47,580 nt of DNA from positions 1 through 47,580 of the forward strand of contig JAUXWO010000116.1 in the NCBI GenBank assembly GCA_030680175.1. Reading direction: 5' to 3'. A program made the position numbers and the translations under genes. The stretch comes from Vicinamibacterales bacterium (GTDB lineage: Bacteria > Acidobacteriota > Vicinamibacteria > Vicinamibacterales > UBA2999). Each line of letters begins with the position of its first letter. Position 1 is the stretch's first letter. The notes beneath the pieces were generated by a model. It was not told where the DNA came from, made no database searches, and saw only the letters and a list, made by a program, of their open reading frames with translations. Shown here piece by piece: positions 1-47,580 of the stretch.

Positions 1-50
1 CCTTGCAGGGACATGCCTCTCTCATCGCCCCGGGTCGCATCACTCGAAAC

Positions 51-74
51 GAGGGCCGGCCCCGGCCGGCCCTC
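51..74. terminator. GC-rich perfect hairpin in the upstream gap
   Basis: Bases 51-61 and 64-74 are exact reverse complements (11-bp stem, 2-nt loop). No U-tract follows, so it may be a Rho-independent-like stop for a gene left of the window or a palindromic repeat. The rest of 1-189 contains a short direct repeat (CGTAATC at about 94-110) and no gene. Confidence 0.4.
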
Positions 75-189
75 CGACGGACGCGCTCCTCTGCGTAATC
101 AGCGTAATCTGTGGATGTCCCTGATCGACATCGATAGGCAGCTGACGATCGCGAGATAGATACGCGCGCGAGCCGCTGAAGATCGGCAC

Positions 190-2187
190 ATGGCACATCC
201 GATCACCACATCACCACATCACCAGGTCACCAGATTCTCCAGCGGCGCGCGGGTCGCCGCGGGCGCGACGCTCGTTTATGCCCTTCTGACGCTCGTGATG
301 ACGTGGCCGCTCGCGACGGGCCTGGCGCGCGTGCTGCCCTCGGACCACGGCGACAACCTGCTGAACGCCTGGATCCTCGGCTGGGGCGCCGAGAGCCTCG
401 TCGGGATGCTCACGGGCGCCTCGTCGTTCCGCGACTGGTGGGATGCGCCGATCTTCCACCCCTCGCCCCTCGCGCTCGCCTACTCGGAACACCTCTTCGC
501 GCCCGTCCTGCAGGTCCTGCCGGTCTACCTGGCGACCGACAACCTGATCCTCGGCTACAACCTCCTGTTCCTCTCGACGTTCGTCCTCTCAGGGCTCGGC
601 ACCTACCTGCTCGTCACCGACCTCACGGGCAGCCGCGCCGCCGGGTTCGTGGCGGGGCTCTTCTACGCGTTCGTGCCGTACCGTATCAACCAGCTGTCGC
701 ACCTGCAGATCCTGTCGTCGCAGTGGATGCCGTTCGCGCTCTACGGCTTCCGCCGCTACCTGGCGACCCGCCGCTGGCAACCGCTCGCCGGCGGCTCGGC
801 GGCGCTCGTGATGCAGCACCTGTCGTGCGGGTACTACCTGTTGTTCTTCGCGCCGATCGTGCCGGCGTTCGTCCTCGCGGAGATGACCCGGCGGGGGCTG
901 CTGCGCGATCGCCGCGTGTGGCTGTCACTGGCCGGCGCGGCCGCCGTCGTGGGCGCGTGCACGCTGCCCTTCCTGCTGCCGTACACGGAGCTGCGCGCGC
1001 TCGACGGCTTCGAGCGCTCGATCCACGAGATCCGCGGCTTCTCGCCTGATCTCTACGGCTACCTCACGGCCCCGAGCGCGCTCTGGTTCTGGGGGTCACG
1101 GCTGCAGCTCGCCCCGAAGCCCGAGGGCGACCTGTTTCTCGGGGCCGTGCCCATGCTCCTCGGACTCGGGGCGCTCGCGCTCGCCGGCGCGGATGCCCGA
1201 CGTGCGGCCTCCACCGGTGCCGAGGAGCCACGCGGGCGCTGGATCATCCGCGGACTCCTCGCGCTGGCGGCGCTCGCCGCGCTCGCCCTCGTCGTCCTCA
1301 CCGTCTCCGGTCCCGTGCGGGGGAGCGTGTTCGGCCTGTCGTTCCGGATGACCGATGGCGGGCGGCCGCTTCTGCTGCTTGCCGGCGCGGGCGCCGCGCT
1401 CATCGCCCTCTCGGCGCGCGTGCGCACGGGCGCGCGGGCCTTCCTCGGCGCCCCGGGCGTCATGGCGTGGGCGTTCCTGCTCTTCGCGGTGGCGATGTCG
1501 CTCGGCCCCACGCCGATGCGCGGCGGCGAGCGGCTGGTGGGTCTCGAGATCTACGCCTGGTTCGTGGACTACGTGCCGGGGTTCGACGGCCTGCGGGTCC
1601 CCGGGCGCTACGCGATGATCGCCGCGCTCTTCCTGGCGATGGCGGCGGGGGCGCCCCTGGCCTGGCTCGCGCGCCGCGGGCGCGCCGGGCTCGTCGCGGT
1701 CGGCGTACTCGGGGCGCTCTTCCTCGTCGAGGCCGCCGCCATGCCGATCGAGATCAACCGCCTCTGGGGCTCTGGCAGGTATCGCGATGCGCCGGTCGTC
1801 CTGCCGGGACCCGAGGCGCCACCCGTCTATCGGCACCTCGCCGGGCTCCCGCGCGACCGCGTCGTCCTCGAGTTGCCGTTCGGTGACACCGGCTGGGATC
1901 TGCGCGCCGTCTACTACGCCTCGGTGCACCGGCTGCCGCTCGTCAACGGCTACAGCGGGGGCTTCCCGGAGGGCTACGCCCAGCGGATGATGACGCTGGC
2001 CTACCTGCCGACCGCGCCCGCGCCCGCCTGGGCCTCCATCCTCGACTCCGGCGCCACCCACATCGTCGTGCACACGCAGGCGTACTGGGGCGACCGCATC
2101 GACCGGGTGCGTGCGTTCCTCGAGGCGAACGGCGCGGTCCTCGAACACGACTTCGACGGCGACCTCCTCTACCGCGTCGACAGGTAG
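190..2187 (+). CDS. GT-C-like polytopic membrane protein, probable lipid-linked sugar glycosyltransferase
   Basis: This 665-residue inner-membrane protein has about a dozen hydrophobic segments and a soluble C-terminal part of roughly 130 residues. The first periplasmic loop carries an acidic DHGDNLLNAW motif (about residues 54-63), placed like the catalytic acidic residues of GT-C enzymes that use polyprenyl-phosphate sugars. It is likely a glycosyltransferase acting at the outer face of the inner membrane; donor and acceptor cannot be read from the sequence. The ATG at 190 is chosen because the next in-frame start (about 298) would cut the first membrane helix. The first 15 or so residues are encoded by a CATCACCA-type repeat and are probably not ancestral. 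It stands alone and is followed 11 nt after its stop by a family A palindrome. The family is recognised only in general terms. Confidence 0.7.
   Translation: MAHPITTSPHHQVTRFSSGARVAAGATLVYALLTLVMTWPLATGLARVLPSDHGDNLLNAWILGWGAESLVGMLTGASSFRDWWDAPIFHPSPLALAYSEHLFAPVLQVLPVYLATDNLILGYNLLFLSTFVLSGLGTYLLVTDLTGSRAAGFVAGLFYAFVPYRINQLSHLQILSSQWMPFALYGFRRYLATRRWQPLAGGSAALVMQHLSCGYYLLFFAPIVPAFVLAEMTRRGLLRDRRVWLSLAGAAAVVGACTLPFLLPYTELRALDGFERSIHEIRGFSPDLYGYLTAPSALWFWGSRLQLAPKPEGDLFLGAVPMLLGLGALALAGADARRAASTGAEEPRGRWIIRGLLALAALAALALVVLTVSGPVRGSVFGLSFRMTDGGRPLLLLAGAGAALIALSARVRTGARAFLGAPGVMAWAFLLFAVAMSLGPTPMRGGERLVGLEIYAWFVDYVPGFDGLRVPGRYAMIAALFLAMAAGAPLAWLARRGRAGLVAVGVLGALFLVEAAAMPIEINRLWGSGRYRDAPVVLPGPEAPPVYRHLAGLPRDRVVLELPFGDTGWDLRAVYYASVHRLPLVNGYSGGFPEGYAQRMMTLAYLPTAPAPAWASILDSGATHIVVHTQAYWGDRIDRVRAFLEANGAVLEHDFDGDLLYRVDR
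198..236. repeat. ATCACCACATCACC short repeat (copy E1) inside an N-terminus
   Basis: Imperfect units of CATCACCA/GGTCACCA form codons 4-15 of the first gene. The same motif, in reverse orientation, is inserted inside the carbamoyltransferase gene near 36140-36212. Confidence 0.7.
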
Positions 2188-2198
2188 AGCAGGAAGCT

Positions 2199-2330
2199 AC
2201 GTACAAACACGAAGGGCACGAAGGCCACGAAGAACGCAGAGGGTCGTCCTCAATCCCAGTGATCCGGCCCCGATCCGGGTCGCTGAAAACGTGCGTCTTC
2301 GTGGCCTTCGTGTCCTTCGTGTTTGTACGC
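2199..2330. repeat. Family A palindromic element (KHEGHE repeat), copy A1
   Basis: The left arm begins ACGTACAAACACGAAG and contains CACGAAGG units; the right arm ends CTTCGTGTTTGTACGC, its reverse complement. The core contains GATCCGG and CCGATC, also found in A2 and A3. It starts 11 nt after the upstream stop codon and could form a strong 3' hairpin. Plus-strand reading gives KHEGHEGHE-like peptide; there is no evidence that this is translated. Confidence 0.85.
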
Positions 2331-2366
2331 AACACCAGATCGGGCACGTTCAGATCGCTTGAGCGA

Positions 2367-2372
2367 TATACT
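2367..2372 (+). promoter_or_regulatory. -10 box TATACT, 6 nt before ATG (leaderless type)
   Basis: TATACT is followed by six bases and the ATG at 2379. No Shine-Dalgarno sequence fits between them. Transcription would start at or next to the A of the start codon. Confidence 0.55.
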
Positions 2373-2378
2373 TTGCCG

Positions 2379-3563
2379 ATGCGCCAGGATCCTCTCGCTT
2401 TCTTGACCACCGAGCTGAACGCCCTTCGCGATCAGGGGCTCTACCGGCGGCTTCGCGTCCTCGAGAGCGAGGCGCTGGCCCACGCGACGTTCGACCACAC
2501 GTCGGTCGTCAACCTCTCCTCGAACAACTACCTCGGCTTCGCCACGCACCCGCGGCTGCGCGAGGCGGCCCTCGAGGCCGTCCGCACGTACGGCGTGGGC
2601 TCGGGTGCGGTGCGCACGATCTCCGGCACCATGGCACTCCACGTGGAGCTCGAGCGCCGGCTCGCCGCCTTCAAGAAGGTCGAGGCCGTCGTCGTCTTCC
2701 AGAGCGGCTTCACGGCGAACGCCGGCACCGTGTCGGCGATTCTCAACAAGGACGACGCGATCATCTCGGACGAGCTGAACCACGCGAGCATCATCGACGG
2801 CGCGCGGCTGAGCCGCGCCACCATCAAGGTCTTCCCGCACAAGGACGCGGATGCCGCGCGCGCGATCATGCGCGACCTGCCGGCCGGCCAGCGCAAGCTG
2901 CTCATCACCGACGGCGTCTTCTCGATGGACGGCGACCTCGGCCCGCTGCCCGCCCTCTGCGACGTCGCCGAGGAGTTCGGCGCGATCATGATGGTCGACG
3001 ATGCGCATGCGAGCGGCGTGTTCGGGGCGCAGGGCCGCGGCACCGTGGATCACTTCGGGTGCCACGGACGCGTCGACATCCAGGTGGGCACGCTGTCGAA
3101 GGCCATCGGCGTGCTGGGCGGCTACGTCGCGGGCACGCGCGACTTCATCGACTTCCTGTGCCACCGCGCGCGGCCATTCCTCTTCTCGACGTCCCATCCC
3201 CCGGCGGTGACCGCCGCGTGCATCGCGGCGCTCGACGTGCTCGAGTCGGAGCCGCAGTGGATGGAGCAGCTGTGGGACAACACGCGCTTCTTCAAGGCCG
3301 GCCTCACGGCGCTCGGCTTCAACACGGGCCGCAGCGAGAGCCCGATCACTCCGGTGATCGTCGGCGAGGCCCCCGTGGCGATGCAGTTCTCGGACAAGCT
3401 CTTCGCGCAGGGCGTCTTCGCCCAGGGCATCGGCTTCCCGACCGTGCCGAAGGGTCAGGCGCGGCTCAGGACCATGCCGGCCGCCACCCATACGCGGGAG
3501 GACCTGCAGTACGCGCTGGACATGTTCGGCAAGGTCGGCCGGGAACTGGGCGTCATCCCCTGA
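2379..3563 (+). CDS. kbl: Alpha-oxoamine synthase, probably glycine C-acetyltransferase
   Basis: A 394-residue PLP fold-type I enzyme. Motifs seen: NNYLGF near residue 48, the SGTMALH region, SDELNHASIIDG, DDAHASGVFG, and the PLP-binding lysine K241 in TLSKAIG. The family condenses an amino acid with an acyl-CoA and releases CO2 (or runs the reverse thiolysis). Length and N-terminus (LNALRDQGLYR) fit Kbl, which interconverts glycine plus acetyl-CoA with 2-amino-3-oxobutyrate; BioF (biotin synthesis) or serine palmitoyltransferase are alternatives that only phylogeny could exclude. No tdh or bio gene is adjacent. The open frame extends upstream through the A1 repeat, but ATG 2379 gives the normal family length and is preceded by a -10 box, so that start is chosen. 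Confidence 0.9.
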   Translation: MRQDPLAFLTTELNALRDQGLYRRLRVLESEALAHATFDHTSVVNLSSNNYLGFATHPRLREAALEAVRTYGVGSGAVRTISGTMALHVELERRLAAFKKVEAVVVFQSGFTANAGTVSAILNKDDAIISDELNHASIIDGARLSRATIKVFPHKDADAARAIMRDLPAGQRKLLITDGVFSMDGDLGPLPALCDVAEEFGAIMMVDDAHASGVFGAQGRGTVDHFGCHGRVDIQVGTLSKAIGVLGGYVAGTRDFIDFLCHRARPFLFSTSHPPAVTAACIAALDVLESEPQWMEQLWDNTRFFKAGLTALGFNTGRSESPITPVIVGEAPVAMQFSDKLFAQGVFAQGIGFPTVPKGQARLRTMPAATHTREDLQYALDMFGKVGRELGVIP

Positions 3564-3590
3564 CGTAACACCTCAAGGGCACCGCCCCCC

Positions 3591-3651
3591 TCGGACCTAT
3601 CGGACCTATCGGACCTATCGGACCCGCCGGACCCGCCGGACCTGTCGGACC
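3591..3651. repeat. 9-bp tandem repeat (TCGGACCTA) abutting a start codon
   Basis: Nearly seven 9-bp units: three perfect TCGGACCTA copies, then CGGACCCGC-like variants, ending directly at the ATG at 3652. The repeat occupies the whole ribosome-binding region. On the minus strand it reads Gly-Pro-X triplets; that frame belongs to a shadow ORF. Confidence 0.9.
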
Positions 3652-4830
3652 ATGAAGAAGACCCGCGAGTTCTTCGAGACCTACACGAGGGACCTCACGC
3701 GCGACGAGCTCGGCAAGCTCTTCACCCGCGAGACGCCGGAAGCCTACCGCTTCTTCGCGCGCGGCATCGATACCGCCGCGCTCCGCGCGCTCCCGTGGTA
3801 CACGCGCGCGCTCAAGTACGCGCAGGCCTTCTTCCTCGCGTTCACGATGCGCCTGACCCCGGCGCGCCGCGTCATCTACGCCGTCGCCCTCGTCGCCTCC
3901 GTCATCGGACTCTTCGAGCTCTTTCGCGGGATCGGCGTCGTCCGCGTCCCGTTTCCGATCGCGTTCTTCTTCATTCACATCGGCATCGTCGCGCCACGCT
4001 TCGAGCCCGGCACCATCTGGCTGCTCACCGCGTTCCTCGCGATGAACCTGCTCGTGCTGCTCGAGGTGTACGACCGCATCTCGCTCAAGCGCGATCTGGA
4101 GGTGGCGCGGGAGATCCAGAAGGCCATGCTGCCGGACGGCACCTGGAACGGGCCGGACGTGGAGGCCTTCGGGCTGACGCAGCCGGCCAACACCGTCGGG
4201 GGCGACTTCTACGACATCCTGCCGCTGGCCGATGGGCGCGTGATCGTTGCGCTCGGCGACGTGGCCGGCAAGGCCAGCCCGGCCGCGCTGCTGATGGCGC
4301 TGTTTCTCGCGATGCTGCGCACGCTGGTGGACCTCGGGCTCGAGCCGGTGGAGCTGGCGCGGCGGCTCAACGTCCAGGTGATGCGCTATGCGCCCTCGTC
4401 GCGCTTCATCACCTTCTTCCTCGCGCTGTACGACCCGGCTACCGGCGCCCTGCGCTTCATCAACGCCGGCCAGACACCGCCGCTCCTCCGCCGCATGAAC
4501 GGCGCCATCGAGCGCCTGCAGACCGGCGGGACCGCCCTCGGCATGTTCGAGGGATCGACCTACGAGGAGGGACGAACGGCACTGGCCCCGGGTGACGCCC
4601 TGATCATGTACAGCGATGGCATCACCGAGGCCGAAGCCCCTGACGGCACCCCCTTCGACGAGATCGGAATCGAGCACACCATTGAGCGGGTGCCGAGCTC
4701 GGCCGCGGCCGCGCTCGGCCGCGCGATCTTCGACGCCGTCGAAGGACACCGGCTCGACACGCGGCTCGGCGATGACCTGACGGTGCTCGTGCTCAGCCGG
4801 CCGGTGGTGCCACCGATTCCTGTTGTGTAG
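3652..4830 (+). CDS. Membrane-anchored PP2C/SpoIIE-type serine phosphatase (RsbU-like)
   Basis: A 392-residue protein. An N-terminal segment of about 65 residues is followed by two or three hydrophobic segments (about 65-85, 90-108, 115-135), then a short linker (EVAREIQKAMLP, typical of RsbU-type enzymes) and a SpoIIE/PP2C domain (about 165-385). The metal-binding acidic residues are visible in GGDFYD, GDVAGKG-like GDVAGKA and YSDGITEA. Such enzymes dephosphorylate anti-sigma-factor antagonists in partner-switching. No anti-sigma or STAS gene is in the window, so the partner is unknown. The ATG follows the 9-bp repeat directly and no clear Shine-Dalgarno is present. A second phosphatase of this class lies at 19385-21190. 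Confidence 0.88.
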   Translation: MKKTREFFETYTRDLTRDELGKLFTRETPEAYRFFARGIDTAALRALPWYTRALKYAQAFFLAFTMRLTPARRVIYAVALVASVIGLFELFRGIGVVRVPFPIAFFFIHIGIVAPRFEPGTIWLLTAFLAMNLLVLLEVYDRISLKRDLEVAREIQKAMLPDGTWNGPDVEAFGLTQPANTVGGDFYDILPLADGRVIVALGDVAGKASPAALLMALFLAMLRTLVDLGLEPVELARRLNVQVMRYAPSSRFITFFLALYDPATGALRFINAGQTPPLLRRMNGAIERLQTGGTALGMFEGSTYEEGRTALAPGDALIMYSDGITEAEAPDGTPFDEIGIEHTIERVPSSAAAALGRAIFDAVEGHRLDTRLGDDLTVLVLSRPVVPPIPVV

Positions 4831-4841
4831 GGGGGTGCCGG

Positions 4842-4888
4842 GGAGCCGAGAGCCGAGAGCTGAAAGCTGAAAGCCGATCGCTGATCGG
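4842..4888. repeat. GCCGAGAGC/GCTGAAAGC short tandem repeat (D4)
   Basis: Degenerate 7-10 bp units of AGCCGAGAGCTGAAAGC follow the phosphatase stop codon. The same units occur at 43807-43896 and, in frame, inside dusB (42368-42436). Confidence 0.75.
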
Positions 4889-4911
4889 CCCATTTCCTCC
4901 CCGCGGACGTC

Positions 4912-4917
4912 TAATCT
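4912..4917 (+). promoter_or_regulatory. -10 box TAATCT, 6 nt before GTG (leaderless type)
   Basis: TAATCT lies exactly six bases upstream of the GTG at 4924, the same geometry as for kbl, glnA, the 7847 gene and yhaM. Confidence 0.5.
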
Positions 4918-4923
4918 CACGAG

Positions 4924-7674
4924 GTGACGACGATCGCACGCGTGCTGCTGTTGAGCTGGCTGGTGCTGTGGGCCTCCGGGGTCGAGGCCCGGCAGGGCAC
5001 CGTGCCGGAGGGCGCGCTCGATGTGGGCATCGAGACGCTGCTGCTGCGCGTTGAGACCGCCATCGCCACGGCCGACCGCTCGAGCTGGATGGCCACCCTC
5101 TCCCCGAACGCCGACCGCCTCGAAGCCCGCGAGTTCTTCGACGCCACCATCCCCCAGGGCCTTACCCGCGTCGTCCTTCGCGAACGCGATCGCCAGCCGC
5201 TCCTCGGCACGCTGCCTGGCGACGGCCACCGGCTCGTCGTCGAGGTGTTCATCGAGACCGGCAGCCGCGGCCGTCTCACCACGTGGATGCTCGACATCCG
5301 GCGCCCGCGCGGCGCGCTCGCCGGCGACGAGCCCGACGGCCTCGGGACGCCGTGGCGGGTCGTGGGGTTCGACCGGCTGTCGTCGATCGACGGCCTGCAC
5401 CGCCTCGAGCTGAACACCGCGCGCCAGTTCACGGCGCGCGACCTCGTCATCCGCTCCGTCGACCTCGAGTTGCGGTTGCCGGCCGGCGACGTCTTCGTCG
5501 TCGAGACCGCCGAGGGCACGACGGGGCTGGTGCTGCTCGGCGACGGGACGATGGTCTTCAGCCCGGCGCCCGCCACCGAGCGCGGCCAGGTGAAGATCTT
5601 CTCGGGCAGCGAGGCCATCGACACCCGCTTCGAGGCCGCGTTCGTCCGGCTCAACCCGTTCGAGTTCGAGCAGCGCGTCACGCCCGAGGCGCTGGAGCCG
5701 GCCGGCGTGGATCCGCGCGCCCTCGCGCGGGCCCGCGCGGTCTTCGACGACGAGGCGTCGCGGAGCTTCAGCCTCGACCTGCAGGACCTGAGCGCCGACA
5801 CGTGGTCGCTGCTCCCGCAGGGCGGAGACTTCATCGCGGAGGTCCGCACGCGGCGCTTCCGCACCCTCACCTACGCGCGCTCCACCGGCGAACCCGAGGA
5901 CGTCTCGCTCTTCCAGCGGCAGACCCGCAAGAACATCGCGGTCTACGCGTCGCCGCAGAAGCTGGCGAGCCGCGGTCTCTACTACAACGAGGATGACCTC
6001 GCCGAGTACGACATCCTCGATCACGAGATCGACGTCACCTTCGATCCGGATCGCGAGTGGCTCGACGGCCGGTCCCGCCTGCGGCTGCGCGTCAACTCCT
6101 ACGCGCTCGGCGTGCTCACGCTCCGGCTGCACGAGCGTTTCCAGGTGGCGTCGATCACGAGCCGCGAGCTGGGGCGGCTCCTGTTCCTGCGCGTGCGCAA
6201 CCAGAACAGCGTCGTCGTCAACCTGCCCTCGGCGCTGCCGCGCGATTTCGAGCTGACGCTGAGCATCGTGTACCGCGGCCGCGTGGAGCGCCAGGCCATC
6301 GATCAGGAGTCCCTCGTCGAGCAGCGGGGACGCCAGATCCAGCGGCCCGAGGACATCCCGGTCGTGCCGCCGGAGCCGAACTGGCTGCTGAGCAACCGCA
6401 ACTACTGGTACCCGCAGTCTCCGGTGAGCGACTACGCCACTGCGACGCTGCGCGTGACGGTCCCCGGCGACCTCACGGTCGTGGCGAGCGGCGATCTCGT
6501 GGGCGGCGCCCCGATTCCCGTCGCGGCCGGCGGCGCGCAGCAGATGTTCATGTTCCGCGCGACGCGCCCGGTGCGCTACCTCTCGATGGTGGCGAGCCGC
6601 ATGACGCGCGTCGACCAGGCCACGGTGGCGCTCGAGATCACGCCGCCCGCCCGCCACGCAGCCGCCGCGGAGGCTGCCGGCGACGGCGGGCCGCCGATCG
6701 GCACGCAGCACACCGTGTACCTCACCGTCGACGCCAACCGCCGCCAGGAACAGCGCGGGCGCGACCTGATGATGCCCGCCGCCGAGATCCTCCGCTTCTA
6801 CGCCAGCCTGGTCGGCGACATGCCGTACGAGTCGTTCTCGGTCGCGATGGTGGAACACGACCTGCCGGGCGGCCACAGCCCCGGCTACTTCGCCGTGCTC
6901 AACAACCCGCTGCCGACGACCCCGTTCACGTGGCACAACGACCCGGCCACCTTCCGCGGCTTCCCCGAGTTCATCGTCGCGCATGAGATCGCGCACCAGT
7001 GGTGGGGACAGGCGGTCGGCTGGAAGAACTACCGCGAGCAGTGGCTCAGCGAGGGCTTCGCCCAGTACTTCGCCGCCCTCTACGCGCAGGAACTGCGCGG
7101 CGACCGCGTCTTCCGTGACGTCCTGCGCCAGTTCCGCCGCTTCGGCGCCGAGCAGACGCACCAGGGGCCCATCTCCCTCGGCTACCGGCTCGGCCACATA
7201 CAGAACGACTCGCGCATCTTCCGCGCGCTCGTTTACAACAAGAGCGCCCTCGTCCTGCACATGCTGCGGCGCTTCATCGGCGACGAAGCCTTCTTCACGG
7301 GCGTGCGGTCCTTCTACGCGGACCACCGCTACCGCAAGGCCGGCACCGACGATCTGCGGAGGGCGATGGAGGCGGCGAGCGGCCGTGCGCTCGGCCGCTT
7401 CTTCGACCGGTGGGTCCTCGATGTCGGGCTGCCGCGCGTCCGGTTCACGACGAGCACCGTCGCCGGCGCCGTGATCGTGCGCTACGAGCAGGCCGGCGAC
7501 GTCTTCGACGTGCCCGTCACCGCCACGCTGCAGTACACCGACGGCCGCACCGAGGACGTCGTCGTGCTCGTCACCGAGGCCTCGGGCGAGCAGCGCTTCC
7601 CCCTCTCCGGCCCGCTCCGGTCCGTCGACTTCAACCGCGACGACGCGGCGCTCGGCGCGTTCGACAAGCGCTAG
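4924..7674 (+). CDS. Exported M1-family metallopeptidase
   Basis: A 916-residue protein with an N-terminal signal sequence (hydrophobic about 5-18, then VEARQG). The zinc site is complete: HEIAH at residues 687-691 followed by E710 in WLSEGFAQ, the gluzincin HEXXH-x18-E pattern. Upstream, GGHSPGYF stands where classical aminopeptidases carry GxMEN, so this is a divergent M1 branch whose exopeptidase specificity is uncertain. Residues 1-350 are an additional N-terminal region not seen in PepN; about 360-600 resemble the M1 beta-saddle. It probably acts in the periplasm. The GTG start is supported by the -10 box six bases upstream and the signal peptide. Its TAG stop touches family B element B1. 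Confidence 0.9.
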   Translation: MTTIARVLLLSWLVLWASGVEARQGTVPEGALDVGIETLLLRVETAIATADRSSWMATLSPNADRLEAREFFDATIPQGLTRVVLRERDRQPLLGTLPGDGHRLVVEVFIETGSRGRLTTWMLDIRRPRGALAGDEPDGLGTPWRVVGFDRLSSIDGLHRLELNTARQFTARDLVIRSVDLELRLPAGDVFVVETAEGTTGLVLLGDGTMVFSPAPATERGQVKIFSGSEAIDTRFEAAFVRLNPFEFEQRVTPEALEPAGVDPRALARARAVFDDEASRSFSLDLQDLSADTWSLLPQGGDFIAEVRTRRFRTLTYARSTGEPEDVSLFQRQTRKNIAVYASPQKLASRGLYYNEDDLAEYDILDHEIDVTFDPDREWLDGRSRLRLRVNSYALGVLTLRLHERFQVASITSRELGRLLFLRVRNQNSVVVNLPSALPRDFELTLSIVYRGRVERQAIDQESLVEQRGRQIQRPEDIPVVPPEPNWLLSNRNYWYPQSPVSDYATATLRVTVPGDLTVVASGDLVGGAPIPVAAGGAQQMFMFRATRPVRYLSMVASRMTRVDQATVALEITPPARHAAAAEAAGDGGPPIGTQHTVYLTVDANRRQEQRGRDLMMPAAEILRFYASLVGDMPYESFSVAMVEHDLPGGHSPGYFAVLNNPLPTTPFTWHNDPATFRGFPEFIVAHEIAHQWWGQAVGWKNYREQWLSEGFAQYFAALYAQELRGDRVFRDVLRQFRRFGAEQTHQGPISLGYRLGHIQNDSRIFRALVYNKSALVLHMLRRFIGDEAFFTGVRSFYADHRYRKAGTDDLRRAMEAASGRALGRFFDRWVLDVGLPRVRFTTSTVAGAVIVRYEQAGDVFDVPVTATLQYTDGRTEDVVVLVTEASGEQRFPLSGPLRSVDFNRDDAALGAFDKR

Positions 7675-7675
7675 G

Positions 7676-7776
7676 GGAGTGGATCGACTGCAGAGGCACT
7701 GCCAGCGCCTCTGCTCAGCCGCGATTCTGCGGGCGGCCCAACGGGCGGCCCGGCAGGCGATCGTCACCAACACTCC
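7676..7776. repeat. Family B 101-bp palindromic element, copy B1
   Basis: The element begins 2 nt after the M1 stop with GGAGTGG and ends in CACTCC. Near its centre CCGCGATTCTGCGG is followed by the hairpin GGGCGGCCC-AAC-GGGCGGCCC type. Copies B2 and B3 have exactly the same length and B4 is 100 bp. Confidence 0.85.
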
Positions 7777-7834
7777 ACTGGTCCCCCTCGGCGACACCGC
7801 GTGCAATCGCCGGCGCCGGTCCGCAGCGCCGCAG

Positions 7835-7840
7835 TAGACT
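7835..7840 (+). promoter_or_regulatory. -10 box TAGACT, 6 nt before GTG (leaderless type)
   Basis: TAGACT is followed by ACCCGG and the GTG at 7847; there is no room for a ribosome-binding site in the resulting transcript. Confidence 0.5.
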
Positions 7841-7846
7841 ACCCGG

Positions 7847-8263
7847 GTGGGTCCGCGCCTGCCGCACCTGGGGTCGTTCGTCGAGTGGATGGCGGCCGCG
7901 TTCGTCGCCACCGCGGTGCTGTGGGTGGGTTTCACCTGGGCCGGCCCCTGGCTCACGCGCGTGCCGAGCAGCGTCTCGGTGGAGGCGAACCAGGTGCCCG
8001 CCGGCGTCCCCGGCAATGCCCAGTCCGTGCCGCTGCTCGTGCTCATCGACGGGACCGCCATCCGCGTGGGCGACACCCAGGTCGACATCCATGCGCGCCT
8101 CGGCGAGGCCCCCGACGACCCGGAGCCGCAAGCCAGCCGCGGCGCCCTCGGCGATCGCCTGATTCGCAGCTACCTGCGCCAGGGCACCCGCTTCTTTCTC
8201 GTCTGCGAGCGCACCGAACCGGGCGGCCCCATCCGGGTGTCGCGCATCTACCTGCCGCGCTAG
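7847..8263 (+). CDS. Small single-pass membrane protein of unknown function
   Basis: A 138-residue protein with one hydrophobic segment (about 12-34) near the N-terminus and a C-terminal globular part of about 100 residues that would face the periplasm. Near the middle the sequence LLVLIDGTAIRVGDTQ looks like a beta-rich segment; no family is recognised. High third-position GC and a plausible -10 box at the usual 6-nt distance argue that it is a real gene. It lies between element B1 and nuoG, with 93 bp to the nuoG start. Another ORF covers the same bases in a different frame but has no membrane pattern or start signal. Confidence 0.55.
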   Translation: MGPRLPHLGSFVEWMAAAFVATAVLWVGFTWAGPWLTRVPSSVSVEANQVPAGVPGNAQSVPLLVLIDGTAIRVGDTQVDIHARLGEAPDDPEPQASRGALGDRLIRSYLRQGTRFFLVCERTEPGGPIRVSRIYLPR

Positions 8264-8340
8264 AAACCGGGGACGGCCGCCAACCGTCATGGCTGCAGCG
8301 AGTTGCGGCGGGCCGCCCGACAGCTGGACAGCGCCGGTGA

Positions 8341-8346
8341 TATGAT
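8341..8346 (+). promoter_or_regulatory. -10 box TATGAT before nuoG
   Basis: A good -10 hexamer ten bases upstream of the nuoG ATG, giving a leader of only a few bases. Confidence 0.4.
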
Positions 8347-8356
8347 GCCAGGCGCT

Positions 8357-10153
8357 ATGGAACAGGTGACGCTCACCATTGATGGGCGGCCGGTAACCGT
8401 GCCCAAGGGCACGACCGTGCTTCAAGCGGCGATCCAGTCCGGGTCGCCGGTCCCGTACTACTGCTACCACCCCGGGCTGGGCATCGACGCGTCGTGCCGT
8501 GTCTGCCTCGTCAAGATCGAGAAGATGCCGAAGCTGCAGACGTCGTGCTCGACGCCGGTGGCGGAGGGCATGGTCGTGCACACGCAGGATCCGGAAGCCG
8601 TGCAGGGCCGTGCGGGCGTCTTCGAGTTCCTCCTGGTGAACCACCCGCTCGACTGCCCCGTCTGCGACAAGGGCGGCGAGTGCCCGCTGCAGGACTTCTC
8701 GTACACGTTCGGCAACGACGAGAGCCGCATGGACTTCCCGCGGCGCACCTTCGACGGCCAGGGCGTGAAGGCCGACGTGGACTTCGGCCCCACGCTGATG
8801 CTCAACCGGAACCGCTGCATCCTGTGCACGCGCTGCGTCCGGTTCATGCGCGAGATCGACAGCGACGCGCAGATCGGCATCGTCGATCGCGGCAACGGGA
8901 GCGAGATCGCCACGTTCAACGAACAGGGCGTCCACTCGCTGCTCTCGGGCAACCTCATGGATGTCTGCCCGGTCGGCGCCATCACCACCAAGCAGTACCG
9001 CTTCCGCTCGCGGCCCTGGGACAACCCGGCCGCCGTCGACACGATCTGCACGGGCTGCTCGAAGGGCTGCAGCGTGACGGGGTGGCTGCGCGCCAAGCCC
9101 GAGTGGGCCAAGGGCACGAGCCTCGTCCGCATCACGCCGCGCTACAACCCGGCCGTCAACGACTTCTGGATGTGCGACATCGGCCGCTTCCAGTACGGCT
9201 GGGTCGAAGGGGAGCACCGCCTGCGCAAGCCCCTCATCCTGACGAAGGACGGCGTGCAGCAGGTGGTGACGTGGAAGGACGCGCTCGTCAAGGCGCGCGA
9301 CCTGCTGAACGCCGCCGGCCGCCGCGATCCCGCGTCGGTGCGGATGCTCGTCTCGGCGCACGCGTCGCACGAGGAGCTGTTCCTGATCAAGCGGCTCGCG
9401 ACGGAGCTCAAGGGCGAGGCGGGCCTCGCCGACGCACACGTGTCGTGGCGCCGCTCCGAGAAGCAGCAGCCGGCCGCGGCCGCCTTCGTCGTGCCGGCCA
9501 CCGATGCGCCCAACGTGAACGGCGCGCGCGCGCTCGGCTTCACCACCGCCGCCGGCAACGACGGCGAGGCGGACCTGAGCGGCCTGCGCGCGGCCGTGGA
9601 CGCGGGCCGCGTGGCGTTGCTCTACGTGCTCGACCCCGGCCCCGAGGGATCCATCGGCGACGTCTCGTGGATCCTCGAGGCCCGTGCCGCCGGCCGCATC
9701 GGCGCCGTGATCTATCAGGGCGTGCTGGCCACACCGCTCGCGCGGGCGGCGGACCTCGTGCTGCCCGGCGCGGCGTGGGTCGAGAAGGACGGCTGCTTCA
9801 CCAACGACCAGGGCATGCTGCAGACGGCCTCGAAGGCCCTCAACACGCCCGGCGAGGCCGTCGAAGACTGGCAGATCCTCACGAGCGTGGCGGCGGCCGT
9901 CGGGCTCGCGTTCACCTACACGAGCGCGGCCGAAGTGCGCGCGGCCCTCGGCCTCGACAGCCAGACGTTCAACCGGCCCGTGAGCGCCGAGACGTGGCTG
10001 CAGTCGAGCAACCCGATGGAACGGCAGAAGTGGCACGACATGTTCGAGGACCTGCCGCCCGTCAAGGGACACAACGTCCAGATGGAGCGCTCCCCGCAGG
10101 CCACCGTGATCCCGCTCACGCTGGTCACGGAAGAGGTGGGCCGCACCGAATGA
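8357..10153 (+). CDS. nuoG: NADH-quinone oxidoreductase subunit G-like iron-sulfur protein
   Basis: A 598-residue protein. Residues 1-75 form a 2Fe-2S ferredoxin domain (C36, C47, C50, C64). The His-Cys cluster motif H-x3-C-x2-C-x5-C follows at H96/C100/C103/C109, then a 4Fe-4S set at C154/C157/C160/C204 and a further cluster at the start of the molybdopterin-oxidoreductase domain (C231, C234, C238 and a later Cys near 275). The C-terminal region is a shortened, cofactor-free MopB fold, as in complex I. The protein carries electrons along the peripheral arm of complex I. No other nuo gene lies beside it in the window, so this is a detached nuoG, or the large subunit of a related NAD-dependent complex. 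ATG 8357 is chosen because upstream codons are unrelated to the ferredoxin fold. Confidence 0.9.
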   Translation: MEQVTLTIDGRPVTVPKGTTVLQAAIQSGSPVPYYCYHPGLGIDASCRVCLVKIEKMPKLQTSCSTPVAEGMVVHTQDPEAVQGRAGVFEFLLVNHPLDCPVCDKGGECPLQDFSYTFGNDESRMDFPRRTFDGQGVKADVDFGPTLMLNRNRCILCTRCVRFMREIDSDAQIGIVDRGNGSEIATFNEQGVHSLLSGNLMDVCPVGAITTKQYRFRSRPWDNPAAVDTICTGCSKGCSVTGWLRAKPEWAKGTSLVRITPRYNPAVNDFWMCDIGRFQYGWVEGEHRLRKPLILTKDGVQQVVTWKDALVKARDLLNAAGRRDPASVRMLVSAHASHEELFLIKRLATELKGEAGLADAHVSWRRSEKQQPAAAAFVVPATDAPNVNGARALGFTTAAGNDGEADLSGLRAAVDAGRVALLYVLDPGPEGSIGDVSWILEARAAGRIGAVIYQGVLATPLARAADLVLPGAAWVEKDGCFTNDQGMLQTASKALNTPGEAVEDWQILTSVAAAVGLAFTYTSAAEVRAALGLDSQTFNRPVSAETWLQSSNPMERQKWHDMFEDLPPVKGHNVQMERSPQATVIPLTLVTEEVGRTE

Positions 10154-10156
10154 TCC

Positions 10157-10178
10157 GGGGCGCGTAACAGCGCGCCCC
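10157..10178 (+). terminator. Hairpin just after nuoG
   Basis: GGGGCGCG pairs with CGCGCCCC across a 6-nt loop, starting 4 nt after the nuoG stop. It lacks a U-tract. The hairpin after the sigma-54 activator gene (33065-33086) has the same stem and loop lengths. Confidence 0.45.
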
Positions 10179-10255
10179 CGGCCGGCGTAGCACCAGCAGG
10201 GGCTGCGTCCGGGGCCGGGCCCCGGCGGACCGCGCCGTTCGGCCCGCCTCCGGGT

Positions 10256-10311
10256 GGAGTGTCGTCGGCGGCCACTACCGGGCTGGTGGTACCCTCCAGT
10301 CGAGACACACC
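10256..10311. repeat. Internally deleted family B element, copy B5 (56 bp)
   Basis: It keeps both ends (GGAGTGTCGTC... and ...CAGTCGAGACACACC) and the ACTACCGGGC segment but lacks the central GC hairpin. It is oriented like B3 on the plus strand and lies 11 nt before ccdA. Confidence 0.7.
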
Positions 10312-10322
10312 GTTAGAGGGAC

Positions 10323-11075
10323 ATGGAAAACGTCACGCTCTTCACCGCGTTCATCGCCGGCGTCCTGTCGTTCATCTCGCCGTGCGTCCTGCCCCTGATT
10401 CCAGGCTACCTGTCGTACATCTCGGGCGTGTCGCTCGAGGAGATGCGCGGCCCGGCCGCGGGCGGCGGCGCGGCGGGCGTGGCGGCGTCGGTGCAGGTCG
10501 TGAACCCGCGCGTGATGATGACCTCGGTGGCGTTCGTGCTGGGCTTCTCGCTCGTGTTCGTCTCCCTCGGCGCCTCGGCCACCTACTTCGGCCAGTTCCT
10601 GATGGAGCGGCTCACGCTGCTCGGCAAGGTCGCCGGCGTCATCCTGATCATCTTCGGCCTCCACATGATGGGGGTCTTCCGGATCGGCTGGCTCTACCAG
10701 GAAGCACGCATCCAGACGAAGTCGCGGCCCACGGGCTTCATCGGCGCGATGCTCGTCGGCATCGCGTTCGCCTTCGGCTGGACCCCGTGCATCGGCCCGA
10801 TCCTCGCCGGCATTCTCACCGTCGCCGCGGTACAGGACACCGTCGGAGAAGGCATCCGCCTGCTGGCCGTCTACTCGGCCGGCCTGGGCATCCCGTTCCT
10901 GCTGGCGGCGCTGGCCATCGACCACTTCTTCACGGCCTTCCACAAGATCCGCAGGCACTACCGCAAGATCGAGATCGTCTCCGGGCTCCTGCTCATCATC
11001 GTGGGTGTGTTGATCTTCACGAACCGCTTCACGGTCATCGCGCAGTGGCTGACGCCCTATCTGCCCGTGTTCTAG
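10323..11075 (+). CDS. ccdA: Cytochrome c biogenesis CcdA-type thiol transporter
   Basis: A 250-residue polytopic membrane protein with six hydrophobic segments. Both family cysteines are present: C21 in FISPCVLPLIPGY and C155 in FGWTPCIGPI. CcdA/DsbD-type proteins pass electrons from cytoplasmic thioredoxin across the membrane to periplasmic partners for cytochrome c maturation or disulfide reduction. No thioredoxin-like partner is adjacent. A purine-rich site (GAGGGA) precedes the ATG at proper distance, so this gene, unlike several neighbours, appears to use Shine-Dalgarno initiation. Its TAG stop lies 3 nt before element B2. Confidence 0.92.
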   Translation: MENVTLFTAFIAGVLSFISPCVLPLIPGYLSYISGVSLEEMRGPAAGGGAAGVAASVQVVNPRVMMTSVAFVLGFSLVFVSLGASATYFGQFLMERLTLLGKVAGVILIIFGLHMMGVFRIGWLYQEARIQTKSRPTGFIGAMLVGIAFAFGWTPCIGPILAGILTVAAVQDTVGEGIRLLAVYSAGLGIPFLLAALAIDHFFTAFHKIRRHYRKIEIVSGLLLIIVGVLIFTNRFTVIAQWLTPYLPVF

Positions 11076-11077
11076 TC

Positions 11078-11178
11078 GGAGGGCCTCGGCTGAAGAAGGG
11101 CTGCCAGCGCCTCGGCTGCGCCGCGATTCTGCGGGCCGCCCAACGGGCGGCCCGGTCGTAGAGCGTCAACGACACTCC
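11078..11178. repeat. Family B 101-bp palindromic element, copy B2
   Basis: It starts GGAGGGCCTCGGCTG 3 nt after the ccdA stop and ends GACACTCC; the CCGCGATTCTGCGG block and the central GC hairpin are as in B1. Confidence 0.85.
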
Positions 11179-11229
11179 ATCAGTCGGAGGGCCTGACGGC
11201 CGCACGCCGTGGTATTCTGGCGCGCAGTC

Positions 11230-12444
11230 ATGACCCGACTGCCCCTCCGCTTCCTCGTGATCGTGCTCGCACTCGCGGCGACCGGCGGGCTGGGCTACCG
11301 GGCCTTCCGGATCGACCTCTCCATTGGCGCCACGCTCGACGCCACACGGCGCGCCGAGCAGGCCGTCGCCGCCACCCGCCTCACGCTCGCCGGCCTCGAT
11401 GCCACCCTGCGGTCGTTCGTCGCGCCTGGCCAGCGGCCGCGCGTGTGGGCCGAGGAGGCCGATCGCCAGCTCAACCTGGTGCGTGAGCAGCTGATCGCGC
11501 TCGAGAGCGCGGCCCCCGCCGGCGGCGATCACCCGATCGACGGCGCGCTCGACCGCGTGGATCAACTGGCCGCGAGCGCCGGACGCATCCGCAGCTACGT
11601 GGAGGGCGACCAGGGCCTGCTCGCCAGCGACATCGTCTTCAACGAGGCGCGGGGCCTCGTCGCCGGTCTCGACGAACAGGTGGCCCGCGCCGGCTCGCTC
11701 GAGCGCGGACGCCAGGCGGCAGCGCTTTCCAGCCTGCGCCAGGAACAGGGCCTGGTCGTCGGCGGCAGCATCGCGGTCTGGCTGTTTGCGGCCATCCTCC
11801 TGCTGCCCGCCGGCCGCGCGACCCAGCCGGCCAGCCCCGAGGCCACCGCCGCGCACGCCACCTTCGGCGACCTCGGCACCGGCGCGGCACGCGCCCCTGA
11901 GGCCCCCGCGGCATCGAACGCCGCCCGGGGCGCCGCAGCGCCGGCCGCGGCCGCACCTGCGGCGCTGGTGTCGGCCGCGGCGCTCTGCACCGATCTCGCG
12001 CGCGTCACCGACGGCACCGAAGTGACACGGCTCCTCGAGCGTGCGGCCGAGGTGCTCGACGCGTCCGGCGTGATCGTCTGGGTCGCGGGCCCGACCGGCG
12101 CGGAGCTCTTCGCCGCCGGCTCCCACGGCTACGACGAGCGCATGTTCGCCCGCATCGGCGCCATCCACCGCGATGCCGCCAACCTGACGGCGGCCGCCTT
12201 CCGCGAAGGGGCACTCCGCACGAGCGCGGCGCTCGATTCCTCGGGCGCCGCCATCGCCGTGCCCCTCATCGGTCCCTCGGGCGTCGTCGGCGTGCTCTCG
12301 GCCGAGCTGCGCGCGTCGGTGGACCTCTCCCCCTCGGCGTCCGCCCTCGCCACGATCGTCGCCGCCCAGCTCGCCACGCTGGTCGGGTCGCTGCCCTCGG
12401 CCGCCGGCGACGAGGCCCCGCCCGCGCAGCAAGCCAACGCGTAG
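11230..12444 (+). CDS. Membrane-anchored GAF-domain sensor protein
   Basis: A 404-residue protein. It has a hydrophobic segment at about 7-25, a helical extracytoplasmic region (about 30-165), a second membrane segment (about 178-197), an Ala/Pro-rich linker (about 200-255) and a C-terminal GAF-like domain (about 265-395: VTRLLERAAEVLDASGVIVW, IAVPLIGPSGVVGVL). There is no kinase, GGDEF or phosphatase domain after the GAF, so it senses or scaffolds without an obvious output. The ATG at 11230 gives a clean signal-anchor; a TATTCT box lies 11 nt upstream. It is followed 6 nt later by palindrome A2. Ligand and partner are unknown. Confidence 0.75.
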   Translation: MTRLPLRFLVIVLALAATGGLGYRAFRIDLSIGATLDATRRAEQAVAATRLTLAGLDATLRSFVAPGQRPRVWAEEADRQLNLVREQLIALESAAPAGGDHPIDGALDRVDQLAASAGRIRSYVEGDQGLLASDIVFNEARGLVAGLDEQVARAGSLERGRQAAALSSLRQEQGLVVGGSIAVWLFAAILLLPAGRATQPASPEATAAHATFGDLGTGAARAPEAPAASNAARGAAAPAAAAPAALVSAAALCTDLARVTDGTEVTRLLERAAEVLDASGVIVWVAGPTGAELFAAGSHGYDERMFARIGAIHRDAANLTAAAFREGALRTSAALDSSGAAIAVPLIGPSGVVGVLSAELRASVDLSPSASALATIVAAQLATLVGSLPSAAGDEAPPAQQANA

Positions 12445-12450
12445 CGCTGA

Positions 12451-12586
12451 CACGGACAAACACGAAGGCCCCGAAGACGCACGAAGCTCGGCAGGTCAGT
12501 TCTCAGATCCAGATCGGAACCGGATCCATGAATTGAGCTTTCTTCGTGCGTCCTTCGTTTCTTCGTGACCTTCGTGTTTGCTCGTA
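12451..12586. repeat. Family A palindromic element, copy A2
   Basis: ACAAACACGAAGGCC on the left pairs with the TTCGTGTTTG arm on the right. Its core (GATCGGAACCGGATCC) is the reverse complement of the A3 core, so the interior is flipped relative to A1 and A3. It lies between two convergent genes. Confidence 0.85.
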
Positions 12587-12590
12587 GCCG

Positions 12591-13244
12591 CTAGTCCTGA
12601 TTCTTCTCCAGTAACTGCCGGAGCATGCGTTCGATGTCGTCGAGGCGCTGACGCACCTCCGGGTCGCGCTCGCGCAGGCGCGGTTCGAGCAGGCGCATCT
12701 CTTCGCGCAGCCGCGGTTCGAGCTCGCGCAGGCGCGGCTCGAGCTCCTGAAGCCGCGGCGCCAGATCTTCGAGACGGAACGCCGTGGCGCCGGGGGCGCC
12801 GTCGAACGCCTGGGTGGCACGCGGCGCCTCGGGCGTGACCTGCAGCGACTGCCTCTGTCCCCCGCGAACGACGTCGATGCCCACCGTGCGTCCCTCGGGC
12901 GTCTCCTGCACGAGGCGCGAGAACTGCCGCGTGCTCCGCACACGCTCCTCATCGAAGCGGACAACGACATCCCCGGCCTGGAGGCCGGCACGCTCGGCCG
13001 CGGTGTCGGGCCGCACCTCGTCGATGCGGACGCCTCCGGTGACGGCGCCGGCCAGGTCCGCCGGCTCGAGGTCGCTCACGGTGACGCCTAGCTGGCTCCC
13101 GCGTGACTCGAAGGTGAACACCCGCGGCGTGCGGGGGCGTTCCTGCGGCTCCTGCGCCGCCAGGGTGGAGACGGCCGCCACGACGGCCGCCAGAAGCACG
13201 GCGGCCAGCACGAGGGACGTGTGCGTGAATCGGTTGGTGCTCAT
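12591..13244 (-). CDS. Exported PDZ-domain protein with a leucine-heptad C-terminus
   Basis: A 217-residue protein. A signal or anchor segment (about 8-28) is followed by a PDZ domain (about 50-135: GVTVSDLEP, VDEVRPDTAAERAGLQAGDVVVRFD-like core) that would bind C-terminal peptides. The last 60 residues are charged heptads of the type ELEPRLR repeated about five times, predicted to form a coiled coil or extended helix. No protease domain is present, unlike DegP/HtrA. The ATG at 13244 is preceded by AAGAGA; longer in-frame starts would hide the signal sequence. It converges on the GAF gene with A2 between them. Likely an envelope adaptor; substrate unknown. Confidence 0.78.
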   Translation of the reverse strand: MSTNRFTHTSLVLAAVLLAAVVAAVSTLAAQEPQERPRTPRVFTFESRGSQLGVTVSDLEPADLAGAVTGGVRIDEVRPDTAAERAGLQAGDVVVRFDEERVRSTRQFSRLVQETPEGRTVGIDVVRGGQRQSLQVTPEAPRATQAFDGAPGATAFRLEDLAPRLQELEPRLRELEPRLREEMRLLEPRLRERDPEVRQRLDDIERMLRQLLEKNQD

Positions 13245-13393
13245 AGTGGTTCTCTTTGGCGATCCGCCATCGCCTCTGGGCGGGGCCCGATGAAATGCGC
13301 CGGACTGGCACACTCCCCATGGCCCTCCGCCACTGTGGGTGTTCGTTCTGCCATGAAATCTGACGCCCGTCCCGGCTGGCTGGTCGTCCGGCG

Positions 13394-13399
13394 TAGAAT
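13394..13399 (+). promoter_or_regulatory. -10 box TAGAAT, 6 nt before ATG of glnA (leaderless type)
   Basis: TAGAAT-N6-ATG. No Shine-Dalgarno is visible upstream of the glnA start. Confidence 0.55.
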
Positions 13400-13405
13400 C
13401 GCTGG

Positions 13406-14773
13406 ATGCCGAAGCCTGGGACGAATGCCGCCGAGCTCAAGGCGCAGATTCTGCAGCGCGCCGAACGGGAGCGCGTCAAGTTCCTCCGCCTGCAGTTCAC
13501 CGACATCCTCGGCGTCATCAAGAACGTCGAGGTCCCCGACCGCCAGTTTGCCGAGGCCCTCGATGGCCGCATCATGTTCGACGGGTCGTCGATCGAAGGG
13601 TTCGTCCGGATCGAGGAGTCGGACATGTACCTGCAGCCGGACCTGGGAACGTTCCAGGTCTTCCCCTGGGCCGAGGCCGGGAGCGCCGCCGGGGGCGGGT
13701 CGGTGCGGGTCGGCCGGATCATCTGCGACATCGCCAACCCCGATGGGACGCCGTTTGCCGGCTGCCCCCGCAGCACGCTGAAGAAGGCGATCCACCTGGC
13801 GGCCAGCCAGGGGCTGCGCATGAAGGCGGGGCCCGAGGCCGAGTTCTTCCTGTTCCAGCGGCGTGACGGCCAGCCCACGACCGAGACGCACGACGGCGCC
13901 GGCTACTTCGACCTCGCCCCCGTGGATCTCGGCGAGGACGTGCGCCGCGAGATCGTGCTCACCCTCGAGCAGATGGGCATCGAGATCGAGGCCGCGCACC
14001 ACGAGGTGGCGCCCGGCCAGCACGAGGTCGACTTCCATCATGACGATGTGCTGGCGACGGCGGACAATGTGAGCACGTTCCGTTTCGTCGTGAAGAACGT
14101 GGCGCTGCGCAACCACCTGCACGCGACCTTCATGCCGAAGCCGATCTTCGGGGTGAACGGGTCGGGCCTGCACATCTATCAGTCGCTGTACCGCGACGGG
14201 CGCAACGCGTTCGTGGACGAGACCGGGTCCCTGCAGTTGAGCGACACGTGCCTTCACTACATCGGCGGCCTGCTGCGGCACGCGAAGGGCTTCTGCGCGG
14301 TCACGAACCCGCTCGTCAACTCCTACAAACGGCTGGTGCCCGGCTTCGAGGCGCCGACGGCGATTGCGTGGTCCGAGAAGAACCGCAGCCCGCTCGTGCG
14401 CGTCCCCGCGGCCCGCGGCGACCACACGCGCGTCGAGCTCCGCATGCCGGATCCGTCGTGCAATCCGTACCTGGCGTTCGCGATGATGCTGCGCGCCGGC
14501 CTCGACGGCATCGAGCAGCAGATCGACCCCGGGCCGCCGGTGAACAAGAACATCTACAAGATGAGCCACCGCGAGCGGCGCCACCTGCGGATCGACGACC
14601 TGCCGGGCAACCTGAGCGAGGCACTCGACGAGTTCGAGAAGGACCCGCTCGTCCGCGACACGCTCGGCGACCACATCTTCGAACACTTCCTGGCGGCCAA
14701 GCGCGAGGAGTGGGAGGGCTACATCCGCCACGTGTCGGGGTGGGAGATCGACCGCTACCTGCGGGTGTATTAG
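13406..14773 (+). CDS. glnA: Glutamine synthetase, type I (GSI-alpha-like)
   Basis: A 455-residue cytoplasmic enzyme that makes glutamine from glutamate, ammonia and ATP. Diagnostic blocks are visible: DGSSIEGF at residues 59-66, GPEAEFFLF, the HHEVAPGQHEVDF metal/glutamate site, HATFMPKPIFGVNGSGLH, the ATP-site NPLVNSYKRLVPG and the RVELRMPDPSCNPYLAFA block. The length and the segment NIYKMSHRERR match the short alpha-type enzymes (Bacillus-like). The tyrosine adenylylation loop of the beta-type enzymes is not recognisable, so regulation is more likely by feedback or at transcription. The gene is monocistronic: leaderless-type -10 box upstream, palindrome A3 from 12 nt after the stop. Confidence 0.95.
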   Translation: MPKPGTNAAELKAQILQRAERERVKFLRLQFTDILGVIKNVEVPDRQFAEALDGRIMFDGSSIEGFVRIEESDMYLQPDLGTFQVFPWAEAGSAAGGGSVRVGRIICDIANPDGTPFAGCPRSTLKKAIHLAASQGLRMKAGPEAEFFLFQRRDGQPTTETHDGAGYFDLAPVDLGEDVRREIVLTLEQMGIEIEAAHHEVAPGQHEVDFHHDDVLATADNVSTFRFVVKNVALRNHLHATFMPKPIFGVNGSGLHIYQSLYRDGRNAFVDETGSLQLSDTCLHYIGGLLRHAKGFCAVTNPLVNSYKRLVPGFEAPTAIAWSEKNRSPLVRVPAARGDHTRVELRMPDPSCNPYLAFAMMLRAGLDGIEQQIDPGPPVNKNIYKMSHRERRHLRIDDLPGNLSEALDEFEKDPLVRDTLGDHIFEHFLAAKREEWEGYIRHVSGWEIDRYLRVY

Positions 14774-14784
14774 GGACGTCGCCT

Positions 14785-14928
14785 GAGACGTACAAACACG
14801 AAGGTCACGAAGGCCACGAAGACGCACGAAAAGCTTCAGGTTCAGGGATCCGGTTCCGATCGGGATCTCCAAGGTCTTTCGAGTTTGTTTTCTTCGTGAC
14901 CTTCGTGTCCTTCGTGTTTGTACGTCTC
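14785..14928. repeat. Family A palindromic element, copy A3 (best preserved arms)
   Basis: GAGACGTACAAACACGAAGG at the left end is matched by the reverse complement at the right end; the arms hold CACGAAGG units. The core contains GGATCCGGTTCCGATC. The element could fold into a long hairpin 3' of glnA. Confidence 0.9.
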
Positions 14929-15281
14929 ACCGTTGTCCCCTACACAGGACGTGGCGGCAGCGGCGCTTGGTCCGAAGCGGTCGATTGCGCCAGAAAAGCG
15001 ACGCAACTCGCCCGGCACGCTCTTTGATATCGATGATTGCGGTCGCGGCGGATCACCGGGGTGCGTAATCAGGCAGGCGCTGGCATCGCCGCATCCCGGC
15101 TCGCAGCACGTCTCACGATCCGTTGCGGCCACTTCGACGCGCCCCCGCACCCACTCCCCCCTCCCATCGCGCCTTCCGTCCCATCCACGCCCCACCCGCA
15201 CCCTCGGCCTGTGCCGGTGACGTGACTGCCGGAATGAAGTAGTGTATGGACCGACTCGCGACTCGGTTCAGGGGGGATTTT
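14929..15281. other. Gene-poor upstream region of the PQQ dehydrogenase, with a C-rich tract
   Basis: No convincing gene was found here. Bases 15142-15165 on the minus strand carry four G-runs (5, 3, 6 and 3 long) with loops of 3, 3 and 1 nt, a canonical G-quadruplex pattern. An ATG at 15246 is in frame with the dehydrogenase but has a weaker ribosome-binding site than the GTG at 15282. Confidence 0.5.
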
Positions 15282-17354
15282 GTGAGGCTACCGCAGACAC
15301 TTCGGACTCGGATCATCAAGGCGCTCGTGCCGCTGGCCGCCGTGGCCGCGCTCGTGGCCGTGACCCAGCGCGACCACGACGGCGTGGCCGCCCAGGGGCG
15401 CACCATCGAGTGGACCCACTGGGGGGCGGACGAGAGCAGTTCGCGCTACTCGCCGGCCGACCAGATCGACGCCAGCAACTTCGGCAGCATGGAAGTCATG
15501 TGGCGCTGGAAATCGCATAATTTCGGGCCGGAACCCGACACGACCTACCGCAGCACCCCGCTCTACGTAAACGGCAAGCTCTACGCCGTCGCCGGCCACC
15601 GCCGCGCCGTCGTCTGCCTCGACCCGGTCACGGGCGAGACGCTCTGGATGTTCCGCGAAAAGGACAACCCGCGCTGGGAGGCCTCGACGCGCAAGAACTA
15701 CGGCAAGGGCGTGGCGTTCGACCGCGTGAACGGCCGTCCCGTGATCTACGTGGCGACCCCGGGCTACTACCTGTGGGCGCTCGACGCCGACACCGGCCAG
15801 CCGCTGCCTTTCTTCGGCAATAACGGCGTGGTCGATCTGCACCTCGGACTCGGCGATTATGCCGTCCATCCCGATCGTGGCGTCATGGACTACGGCGACA
15901 TCACCACCTCGTCCGCGCCCATCGTGATCAACGGCGTCGTCATCGTGGGCAACTCGCACGATCGCGGCTACTACCCCGAGAACAAGGAGAACATCCCGGG
16001 CGTCGTGCGCGGCTACGACGCGGCCACCGGCCGCATGCTGTGGCGGTTCGACCCGGTGCCAAAGGAAGGCGAGTTCGGCAACGAGACGTGGGGCAACGAC
16101 TCGTGGAAGTGGACCGGCAACGTCTCGGCGTGGGCGCCGCTCTCGGGCGACTCGAAGCTCGGCCTGGTGTACATCCCGACCGACACGCCGACCAACGACT
16201 ACTACGGCGGCAGCCGCCCGGGTGACAACCTGTTCGGCACCAGCATGATCGCGCTCGACGTGAAGACGGGCGAGCGCAAGTGGCACTTCCAGTTCGTGCG
16301 GCACGATATCTGGAACTACGACACGCCGGACGCGCCGAAGCTGCTCGACGTGCAGATCGGCGGCCGCACGGTGCCGATCATCGCGCAGGCCACCAAGCAG
16401 GGCTACGTCTACGTGTTCAACCGCGAGACGGGCGAGCCCATCTGGCCGATGGAGGACCGCCCGGCGCCGAAGTCGGACGTCCCCGGAGAGATCACCGCGG
16501 CCACGCAGCCGCACCCGACCAAGCCGCCGCCATTCGAACTCCAGGGCATGTTCGAGGATCACCTGATCGACTTCACGCCGCTGCTGCGGAAGCAGGCGAT
16601 CGAGATCATGAACCGCTACCGCCACGGGCCCCTGTTCACGCCGCCGTCGCTGCTGAAGGCCGCGGACGGAACGCAGGGCGCGTTCGCCGTGCCCGGCGCC
16701 AACGGCGGCGCCAACATCCCCGGCGGCGCGGCCGCGGACCCGGAAACCGGCTGGCTCTACGTCGCCACGCAGCGCGGCATGGGCATCTACGGTCTCGTGC
16801 CCGCGCAGGAGCGCTACCCCGATGGTCAGCCGTGGCCCGGCTGGGGCTCACCTGACGGCAAGGTAACGTCGGAGTACGTGTGGCTGGCCGCGGGTGGCGC
16901 GCGCGGTCCGTCGGGCGAGAACCCGAAGGATCCGCCACTGCCGCTGCTGAAGCCGCCCTACGCGTCGATCGTGGCGTACGACCTGAACGCCGGCGACCTG
17001 ATGTGGCGCATCCCGAACGGCGAGACGCCGGCCCGCATCAAGAACCACCCGGCGCTCAAGGGCGTCGACATCGGCAACACCGGGCAGTCGGGACACCCGA
17101 ACATCCTGGTGACTAAGACGCTGATGATGTACGGCGAGGGCCGCGGCTCGGAGCCGAACTTCCGCGCCGTGGACAAGAAGACCGGCAAGGAACTCGGCAA
17201 GATCGAGATCCCCGCGCCGACCAGCACCGCGCCGATGAGCTACATGCACAACGGCAACCAGTACATCATCGTCACCGTCTCGGGGGGCAACTTCCCCGGG
17301 GAACTGGTGGCGCTGGCGCTGCCGAGCGCCCGTCCGCCGCGCATGCCCCAGTAG
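15282..17354 (+). CDS. PQQ-dependent dehydrogenase (quinoprotein, eight-bladed propeller)
   Basis: A 690-residue protein with an N-terminal membrane or signal segment (about 13-28, ALVPLAAVAALVAV) and a PQQ propeller repeated throughout. Propeller tryptophan-docking-like segments include AVVCLDPVTGETLWMF, GYDAATGRMLWRF, ALDVKTGERKWHFQ and YVYVFNRETGEPIW. It probably oxidises an alcohol or sugar in the periplasm and feeds electrons to the respiratory chain. It most resembles soluble or membrane-linked glucose/alcohol dehydrogenases common in soil acidobacteria; the substrate cannot be fixed, and no C-terminal haem c motif (CxxCH) is present. GTG 15282 is chosen because GGGGGGA lies five bases upstream; ATG 15246 would add 12 residues. 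A Rho-independent terminator follows. Confidence 0.88.
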   Translation: MRLPQTLRTRIIKALVPLAAVAALVAVTQRDHDGVAAQGRTIEWTHWGADESSSRYSPADQIDASNFGSMEVMWRWKSHNFGPEPDTTYRSTPLYVNGKLYAVAGHRRAVVCLDPVTGETLWMFREKDNPRWEASTRKNYGKGVAFDRVNGRPVIYVATPGYYLWALDADTGQPLPFFGNNGVVDLHLGLGDYAVHPDRGVMDYGDITTSSAPIVINGVVIVGNSHDRGYYPENKENIPGVVRGYDAATGRMLWRFDPVPKEGEFGNETWGNDSWKWTGNVSAWAPLSGDSKLGLVYIPTDTPTNDYYGGSRPGDNLFGTSMIALDVKTGERKWHFQFVRHDIWNYDTPDAPKLLDVQIGGRTVPIIAQATKQGYVYVFNRETGEPIWPMEDRPAPKSDVPGEITAATQPHPTKPPPFELQGMFEDHLIDFTPLLRKQAIEIMNRYRHGPLFTPPSLLKAADGTQGAFAVPGANGGANIPGGAAADPETGWLYVATQRGMGIYGLVPAQERYPDGQPWPGWGSPDGKVTSEYVWLAAGGARGPSGENPKDPPLPLLKPPYASIVAYDLNAGDLMWRIPNGETPARIKNHPALKGVDIGNTGQSGHPNILVTKTLMMYGEGRGSEPNFRAVDKKTGKELGKIEIPAPTSTAPMSYMHNGNQYIIVTVSGGNFPGELVALALPSARPPRMPQ

Positions 17355-17395
17355 GGGTCGCGCGCCACGGGCGCACGATCGTCGGTTTTCTCAGG

Positions 17396-17434
17396 AAAAC
17401 GGCCGGGCTGGCCTCCCCCAGTCCGGCCGTTTTC
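17396..17434 (+). terminator. Rho-independent terminator after the PQQ dehydrogenase
   Basis: AAAACGGCCGG pairs with CCGGCCGTTTT (with CTGG/CCAG continuing towards the loop) and ends in a short T-run, about 40 nt after the stop codon. Confidence 0.85.
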
Positions 17435-17472
17435 GCGTACCGGGCGCCCCCTATCGGGGTCCTTGTGAAATT

Positions 17473-17481
17473 TGTTACAAT
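17473..17481 (+). promoter_or_regulatory. Extended -10 promoter (TGTTACAAT) of atpB
   Basis: TGT followed by TACAAT is an extended -10 element. The GTG start lies nine bases after it, so the mRNA leader would be very short. No good -35 box is present at 17 bp. Confidence 0.4.
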
Positions 17482-17490
17482 CCGTAGGTT

Positions 17491-18204
17491 GTGGAAGCGC
17501 TCGAACATCCCTCCCCACTCGTCGCGGCGTTCAATGCCCTGATCGCGCCCACAGGCGTGCACGTCCCCGACTACCTGTTCTTCTGCGGATTCATCGTCCT
17601 GCTGGTCGGGGTGCTGGGCCTGTTCATCCGCTCACGCCTGAGCGTCGAGAACCCCAGCCACCTGCAGATCGTCCTCGAGGACCTCGTCGGCTTCCTCGTC
17701 TACCAGCTCGAGAACCTGATGGGCCCGAAGGGCCGCCAGTTCCTCCCGATGGTGGGCACCATCTTCGTCTTCGTGCTGCTCGGCAACCTGATGGGCCAGG
17801 TCCCCGGCCTCGGATCGCCCACCGGCAACATCAACGTGCCGCTTGGCTGCGCGCTCACCGTGTGGGTCTACTACCACATCCAGGGCGTGAAGGCGCAGGG
17901 CATCGTGTCGTACCTGAAGCACTTCGCGGCGCCCCCAGGCATCCCGGTGTTCCTCGCCCCGATCATGCTGCCGATCGAGATCATCAGCCACCTCTCGCGC
18001 GTCCTCTCGCTCACACTGCGCCTCTTCGGCAACGTGTTCGGCGAGCACCTCGTGGTGCTGATCATCGCCAGCATCATCCCCTTCATCGCCCCCCTGCCGA
18101 TTCAGTTCCTCGGCCTGATCATCGGCCCGCTGCAGGCGTTCATCTTCATGACGCTGACGGCCATCTACCTCTCCTCGGCAGTCGCGGTCGACGAACACCA
18201 CTGA
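17491..18204 (+). CDS. atpB: F-type ATP synthase subunit a
   Basis: A 237-residue membrane protein with five to six hydrophobic helices. The conserved helix with the essential arginine is present (LSLTLRLFGNVFGEHLV), as is the last helix IGPLQAFIFMTLTAIYLS. Subunit a forms the proton half-channels against the c-ring of the F0 motor. The protein is complete although shorter than the E. coli form. The unusual point is context: atpE (c) and the other atp genes do not follow; palindrome A4 and a convergent hydrolase gene do. The gene is bounded by its own promoter and the upstream terminator, so it is expressed separately from the rest of the complex. Confidence 0.93.
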   Translation: MEALEHPSPLVAAFNALIAPTGVHVPDYLFFCGFIVLLVGVLGLFIRSRLSVENPSHLQIVLEDLVGFLVYQLENLMGPKGRQFLPMVGTIFVFVLLGNLMGQVPGLGSPTGNINVPLGCALTVWVYYHIQGVKAQGIVSYLKHFAAPPGIPVFLAPIMLPIEIISHLSRVLSLTLRLFGNVFGEHLVVLIIASIIPFIAPLPIQFLGLIIGPLQAFIFMTLTAIYLSSAVAVDEHH

Positions 18205-18228
18205 TCTCGGATGACGTGATCGCCTGAT

Positions 18229-18369
18229 CACGTACAAACACGAAGCACACGAAGGCCACGAAGAAGACACAGAACGTTTCCTGCAAAGGGCATTCTCCAG
18301 AGGAGATCGTCCCTTGAAGAATCGTGTGTTGCCTTCGTGGCCTTCGTGTCCTTCGTGTTTTGTACGTCT
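18229..18369. repeat. Family A palindromic element, copy A4
   Basis: The arms ACGTACAAACACGAAG and CTTCGTGTTTTGTACGT are typical, but the core (TCTCCAGAGGAGATCG) differs from that of the other three copies. It lies between convergent genes. Confidence 0.85.
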
Positions 18370-18377
18370 ACGTGGTG

Positions 18378-19325
18378 TCAGGGCCGGCGGCCGTAGGCGC
18401 CGCCCGCGGCGAGGCGCTCGAAGTAGCCGTGGGCCGCACTGGCGATCTCGAACACCGCCCGGTCGCCGTCGGCATCCGCGGCCAGATACGTCGTCATCAC
18501 GGCCATCGCGTAGGGCCGGCCCTCGAGGTCCACGACCGCGGCCTCGGCGCGCACGGCCGCCAGGCTGCCCGTCTTGCTGAACACCGGCACACGCGCCGGA
18601 GTCGCGCGCCGGATCTGTCCACCCACCTGCCGCAGAATCCGGTGGGCCTCTTCACGGCTCGCCGCCGTCAGCCCCTCGCCGCGCCAGAGCAGCGTCGCCG
18701 TCCGCGCCAGCGCCCCCGGACTGGCCACGTTCTCGTCGCCGCGCGCGGCCGCCGCCGCATCCATCATCTTCCGCCGCAGCAGGGTGGGCGTCGCACCGAT
18801 CGCCGTCATGCGTGCGTTCACGCGATCCATCCCCACGGCGTCGATCACGACGTTGGTGGCCGTGTTGTCGCTCAGGATCATCATCAGCGCCGCGTGGTCC
18901 CGCAGCGAGAGCGACGGCGCGCGCAGGTGCTGCAAGATGCCGCTGCCGGCCACCGTCTGCGCGCGGTCGAGCGGCGTGATCCGGTCGAGATCCAGCCGCC
19001 CCTCCTCCGCCTGCTTCAGCAGCTCGTAGAGCACCGCCAGCTTGATGGTCGACGCCGTCGGAAACGCGTCGCCGGCGAGCCGGTCGAAGCGCCGGCCGGT
19101 CGTCAGGTCGATGATGGCGTAGCCGGCGACCCCGTCGAGCTCCTCGACGACCGCGGCAAGCCGCGACTCGAACCCGCGGCGCAGGTCGGCCGCCAGGGGC
19201 GTGTCTGCCGCCGCCTGCCGGCCGGGCCCGGCGGAAGGCGTCTGGGCCGCCGGGACCACGCCCGTCGAGACCAGTCCGACGAGCAGCGCGGCCACGGCCA
19301 CCGGGCGCAGGGGGGAAATGGGCAT
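18378..19325 (-). CDS. Exported class A beta-lactamase-like serine hydrolase
   Basis: A 315-residue protein with an N-terminal signal segment (about 8-27). Penicilloyl-serine transferase motifs are present in order: S92-T-I-K95, S152-D-N154 and K251-T-G. The omega-loop motif ExxLN of true class A enzymes is not evident; the region reads RGDENVASPG with E198 as the only candidate. It may therefore be a weak beta-lactamase, a DD-peptidase-like enzyme or another serine hydrolase. It acts in the periplasm. ATG 19325 is preceded by a GAGAGG ribosome-binding site. It lies downstream of the GAF-phosphatase gene on the same strand, 59 bp away. Confidence 0.85.
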   Translation of the reverse strand: MPISPLRPVAVAALLVGLVSTGVVPAAQTPSAGPGRQAAADTPLAADLRRGFESRLAAVVEELDGVAGYAIIDLTTGRRFDRLAGDAFPTASTIKLAVLYELLKQAEEGRLDLDRITPLDRAQTVAGSGILQHLRAPSLSLRDHAALMMILSDNTATNVVIDAVGMDRVNARMTAIGATPTLLRRKMMDAAAAARGDENVASPGALARTATLLWRGEGLTAASREEAHRILRQVGGQIRRATPARVPVFSKTGSLAAVRAEAAVVDLEGRPYAMAVMTTYLAADADGDRAVFEIASAAHGYFERLAAGGAYGRRP

Positions 19326-19384
19326 GGGCTCCTCTCAGGGCCGCGTGCGCGACACGAGGCCGGCCCTCGGCGCGCCGGCGCGGG

Positions 19385-21190
19385 CTACGCGATCTTGACG
19401 ACGACGACCGTCATGTCGTCTTTCTGCTCGTCGTCGGTCCGGAACCGCGTGACGGCGCCGAAGATCGCATCGACGATCCCCTGGGCCGGCTCCTCACGGG
19501 TGTCGCGGACGACATCGATCAGGCGATGGGCGCCGAACTCCTCGCCCTCGTCGTTGGCGGCCTCGAACACGCCGTCGGTGCAGATCGCGAACACGTCGCC
19601 GCTGGCGAGCGTGAACGTCAGCTCGTCGTAATCCGATCCGGCGAAGCTGCCGAGCGGCACGCCGGGCAGGAAGATCTGCGACGTGCCGTCCGCGGTGGAG
19701 CGCACCGGATACGGCAGGCCCGAGTTGGCCACGGTCACGACCTTCTTGCGCAGGTCGAACGCCGCATAGCACAACGTGCAGTAGTACTCCTCGAGCTGGC
19801 GCTCGTGCAGCACCTTGTTGATCGACGTCAGCACGTCGGCCGGCGTCGAGCGTTCGGGCAGGTAGCGGCGTCGGAACGTGCGTCCGCGTACGACCTCGGC
19901 GGCGAACACGCTGTAGAGCGCGGCCGGGACGCCCTTCCCCGACACGTCGCCCACGGCGGCCACGAGGGTGTGCGTATCGGGCGAGAGAAACTCGAAGAGG
20001 TCGCCCCCGAGCTCGCGGGCCGGGTCGAAGTGCCACGCGACGTCCACGCCCTTGAGCCGCTTCGGCAGTTCGCGCGGCAGTAGCGCCACCTGCACCCGCT
20101 GCGCGAAGCGCAGCTCCTTCTCCATCCGCTCCTCGTTCTGGCGGATGGCCTCGTACAGCCGCGCGTTCTCCACGGCCTGCGCCGCCTGCGACGCCAGCAG
20201 CGTGAGCAGCTCGATGTGGCGCTTGGTGAAGGCGTCCAGCTCCGGGCTCTCGAGGTCGAACACCCCGATGCACCGGTCCTGCAGCAGCATCGGCACGGCC
20301 AGCTCCGAGCGCGCATCGGCCACCGCGTTGATGTAGCGCGCGTCCTTCGACACGTCGGGCACCATCACCGGTTCCTTGTGCAGCGCCGCGTAGCCGACGA
20401 GCCCTTCGCCCATCGGCACCGCCGGCAAATGCTGCCGGTCGCCGTAGCTGATCGCCACCTTCAGCTCGAGCATCTGGCTCGGCTCGTCCAGCAGCGCGAT
20501 GCCGAACGTCCGGTAGTCGACGATCCGCTTGACGAGGTGGGCGACGCGGGTGAGAAGGGCGTCGAGATCGAGGATGCCGCTCATCTCGCGGCCGATCTCG
20601 GCGAGCGTCTCCATCGTGTCGCCGTACTCGCGCTCGGCCTCGAAGAGCCGCGCGTTGACGATCGCCTGCGCGACGTGCGCCCCGAACTGCCGGAGGATCG
20701 CCTCGTCGCGCGTCGTGAACGCGGCCGGCTGGTCGCTCAGCAGGTTGAGCGCTCCGATCACCTTGTTCTTGTGCCGCAACGGCACCGCCAGCTGCGACAC
20801 GACGCCCGGCACCGATCCGAGGTACCGCGGGTCCTTTCGCACGTCGTCCACCAGGATCGGACGCTGCTCGGCGACGGCCGTGCCGATGATGCCCTGCCCC
20901 GGCCGCACCCGGAAGTTGCGCACCATGTCGTCGGGGTAGCCGTCGGCGTAGGCGATGTGCAGCTCTTCCCGCTTGGCATCCAGCAGGTAGATGGCGAAGA
21001 CGGTGAAGTGCGTCAGCCGCGAGATGAGCTGCGGGATCTTGGGCAGTAGTTCGTCGAGGGTGAGGACCGACGTGACCTCGCGGCCGAGATCGAAGAGCGT
21101 CGAGAGCAGCTCCGCCGCGCCGTCGGTGGTGCCGTCGGGCAGGTAGGCGGGGCTGTGGGGACGGGGCGTAGAGGGATGAGAGGCGTCCAA
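19385..21190 (-). CDS. GAF-GAF-SpoIIE/PP2C serine phosphatase
   Basis: About 601 residues. Two GAF domains (about 40-175 and 205-345) precede a linker helix (EELRFAQRVQVALLP-type, about 350-370) and a SpoIIE/PP2C domain (about 380-600) with GGDLFEF, GDVSGKGVPAALYS and CTDGVFEA. It is a soluble sensor phosphatase of the RsbU/RsbP type that probably acts on a phosphorylated STAS antagonist, gated by small molecules or redox at the GAF domains. No in-frame ATG exists upstream of the domains; the TTG at 21190 is chosen, with TAACAT seven bases before it. The open frame runs further into the S9 peptidase gene, but that part is shadow. It follows the S9 gene and precedes the hydrolase gene on the same strand. 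Confidence 0.85.
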   Translation of the reverse strand: MDASHPSTPRPHSPAYLPDGTTDGAAELLSTLFDLGREVTSVLTLDELLPKIPQLISRLTHFTVFAIYLLDAKREELHIAYADGYPDDMVRNFRVRPGQGIIGTAVAEQRPILVDDVRKDPRYLGSVPGVVSQLAVPLRHKNKVIGALNLLSDQPAAFTTRDEAILRQFGAHVAQAIVNARLFEAEREYGDTMETLAEIGREMSGILDLDALLTRVAHLVKRIVDYRTFGIALLDEPSQMLELKVAISYGDRQHLPAVPMGEGLVGYAALHKEPVMVPDVSKDARYINAVADARSELAVPMLLQDRCIGVFDLESPELDAFTKRHIELLTLLASQAAQAVENARLYEAIRQNEERMEKELRFAQRVQVALLPRELPKRLKGVDVAWHFDPARELGGDLFEFLSPDTHTLVAAVGDVSGKGVPAALYSVFAAEVVRGRTFRRRYLPERSTPADVLTSINKVLHERQLEEYYCTLCYAAFDLRKKVVTVANSGLPYPVRSTADGTSQIFLPGVPLGSFAGSDYDELTFTLASGDVFAICTDGVFEAANDEGEEFGAHRLIDVVRDTREEPAQGIVDAIFGAVTRFRTDDEQKDDMTVVVVKIA

Positions 21191-21197
21191 GACGTCT

Positions 21198-21203
21198 ATG
21201 TTA
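21198..21203 (-). promoter_or_regulatory. -10-like TAACAT, 7 nt before the TTG start
   Basis: TAACAT reads on the minus strand seven bases before TTG 21190, close to the leaderless geometry seen elsewhere. Evidence is weaker because the start codon itself is uncertain. Confidence 0.3.
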
Positions 21204-21264
21204 CAGGACTGGCCGCGCCCATGGGATCCCCACGACGCGCGGCCAGTCCCGTGGGACCCCGCCG

Positions 21265-23310
21265 CTACTGCCCCGCCGTCGTCGTCGCGGGCTCGGCGGC
21301 GTACTGGGTCACCCAGTCGCGGATGCGGCGCAGGCGATCCTTCTGGTGGTAGTACTCCGAGATGCCGTGGCCGGCGCGCGGGTAGAAGACCAGCGCCGTC
21401 GTGCGGCCGCGGTCCTTGAGCGCGCGGAACATCTCCTGCGCCTGGCCCACGGGTACGCGCTCGTCCTGGGCGCCGTGCAGGATCAGCGTCGGCGTGGTCA
21501 CCTTGTCGATGTGGTGCATGGCCGATCGATCGAGGTAGAGCGGCAGCGTCTCGGCATTCGGGATGCCGCCGAAGTAGCCGACGAGCACGTTCGGGATGTC
21601 GTTGGTGCCGTACATGCTCCACATGTTGGTGAGTCCGGCGCCCACCATCGCCGCCTTGAAGCGCGAGGTCTGCGAGACGACCCACGCCGTCATGTAGCCG
21701 CCGTAGCTCCAGCCGATGTGCGCCATGCGGCCGGGGTCGGCGATGCCGCGCGCGATGAGCGCGTCGACGCCCGTCATGATGTCGCGATAGTCGCCGCCGC
21801 CCCAGTCGTTGACGTTGGCCTGGAGGAACCGCTCGCCGTAGTTCGTGCTGCCGCGCGGGTTCGGGTAGAAGATCGCCCAGCCCTCGCCGGCGAGGTACTG
21901 CCCGCCCTCGAGCCCGCCGACGCGGTAGTTGTTGGTGAAGGCGCCGGCGGGGCCGCCATGCGCGACCACCAGCAGCGGATACCGCTGGCCCTCCCGGTAG
22001 CCGACCGGCTTCAGGAGGATGCCCTCCACCTCCATCCCGTCGCTGCTCTTCCACGTGAAGACCTCGGACTCGCCAAGGGCGAAGGCCTTCGCCTGGGGGT
22101 TCGTGTCGGTCAGCACGCGCGGGTTCGCGAGCGTGGCGTCCGCCACGTAGACCTCGGCGGGCGCCGACGGCGAGTCCATCGTCCCGGCCACCACGCGGCC
22201 GTCGCGGCTCATCGAGTGCACCTGGAGCGTGCGGCCGGTGGTGAGCTGCGTGAAGCGGCCGCTGGCCACGTCGAGCGCGTACGCCTCGACGTAGGCGCGC
22301 GTGCCCGAGGTGAAGTGGATCCGCGCGCCGTCAGGGCTCCACATGGGCGCGCCAGGCGCGGCCGCGAGGTCGCCGGTGACGTCGCGATGCGTCCGCGCCG
22401 CCACGTCGTAGAGCAGCAGGCGCTGCTGCTGCACGAGTCCGGGCACCGTGCCGTCGAGCAGGGGCGGCGCGTCGATCACCTGTGCCAGGTACGCGATGGT
22501 CCGGCCGTCGGGCGACCACGCCGGCGACTGGTCGGGGCCGAAGTTGGTGGTGATCTTCTCGATGGCCTTCGACGCGACCGTGGCGATGTAGAGGTCGCGG
22601 CGGTTGTCGCGGAGCATCGGCGTCGTGCTGCCCTGGAACACCAGGCGTGTGCCGTTCGGCGACCAGGCGGGCTGGCCGGCCGTGTAGCTGGTGCCCTCGG
22701 TGATGCGCGTGGCCTCCTTCGTCGCCACGTCGATCACCCACAGGTGCGCGTACCGGAAGTCATCCTCGTAGACCTGCGCGTCGTCGCGCTTCTTGAGGCG
22801 CGCTTCTTCCTCGGCGGTGCGCGGGTCGGTGGCGATGAAGGCGATGCGCGTGCTGTCGGGGGACCAGACGTAGGACGAGATGCCCTCCGCGGCGTCGGTC
22901 AGCCTCCAGGCTTCGCCGCCATCGGCGCGCATCAGATGAATCTGCCCCTGCACGTTCTCGCCCGTGCCGCGGGCCGAGACGAAGCTGATGTAGCGGCCGT
23001 CGGGCGACCACTGGGGCTGCGAGTCGCCGCGCTCGCCGTAGGTGATCTGCCGGGCGCTGGACGCGCCGTCCGCCACCGACACCCTCCAGACGCGCGTGCG
23101 GGGGTTCATCCGCTCGCGCTCGCGGGGGTCGGCCTCGAACTCGCGCACGGTGTAGATCACCTGCGTGCCGTCAGGCGAGACCTCCGCCGACCCCACCGCC
23201 TTCAGGTCCACGACATCGTCGATGGTGACCGGGCGGGTTTGCGCGGCGGCCGGGAGGGCCAGCAGAAGGGTGAGCACGACGACCGGGGCCGTACGGAGTG
23301 CGATCTTCAT
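21265..23310 (-). CDS. Exported S9-family peptidase (acylaminoacyl/dipeptidyl peptidase type)
   Basis: A 681-residue protein with a clear signal peptide ending AAAQ (about residue 24). Residues about 30-400 form a TolB/DPP4-like beta-propeller (repeated WSPDG motifs), followed by an alpha/beta-hydrolase domain. The triad is visible: nucleophile S535 in GWSYGGYM, D616 in HGAQDERV and H648 in RAGHGIS. Such enzymes cleave short peptides in the periplasm; the prolyl versus acyl-amino-acid specificity is not readable. A G-rich stretch lies before the ATG. It is part of the minus-strand series fabZ-like - S9 - phosphatase - hydrolase, separated from the fabZ-like gene by element B3. Confidence 0.92.
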   Translation of the reverse strand: MKIALRTAPVVVLTLLLALPAAAQTRPVTIDDVVDLKAVGSAEVSPDGTQVIYTVREFEADPRERERMNPRTRVWRVSVADGASSARQITYGERGDSQPQWSPDGRYISFVSARGTGENVQGQIHLMRADGGEAWRLTDAAEGISSYVWSPDSTRIAFIATDPRTAEEEARLKKRDDAQVYEDDFRYAHLWVIDVATKEATRITEGTSYTAGQPAWSPNGTRLVFQGSTTPMLRDNRRDLYIATVASKAIEKITTNFGPDQSPAWSPDGRTIAYLAQVIDAPPLLDGTVPGLVQQQRLLLYDVAARTHRDVTGDLAAAPGAPMWSPDGARIHFTSGTRAYVEAYALDVASGRFTQLTTGRTLQVHSMSRDGRVVAGTMDSPSAPAEVYVADATLANPRVLTDTNPQAKAFALGESEVFTWKSSDGMEVEGILLKPVGYREGQRYPLLVVAHGGPAGAFTNNYRVGGLEGGQYLAGEGWAIFYPNPRGSTNYGERFLQANVNDWGGGDYRDIMTGVDALIARGIADPGRMAHIGWSYGGYMTAWVVSQTSRFKAAMVGAGLTNMWSMYGTNDIPNVLVGYFGGIPNAETLPLYLDRSAMHHIDKVTTPTLILHGAQDERVPVGQAQEMFRALKDRGRTTALVFYPRAGHGISEYYHQKDRLRRIRDWVTQYAAEPATTTAGQ

Positions 23311-23350
23311 CTCGGAACCCCCACTCGAAGTTCAACGGTCCACGTCTGGT

Positions 23351-23451
23351 GGAGTGTCGTTGACGATCGACTACCGGGCCGCCCGTTGGGCGGTCCGCAG
23401 AATCGCGGCTGAGCAGAGACGCGGGTATTCCCTCTTCAGTCGAGACACTCC
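23351..23451. repeat. Family B 101-bp palindromic element, copy B3
   Basis: The plus strand begins GGAGTGTCGTTGACG and ends CGAGACACTCC; the centre holds the CGGGCCGCCC / GGGCGGTCCG stem. On the minus strand it begins one base after the stop of the fabZ-like gene and has the same orientation relative to that gene as B1 and B2 have to theirs. Confidence 0.9.
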
Positions 23452-23452
23452 G

Positions 23453-23920
23453 CTAGGGCTCCACGTCGCCGCGCTTCGGCCCGAGGGCGAAGGTCATCGT
23501 GCCGTGCAGGATGATCTCGCCGTTCACCCGTGCGCGGCCGGAGAGCTGGCCCATGCGGCTGCGCAACCGCTTCACCGTCGCCTCGATCTCGACGACGTCA
23601 CCCGGATAGACGGGACGCCGGTAACGGACGCGCTCGATGCCCATGAAGTAGATCAGGCGATCTTCGTTCTCGGGCTTCGCCAGGATCATGATGGCCCCGA
23701 CCTGGGCCACGGCCTCGGTCAGAATCGTCGGCGGCAGCGTGGGGCGGCCATCGGGATTCGTGTGCGACAGGTACCGCTCGTTGAGCGAGACGTTCTTCAC
23801 GCCGACGATCCGCTTGTCCGGCTCGAACTCCGTGATCCGGTCCACGAGCAGGAACGGATAGCGGTGCGGCAGGATCCGCTCGATGGCGGCGTAGTCCATG
23901 GGCAGCGTCGGGGTGTCCAT
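23453..23920 (-). CDS. fabZ: FabZ-like hotdog dehydratase (divergent)
   Basis: A 155-residue hotdog-fold protein. LPHRYPFLLVDR near residues 17-28 carries the catalytic histidine of 3-hydroxyacyl-ACP dehydratases, and TEAVAQVGA carries the catalytic glutamate. The segment between them normally reads GHFPGxPxxPGV; here it is SHTNPDGRPTLPPTI, so the substrate tunnel may differ. The default role is dehydration of 3-hydroxyacyl-ACP in fatty-acid synthesis, but no fab, lpx or acp gene is adjacent, and a related thioesterase or dehydratase role is possible. Start: ATG 23920 (ATG 23899 also possible). A TATACT box lies 11 bases upstream inside an inverted repeat. Confidence 0.82.
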   Translation of the reverse strand: MDTPTLPMDYAAIERILPHRYPFLLVDRITEFEPDKRIVGVKNVSLNERYLSHTNPDGRPTLPPTILTEAVAQVGAIMILAKPENEDRLIYFMGIERVRYRRPVYPGDVVEIEATVKRLRSRMGQLSGRARVNGEIILHGTMTFALGPKRGDVEP

Positions 23921-23922
23921 AA

Positions 23923-23949
23923 GCGGCCCCCAGTATACCCGGGGGCCGC
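23923..23949 (-). promoter_or_regulatory. -10 box TATACT enclosed in a 9-bp inverted repeat, upstream of the fabZ-like gene
   Basis: GCGGCCCCC (23923-23931) and GGGGGCCGC (23941-23949) flank AGTATACCC, which contains TATACT on the minus strand. It could be an operator over the promoter, or a hairpin ending the yhaM transcript. Confidence 0.45.
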
Positions 23950-24008
23950 CAGGGGCCGGATCCGTGGCGCCGGGCTCGCCCGCCGCGCGGGCCGGACGAG
24001 ACCCGGCC

Positions 24009-24965
24009 CTACTGCGGCCCCCGGTACAGCACCCGCTCGAGCCGGCGGTGCCAGTCCGTGAATTCCTCGCCGGCCGGGATTGCGGCCAGAGCCTGGCGGA
24101 CCTGGTTGATGCGGGCGTCCAGGTCGTCGACGGCCGACAGGATGAACGCCTCGATCGTCTTGGGCTCGACCGGCGACCCGTGCTCGCGCGTGCCGTGGTG
24201 CGACATCACCAGATGCTCGATCCGCGCCCGGAGTTCCGACGGGAACCCCGCGATGCCGTGCGTGGTCTCCCGCACCAGGATCAGGCCGAGGCCGATGTGC
24301 CCGATCAGGTTGCCGTCACGCGTATAGGACGTCGCGCCGAGCTCGTACTGCAGCTCCTGCAGCTTCCCGATATCGTGCAGGATCGCGCCCGCCACCACCA
24401 GATCCGCATCCGCCTCGTACGCGCGTGCCACCTGCCGCCCGACGATGGCCATCTGGAGGATGTGCTCGAGGAAGCCGCCGCGGTAGGCGTGGTGGATCTG
24501 CTTGGCGGCGGGCCACTCGCGGAGCGCCGTCTCGTGATCGGCGAGCACCCGCGCCAGCAGCACGCGGACGAAGTCGTTGCCCACCTCGGCGACGACCGCG
24601 TGCAGCTCGCGCCACATGTCGTCGATGGGCCGCGGCGCGCTCGGGATCAGGTCCTCGTCGCGGAAGCCCTGCGTGGCGTCCTGGGCCGCGTTCACGCGGC
24701 GGATGGATGAGACGATGAGCTGCGGATGGCCGTTGAACGAGTCGACGCGCGCCTCGGCGCGCACGAACTCGCCGGCGTCGAACTCCTGGCGGAAGCGATC
24801 CACCTGGTCGAAGACGCGCGCCTGAATCTGGCCCGTGCGGTCGGCGAGCGTCAGCGCGAGGAAGTCGCCCTTGCGTCCCGCGCGCACTTCCTTCTGCGTG
24901 CAGAGGAAGAACCCCCACCCGGTGGTTTCCACGACGAGATCGGCAATCGGGGGCAGCTGCGGCAT
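24009..24965 (-). CDS. yhaM: YhaM-type 3'-5' exoribonuclease (OB fold plus HD domain)
   Basis: A 318-residue protein. Residues about 10-95 form an OB fold (DFLALTLADRTGQIQARVFD, FVRAEARVDSFNGHPQL) and residues about 155-310 an HD phosphohydrolase domain with H168 (GGFLEH), the signature H197-D198 (AILHDIGK) and a later SHHG and D in SAVDDLDARI. This order matches the YhaM/CBF1 family, which degrades RNA or single-stranded DNA 3' to 5' in the cytoplasm. ATG 24965 is chosen because TATGAT lies exactly six bases upstream; the longer frame would run through the end of the eamA gene. It follows eamA by 28 bp and may also be read through from it. Confidence 0.88.
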   Translation of the reverse strand: MPQLPPIADLVVETTGWGFFLCTQKEVRAGRKGDFLALTLADRTGQIQARVFDQVDRFRQEFDAGEFVRAEARVDSFNGHPQLIVSSIRRVNAAQDATQGFRDEDLIPSAPRPIDDMWRELHAVVAEVGNDFVRVLLARVLADHETALREWPAAKQIHHAYRGGFLEHILQMAIVGRQVARAYEADADLVVAGAILHDIGKLQELQYELGATSYTRDGNLIGHIGLGLILVRETTHGIAGFPSELRARIEHLVMSHHGTREHGSPVEPKTIEAFILSAVDDLDARINQVRQALAAIPAGEEFTDWHRRLERVLYRGPQ

Positions 24966-24971
24966 CAGGTG

Positions 24972-24977
24972 ATCATA
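24972..24977 (-). promoter_or_regulatory. -10 box TATGAT, 6 nt before ATG of yhaM (leaderless type)
   Basis: On the minus strand TATGAT-CACCTG-ATG, the same 6-nt spacing as kbl, glnA, the M1 gene and the 7847 gene. Confidence 0.55.
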
Positions 24978-24993
24978 CCTGCCGCGGGCCCCC

Positions 24994-25923
24994 CTACGCC
25001 GCTTTCTGCTCCTCGGGTGCGGCCGGGGGGAGTGCGGGCTGCGAGCGCACGATGCCCACGCCGGCAAAGACGAGCACGGCGGCGAACACGATTCGCAGTG
25101 TGAACGGCTCCGCCAGCAGCAGCGTCCCGAGCAGCACGGCGATGATCGGATTGATGTAGGCGTAGAGCGAGACGGTCGAGACGGGCAGGTACTTCAGCGC
25201 GTAGACATACGACGTGTAGCCGAGGATCGAGCCGAAGATGACGAGGTAGGCCATCGCCGCGCCCGAGCGCCACGAGAACGACAGCGCGCCCCAGTCGCCA
25301 CGCGCGCTGCCCACCGCCGTGAGGAGCAGGCCCGCAAACACCATCTGCACGGCCGCGGCCGCGAGCGGGCTGGCGTCGATCGTCCGCCGCTTCGTGTACG
25401 ACGTGCCGAGCGCCCACGAGAGGCAGGCCGCCTGCAGCGCCAGGATCCCGATGACGAAGGCGCGCCCCTCGGCGCCGCCGGCGCCAAGCTGGGGCCACAC
25501 GAGCAGCACGATGCCGGAGAAGCCGACGAGCAGTCCCGTGACGGCGCGCCAGCGGAGGCGTTCCCCGCCGCCCGCGGCGAGTTCGACGAGGACGACCCAG
25601 AACGGCACCATCGCGACGAGCACGGCCGTCAGCCCGCTCGGCACCGACTGCTGCGCGAAGACAACAAGTCCGTTGCCGCCCACGTTCATCAGGATGCCGA
25701 GCACGAGCAGGCTGCCCCAGGTGCGCGGCTTCGGGAGGCGGTGGCCGAGCAGAGGCAAGATCGCCGTGAGGAGGACGCCCGCCCCCAGCCAGCGGAGTCC
25801 GGCGAGCAGCGACACCGGCACCGTCTCGAGCGCGATGCGGATCGCGAAGTACGTCGTGCCCCAAACGAGACACACCGTGATCCACGCCGCATAGCCCAGC
25901 TTCTTCCCCGTTGGCATCACCAT
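24994..25923 (-). CDS. EamA/DMT-family transporter
   Basis: A 309-residue membrane protein with about ten hydrophobic helices arranged as two EamA repeats (about 8-140 and 155-295). The first repeat has WGTTYFAIRIALETVP and the second ends VFAAVLVFAGVGIV. Family members usually export amino acids or other metabolites. An Lrp/AsnC-type regulator lies just upstream on the same strand, a common pairing for amino-acid exporters, so that substrate class is the best guess. Start ATG 25923 (or ATG 25917). The frame stays open upstream only because the tandem repeat D1 lacks stops; peptides such as NEQRTANSE there are repeat translation. Confidence 0.88.
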   Translation of the reverse strand: MVMPTGKKLGYAAWITVCLVWGTTYFAIRIALETVPVSLLAGLRWLGAGVLLTAILPLLGHRLPKPRTWGSLLVLGILMNVGGNGLVVFAQQSVPSGLTAVLVAMVPFWVVLVELAAGGGERLRWRAVTGLLVGFSGIVLLVWPQLGAGGAEGRAFVIGILALQAACLSWALGTSYTKRRTIDASPLAAAAVQMVFAGLLLTAVGSARGDWGALSFSWRSGAAMAYLVIFGSILGYTSYVYALKYLPVSTVSLYAYINPIIAVLLGTLLLAEPFTLRIVFAAVLVFAGVGIVRSQPALPPAAPEEQKAA

Positions 25924-25925
25924 GA

Positions 25926-26073
25926 CTGCTCGCTGTTCGCCGTTCGCTGTTCGCCGTTCGCTATTCGCGGTTCGCTGTTCGTGGTTCGCGGTTCGCGGCT
26001 CGCGGCTCGCCGTTTCCACTACCCACTACCCACTACCCACTACCAACTACCCACTACCCACTACCCACCGTTC
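25926..26073. repeat. Tandem repeats GTTCGCT/GTTCGCC and CACTACC (D1)
   Basis: About a dozen degenerate 7-8 bp GTTCGCN units (to about 26015) are followed by about seven CCACTAC/CCAACTAC units. The array fills the whole gap between lrp and eamA, and the stop codon of the lrp-like gene is the CTA of a CTACCCA unit. Confidence 0.92.
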
Positions 26074-26546
26074 ACCGTCCCCCGTCCGCCCAGCGGCAGC
26101 TTCGAGCTCTCCTTGACGGTCTCGAGCACGATGGTCGTGCGCGTGGACGTGACGGTGGGGATCGACGCGATGCGGGTGCGGAGCAGCTGGCCGAGATGCT
26201 CGGCGTCGCGCGCGCGGACCTTCAGCAGATAGCAGTCGTCGCCCGCCACGTGATGCAGCTCCAGCACCTCGGGGATCTCCGACAGCGCCACCGCCGAGGG
26301 CATTTCGGACCCGTGCTCGCTCGAGCGGACCGACACGTACGCCAGCAGCCCGAGGTCCACCGCCCTCGGATCCACCCTCGCCGTGAATTCCTGGACGATG
26401 CCCTTGGCCTCGAGCTTCCGCAGCCGTTCGAGCACCGCCGAGGGCGCCAGCCCGACCGCCTTGGCGATATCCGACTGCGTCACCCTGGCATTGGACTGAA
26501 GCATGTCCAATATTTGAACATCTGTATCGTCGATTATTCGGCTCAT
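26061..26546 (-). CDS. Lrp/AsnC-family transcriptional regulator
   Basis: A 161-residue protein. The N-terminal winged helix-turn-helix (VTQSDIAKAVGLAPSAVLERLRKL, about 24-48) is followed by the ligand-binding RAM domain (about 70-145, with LELHHVAGDDCYLLKV). It probably senses an amino acid and controls the transporter just downstream, and perhaps itself. The end of the protein (RGTVNGG) is encoded next to the CACTACC array and its TAG comes from that array, so the C-terminus may have been trimmed or extended by the repeat. Start ATG 26546 follows a good promoter. Confidence 0.93.
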   Translation of the reverse strand: MSRIIDDTDVQILDMLQSNARVTQSDIAKAVGLAPSAVLERLRKLEAKGIVQEFTARVDPRAVDLGLLAYVSVRSSEHGSEMPSAVALSEIPEVLELHHVAGDDCYLLKVRARDAEHLGQLLRTRIASIPTVTSTRTTIVLETVKESSKLPLGGRGTVNGG

Positions 26547-26561
26547 TGGTGTCTTTAGAGA

Positions 26562-26590
26562 ACTATATTCAAGACGATGGCGTGTGTCCA
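26562..26590 (-). promoter_or_regulatory. Sigma-70-type promoter of the lrp/asnC gene (TGGACA-N17-TATAGT)
   Basis: On the minus strand TGGACA (26590-26585) is followed by 17 bases and TATAGT (26567-26562), 15 bases before the ATG. This is the best bipartite promoter in the window. Confidence 0.65.
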
Positions 26591-26606
26591 GATGTTCCCT
26601 GGTGGG

Positions 26607-26665
26607 GAGGGGTCTGGCACCGTGACATGGGAAACGGTGCAGTTCCTGCTGCCCCCTGTGGAAAA
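26607..26665. repeat. GGGGTCTGGCACCGTGAC element, half copy (C1)
   Basis: One arm of the palindrome at 31541-31669 is present (GAGGGGTCTGGCACCGTGAC, then GAAACGGTGCAGTTCCTGC); the matching arm is absent or degraded. It lies between the GGDEF gene's 3' end and the lrp promoter. Confidence 0.8.
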
Positions 26666-26781
26666 GTTGCGGTCGTCTACGGGAGGCAGCAGCCTGCTCG
26701 CGACGAACCGTGATAGTGGGAGCGTTCGGGGCGGATGGACGGGCGGGGCTGGAACTGGCGGGAAGCGAACCGCGAATGGCG

Positions 26782-28047
26782 CTACGCCACCGACAGGTTG
26801 TCGGACCCAATGCGCACGCAGTTGCGCCCCTCGTTCTTCGCGCGGTAGAGCGCCGCGTCGGCGCGCGCGATGATCGCCTCGAGGTTCACCTCGCCGGGCA
26901 GGGCCTGGGTGATCCCGAAGCTCGCCGTGACGGTGAGCGCTTCGCCCGCCCACGGAATCGGCCGCTCCGCGATCTCCCGCCGGAGCGTCTCCGACACGCG
27001 CCGGGCGCCGGCGAGCGGCGTCTCGGGCAGCAGCACCAGGAACTCCTCGCCCCCGTAGCGGCACTTCACGTCGGAGCCGCGCAGCACTTCGCGCATCCGC
27101 CGCCCGACCGCCGCCAGGACGGCATCGCCGCACAGGTGGCCGTAGCGATCGTTCACGTCCTTGAAGTGATCGAGGTCGAACATGATGAGCGAGACCGGCA
27201 TCTGGCTGCGCCGCGCGCGGCGCAGTTCGGCGTCCACCACCTCGATCGCGTGCGCGCGCGTCACGCAGCCGGTGAGTCCGTCGCGCAGGCTGTTCTCGCG
27301 CACCTCGCGGAACAGCTGCGCATTCTTCACCGACACGGCCAGGAGCGACGCCGCGGCCTCGATCACCCGCCGGTGCGCCGCCGGCAGCGCCTCGTCTTTC
27401 GGCGTCACGCCGAGCACGCCCACCGGGGCCCCGCCGACGATCAGCGGGAACCCGAGCGCGCGGCCCGGGGATGCGGGCGCGGCCGACGGCGAGGCCAGGA
27501 CGTGCGCGGCCAGATCCTCACGCGCGAGGGTGTCGTCCGCCGTGCGCGTGTCACCGCTCAGCGCTTCCCACTCATTGCCCTGCCGGAGCAGCACCCACAG
27601 CTCGTCCGTCCCCACGACCCGCGGCAGGTGATGCGTGACCGCACTGCGGATCGCGTCGTAGTCGAGCGACCGGGCCAGCGCATGACCGAAGGCCACGAGC
27701 CGTTCGAGCTCCCCCGCGCGCGCCTCCGCCTCGGCCTTCGCCGCCTCGGCCGCCGCGGCCTGCGCCTGCACCTCGTGACGCTTGCGCAGTTGATGGACGA
27801 TGTAGACACCGGTGAGGAGCATGAGCGCGGGCATCAGCGCAAGGCCGGAGCTCCGCTCGATGTCACGCGCGATATCAAGCCCGCGGGAGATGGGCTCGGA
27901 GAAGATGATGACGAGGGCCGCCGTCAGGCCTGCAAGCAGCAGCATGTCCTGACGGCCCACCAGACGCATATCGTGCGCAGCGTAGCTCCGCCCGGCGCCA
28001 TCGTCAATGACCGGATTCGTGATCGGCGATTCAGGGGGCGCGGACAC
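26782..28047 (-). CDS. Membrane GAF-GGDEF diguanylate cyclase
   Basis: Up to 421 residues. Two hydrophobic segments (about 35-55 and 70-86) are followed by an Ala/Glu-rich coiled coil, a GAF-like region (about 115-245) and a GGDEF domain (about 255-415) with the active-site sequence GGEEF at 332-336. An I-site RxxD (RGSD) lies five residues before it, so the enzyme should make cyclic di-GMP and be product-inhibited. Start: GTG 28047 gives the longest form; ATG 27969 (TACGCT nine bases upstream) is equally likely and keeps all domains. It is divergent from the hybrid histidine kinase, so both may be controlled together. Confidence 0.88.
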   Translation of the reverse strand: MSAPPESPITNPVIDDGAGRSYAAHDMRLVGRQDMLLLAGLTAALVIIFSEPISRGLDIARDIERSSGLALMPALMLLTGVYIVHQLRKRHEVQAQAAAAEAAKAEAEARAGELERLVAFGHALARSLDYDAIRSAVTHHLPRVVGTDELWVLLRQGNEWEALSGDTRTADDTLAREDLAAHVLASPSAAPASPGRALGFPLIVGGAPVGVLGVTPKDEALPAAHRRVIEAAASLLAVSVKNAQLFREVRENSLRDGLTGCVTRAHAIEVVDAELRRARRSQMPVSLIMFDLDHFKDVNDRYGHLCGDAVLAAVGRRMREVLRGSDVKCRYGGEEFLVLLPETPLAGARRVSETLRREIAERPIPWAGEALTVTASFGITQALPGEVNLEAIIARADAALYRAKNEGRNCVRIGSDNLSVA

Positions 28048-28091
28048 CCACCCGCCCGGCGACCCCGGTTGCCCCCAGCGCCCGGGGGCGC

Positions 28092-28097
28092 TAAAGT
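28092..28097 (+). promoter_or_regulatory. -10 box TAAAGT, 6 nt before an ATG (leaderless type)
   Basis: TAAAGT-GGGCCC-ATG at 28104. The ATG opens a short frame that ends on the likely start of the kinase gene. Confidence 0.45.
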
Positions 28098-28103
28098 GGG
28101 CCC

Positions 28104-28223
28104 ATGCGGTCCAGAGTCCACAGGCACGCCATCCGTGCGGCCGCCGAGCCCACGTGGACGTCCAGGTGCCAGGCCTGGACGCCTACGCCCACGCCGCCGC
28201 CCGGCAAGCAGCCGTCGATGTGA
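28104..28223 (+). CDS. Possible 39-codon leader ORF overlapping the kinase start
   Basis: ATG 28104 follows a -10 box at the leaderless distance and reads 39 codons (MRSRVHRHAIRAAAEP... rich in Arg, Pro and Thr) to a TGA at 28221-28223. The stop overlaps the GTG at 28220 of the histidine kinase in the arrangement GTGA, typical of translational coupling. No family is recognised. It could be a regulatory leader, or the remains of an N-terminus separated by a frameshift. Coding potential cannot be judged at this length. Confidence 0.3.
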   Translation: MRSRVHRHAIRAAAEPTWTSRCQAWTPTPTPPPGKQPSM

Positions 28224-29731
28224 ACCGCGCCGATGCGTTCGCCCGTCTCTTCGAGGCCGTTCACGAGGGGGTCTACATCGGCGTCCTCGCGACGGCGGGC
28301 TCTGTCACAGAGGCCGCCAACCCCCACCTGAAGCTCACCTTCGGCTACCCCCCAGAGACTCCGGACCACGAGGTCACGCCGTTTGAGGCGGCGCACTTCG
28401 TCGACCCGCAGGCGCGCGAGGTCTTCCTGGAACGGCTGGGGTCGGCGGGTACCGTGGCGTCGTATCTGCTGCGGCTGCGCAAGGTGGACGGAGCCGCGAT
28501 CTGGCTCGAGGTCACCGCGAACGCGGAGGTGCTCGAGCCGGGGCGGCTGCGCGTCGAGGCGATCGTGCGCGACGTAAGCGAGCGCAAGAAGCTCGACGAC
28601 CAGGCGCGCGACCTCTATCAGCAGCTGCTGCAGGCCGAGAAGATGGCGGCGCTCGGCCAGACGATCTCCGGCGTCGCGCACGAGTTGAACAACCCGCTTG
28701 CCACCATCCTGTCGTGGTCCGAGCGGCTCGCGCAGAAGAGCGCCGACCCGCCGGTGCGTAAGGGCCTCGAGATCATCCTCGGGGAGGCGGAGCGCGCCGC
28801 GCGCATCGTGCGCAATCTCCTCACCTTCGCGCGCAAGCGGCAGAGCACGCGCGCGATGGTCGATCTCAACCAGGTCGTGCGCGAGACGCTCGCGCTGCGC
28901 GCCTACGAGCAGCGCGTGACCAACATCACCGTCATCCCGGCGCTCGCCGCCGGCCTGCCCCAGATCTTCGCCGACGGGCATCAGTTCAAGCAGGTGCTGC
29001 TCAACCTGCTGATCAACGCCGAGCAGGCGATGATCGGCGCCCACGGACGCGGCACCCTCGTCGTCCGCACCTGGCACGATGCGGATCGCGACGCGATTGT
29101 GCTCGAAGTGAACGATGACGGTCCGGGGATTCCGGAGGAGATGCAGGGCCGGATCTTCGATCCGTTCTTCACGACGAAGGAAGTCGGCAAGGGCACGGGC
29201 CTCGGCCTCACCGTGGCGTACGCGATCGTGCAGGAGCACGGCGGGCGCATCTGGCTCGCGTCTGCGCAGGGCGGCGGCGCCTCGTTCTTCATCGAGATGC
29301 CCGTGACGGGCGCGAGCGGCGCGCCGCGCAAGGCGCCGCCGGCGCCGGTGGCGCTCGAGGCGTTCAAGGGCGCGCGGGTGCTGGTGGTGGAGGACGAGCC
29401 CGCGCTGGCCGCGGCGGTGGCCGAGGCGCTCGAGGACGCGGGGTTCGTGGTGGACCGGGCGGGCGACGGCGAGGAAGGACTCGGCCGGGTGACGGCCGAG
29501 CCCTATGACCTCGTGGTGTGTGACCTGAAGATGCCGCGCATGGACGGCATGGAGTTCTACCGCGCCATGGCGGCCGCGACGCCGGCGCTGGCGCGCCGCG
29601 TGATCTTCGTGACGGGCGACGTCGCCGGCACCGACGCCGAGCGCTTCCTCGACGAAGCCGGCTGCCTCTGGCTGTCCAAGCCGTTCCGGCTTGGTGACTT
29701 GCTGCGCGCCGCGCGCGACACGCTGTCGTAG
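28220..29731 (+). CDS. PAS hybrid histidine kinase with C-terminal receiver
   Basis: About 503 residues from GTG 28220 (GTG 28154, in frame, would add 22). A PAS domain (about 5-125, GYPPETPDHEV, IVRDVSERKKL) is followed by HisKA with phospho-acceptor H154 (SGVAHELNNPLATI), an HATPase domain (NDDGPGIPEEM, FFTTKEVGKGTGLGL) and a receiver (about 385-500) with acceptor D435 (VVCDLKMPRMDG). No membrane segment is seen, so it is a cytoplasmic sensor. The C-terminal receiver implies a phosphorelay needing a separate phosphotransfer protein; a DHp-only protein is encoded 1.3 kb downstream. The last 175 bp overlap, tail to tail, the 3' end of the sigma factor gene on the other strand. Confidence 0.9.
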   Translation: MNRADAFARLFEAVHEGVYIGVLATAGSVTEAANPHLKLTFGYPPETPDHEVTPFEAAHFVDPQAREVFLERLGSAGTVASYLLRLRKVDGAAIWLEVTANAEVLEPGRLRVEAIVRDVSERKKLDDQARDLYQQLLQAEKMAALGQTISGVAHELNNPLATILSWSERLAQKSADPPVRKGLEIILGEAERAARIVRNLLTFARKRQSTRAMVDLNQVVRETLALRAYEQRVTNITVIPALAAGLPQIFADGHQFKQVLLNLLINAEQAMIGAHGRGTLVVRTWHDADRDAIVLEVNDDGPGIPEEMQGRIFDPFFTTKEVGKGTGLGLTVAYAIVQEHGGRIWLASAQGGGASFFIEMPVTGASGAPRKAPPAPVALEAFKGARVLVVEDEPALAAAVAEALEDAGFVVDRAGDGEEGLGRVTAEPYDLVVCDLKMPRMDGMEFYRAMAAATPALARRVIFVTGDVAGTDAERFLDEAGCLWLSKPFRLGDLLRAARDTLS

Positions 29732-30588
29732 CGCACGACGATGCCGCCGGTGGCGCGACGGGCGGCGCCGGAGGCGACGCGCGTGCTGTCGTCCGGCAGC
29801 GTGGCCTTCACCATCTTCATCTTCGGCTTCGCCTCGAAGGCGAGGAGGGCGCCGCGGAGCGCCGTCACGGTGTCGGCCGGCGTCACGGTGGCGCCGAGCG
29901 CATCACGCAGCCGCTTGATGGCGCGCGCGTGGAGCTGCGAGACGCGCGACTCGTTGACGCCGAGCTCCGCGCCGATCTCCTTCATCGTCACTTCGGCGTA
30001 GTAGTAGAGGCTGATGACGCGCTGCTCTCGGGCGGGCAGCGACTCGATCGCCCCGCGCACGCGCGCCTGCACTTCATGCTTCTCGTAGGCGTAGTCGGGG
30101 CGCTCGGGTTCGGCCGGCACCATCACCGCCGGGAGCTGCGACTCGTCGACGTTGTCGCCGCACGAGAGCGGCGACGTCGACTCGATCGTGTTGATGCGCA
30201 CGACGATCTTGCCGAGTCGCGCCTCGTCGAGACCGACGGCGGCGGCGAGGTCGGCGTTCGACGGCTCGTGCCCGAGGCTGGCGCGCAGCTTCTCGCGCGC
30301 GGCCTCGAGCTCGCGGCGCAGGCGTCGCACACCGCGTGGCCAGGCGTCCTTGCGGAGCGCATCGATCATGGCGCCACGGATGCGGCGTTCGGCAAAGGTC
30401 TCGAACTTGATACCGCGCGATTCCTCGAAACGGCGCGCCGCGTCGATCAAGCCGATCACGCCGTCCTGGACGAGGTCGCCCAGGTCGATGGAATGCGGCA
30501 TGGTGGCGGCCATGCGCCGGGCCAGCGCTTCCACGAAGGGAAGTCCGGCTTCGATGCGCGGGTTGGTGGTCTCGATCTCGGCCTTCAT
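29557..30588 (-). CDS. Sigma-28/FliA-like RNA polymerase sigma factor with a long C-terminal tail
   Basis: A 343-residue protein. Region 2 lies at about 20-85 (DLGDLVQDGVIGLIDAARRF, FETFAERRIRGAMIDALR), region 3 at about 95-130 and region 4 with its helix-turn-helix at about 180-228 (MKEIGAELGVNESRVSQLH). This is the FliA/SigD/WhiG layout, which usually ends near residue 230-260. Here about 110 further residues follow, Arg/Ser/Ala-rich, and the last 57 are encoded antisense to the receiver domain of the hybrid kinase. The tail has no known domain and may be accidental read-through of a lost stop. ATG 30588 has a GGAG site. No flagellar gene is in the window, so the regulon may not be motility. 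Confidence 0.88.
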   Translation of the reverse strand: MKAEIETTNPRIEAGLPFVEALARRMAATMPHSIDLGDLVQDGVIGLIDAARRFEESRGIKFETFAERRIRGAMIDALRKDAWPRGVRRLRRELEAAREKLRASLGHEPSNADLAAAVGLDEARLGKIVVRINTIESTSPLSCGDNVDESQLPAVMVPAEPERPDYAYEKHEVQARVRGAIESLPAREQRVISLYYYAEVTMKEIGAELGVNESRVSQLHARAIKRLRDALGATVTPADTVTALRGALLAFEAKPKMKMVKATLPDDSTRVASGAARRATGGIVVRYDSVSRAARSKSPSRNGLDSQRQPASSRKRSASVPATSPVTKITRRASAGVAAAMAR

Positions 30589-30922
30589 CAGGGGGTCTCC
30601 GAAGGCCTCAGGTTCGAATTCGTGAGGCCCTTACGGAACCTGTCTAGTGCAGCGACGATGCCAGCTTTGTGCAACGGCGTGGCGGGGTGTGCAAAAAAGG
30701 ACGAGATGTGGTGACAAAACCATTATTTGCAGTCACTTACACGCATGTTCTCACCCGAGCACACTGCTGCGCGCGCCCGGTCAATCGCCCTCATGTCGTC
30801 AAATTGTTGGCGAAACAGGCCAATTGATCGTCAAACACATGACGCGTTCATTACGTTTTTGTGGTTAGGGGGAAGGGGTGGAAGCGGGCCTTGGTCTCTG
30901 CCGAGGCCGGGGGCTGGGTCGT
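30589..30922. other. AT-richer upstream region of the sigma factor gene
   Basis: No gene seen. It contains the sigma-54-like site at 30648-30663 and a stretch with clearly lower GC (about 30690-30870) than the surroundings, including TTTGCAGTCACTT, CAAATTGTT and CATTACGTTTTTG. This may be a regulatory upstream region or old foreign DNA. Confidence 0.45.
30648..30663 (-). promoter_or_regulatory. Sigma-54-like -24/-12 element before the sigma-28-like gene
   Basis: On the minus strand TGGCATCGTCGCTGCA has GG and GC separated by ten bases and matches the TGGCAY-N5-TTGCW consensus except for one T-to-C change in the -12 part and one in the spacer purine. It lies 60 bp before the ATG of the sigma gene. 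A sigma-54 activator gene is 1.1 kb away. Confidence 0.35.
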
Positions 30923-31022
30923 GGCGTGTCTCGACTCGGGCTACTGCCGGCGTCTCTGGCCGGACGCAACTTGCGGGCGGGCCCAACCGGGGGCCCGGCA
31001 GCGGACCGTCAACGACACTCGG
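30923..31022. repeat. Family B palindromic element, copy B4 (100 bp, diverged)
   Basis: The ends GGCGTGTCTCGACT and GTCAACGACACTCG and the central GC hairpin are kept; the interior has several substitutions. Its right end touches the stop codon (read on the minus strand) of the DHp-only gene with no gap. Relative to that gene it is reversed compared with B1-B3. Confidence 0.8.
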
Positions 31023-31268
31023 CTAGTCGTGGTCGACGCGGTCGCGGATCGAGCGGGAGACGCTCATCGCTTCGAGCGCCGCGGTCACGACCTGGGTGGC
31101 ACGCGAGCGCTGGTGCTCATCGGACAGCTTCGACTCGAGCAGTTCCGAATGCGCGAGGATGATGCCCAGCTGGTTGTTCAGGCGGTGGAAGAGCAGGCGC
31201 AGATCGCTCGCATCGTCGGGGGAGGACGCGCGCGATCTGCTGTCGGTCACGATTGGTGCTGGCTGCAA
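31023..31268 (-). CDS. Stand-alone histidine-kinase phospho-acceptor (DHp) protein
   Basis: Only 81 residues. Residues about 20-75 match a HisKA helical hairpin with H28 in LLFHRLNNQLGIILAHSELL, the usual H-x-L-N-N pattern of NtrB-like kinases. There is no ATPase domain and none in the flanking frames, so it cannot phosphorylate itself. It could be a phosphotransfer protein between the hybrid kinase receiver and the NtrC-type regulator, or a decoy/dimerisation partner. Start: TTG 31268, nine bases after the stop of the HTH gene, suggesting coupled translation (GTG 31250 is an alternative that keeps the domain). Its TAG abuts element B4. Confidence 0.65.
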   Translation of the reverse strand: MQPAPIVTDSRSRASSPDDASDLRLLFHRLNNQLGIILAHSELLESKLSDEHQRSRATQVVTAALEAMSVSRSIRDRVDHD

Positions 31269-31276
31269 CGCGATGC

Positions 31277-31477
31277 CTACGCTGACGCCCGAGCCACGTT
31301 CGATTCCCGCATTGTCCCGTCCGGCGAGCGCCAGAGGGTGTCGACGAAGATCCGGATGCTGCCGCCCGCCGTGCGGACGTACTCCACCTTGCCGGCGGCA
31401 ATCCAGTTATAGATCGTGCGTCGGCTGACGCCGACCAGTTCGCACGCCTTCATGATGCTGATGGTTTGACGTTCCAC
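31277..31477 (-). CDS. Mini helix-turn-helix DNA-binding protein (excisionase/MerR-like)
   Basis: A 66-residue protein from GTG 31477 (58 from ATG 31453). Nearly all of it is a HTH_17/excisionase-type winged helix: KACELVGVSRRTIYNWIAAG, then a wing VEYVRTAGGSIRIFVDTL. No effector domain follows. It heads a two-gene unit with the DHp-only protein and is divergent from the sigma-54 activator gene. TTGAC half-sites lie over its own start (31466-31470, 31481-31485) and at the activator start (31684-31706), so it may regulate both, by inference. An open frame on the same strand continues upstream to 31879 but is repeat and shadow sequence. Confidence 0.7.
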   Translation of the reverse strand: MERQTISIMKACELVGVSRRTIYNWIAAGKVEYVRTAGGSIRIFVDTLWRSPDGTMRESNVARASA

Positions 31478-31540
31478 GGCTTGACAGTGCCTCCCACGGA
31501 GACATATCGGGCGGTTGCGCAAAACCTGCAGGGGCGAGGG

Positions 31541-31669
31541 GAGGGGTCTGGCACCGTGACATCGGAAACGGCGCAGTTCCTGCAACCCCCTCCTGTTGAA
31601 GGAATGCGGATCTCTGCGGAGGGGCAGCAGGAACTGCGCCGTTTCCGATGTCACGGTGCCAGACCCCTC
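31541..31669. repeat. GGGGTCTGGCACCGTGAC palindromic element (C2), near-perfect long inverted repeat
   Basis: Bases from 31541 (GAGGGGTCTGGCACCGTGAC) are repeated in inverse order ending at 31669; the arms are about 45 bp with very few mismatches and a loop of about 40 bp. It occupies most of the divergent promoter region between the mini-HTH gene and the activator gene. Confidence 0.92.
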
Positions 31670-31683
31670 TTGACTTCGTGGCG

Positions 31684-31706
31684 TTGACGCGTCAATGTCT
31701 TGACGC
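31684..31706. promoter_or_regulatory. Palindromic operator TTGACGCGTCAA plus half-site TTGACGC at the activator start codon
   Basis: A perfect 12-bp palindrome (31684-31695) is followed by another TTGACGC (31700-31706) directly touching the ATG at 31707. A further TTGAC starts at 31670. Binding here would block transcription or translation initiation of the activator gene. Confidence 0.55.
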
Positions 31707-33062
<1,356 letters not shown>

Positions 33063-33064
33063 AC

Positions 33065-33086
33065 GCGTCCCGGGCCAGCGGGACGC
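33065..33086 (+). terminator. Hairpin just after the sigma-54 activator gene
   Basis: GCGTCCCG pairs with CGGGACGC across six bases, starting 3 nt after the stop. There is no adjacent U-tract; GTTTTTCCC lies about 35 bp further on. Confidence 0.45.
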
Positions 33087-33211
33087 CCTGCCAACAACGG
33101 GCCGAATTCAGGGGCCGTCTGTTTTTCCCTGTCCGGCGGTCGTGAATCGGAGGACAATCAAAGGTCCATCGATCGCCGTCCCCCGCTGCCCTCTGAAGAT
33201 CTGAGACCGTT

Positions 33212-34630
33212 ATGCCCCCTCGCCACGCCTATTGGACCATCATCGTCGACGGCTCGCCCACGGCGTTTCGCGCGGCGCTGGCCGACGAACTGCAGGCCAC
33301 GTTCAACCGCCTGAAAGAGAAGCACGCCTCCGCGGAGATGAAGTGGTTTCAGGCCGGCCGGCTCTGGGAGTCGAAGGACGAGGCGCACGTGAAGCTGCGC
33401 GAGGGCTACCGCGTCGGCAAGGATGGGGAGCTGATTCCGCCGGACGGGCGGGAGCGCCGCAGCTACGACTGGCGCCCCGGCGGCACGCACGAGGACCCGC
33501 GCGCGAAGTACGAGAAGGCCAAGAAGGCGAAGTGGGATCGCTTCAAGCAGGCGATTCGCAGCCGATCTGACAAGGCCGCCAGCCGAACGGACGACGACCG
33601 GCCGGCGCGGGCACCGCGCGAAGACGACGCGGTGGCGGACCGCCCACGCGCGCCCTGGAAGCCGAAGGGGCCGCCCGCCTCAGGCGGAGCCGGGCGCGGC
33701 CCGGCGAAGCCGGGGGGATGGAAGCCCAGAAGCGACGGCCCCGGCGCACGGGCCCCCTGGAAGCCGCGCCCCGAAGGCGCCAGTGAGGACCGCCCACGCG
33801 CGCCCTGGAAGCCGAAGGGGGCGCCGGCCTCCGGAGGCGCCGGACGTGGTCCGTCGAGGTCTGGCGGATGGAAGCCCTCGGGCACCTCATCCGGCAACAG
33901 CGCACCGTGGCGACCCAACGAAGAGGGCGGCCGCGGGCCGTGGACCCCGAGCAGCACCGGGCGCGGTCCGTCGAAATCTGGTGGATGGAGGCCGCGCTCC
34001 GAGGGCGACGGCGACGACCGGCCACGCGCGCCCTGGAAGCCGAAGGGCACCGTCCCCGGCGAGAAGGCACCCTGGAGGCCGAAGGGTGATGGCCCGCGCG
34101 CGCCCTGGAAACCGAAGGGCGACGGCACCGGCGCACGCGCCCCCTGGAAACCGAAGGGCGAGGGCACCGGCACGCGGACCCCATGGAAGCCGAAGGGGCC
34201 GTCCGCCCCGGGCGGCGCCGGGCGCGGCCCAGCGAAATCTGGTGGATGGAGGCCGCGCCCCGAAGGCGACGGCGACGACCGGCCACGCGCGCCTTGGAAG
34301 CCGAAGGGCACCGTCCCCGGCGAGAAGGCACCCTGGAGGCCGAAGGGTGATGGCCCGCGCGCGCCTTGGAAGCCGAAGGGCGAGGGCACCGGCGCACGCG
34401 CCCCCTGGAAGCCGAAGGGCGAGGGCACCGGCGCGCGGACCCCATGGAAGCCGAAGGGGCCGCCCGCCGCGGGTGGAGCCGGCCGTGGCCCGTCGAAGCC
34501 GGGTGGGTGGAAACCGAAAGGGCCGCCCGGAAAGGGGCCTGGCGGACCGAAGGGCGCGTGGAAGCCCAAGGGGCCCGGCACCGGCGCGAGAGCGCCGTTC
34601 CGCGGCAAGCCCAAGAAGCGCGAAGACTAG
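33212..34630 (+). CDS. PWKPKG-repeat, strongly basic low-complexity protein
   Basis: A 472-residue protein. Residues 1-105 are an ordinary folded-looking domain (HAYWTIIVDGSPTAFRA, MKWFQAGRLWES, RSYDWRPGG). From about 110 to the end the sequence is disordered and repetitive: about 15 [AGT]PW[KRT]P units, mostly RAPWKPKG, interspersed with five GGW[KR]P and GAGRGP(A/S)K units. It is rich in Lys, Arg, Pro, Gly and regularly spaced Trp, with few hydrophobics and no signal peptide. By composition it could bind RNA or other polyanions or form condensates; this is inference only. A 261-bp block is duplicated in tandem within it. The plus frame is preferred because its N-terminal domain looks natural; two long opposite-strand frames are shadows of the same repeats. 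Confidence 0.72.
   Translation: MPPRHAYWTIIVDGSPTAFRAALADELQATFNRLKEKHASAEMKWFQAGRLWESKDEAHVKLREGYRVGKDGELIPPDGRERRSYDWRPGGTHEDPRAKYEKAKKAKWDRFKQAIRSRSDKAASRTDDDRPARAPREDDAVADRPRAPWKPKGPPASGGAGRGPAKPGGWKPRSDGPGARAPWKPRPEGASEDRPRAPWKPKGAPASGGAGRGPSRSGGWKPSGTSSGNSAPWRPNEEGGRGPWTPSSTGRGPSKSGGWRPRSEGDGDDRPRAPWKPKGTVPGEKAPWRPKGDGPRAPWKPKGDGTGARAPWKPKGEGTGTRTPWKPKGPSAPGGAGRGPAKSGGWRPRPEGDGDDRPRAPWKPKGTVPGEKAPWRPKGDGPRAPWKPKGEGTGARAPWKPKGEGTGARTPWKPKGPPAAGGAGRGPSKPGGWKPKGPPGKGPGGPKGAWKPKGPGTGARAPFRGKPKKRED
33974..34495. repeat. In-frame tandem duplication, period 261 bp (87 codons)
   Basis: The block starting AAATCTGGTGGATGG at 33974 recurs at 34235 with few differences (for example GCTCCGAG against GCCCCGAA). 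Inside each block are 24-36 bp sub-repeats encoding RAPWKPKG. Confidence 0.85.
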
Positions 34631-34651
34631 GGGACTGCCAGCAGGGTGCCG

Positions 34652-35347
34652 CTAGCGCGACGGCGAGCGCTTGAACATCTTGCGGATGGAGCCGACGACC
34701 CCGCGGTCGCGCCGCAGGTCGTCGAGCTGCTCGAGCAGCGACACCGCTTCGTCGATCGACTGCGCCACCTTCACGCCGATCCGCGCCGCACCCGGCGGCA
34801 CACCCTTCGGATCGGCGGTCCACACCAGAATCGACTTCGCCTTCGACTCCACCGCCACGTCAAGGCAGTTCTCGGGGCGGTCGTCCACGACCGCATCGAG
34901 CGTGAGCGCCTCGGCCACCTTGCCTCGCGACCCGTGCACGACGTAGCAGCTCGGCAGCGTGAAGCCGTGCGCCGCAAGCCAGCGCAGCGACTGCACCTGC
35001 GTGGTGTCGCCCGCCGTCGACGGGCGCGTCGTGATGAAAATGACTTCCCATCGCCGCGCGGCGGCCGTCTGCGCGATGCGGCCGATGATGCCGGGCTCGG
35101 TCTCCGGCAACCCCATCCAGAAGTTCTCGATCTGCCGCACCGCGTCCCAGAGCTGCGCCTGCTGACGGGCCGTCAGGTTCAAATCGCCGAGTGACGGCAA
35201 CTCCGCCTCGGCTTCGCCGTTGGTGCCGTTCTGAGACCCCTCGCCGGACCCCTCGGCCGCACCAAACATGTCGGCCGCCACGCGCGCCATCGCGGCGTGC
35301 ATGTCAGCAACGGTGCCGTCCAGATCGAAGGCCACGCGCAGGGACAT
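34652..35347 (-). CDS. HAD-superfamily hydrolase-like protein
   Basis: A 231-residue cytoplasmic protein. It begins with the HAD motif I DLDGT (nucleophile D8, general acid D10), followed by a helical cap (about 15-100), motif II in FITTRPS and a motif III/IV region with KVAEALTLDAVVDDRPENCLD, where the DD pair binds Mg. Substrate is unknown; it resembles 5'-nucleotidase or phosphatase-like HAD proteins. A TACACT box lies eight bases before ATG 35347. It is the last gene of a minus-strand series methyltransferase - carbamoyltransferase - HAD, separated from its neighbour by tandem repeat D3, so co-transcription is possible but not certain. Confidence 0.82.
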   Translation of the reverse strand: MSLRVAFDLDGTVADMHAAMARVAADMFGAAEGSGEGSQNGTNGEAEAELPSLGDLNLTARQQAQLWDAVRQIENFWMGLPETEPGIIGRIAQTAAARRWEVIFITTRPSTAGDTTQVQSLRWLAAHGFTLPSCYVVHGSRGKVAEALTLDAVVDDRPENCLDVAVESKAKSILVWTADPKGVPPGAARIGVKVAQSIDEAVSLLEQLDDLRRDRGVVGSIRKMFKRSPSR

Positions 35348-35390
35348 CACCGCTAAGTGTATGCCAAGGCGGGGGAGGGCGGGACAGCGG

Positions 35391-35515
35391 CGGGGGGGGG
35401 GGTGATGGGGAGTGGGGAGTGGGGAGTGGGGAGTGGGCAGTGGGTGGGGAGTGGGGAGTGATCCCCGATCCCCGGTCCCCGATCCCAGGCCCCCGATCTC
35501 TGATCCCCAGCTCCC
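35391..35515. repeat. GGGGAGT tandem repeat and CCCGATCCC-type repeat (D3)
   Basis: A G10 run is followed by about eight GGGGAGTG/GGGCAGTG units (to about 35460), then units of GATCCCCGGTCCCC. The G-runs meet the G-quadruplex pattern on the plus strand. It fills the gap between the carbamoyltransferase stop and the HAD gene. Confidence 0.92.
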
Positions 35516-37083
35516 TACTTCCTGATCACGAACCGGCCGAGGCTCAGGACGTCCAGGCCCGTGCCGTAGAACACCCGCACCGCGTCGCGCGGGGTGCAGA
35601 CCAACGGCTCGTGGAAGCCGTTGAACGACGTGTTCACCAGCACCGGCGCTCCGCTCTGCGCCTCCGCCACCTCGAGCAGGCGCAGCATCCGCGGCCCGCG
35701 CGCGTCCACCGTGTGCACCCGCAGCCGCGTGGTGCCCGGCGGCAACAGCGCCGCGAACTGACGCGGGTCGCGCGGGCGATACTCGAACTGCATGTAGTCG
35801 GATACGGGCGGGCCCTCGAACAGCTCCTGGACGCGGCTGGCCGGCACGCTCACGCCGTAGGCGCGATACCACGGGCGCTGCTTCAGGAAGCCGTTCAGGT
35901 TATCGAGCACATGAGGGCCGCTCGCGCCGGCCAGCACCGACCGATGCCCAAGCGCGCGCGGGCCCCACTCCATCCGGCCATCGAACCACCCGACCAGCGC
36001 GCCCCGCATCATGGCCGCCACCGCCATCTGCACCACCCGCTCATCGTCCATCAGCGTGTAGACGAGCTTGCAGTTGTCGAGCGTCGCCTTGATTTGCTCG
36101 TCGGTGAACGAAGGGCCGAGGAAGGGCGAGGGGAGATCTGGCGATGTGGTGACGTCGTGATGTGGTGATCTCGGATGTGGGATGTGGCGATCTGGAAATG
36201 TATCTTCTGATCTGGTTTCTGATCTATCCGACGATCTTGTGAGCGACAGGGCGGCGCCGATGGCGGCGCCGCCGTTGCCGGGGTGCGGCGGGACGAAGAC
36301 TTCGGCGAACGGGCCGCGCGTGGCGGCTTCCGTCGTGAAGTGCGTGTTGTAGAACAGGCCGCCTGACAGGCACACGCGCGTGGCGCCGGTCGCACGCTGC
36401 ACGCGCGCCAGCAGCGCGAGGAGCGCCTCGGCCAGCGCCGCCTGCACCGCCGTGGCCGCGGCCACCTGCGCGGGGGTCCCCGCGGAGCCCTGGTCCCCCG
36501 GCGTCACAGCAAGCCGCTCGCGCCACCGCGCGTCCACGATCAGCCCCTCGTCATGCACGGCGAACGCCGCGGCCACCGGGTGCTCCGTCGCGCGCCCCAC
36601 GCGCGCCATGGCTTCGACGATGTGCTCGTCGCGGCCGGGGGCAAGGCCCAGAGCGCCGGTCAGGTCGCTGTAGAGGTGCGCCAGCGGAAACGCGCCGAGA
36701 TCGTCCTCCACGCGCGTGAGTCCATCGGCCACGCCGCGCCATGCCGTCCACCCGCGCTCCGTCGCGCTGTCGCAGACGACAACGGCAGCGCTGTCGAAGC
36801 CGGACGCGTGAAACGCGTACGCCGCGTGCGCCAGGTGATGGTCCACCGTCTCGACATCGTCCCGTCCCGGGAACTGGCCACCGCTCGTGACGGCCACGGC
36901 GGTGATGTCGTCCACACGCCGCCCGAGAAACGCCGCGAGCTCGCGCAGACCGTGACGCGGGAACGTGGTGCGTTCCGAAAGGCGGAGGCGCGCGAGGCGG
37001 CTCTCCTCGCTGGCCGCGAGCGCGCGGCCGTCGAGCAGCGCTGCCGAGGGTCCCTGACGGGAGCCGGAAATGCCGATGATCAT
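35515..37083 (-). CDS. NodU/CmcH-type carbamoyltransferase with an in-frame repeat insertion
   Basis: A 522-residue protein. The N-terminal Kae1/YrdC-like ATPase half carries the HHLAH motif at 82-86 (metal/nucleotide site) and CLSGGLFYN near 238-246. The C-terminal half has WGPRALGHRSVLA and VNTSFNGFHEPLV, both typical of the family. These enzymes move a carbamoyl group from carbamoyl phosphate through carbamoyl-AMP to a hydroxyl of a sugar or natural product. Between the halves, residues 283-320 (Ser/Asp/His/Pro-rich) are encoded by short ATCACCACATCACC-like repeats and are absent from what I recall of homologues. The reading frame is kept, so the protein is probably still made. The neighbouring methyltransferase suggests joint decoration of one product. 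Confidence 0.88.
   Translation of the reverse strand: MIIGISGSRQGPSAALLDGRALAASEESRLARLRLSERTTFPRHGLRELAAFLGRRVDDITAVAVTSGGQFPGRDDVETVDHHLAHAAYAFHASGFDSAAVVVCDSATERGWTAWRGVADGLTRVEDDLGAFPLAHLYSDLTGALGLAPGRDEHIVEAMARVGRATEHPVAAAFAVHDEGLIVDARWRERLAVTPGDQGSAGTPAQVAAATAVQAALAEALLALLARVQRATGATRVCLSGGLFYNTHFTTEAATRGPFAEVFVPPHPGNGGAAIGAALSLTRSSDRSETRSEDTFPDRHIPHPRSPHHDVTTSPDLPSPFLGPSFTDEQIKATLDNCKLVYTLMDDERVVQMAVAAMMRGALVGWFDGRMEWGPRALGHRSVLAGASGPHVLDNLNGFLKQRPWYRAYGVSVPASRVQELFEGPPVSDYMQFEYRPRDPRQFAALLPPGTTRLRVHTVDARGPRMLRLLEVAEAQSGAPVLVNTSFNGFHEPLVCTPRDAVRVFYGTGLDVLSLGRFVIRK
36124..36237. repeat. Short-repeat insertion inside the carbamoyltransferase gene (copy E2)
   Basis: GATGTGGTGA/GATGTGG units (about 36140-36212) plus TCTGATCTGG-like units make a 114-bp in-frame insert. 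Read on the minus strand it contains ATCACCACATCAC, as at codons 4-15 of the first gene in the window. Confidence 0.8.
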
Positions 37084-37084
37084 G

Positions 37085-37189
37085 GGTTCGCTGTTCGCTA
37101 TTCGCTGTTCGCTATTCGCTGTTCGCTATTCGCTGTTCGCTGTTCGCTGTTCGCAATTCGCTGTTCGTTGTTCGCTATTCGCCGTTCGG
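37085..37189. repeat. GTTCGCTATTCGCT tandem repeat (D2)
   Basis: About 14 units of 7 bp (TTCGCTG, TTCGCTA and variants) fill the space between the methyltransferase and carbamoyltransferase genes and supply the stop codon of the former. It is the same family as the first half of D1. Confidence 0.92.
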
Positions 37190-38002
37190 CGGCCTGGTCA
37201 TCTCGGCCATCAGGAAGAACCCGCAGCGCTCCCAGCCCACGAGGCACGCGAGCGCGTAGGCAACCGCGCGAACGATGGCGCGGGATTCGAACTGCAGATC
37301 GTACCGCGTCGCCGACGTGCGGATCGCGGTGATCCGCGCGCCCGCACGGGCGGCCATGTCCGCGAACTCCGCGCGTGTGTAGGCCTTGGTGCCGGGGCTC
37401 TCGAGATGATGATGCATCACCCAGGTCAACGAGCGAAAGGGCTGCCCTCGCAGTGCGGCGAAGCGCAGCCAGCGGAACCAGGTGTTGAGCGACGGCCGGT
37501 GGTAAACCATCACCTTGATGGTGCCGCCGGGGCGCGTCACGCGGACGATCTCGCGGAGCGCCTGCTCAGTGCCAGGCGAGTGATGAATCACGCCCCACGA
37601 GTAGACGACATCGAACGTGCCGTCGTCGTACGGCAGGTGCTCGGCGTCGGCGACGCGGAGGTCTTCGGCCTCGAACCCGTACACCGCGAGGCGATGGCGT
37701 ACGTGGTCGATGGCCTCCTCGGTGAGGTCGATGCCGTGAACGCGGCAACCGGCGCGCGCCCACTGCAGGAAGTCGGACCCGGCGCCGACGCCGACCTCGA
37801 GCAGGCGCTCGCCGTGATGGCGGGTGAACTGCGCGAACGAGAAGATCTCGGGCTCGACGGCGTAGCGGTAGCGTTCGATCTCGTCGAAGTAGGCGCGCGT
37901 GAACTTCTCGCTGCCGGCCACATGCGTCCCGCAGGACTCGCGCTCCCAATAGGTGCGGACGGCGGCCTTCAGATCCGTGGCCGTGGGCTGTGGGTCGGGC
38001 AT
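37175..38002 (-). CDS. Class I SAM-dependent methyltransferase
   Basis: A 275-residue protein with a Rossmann methyltransferase core: motif I LLEVGVGAGSDF (about 67-78), an acidic residue at the end of strand 2 (VHGIDLTEEAI), motif II around DGTFDVVYSWGVIHHSPG and motif III RVTRPGGTIKVMVYH. The C-terminal 90 residues are an extra region. It probably methylates a small molecule or glycan together with the adjacent carbamoyltransferase. The last codons and the TAG stop lie in the TTCGCTATTCGC array, so the natural end may have been altered. ATG 38002 has no strong ribosome-binding site. Confidence 0.88.
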   Translation of the reverse strand: MPDPQPTATDLKAAVRTYWERESCGTHVAGSEKFTRAYFDEIERYRYAVEPEIFSFAQFTRHHGERLLEVGVGAGSDFLQWARAGCRVHGIDLTEEAIDHVRHRLAVYGFEAEDLRVADAEHLPYDDGTFDVVYSWGVIHHSPGTEQALREIVRVTRPGGTIKVMVYHRPSLNTWFRWLRFAALRGQPFRSLTWVMHHHLESPGTKAYTRAEFADMAARAGARITAIRTSATRYDLQFESRAIVRAVAYALACLVGWERCGFFLMAEMTRPPNGE

Positions 38003-38142
38003 GGCGGGTGGCGTGTCCCCATTCTCTCTCAGTACGTCGGCAGGACGAGGCGGCTCGGGTGGGCGCGTGTCGGTCGGACCTCGTCGACACCAGCAGCGAC
38101 GATGACGACGGTGTGCGCACCGTCACGTCGCACGACGCCGGG

Positions 38143-38370
38143 CTACTTGAGCGGGCTCGGCACCCGAAGGCCGGAGAACATGCGGAAGTCGGCGTCGGTA
38201 GAGCACAGCGTGAGATCGTGTCCGATGGCGATCGCCGCCAGGTGTGCGTCGGGGACACGCCGGCTTCGTGGCAGGGCCCGGAGGAGGCGCGCGAAGATTT
38301 CGGCGTGTCGGGGCGTGGACTCCGGCACCCACACCGTGTCCCACGCGAGCCACTCCTCGACGAACGCCAT
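38143..38370 (-). pseudogene. VapC/PIN-domain toxin, C-terminal fragment
   Basis: About 75 residues match the C-terminal half of a PIN-domain ribonuclease: PDAHLAAIAIGHDLTLCSTDADF, with two of the metal-binding aspartates, and the usual end FSGLRVPSP. The N-terminal half with the first catalytic Asp is missing; upstream the sequence becomes an outer-membrane protein gene in a different frame. No VapB antitoxin is present. It is a relic of a toxin-antitoxin module fused by deletion to the neighbour. Confidence 0.75.
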
Positions 38371-38384
38371 CCGCCTTCGGCCCC

Positions 38385-38866
38385 ACACGCACGCCGAGGC
38401 CGCCGCGCAGGGTGCTGCCGATGGCGCGCGCGCGCACGTCGATCTCGTAGCCGGGCCGCTGCCGCGTGTTCGACGCGGCGTAGGAGGCAAACGGCGCGAG
38501 GCGATTGAAGCGGTGCTCGTACCGCAGGCTGCCCGTGCCGCCGACCGATCGCTCGGAGTCGTACTCGTTGAAGTTGGTGAGCTGCACCCCGGCGTTCGCC
38601 GTCACCAGCCAGCGGCCGGCGCGCATCCACACCTCGGCCCCAGGGGCGGCCTGCACGGTGAAGTCCTGCTTCGGATCGTTCGCTTCGTTGAACACGTTCG
38701 TGTCCACGCCAAGGTTGGTGATGACGATGCGTGGGGCGACGCCGAAGATGCCGGCACGGATCGGAGCCTCGCCCACGGGGTCGGGGTCCTGAGCCCAAGC
38801 GGCAGGCGCGAGTCCAAGGACAAGGAGCGCGTGGAGCGTGAGCGCAAGACGTCGGGCTTGGCTCAT
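38385..38866 (-). pseudogene. Outer-membrane beta-barrel protein, N-terminal fragment
   Basis: ATG 38866 opens a clear signal peptide (LALTLHALLVLGLAPAAWAQ) and about 130 residues of alternating beta-barrel pattern (FTVQAAPGAEVWMRAGRW, YEHRFNRLAPFASYAASNTRQRPG). This resembles barrel proteins seen with exopolysaccharide export systems. Sequence similarity in this frame stops near 38385, where the PIN-domain fragment starts in another frame. The open frame runs on to about 38123 but the rest is shadow translation. The gene has lost its 3' part, probably through a deletion that joined it to vapC. Confidence 0.7.
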
Positions 38867-39081
38867 GGCAAATCGTCGGTGACGGCCCTGAAGGGTCTTA
38901 GCCGAGGTGATGGACCGCACACCCTCCGCCCGTGTGCGGGTGCGGGGCAGGGGAGCGCACTCGTTCCGCATCGTGGATAACGGCTTGGATTTCCGAATGA
39001 ATGTGCACAACTGATCACGGCAGGACCCGGCACACGCCTTGACCTTACTCGGGGCAACAGCAACCCCCAGCGAGGTGCCCC

Positions 39082-39657
39082 GTGGTCCGAATCTCCATCG
39101 CCCGTCTGTCCATCGCCTTGGTGCTCAGCGCCTTCGTCACGACGACCGTCGCCGCCGACACGCTCGGCACGACGCCTTCGTCGCGTCCCTTTGACAGCGT
39201 GTCGTTCGGCGCCGCCGCCAGCCTGACCGCGACCGACGCCGGGGTGCCCGTGGCCCCCGTGGCGGTGACGATGACGACGCCGCTGGCCGAGGCTCTGGCC
39301 GCCCGCGTGGACACCGCGCAGCCGGTCTTCGTCAGAGACGGCGGCGTGAACGGCCGGCCGAAGGTGCTGCCGGTGCTCTACGCCTCGCTCGCGGCGCTGC
39401 AGGTGATGGACGCGCTCAGCACGTTCCGCGGGCTCGAACTCGGGGCAATCGAGGCCAACCCGGTGATGGCCGGCATCGCGGACAACCGCAAGGCGATGTT
39501 CGCGGTGAAGGCCGGTGTCACGGCGGCGTCGATCCTCGTCGCCGAGCGGCTGTGGAAGAGGAACCGCGTGGCCGCCGTCGTGACGATGGTGGGCCTGAAC
39601 GCGCTGATCGGCACCGTCGTGGCGCACAACCACTCGGTGCTGCGCCAGCTGCAGTAG
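39082..39657 (+). CDS. DUF5658-like small membrane protein, paralogue 1
   Basis: A 191-residue protein: a signal segment (about 6-24), a low-complexity linker (about 25-92) and a C-terminal membrane region (about 93-180) with three hydrophobic helices. The region VLYASLAALQVMDALSTFRGLELGAIEANPVM resembles DUF5658-type proteins, whose function is unknown. The C-terminal half is clearly homologous to that of the next gene (40-45% by eye: PVLY.SLAALQ.MD..., K.AMFAVKAG.TA..ILIAE..WK.N), while the N-terminal linkers differ. GTG 39082 is preceded by GCGAGG. The two genes are 271 bp apart on the same strand and look like a tandem duplication. Confidence 0.75.
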   Translation: MVRISIARLSIALVLSAFVTTTVAADTLGTTPSSRPFDSVSFGAAASLTATDAGVPVAPVAVTMTTPLAEALAARVDTAQPVFVRDGGVNGRPKVLPVLYASLAALQVMDALSTFRGLELGAIEANPVMAGIADNRKAMFAVKAGVTAASILVAERLWKRNRVAAVVTMVGLNALIGTVVAHNHSVLRQLQ

Positions 39658-39666
39658 GGCACTGGG

Positions 39667-39731
39667 CAGGGGTCAGACCCCTGCAGGGGTCAGACCCCCT
39701 GGTTTCCCCGGTTTGAGTTGTCTGACCCCGC
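39667..39731. repeat. GGGGTCAGACCCC palindromic repeats (C3)
   Basis: CAGGGGTCAGACCCCTG occurs twice in succession (39667-39698), followed by a half copy TCTGACCCCG. The palindrome resembles the REP-like sequences moved by single-strand (RAYT-type) transposases; no such gene is in the window. Confidence 0.85.
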
Positions 39732-39928
39732 CGGTTGGCGTGACGCATGTGGTGGCCTGGGGGACATCGCGCGCGCACGCCGGCCGGCGGGCCTCCTGTG
39801 CGCGCACGGCCCCTGCACAGGGGGCGCACACCAGACTATCGCAGCACACTCCTTTAGATTCAACAGGTTACGGGCGTCAACAGACGGCACGGGACTTGAC
39901 CTCTCTCCAGGCAGAAAGAGAGGGTCAC

Positions 39929-40519
39929 ATGGTCCGCACGCTCCCCATCGTCCGCCTCGTCCTGGCCGCCGCGCTTGTCCTCACCGCCGCTCCAAGCGCC
40001 TTCGCGCAGCCCGGCAACGACGTGCCCGCCTACCTGCTGGCGCGCGCGGCCTACGAGGCGCGGACCCCCGCCGCCGACCCGATGATGGACCTCGACGCCC
40101 CGGACACCACCGACGCGGGTGCGCGCGTGGCCGGCGACCGCGTCGTCTGGGCGAACCGGACGCAGGCCGCAGTCCCGGTGAAGGCCGACTTCCACGTGAA
40201 CGTGGCTGACGGCGGACAGAAGCGGCCGATCCTGCTGCCGGTGCTCTACGTGACGCTCGGCGCGCTGCAGGGGATGGACTACTACACGACGCAGAAGGGC
40301 CTGGACCTCGGCGCGCACGAGACAAACGCGATCGTCCGCAACAGCACGAAGGGCACGTTCCTCGCGATGAAGGCCGGCTCCACCGCGGTGACGATCCTCA
40401 TCGCCGAGAAGATGTGGAAGAAGAACAAGGCCGGCGCCATCGCCCTGATGCTCGCGACCAACGTCGTCTACGGCGCGGTGGTGGCGAACAACACGCGGGT
40501 GATCGGCCAGGTGCGGTAA
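39929..40519 (+). CDS. DUF5658-like small membrane protein, paralogue 2
   Basis: A 196-residue protein with a signal peptide cut near SAFAQ (residue 26), a charged linker (about 27-95) and a C-terminal membrane part (LPVLYVTLGALQGMDYYTTQKGLDLGAHETNAIV, then FLAMKAGSTAVTILIAEKMW and AIALMLATNVVYGAVVANN). It parallels the preceding gene in the membrane part but not in the linker. ATG 39929 has an excellent AGAGAGGG site. Function is unknown. The acidic E-x-N in the second helix region is conserved in both copies. Confidence 0.75.
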   Translation: MVRTLPIVRLVLAAALVLTAAPSAFAQPGNDVPAYLLARAAYEARTPAADPMMDLDAPDTTDAGARVAGDRVVWANRTQAAVPVKADFHVNVADGGQKRPILLPVLYVTLGALQGMDYYTTQKGLDLGAHETNAIVRNSTKGTFLAMKAGSTAVTILIAEKMWKKNKAGAIALMLATNVVYGAVVANNTRVIGQVR

Positions 40520-40548
40520 CGCCGCCGCCCGCCGCCTCGCGGGCCCGG

Positions 40549-41508
40549 CTACCGGGCCCGCACCGCAAGCCCCTGCCGCTCCTGCTCCAGAAACCACTCA
40601 TAGGTCGAACGGATCCCGTCGCGGAGCGTGATCGTGTGCGTCCAGCCGAGGGCATGGAGGCGCGAGACGTCGAGCAGCTTCCGCGGGGTGCCGTCGGGCT
40701 TGGCCGCATCGAAGACGAGCTCGGCGTCCGGATGCACGGCCTCGCGCACCATCATCGCCAGTTCCGCGATCGACAGGTCCTCGCCGGTGCCCACGTTGAT
40801 GTGCGACGCCTCGTCGTAGCGCTGCATCAGGAAGTGACACGCGTCGGCGAGATCGTCAACGTGCAGGAACTCGCGCTTCGGACGACCGCTGCCCCACACC
40901 ACCACCTCGCGCGTCCCCCCCATCCTGGCATCGTGAAACTTGCGGATCAGCGCGGGCAGCACGTGCGAGCTCGTGAGATCGAAGTTGTCGTGCGGGCCGT
41001 ACAGGTTGGTCGGCATCGCCGAGATGAAGCGGCGGCCATACTGCGTGCGGTACGCCTGGCACAGCTTGATGCCGGCGATCTTCGCGACGGCGTAGGACTC
41101 GTTGGTCGGCTCGAGCGGGCCCGAGAGCAGCATGTCCTCGGTCATCGGCTGCGGGCACTCGCGCGGGTAGATGCAGGAACTGCCAAGGTAGAGCAGCTTC
41201 TGCACGTCGTAGAGGTGCGAGGCGTGCACCACGGTGGCGTGGATCATCATGTTGTCGTAGATGAACTCCGCCGGGCGCGTGGCGTTGGCCATGATGCCGC
41301 CGACGGTGCCGGCGACGAGGAACACGAACTCGGGGCGGTTGGCCTTGAACCAGTAGTTGACGGCCGCCTGATCGCGCAGGTCGAGCTGATCGCGCGTGGC
41401 GGTGAGGATGTGGCGGTAGCCGAGCGCCTCGAGCCGCCGCAGCACGGCCGACCCCACCAGCCCCGCGTGGCCGGCCACATAGATGCGCGACGCCGAGGTC
41501 ATCTCCAT
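40549..41508 (-). CDS. fcl: GDP-L-fucose synthase (GDP-4-keto-6-deoxy-mannose epimerase/reductase)
   Basis: A 319-residue extended short-chain dehydrogenase. The NADP-binding motif GHAGLVGSA lies near the N-terminus, followed by the family-specific GSSCIYP (catalytic Ser and Cys), NESYAVAKIAG (catalytic Tyr and Lys), PTNLYGPHDNF (His acid) and KREFLHVDDLADA. It turns GDP-4-keto-6-deoxy-D-mannose into GDP-L-fucose for surface polysaccharide. The partner gmd is not in the window. Starts at 41508 and 41502 are equally good; the upstream ATG 41523 is less likely. Its closeness to the nusG-like polysaccharide-type antiterminator is suggestive but they are not in one operon. Confidence 0.93.
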   Translation of the reverse strand: MEMTSASRIYVAGHAGLVGSAVLRRLEALGYRHILTATRDQLDLRDQAAVNYWFKANRPEFVFLVAGTVGGIMANATRPAEFIYDNMMIHATVVHASHLYDVQKLLYLGSSCIYPRECPQPMTEDMLLSGPLEPTNESYAVAKIAGIKLCQAYRTQYGRRFISAMPTNLYGPHDNFDLTSSHVLPALIRKFHDARMGGTREVVVWGSGRPKREFLHVDDLADACHFLMQRYDEASHINVGTGEDLSIAELAMMVREAVHPDAELVFDAAKPDGTPRKLLDVSRLHALGWTHTITLRDGIRSTYEWFLEQERQGLAVRAR

Positions 41509-41702
41509 AGGGGGAGGATACAACGGGGCCTCGGGTCTCCGCGGTGGGCCAGAAGCGTCGCTAAAGTCATATCGAAATCTGCCGATTACCTTGGCTTGAG
41601 GTGCGACTCAGACCAGGCGAGATCTGGTAAAAGCCTTGTAATTAGGTGTTTACTGGCCTGTTCACCCAGATTTCGCGGAGGTGGTTGCGCTGCTGCCTAA
41701 TT

Positions 41703-41735
41703 GTCGTTATTATGACTCGGTATGACAGTAACGAC
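41703..41735. promoter_or_regulatory. Operator-like repeats upstream of a small exported protein
   Basis: GTCGTTA (41703-41709) and TAACGAC (41729-41735) form an inverted repeat that encloses a direct repeat TATGAC-N4-TATGAC (41711-41716, 41721-41726; 10-bp period). It lies 19-51 bp before the ATG at 41754. Confidence 0.4.
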
Positions 41736-41753
41736 TCTAGCGTGGTCGCCGGT

Positions 41754-42227
41754 ATGAAGAACCTGACGTTCGGCATGCTGTTGATTGCCAGCCTGCTGGC
41801 CGGGGGCGTGGCGCCGGCCGAGGCTCAGGCGAAGCCCGAGGTCTGGCGGGTGGCGTTTGACGATTCGGGCGACGAGTTCCGCCGGGCGCTGCTTGGGACG
41901 CTGGAGCTTGCGGACGGGGTTCTGCGCTTCAGCTCCGACAACCGGACCGTGCGCTGGTCCATCGCGCTCGCGGACGTGAAGCAGGTGGGGCCGAGTGCGG
42001 GGTACGGCGAGGACGCGCGCGCCGTCCTCATCGAAAGCCTCTCGGGCGAACGGCTGTACGTGGCGCTGCTCGACAAGCACATGCTCTATGCGTCGCCGAA
42101 GAAGGCACTGAAGGTGATGGAGTCGACGCTCGGCCTGCCGTCCGTCCGCGCCGCCCGCGCGGCGACCGCGAACCGCCTGGCGAATGCCGCCGGCGACGGT
42201 CAGGGCGACAATAAGGGCGGTCAGTAG
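41754..42227 (+). CDS. Small exported protein of unknown function
   Basis: A 157-residue protein with a signal peptide (MKNLTFGMLLIASLLAGG..., cleavage near EAQA, about residue 24). The mature part (about 25-140) alternates strands and turns: VWRVAFDDSGDEFRR, GVLRFSSDNRTVRWSIALADVKQV, LYVALLDKHMLYASP; this could be a small PH-like or beta-barrel domain. The end is Asp/Gly/Gln-rich. No family is recognised. An open frame extends 108 bp upstream, but the signal peptide fixes the start at 41754. Its last 7 bp overlap the end of dusB on the other strand. Confidence 0.72.
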   Translation: MKNLTFGMLLIASLLAGGVAPAEAQAKPEVWRVAFDDSGDEFRRALLGTLELADGVLRFSSDNRTVRWSIALADVKQVGPSAGYGEDARAVLIESLSGERLYVALLDKHMLYASPKKALKVMESTLGLPSVRAARAATANRLANAAGDGQGDNKGGQ

Positions 42228-43273
42228 CGCAGGAAGAACGCCTCGACGAGCTCGCGCAGGTGCGGGATGGACTGCGCGCTGTTGATCGACACCCGCAGCT
42301 GCGCCCCGCCCTCCAGCCCCTTTGAATACCAGCCGCACAGCGCGCGCAGCTTGTTGATCACCCACTTCTGCCGGCCTACGGCCGGCTCTCGGCTGTCGGC
42401 TCCCAGCGGCCGGCTCTGGGCGTCCTTCCTCTCGAGGCTGTGGCGGAACCCGTCGGCCTCACCCTCGGCCTCGCCGAGCAGCAGGTCGATGTAGGCGAGC
42501 AGGAAGCGGCCGCGTTCCTCGAGCGACACACTCCGCGGCGCCCGGCCCTCGAGCAGGTCCTGGGCCTGCGCCAGGATCCACGGGTTGCGCAGCACGCCGC
42601 GGCCCACGAACACGCCGCTCACCCCCGCGCGCATGCGCTCGACGATCTGCTCGGGCTCCACGCAGTCGCCGGATCCGAACACCGGGATCGACAGCCGGCT
42701 CGCCACGTCCGCCACGAAGTCCCAGTCGGCGTGGCCGCCGTACGATTGCTTCGCGGTCCTGCCGTGGATCGTCACCGCCGACGCGCCGGCGTTCTCCACG
42801 CGCGCCGCCACCTCCGGCGCCGACAGATCCCCTTCGTCCCACCCCTTGCGCATCTTCACGGTGACCGGGATCTTCACCGCCTGCACCATCTCGCGGATGA
42901 TGCGCTCGGCATGCGCCGGGTCGCGCATCAGGCTGCACCCCGCGTTGTGCTTCGAGATCTTCGGCACCGGGCAGCCCATGTTCACGTCGACGATGTCGGC
43001 GCCCATGCCCTCGACGACGCGCGCGGCCTCCGCCATCGTCGCCGGATCGCCGCCGAAGATCTGGACCGAGACGGGCCGCTCCTCCTCGGTGTACTCCGCG
43101 TACTCGAGCGTGCGATCGATCCCGCGCACGATCCCCTCGCTGCTCACCATTTCGGTGACCACCAGCCCGCACCCGCCCTGCCGCTTCACCAGGCGGCGAA
43201 AGCCGGTATCCGTCATCCCCGCCATCGGCGAGACGACGAACGGCGACGCCAACGGGATGTTCGCGATCTTCAT
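42221..43273 (-). CDS. dusB: tRNA-dihydrouridine synthase DusB, with a repeat-derived insertion
   Basis: A 350-residue FMN enzyme that reduces specific uridines in the tRNA D-loop. Motifs: PMAGMTDTGFR near the start, VDVNMGCPVPK with the catalytic cysteine C101, HGRTAKQSYGG and the phosphate-binding GSGDC / VFVGRGVLRNPW. In the C-terminal helical domain, residues about 280-302 (RKDAQSRPLGADSREPAVG) interrupt a region that normally runs straight into KWVxKxLxWY. This 69-bp part (42368-42436) consists of GGCTCTCGGCTG-type repeats. ATG 43273 is chosen (TTG 43276 also possible); the gene starts 6 nt after the nusG-like stop, so the two are an operon. Confidence 0.93.
   Translation of the reverse strand: MKIANIPLASPFVVSPMAGMTDTGFRRLVKRQGGCGLVVTEMVSSEGIVRGIDRTLEYAEYTEEERPVSVQIFGGDPATMAEAARVVEGMGADIVDVNMGCPVPKISKHNAGCSLMRDPAHAERIIREMVQAVKIPVTVKMRKGWDEGDLSAPEVAARVENAGASAVTIHGRTAKQSYGGHADWDFVADVASRLSIPVFGSGDCVEPEQIVERMRAGVSGVFVGRGVLRNPWILAQAQDLLEGRAPRSVSLEERGRFLLAYIDLLLGEAEGEADGFRHSLERKDAQSRPLGADSREPAVGRQKWVINKLRALCGWYSKGLEGGAQLRVSINSAQSIPHLRELVEAFFLRY
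42368..42436. repeat. GGCTCTCGGCTG-type repeat inserted in dusB (copy F)
   Basis: GGCCGGCTCTCGGCTGTCGGCTCC and GGCCGGCTCTGGG are the same units as in the intergenic array at 43807-43896 and at 4842-4888. The insert is a multiple of three in length. Confidence 0.75.
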
Positions 43274-43279
43274 CAATGT

Positions 43280-43795
43280 CTAGTACGCCTTCACGTCCGC
43301 CGCATCGACCTCGACGCTCACGGCCTGGCCGATCAGGTTGACCGACAGCACGAGGCGCGCGTGCGCGCCCTTGCGGACCAGGCGGCCGACCACGCCCTTG
43401 AGCGGGCCGCTCTTCACTTCGACCATGTCGCCCTCCTTGATCATGGGGCACGGGTCGTAGCTGAGCTCGCTCTCGATGAGCTGACGGATGCTGTCGATCT
43501 CGATCTCGGGAATCGGCGACGGCGCGCCTTCGGCGCCGACGATGGCGACGACGCCGTCACATTTCAGGACGGGGAGCCGGTCCTGCGCATCGAAGCGCGC
43601 GAAGCAGTAGCCGGGAAACAGCGGCCACTCGATCTGCTTCTTGCGATCCTTCCACCGGCTCCACTTCTGGTAGGTGGGCAGGAACACGTCGACGTGCTTC
43701 CGCTCCAGCTGATCGCGGACGGCCTTCTCATGCCGCGACCGGATCCAGAGGGCATACCAGTGCACACCGACCGCGAGGGTGGGATCTTGGAGCAT
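43280..43795 (-). CDS. NusG-like transcription antiterminator (UpxY/RfaH type)
   Basis: A 171-residue protein. The NGN domain (about 10-105) begins WYALWIRSRHEKAV and contains RWKDRKKQIEWPLFPGYCFARFD; a KOW domain (about 118-170) has EGDMVEVKSGPLKGVVGRLV. The family binds elongating RNA polymerase to stop pausing and termination. Specialised versions of this form (UpxY, LoaP, RfaH) act on long polysaccharide or natural-product operons, but here the gene sits before dusB, so its target operon is elsewhere. It may alternatively be the general NusG; that would normally sit with secE and rplK, which are absent. No ribosome-binding site is evident. Confidence 0.85.
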   Translation of the reverse strand: MLQDPTLAVGVHWYALWIRSRHEKAVRDQLERKHVDVFLPTYQKWSRWKDRKKQIEWPLFPGYCFARFDAQDRLPVLKCDGVVAIVGAEGAPSPIPEIEIDSIRQLIESELSYDPCPMIKEGDMVEVKSGPLKGVVGRLVRKGAHARLVLSVNLIGQAVSVEVDAADVKAY

Positions 43796-43806
43796 GGAAC
43801 TTGACG

Positions 43807-43896
43807 CTCTCGGCTCTCAGCTGCCGGCTTTCAGCTATCAGCTGTCAGCAGGAAGCCGGGAGCTGAAAGCCGGAAGCTGACAGCTGCGAGCCGACG
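43807..43896. repeat. GGCTCTCAGCTGCCGGCTTTCAGCT repeat (D5)
   Basis: About 10 degenerate units of CGGCTTTCAGCT and the complementary AGCTGAAAGCCGG are arranged with a turn near 43850, so the array can form a hairpin. It fills the gap between surA-like and nusG-like genes and matches D4 and the dusB insert. Confidence 0.85.
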
Positions 43897-43910
43897 GCGC
43901 AGGCGCGCGC

Positions 43911-44969
43911 CTAGCGGGCGCCGGCGACTTCCCTGGCCTGCAGTTCGAGGCCCAGGTCGTAGGCCTTCTTGATCTCGTCGTTCTTCCACTCGATGATGGC
44001 CTGCCCGCGCAGGCGCGTCAGGTAGCGTACGAACTCGGCCTGGCGCTTGGTCTCGAACAGGCGCTGCGAGATCTCCTCCTTCGCGTCCTCGAAGGCCTTC
44101 ACGGTTTCCCCCTCGGACGACTCGAGCCGCAGGACGAGATAGCCGCGCGCGATGCGGAACACATCAGAGACGTCGCCCGGCTTCATGCCGTCGAGGGCCT
44201 TCTGGAGCGGTTCGGCCAGGTCGTTGCGGCTGAGTGGGCCGACGAGGCCGCCGTTGGCCTTGCTCGGCGCATCCGACAGGTCCGCGGCCAGACGCGCGAA
44301 CGGCTCGCCGGCCAGCGCGCGCGTCCGTGCCCCCTCCGCCTTCGCCTTCGCGTCATCGTCGGCGCCTACGTTGATGCCTTCGGCCGTCGTCGGCACGCTG
44401 ACGAGGATCTCGCGGAGCGTGATCTGCGGCGGCGTGGTGAACGACACGCGGTTTTCCTTCCAGTAGGCGCGCGCTTCCTCGTCGGTGACACCGATGCGGC
44501 CGAGCACTTCCGCCTGCTGCACGCGCGTGATCAGCATCTGGCGTTCGAGCTGCCGGCGCAGGTCGTCCATCGACAGGCCTTCCTGGTTCAGCGCGGCCTG
44601 GAACTCCTCTTCGCTCTCGAGCTTGTTCTCCTTGCGGATGTTCTCGATGATGCTCGCGAACTGGTCGTTGCTCAGCGTGTAGCCGAGCTCGCGTCCGCGC
44701 TGCACGAGGATGAGCTCGTCGACGGCATCGACGATCACCTCCGGCGTCACGTCGGCGACGGCGCGCGCCAGCTCGGCGCTGTCGGGCCTGAGGCTCTGCG
44801 CGTCGGGCCGCTGCCGCAAGGCCGCGATCTGGCGCCCTTCGAGGTCGGTCTTGGTGATGATGTCGCCGTTGACCTTCACCAGGATCTGCTCGAGGATCTG
44901 CGCCTCTGGCGCGGCCACGAACAGCAGGAACGCCGCGATTGCCGCAAGGCTGGACAGGTTGGTCTTCAT
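43911..44969 (-). CDS. surA: SurA/PpiD-like periplasmic peptidyl-prolyl isomerase chaperone
   Basis: A 352-residue protein with a signal peptide (LAAIAAFLLFVAAPEAQ, cut near 24), a SurA_N helical chaperone domain (about 25-165: ILVKVNGDIITKTDLEGR, ELILVQRGRELGY) and a parvulin domain (about 175-290: PPQITLREILVSVPT, FARLAADLSDAPSKANGGLVGPLSR, GDVSDVFRIARGYLVLRLES). It helps outer-membrane proteins fold in the periplasm. It starts 14 nt after the mfd stop, so mfd-surA is one transcription unit. A GAGAG site and a TAGACT box 11 bases upstream are present. One parvulin domain rather than two separates it from E. coli SurA. Confidence 0.88.
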   Translation of the reverse strand: MKTNLSSLAAIAAFLLFVAAPEAQILEQILVKVNGDIITKTDLEGRQIAALRQRPDAQSLRPDSAELARAVADVTPEVIVDAVDELILVQRGRELGYTLSNDQFASIIENIRKENKLESEEEFQAALNQEGLSMDDLRRQLERQMLITRVQQAEVLGRIGVTDEEARAYWKENRVSFTTPPQITLREILVSVPTTAEGINVGADDDAKAKAEGARTRALAGEPFARLAADLSDAPSKANGGLVGPLSRNDLAEPLQKALDGMKPGDVSDVFRIARGYLVLRLESSEGETVKAFEDAKEEISQRLFETKRQAEFVRYLTRLRGQAIIEWKNDEIKKAYDLGLELQAREVAGAR

Positions 44970-44983
44970 CTGAATCTCTCAGT

Positions 44984-47580
<2,597 letters not shown>

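Follow-up and report, generated by a model that had tools for sequence, protein, structure and literature searches.

A 103-bp element at stop codons in a Vicinamibacterales genome: a probable IS630-derived MITE with a CTAG target

Why should a palindromic element of about 100 bp sit at the stop codons of four different genes? The question arises in the stretch of Vicinamibacterales DNA analysed here, which is 47,580 nucleotides long and called the window below. An earlier note on this DNA suggested that the element is either targeted to stop codons or supplies the TAG from its own end. Our data point to a less direct route. The copies are very probably a parasitic, non-autonomous MITE, derived from IS630 and moved in trans by a transposase of the IS630 family (Tc1/mariner type), with a CTAG target that leads to placement at stops.

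Four copies and the repeated unit

All four copies are present where they were first described; by the ends given then, the length is 101 bp for copies 1 to 3 and 100 bp for copy 4. As the earlier note stated, each adjoins a CTAG (starting at 7671, 11072, 23453 and 31023), the TAG of which is the stop codon of a gene. Copy 1 occupies 7675-7777 on the forward strand, 103 bp with its terminal bases (7676-7776 as first described), and scores 86.2 bits with nhmmer (E=1.2e-24). Its near-side CTAG (7671-7674, forward) ends a peptidase M1 gene (4924-7674), and the far-side word, CTGG (7778-7781), is taken as a decayed target copy. Copy 2 (11077-11179, forward; 73.6 bits, E=9.5e-21) follows the forward-strand CTAG at 11072-11075, the end of a CcdA/DsbD_TM gene (10323-11075). 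The central hairpin of this copy, GGGCCGCCC-AAC-GGGCGGCCC (11133-11153), is intact, and its far-side word, TCAG (11180-11183), is again taken as a decayed target copy. Copy 3 is on the reverse strand (23350-23452; 105.3 bits, E=1.4e-30), next to the reverse-strand CTAG at 23453-23456 that ends a FabA/FabZ-like gene (23453-23920). The far-side word (23346-23349), CTGG or, in the orientation of the element, CCAG, is read in the same way. Copy 4 (30922-31022, forward; 33.9 bits, E=2.1e-8) is the most diverged, and is reversed with respect to its gene, an 81-aa ORF (31023-31268) ending in the reverse-strand CTAG at 31023-31026; the far-side word is GTCG (30918-30921). Pfam backs the first three gene identities that had been proposed, but the 81-aa ORF has no Pfam match.

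Note that the flanks of 30 copies define the real unit as 103 bp (T, the 101 bp, then A) between two CTAG words. Counted by eye, 29 of the 30 have at least one flanking CTAG, and 18 have one at each end. Between several copies in tandem the spacing is 107 bp, equal to 103 + 4. The family profile was searched beyond the window, as had been proposed, and 45 copies were detected at E<=1e-3 (nhmmer, 1.239 Mb sampled, or 25% of the genome); by rough extrapolation, the whole genome would hold about 180. Hence, in size and copy number, the family is that of a MITE: 103 bp, without a transposase gene, and 45 copies in 1.24 Mb. In this genome, the terminal inverted repeats are TGGAGTGT...ACACTCCA. A hidden coding frame was considered, since one frame appeared open, by eye, across several versions. 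We rejected this because changes in the interior have no codon phase (65, 54 and 66 by phase, among 31 copies). Copies on the sampled contigs are mostly on the plus strand (36 of 45). Strand-biased insertion into single-stranded DNA was also rejected; third-position skew did not indicate the replication strand consistently, and copies on other contigs are mixed.

CTAG words and placement at stop codons

Placement relative to predicted stops was tabulated across the sample. Among 42 insertion sites (the 45 copies plus two sister-type copies), 33 abut a predicted stop codon, one of these being a doubtful overlap (C71:74559); nine touch none, and none is inside a predicted CDS. Note that genes were predicted by a purpose-written hexamer script, retrained after Pfam evidence, rather than by a published gene caller. 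The genome is 70% GC and CTAG is depleted 13-fold, with 266 observed (elements included) against 3437 expected. Outside elements there are 216 CTAG words, of which 108 are stop codons, 71 are intergenic and 37 are within CDS. The element most likely inserts at CTAG, a rare word. About half of the remaining CTAG sites are stop codons and, therefore, the element often sits exactly at gene ends. Targeting to stop codons thus holds in effect but is indirect, the target being TA within CTAG. The earlier note had itself cautioned that C-ending codons followed by TAG often give CTAG, and this is the core of the answer. Over this geography the excess at stops is modest (33 of 42 element sites, compared with 108 of the 179 CTAGs outside CDS; p=0.017). 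With p ranging from 0.017 to 0.03 it is not wholly accounted for. The occupancy count took 33 'stop CTAG' sites as occupied, a few of which now have TTAG, CTGA or a different word in its place. Convergent gaps are enriched among element sites (12 of 42 versus 152 of 1110, p=0.012), which targeting of stops would predict as well, because such gaps hold two stops. The orientation first described, three copies the same as the gene and one reversed, is correct within the window but is not a preference in the genome sample (11 same, 23 opposite, p=0.06), where no clear rule emerges.

The words on either side of the element are not equally preserved. With one two-sided site set aside, there are 32 one-sided sites at stops; CTAG is the near word at 26 of these and the far word at 10. 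CTAG is near-only at 18 and far-only at two (McNemar p=0.0004), and at 23 the far word is at most one base from CTAG. Selection is the probable cause of this asymmetry. In-register edge pairs in the window's genome are CTAG/CTAG in 14 copies and CTAG/CTAA in one, the other 30 copies having been dropped. The pairs fit duplication of either TA or CTAG, and we infer that the unit is TA.

A close and readable empty site was available at a single locus, in a comparison that read 14 of its 15 sequences. Here, the occupied site in relative G026 is CTCTAC-TA[element]TA-GGGATG. The empty counterparts are CTCTAC-TAG-CGTGATG (G022), CTGTAC-TAG-CGCGATG (G010) and GTGTAC-TAG-GGTGATG (G012), so that target duplication is seen against an empty site at this one locus. 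Comparison of protein C-termini, also proposed earlier, gave an identical end, and a TAG, in the relatives without the element. Since the TAG is present in the empty site of a congener, it predates the insertion. This fails to bear out, for the one readable locus, the suggestion that the end of the element supplies the TAG, although the third base of the stop may still be the element's first base.

A short series of events would generate such an arrangement. An IS630-family transposase would insert the element at TA, with a strong preference for CTAG, duplicating TA (or CTAG). Because CTAG is rare at such GC content, and half of what remains is stop codons (a C-ending codon plus TAG), most surviving insertions would be in stop codons. 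Duplication would regenerate the stop at the gene side and, therefore, the protein would usually be unchanged. Selection would then preserve the word on the stop side and leave that on the far side to decay. The element probably has no host function. This is a clear, testable case: in a GC-rich genome, codon rules and the avoidance of CTAG thin out the target word of a transposon, which can then, for the most part unaided, yield a striking 'stop-codon element'. Such placement should not be taken as function.

Termini and candidate transposases

The termini of the element resemble the CTAG-flanked ends of IS630-family transposons from the same bacterial order. The closest is the left end of IS630 locus L273, TAGTGGACTGTATCAGCTGA, which matches the window genome's element at 17 of 20 positions and the relatives' consensus at 16 of 20. 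This was the top score among 1903 TA 20-mers in 20 IS630 loci. The L273 ORF is an IS630 family transposase (NF033545, E=4e-76) and belongs to a genome of another bacterial family (G037). Its right end is weaker (12 of 20), and is among seven of 14 scored IS630 ends at 5.7 or below; a score of 16.6, among the eight highest in the null set, does not belong to any listed IS630 end. Within the bacterial family, IS630s with CTAG-type ends (L270, L271 and L275) are merely 8-12/20 identical to the element, and just 7 of the 20 IS630 loci have CTAG-type ends on both sides. Of the family members with the element, 8 of 11 have IS630 genes; of those in which it was not detected, 6 of 24 do (p=0.011). The element's target, TA and preferably within CTAG, is as for IS630. 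The available text of PMC2170065 reports TA duplication for IS630 and ISY100, and its references include Tenzen and Ohtsubo (1991), the title of which gives the CTAG preference of IS630. Judged from these sequence comparisons, the transposase that mobilised the element was probably of the IS630 type.

No IS630 transposase (PF13358) was found in the window's genome, an assembly of 143 contigs, and a scan of the 1.24-Mb sample for a full-length transposon with the element's own ends gave no convincing pair. Partner transposases of MITEs can be lost, and a partner in the same genome is not strictly required. Matches to PF01609 and PF13546 are also absent from the genome; on these grounds we rejected, respectively, IS4/IS5-type transposases and IS701, the target of which is YTAG.

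Relatives, the hairpin and other readings

Among 35 other genomes of this bacterial family, 11 yielded divergent members of nearly equal length; the search scored just 64 candidates per genome and, hence, absences are weak. The hosts, most of them titled Acidobacteria, are bacteria of soil and groundwater, and across this group we describe a MITE family with an unusually conserved interior. Length (about 103-105 bp), core sequence and interior are kept across genera, unlike in an ordinary MITE. Relatives' termini are mainly TGG...CCA, with GT further in. Nine of 54 pattern loci were left out as duplicates of loci already in the set, and the 72 rows analysed represent 71 elements (L176, with a mis-set left edge, duplicates L132). 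In 16 of the 72, the element is bounded by a stop codon on one side and a start codon on the other. TA is present at both edges in 42, preceded on the left by Y in 41 and followed on the right by R in 38. The locus comparison (27 of 30 loci read; G004 shows other sequence upstream) includes a gcvH-like gene in G014, where the element lengthens the protein end. The relatives' hairpin core had no matches in viral contigs.

The hairpin is conserved, with compensatory change, and is the only one with clear covariation; the pattern core was fixed in this test, so that pairs inside it fall outside the result. Because RNAalifold, with mixed alignment A2, gave five pairs, none changed on both sides, structure model R1 was built on a structure named from the fold of the window genome's element (B1). 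The stem changes 3.7 times less than the remaining interior. On G/C-matched sites, the difference gives p=4e-5 for all variants and p=0.056 for rare variants, a weak indication of constraint after insertion. Among the window copies, the stem of copy 4 is rearranged, and those of copies 1 and 3 each carry a single mismatch. The earlier note had proposed a portable terminator, which our searches do not bear out. A search of 7600-11300, which holds copies 1 and 2, gave no terminator-like site, and visual inspection of all four copies showed no T-run after the hairpin. The combination of GC hairpin and T-run that marks an intrinsic terminator is lacking in copies 1 and 2 by search, and in copies 3 and 4 by eye. 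The conserved hairpin may still have a role at 3' ends.

Such conservation might indicate a structured RNA gene, mobile by chance. While length and core are kept across genera, and one hairpin covaries, clear covariation is limited to that hairpin and copies take either orientation relative to genes. Rfam matches overlap neither the window copies nor elements in five other loci, with one weak match elsewhere, and we consider this the least probable reading. The compensatory change would also suit a REP/REPIN-type element, with CTAG as the cleavage word for a Y1 (HUH, RAYT) transposase. Three Y1_Tnp genes are present in the genome, where DDE_3, DDE_Tnp_1 and DDE_5 are unmatched, and Y1 genes occur in 10 of 11 element-bearing family members versus 14 of 24 others (p=0.11). 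However, the flanking arrangement of REPINs and RAYTs is not seen, with no element copy within about 1.5 kb on each side of the three Y1 loci, and other repeats lie beside two of these genes. Furthermore, G008 has seven element matches and no Y1 match, and the element's ends resemble those of IS630, making movement by Y1 very unlikely.

In principle, copies at stop codons could be retained for a hairpin that ends transcription or shields the 3' ends of mRNA. The excess at stops, the convergent gaps and the slowly changing stem all agree with a portable part of this kind, and ERIC is reported to alter mRNA stability in the available text of PMC2229807. Against this, stop targeting also predicts the convergent enrichment, orientation is unclear, the rare-variant stem difference is marginal, three of the window copies have altered stems, and T-runs and, around copies 1 and 2, terminator-like sites are missing. 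We therefore think the idea unlikely. Equally doubtful is an old MITE lineage fitted to stops, in which target TA and the element's own first base remake TAG or TAA at insertion, the element provides stops for readers in other frames, whole copies fall into stop/start junctions, and one hairpin and the length are kept across many genera since copies act in 3' ends. If true, the element would be a mobile, mostly harmless and possibly useful 3'-UTR part.

The preferred reading, an IS630-derived MITE inserted at CTAG, has parallels in known systems, described here from partial source texts. IS630 and ISY100 (Tc1/mariner family) are alike in ends and TA/CTAG target, but the 103-bp unit has no transposase gene. 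RUP of Streptococcus pneumoniae (107 bp, 108 intergenic copies, thought to be moved by IS630-Spn1) shares size, TA target and short IS630-like inverted ends (PMC2229807). Its sequence and phylum are different, that text does not mention placement at stop codons, and no partner IS was found in the window's genome. The enterobacterial ERIC/IRU/RU-1 element (127 bp) is also small, with a TA duplication and a stem-loop, and can occupy a gene's 3' end and lengthen the protein; sequence and host group differ, and the texts assign no transposase to ERIC. QMITE2 of Coxiella burnetii differs in sequence, and a CTAG target is not described for it in the texts available (PMC10969869, PMC5896051). Nevertheless, it is a MITE found mainly in 3' untranslated regions, and can extend a protein end, in parallel with the relative at the gcvH-like gene.

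Element layout and placement at stop codons

The four window copies (7675-7777, 11077-11179, 23350-23452 and 30922-31022) are where the earlier note had located them. The flanks of 30 copies in G000, the genome containing the window (4.98 Mb in 143 contigs), give the layout CTAG / TGGAGTGTATCGACTGAAGAGG...GGGCCGCCC-AAC-GGGCGGCCC...GTCAACGACACYCCA / CTAG, with 103 bp separating the two CTAG words. Counted by eye, CTAG is intact on both sides of 18 copies and on at least one side of 29. Tandem copies have a 107-bp period (103+4), one CTAG being common to neighbours. BLAST against G000, with 40 of 133 candidates scored, gave at least 49 element matches, of which three are short and weak. With up to one mismatch, the terminal 12-mer occurs 88 and 89 times per strand, and its reversed control 2 and 5 times. 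Using nhmmer (E<=1e-3), we found 45 copies in a 1.239-Mb sample of nine G000 contigs, whole or partial, window included. The + strand holds 36 of these, more than expected, perhaps by chance; no consistent link to skew was seen in the sample contigs. Sister types B2 and B3 (C71:3276-3386 and C71:20988-21098 in G000; 1603-1713 of locus L027) have exactly the length of the main type, B1, and a different central hairpin, fully paired in B2. In one place a B1 copy and a B2 copy lie in tandem with a common CTAG.

Genes were predicted with our own script in three training rounds; Pfam backs three of the four window genes adjoining copies. Adding two sister-type copies to the 45 gives 47 copies at 42 insertion sites. 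The placement at stop codons proposed from the window extends to this sample: 33 sites adjoin a predicted stop, nine do not, and none of the 42 is within a predicted gene. Any distance between -3 and +4 nt counted as contact; the site at C71:74559, included in the 33, is a 3-nt overlap. Stop-codon placement is real. Orientation relative to the stopped gene was the same in 11 and opposite in 23 of 34 stop contacts (p=0.06).

CTAG is strongly depleted in the sample: base composition predicts 3437 occurrences, whereas 266 are seen, those of elements counted in. Outside elements there are 216, of which 108 are stops, 71 lie between genes and 37 within them. By contrast, GTAG marks stops in 107 of 2601 cases, and other TA words behave unlike CTAG. 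The likely reason is that a GC-rich genome has many C-ending codons, and C followed in frame by TAG is a stop by definition. Hence, for a transposon requiring CTAG, stop codons are the chief harmless target, and the placement mostly results from where CTAG remains. Counting the 33 and nine sites as occupied CTAGs, occupancy is 33/141 at stops and 9/80 between genes (p=0.03), so a modest stop excess is left over. Among the open-licence papers listed by our searches, none describes a MITE whose placement is accounted for by stop-codon CTAGs, which is weak evidence of absence.

Target duplication and the origin of the stop codon

We compared the word beside the gene (near word) with the word at the other edge (far word) at 32 one-sided stop sites, dropping the single two-sided site. 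The near word is still CTAG in 26 and the far word in 10 (near only 18, far only 2, both 8, neither 4; p=0.0004). Far words are within one base of CTAG at 23 of the 32. Just this asymmetry is expected of a duplicated target of which one copy is retained as a stop. Among 72 rows of relatives' elements (71 elements), 42 have TA at both edges; the base left of the left TA is a pyrimidine in 41 and the base right of the right TA a purine in 38. In 13 of the 42, G precedes the right TA. Were CTAG duplicated, only mutation could give G here, so the sequences favour TA as the duplicated unit. TA duplication has been demonstrated in vitro for ISY100 (PMC2170065).

The earlier note also considered that the element's end supplies the TAG. 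One relative, G026, argues otherwise. Here, the element sits between two adjacent genes and reads ..TAC TA[element]TA G.. The same gene pair in G010 (a congener), G022 and G012, at 83-84% identity, lacks the element and has a single ..TAC TAG; the stop was already there. At 14 orthologous junctions, none with a family element by eye, the stop is TAG in 8, TGA in 5 and TAA in 1, and the codon before it is always the same tyrosine (TAC or TAT). At a second junction, which we take from its sequences to be gcvH-gcvP-like, one of 27 loci read (in G014) carries the element. In that case the upstream gene passes through CTA in a different frame, stops at a TGA within the element and gains several residues. 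Hence, the protein is usually, not always, unaltered.

Relatives, transposase and hairpin

BLAST with the consensus matched 3 of 58 relatives, all short; two matches fell within divergent elements of the same layout. With a covariance model, R1, we detected members in at least 11 of 35 further genomes from the bacterial family (at least 1 to 14 matches each) and none among matches scored in 23 genomes outside it, with 64 candidates scored per genome throughout. The conserved stretch runs from yTA to TAr. The 27 relatives' elements read are 109-113 nt with both words, bar L125 and L142, whose 151 and 155 bp include roughly 40 more bases within the loop of that hairpin which is conserved in the family. 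A stop or start lies no more than a few bases from an edge in 53 of the 72 rows and is lacking there in 18, and a single row lies within a predicted gene; in 16 rows one edge adjoins a stop and the opposite edge a start. Scanning named genomes for an exact 21-mer gave 55 loci, 54 being members by eye: by record title, Acidobacteria 39, Sulfopaludibacter 10 and Acidimicrobiia 5. One Sulfopaludibacter element is identical to that in G002, of the bacterial family, so some of these titles could be mistaken.

G000 has three matches to Y1 transposases and none, in our searches, to PF13358, PF01609 or PF13546. Among element-bearing family members, Y1 genes occur in 10/11 compared with 14/24 others (p=0.11), and IS630 genes in 8/11 compared with 6/24 (p=0.011). 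CTAG-flanked inverted ends of the MITE kind bound 7 of 20 relatives' IS630 loci (L267, L270, L271, L273, L274, L275 and L279). Scored with the MITE left-end matrix, the left end of L273, TAGTGGACTGTATCAGCTGA, ranked top among 1903 TA 20-mers from the 20 loci; its product is an IS630 family transposase (NF033545, E=4e-76). Among the eight highest scores, seven equal those of IS630 ends and one (16.6) matches no listed end; 7 of 14 IS630 ends score low (<=5.7). We read the element as an IS630-derived MITE, a known kind. Among published elements, RUP, ERIC and QMITE2 come closest in the text available from PMC2229807, PMC2759123, PMC5896051 and PMC10969869. None of the open-licence papers listed reports this family in Acidobacteria, weak evidence of absence; as far as searches go, the family is new.

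A portable terminator, another suggestion made from the window, finds no backing: 7600-11300 contains no terminator-like site, and no T-run follows the hairpin, by eye, in the four window copies. Single-strand folding is moderately better than for shuffles (z -1.1 to -2.7). Among relatives, compensatory change is clear at the central hairpin only, and the pair beside the fixed core is retained in 98%, as CG, GC, TA, GT or AT. Across 36 copies, changes per site are 0.029 in the stem and 0.107 in the rest of the interior (G/C sites alone, 0.029 and 0.074, p=4e-5; rare variants at G/C sites, 0.025 and 0.043, p=0.056). Hence, the hairpin is conserved in the family, with weak evidence that it may be maintained after insertion.

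Other repeats

A second repeat, GGGGTCTGGCACCG..., occurs in the window at 26604-26657, 31538-31591 and 31621-31669. Its core, GGTCTGGCACC, flanks the Y1 gene of locus L114 on both sides and the repeat therefore looks like a REP/RAYT system. Inverted GGGGTCAGATCTTGA repeats (L113, around 1287 and 2313) surround another Y1 gene, apparently a second such pair in G000. Another palindromic family, at 2199-2336, 14784-14931 and 18230-18372 of the window, consists of inverted arms of the ACGTACAAACACGAAGG type with 50-70 nt between them. Short GTTCGCT-type tandem repeats lie at 25912-26038 and 37063-37224, the latter in or near predicted coding sequence. Other CTAG-bounded inverted-repeat elements, with ends CTAGYGTCCTGGAA and CTAGTCCCCTGG (C11:197852-197957 and C11:207722-207887 in G000), are perhaps MITEs of other IS630-type partners.
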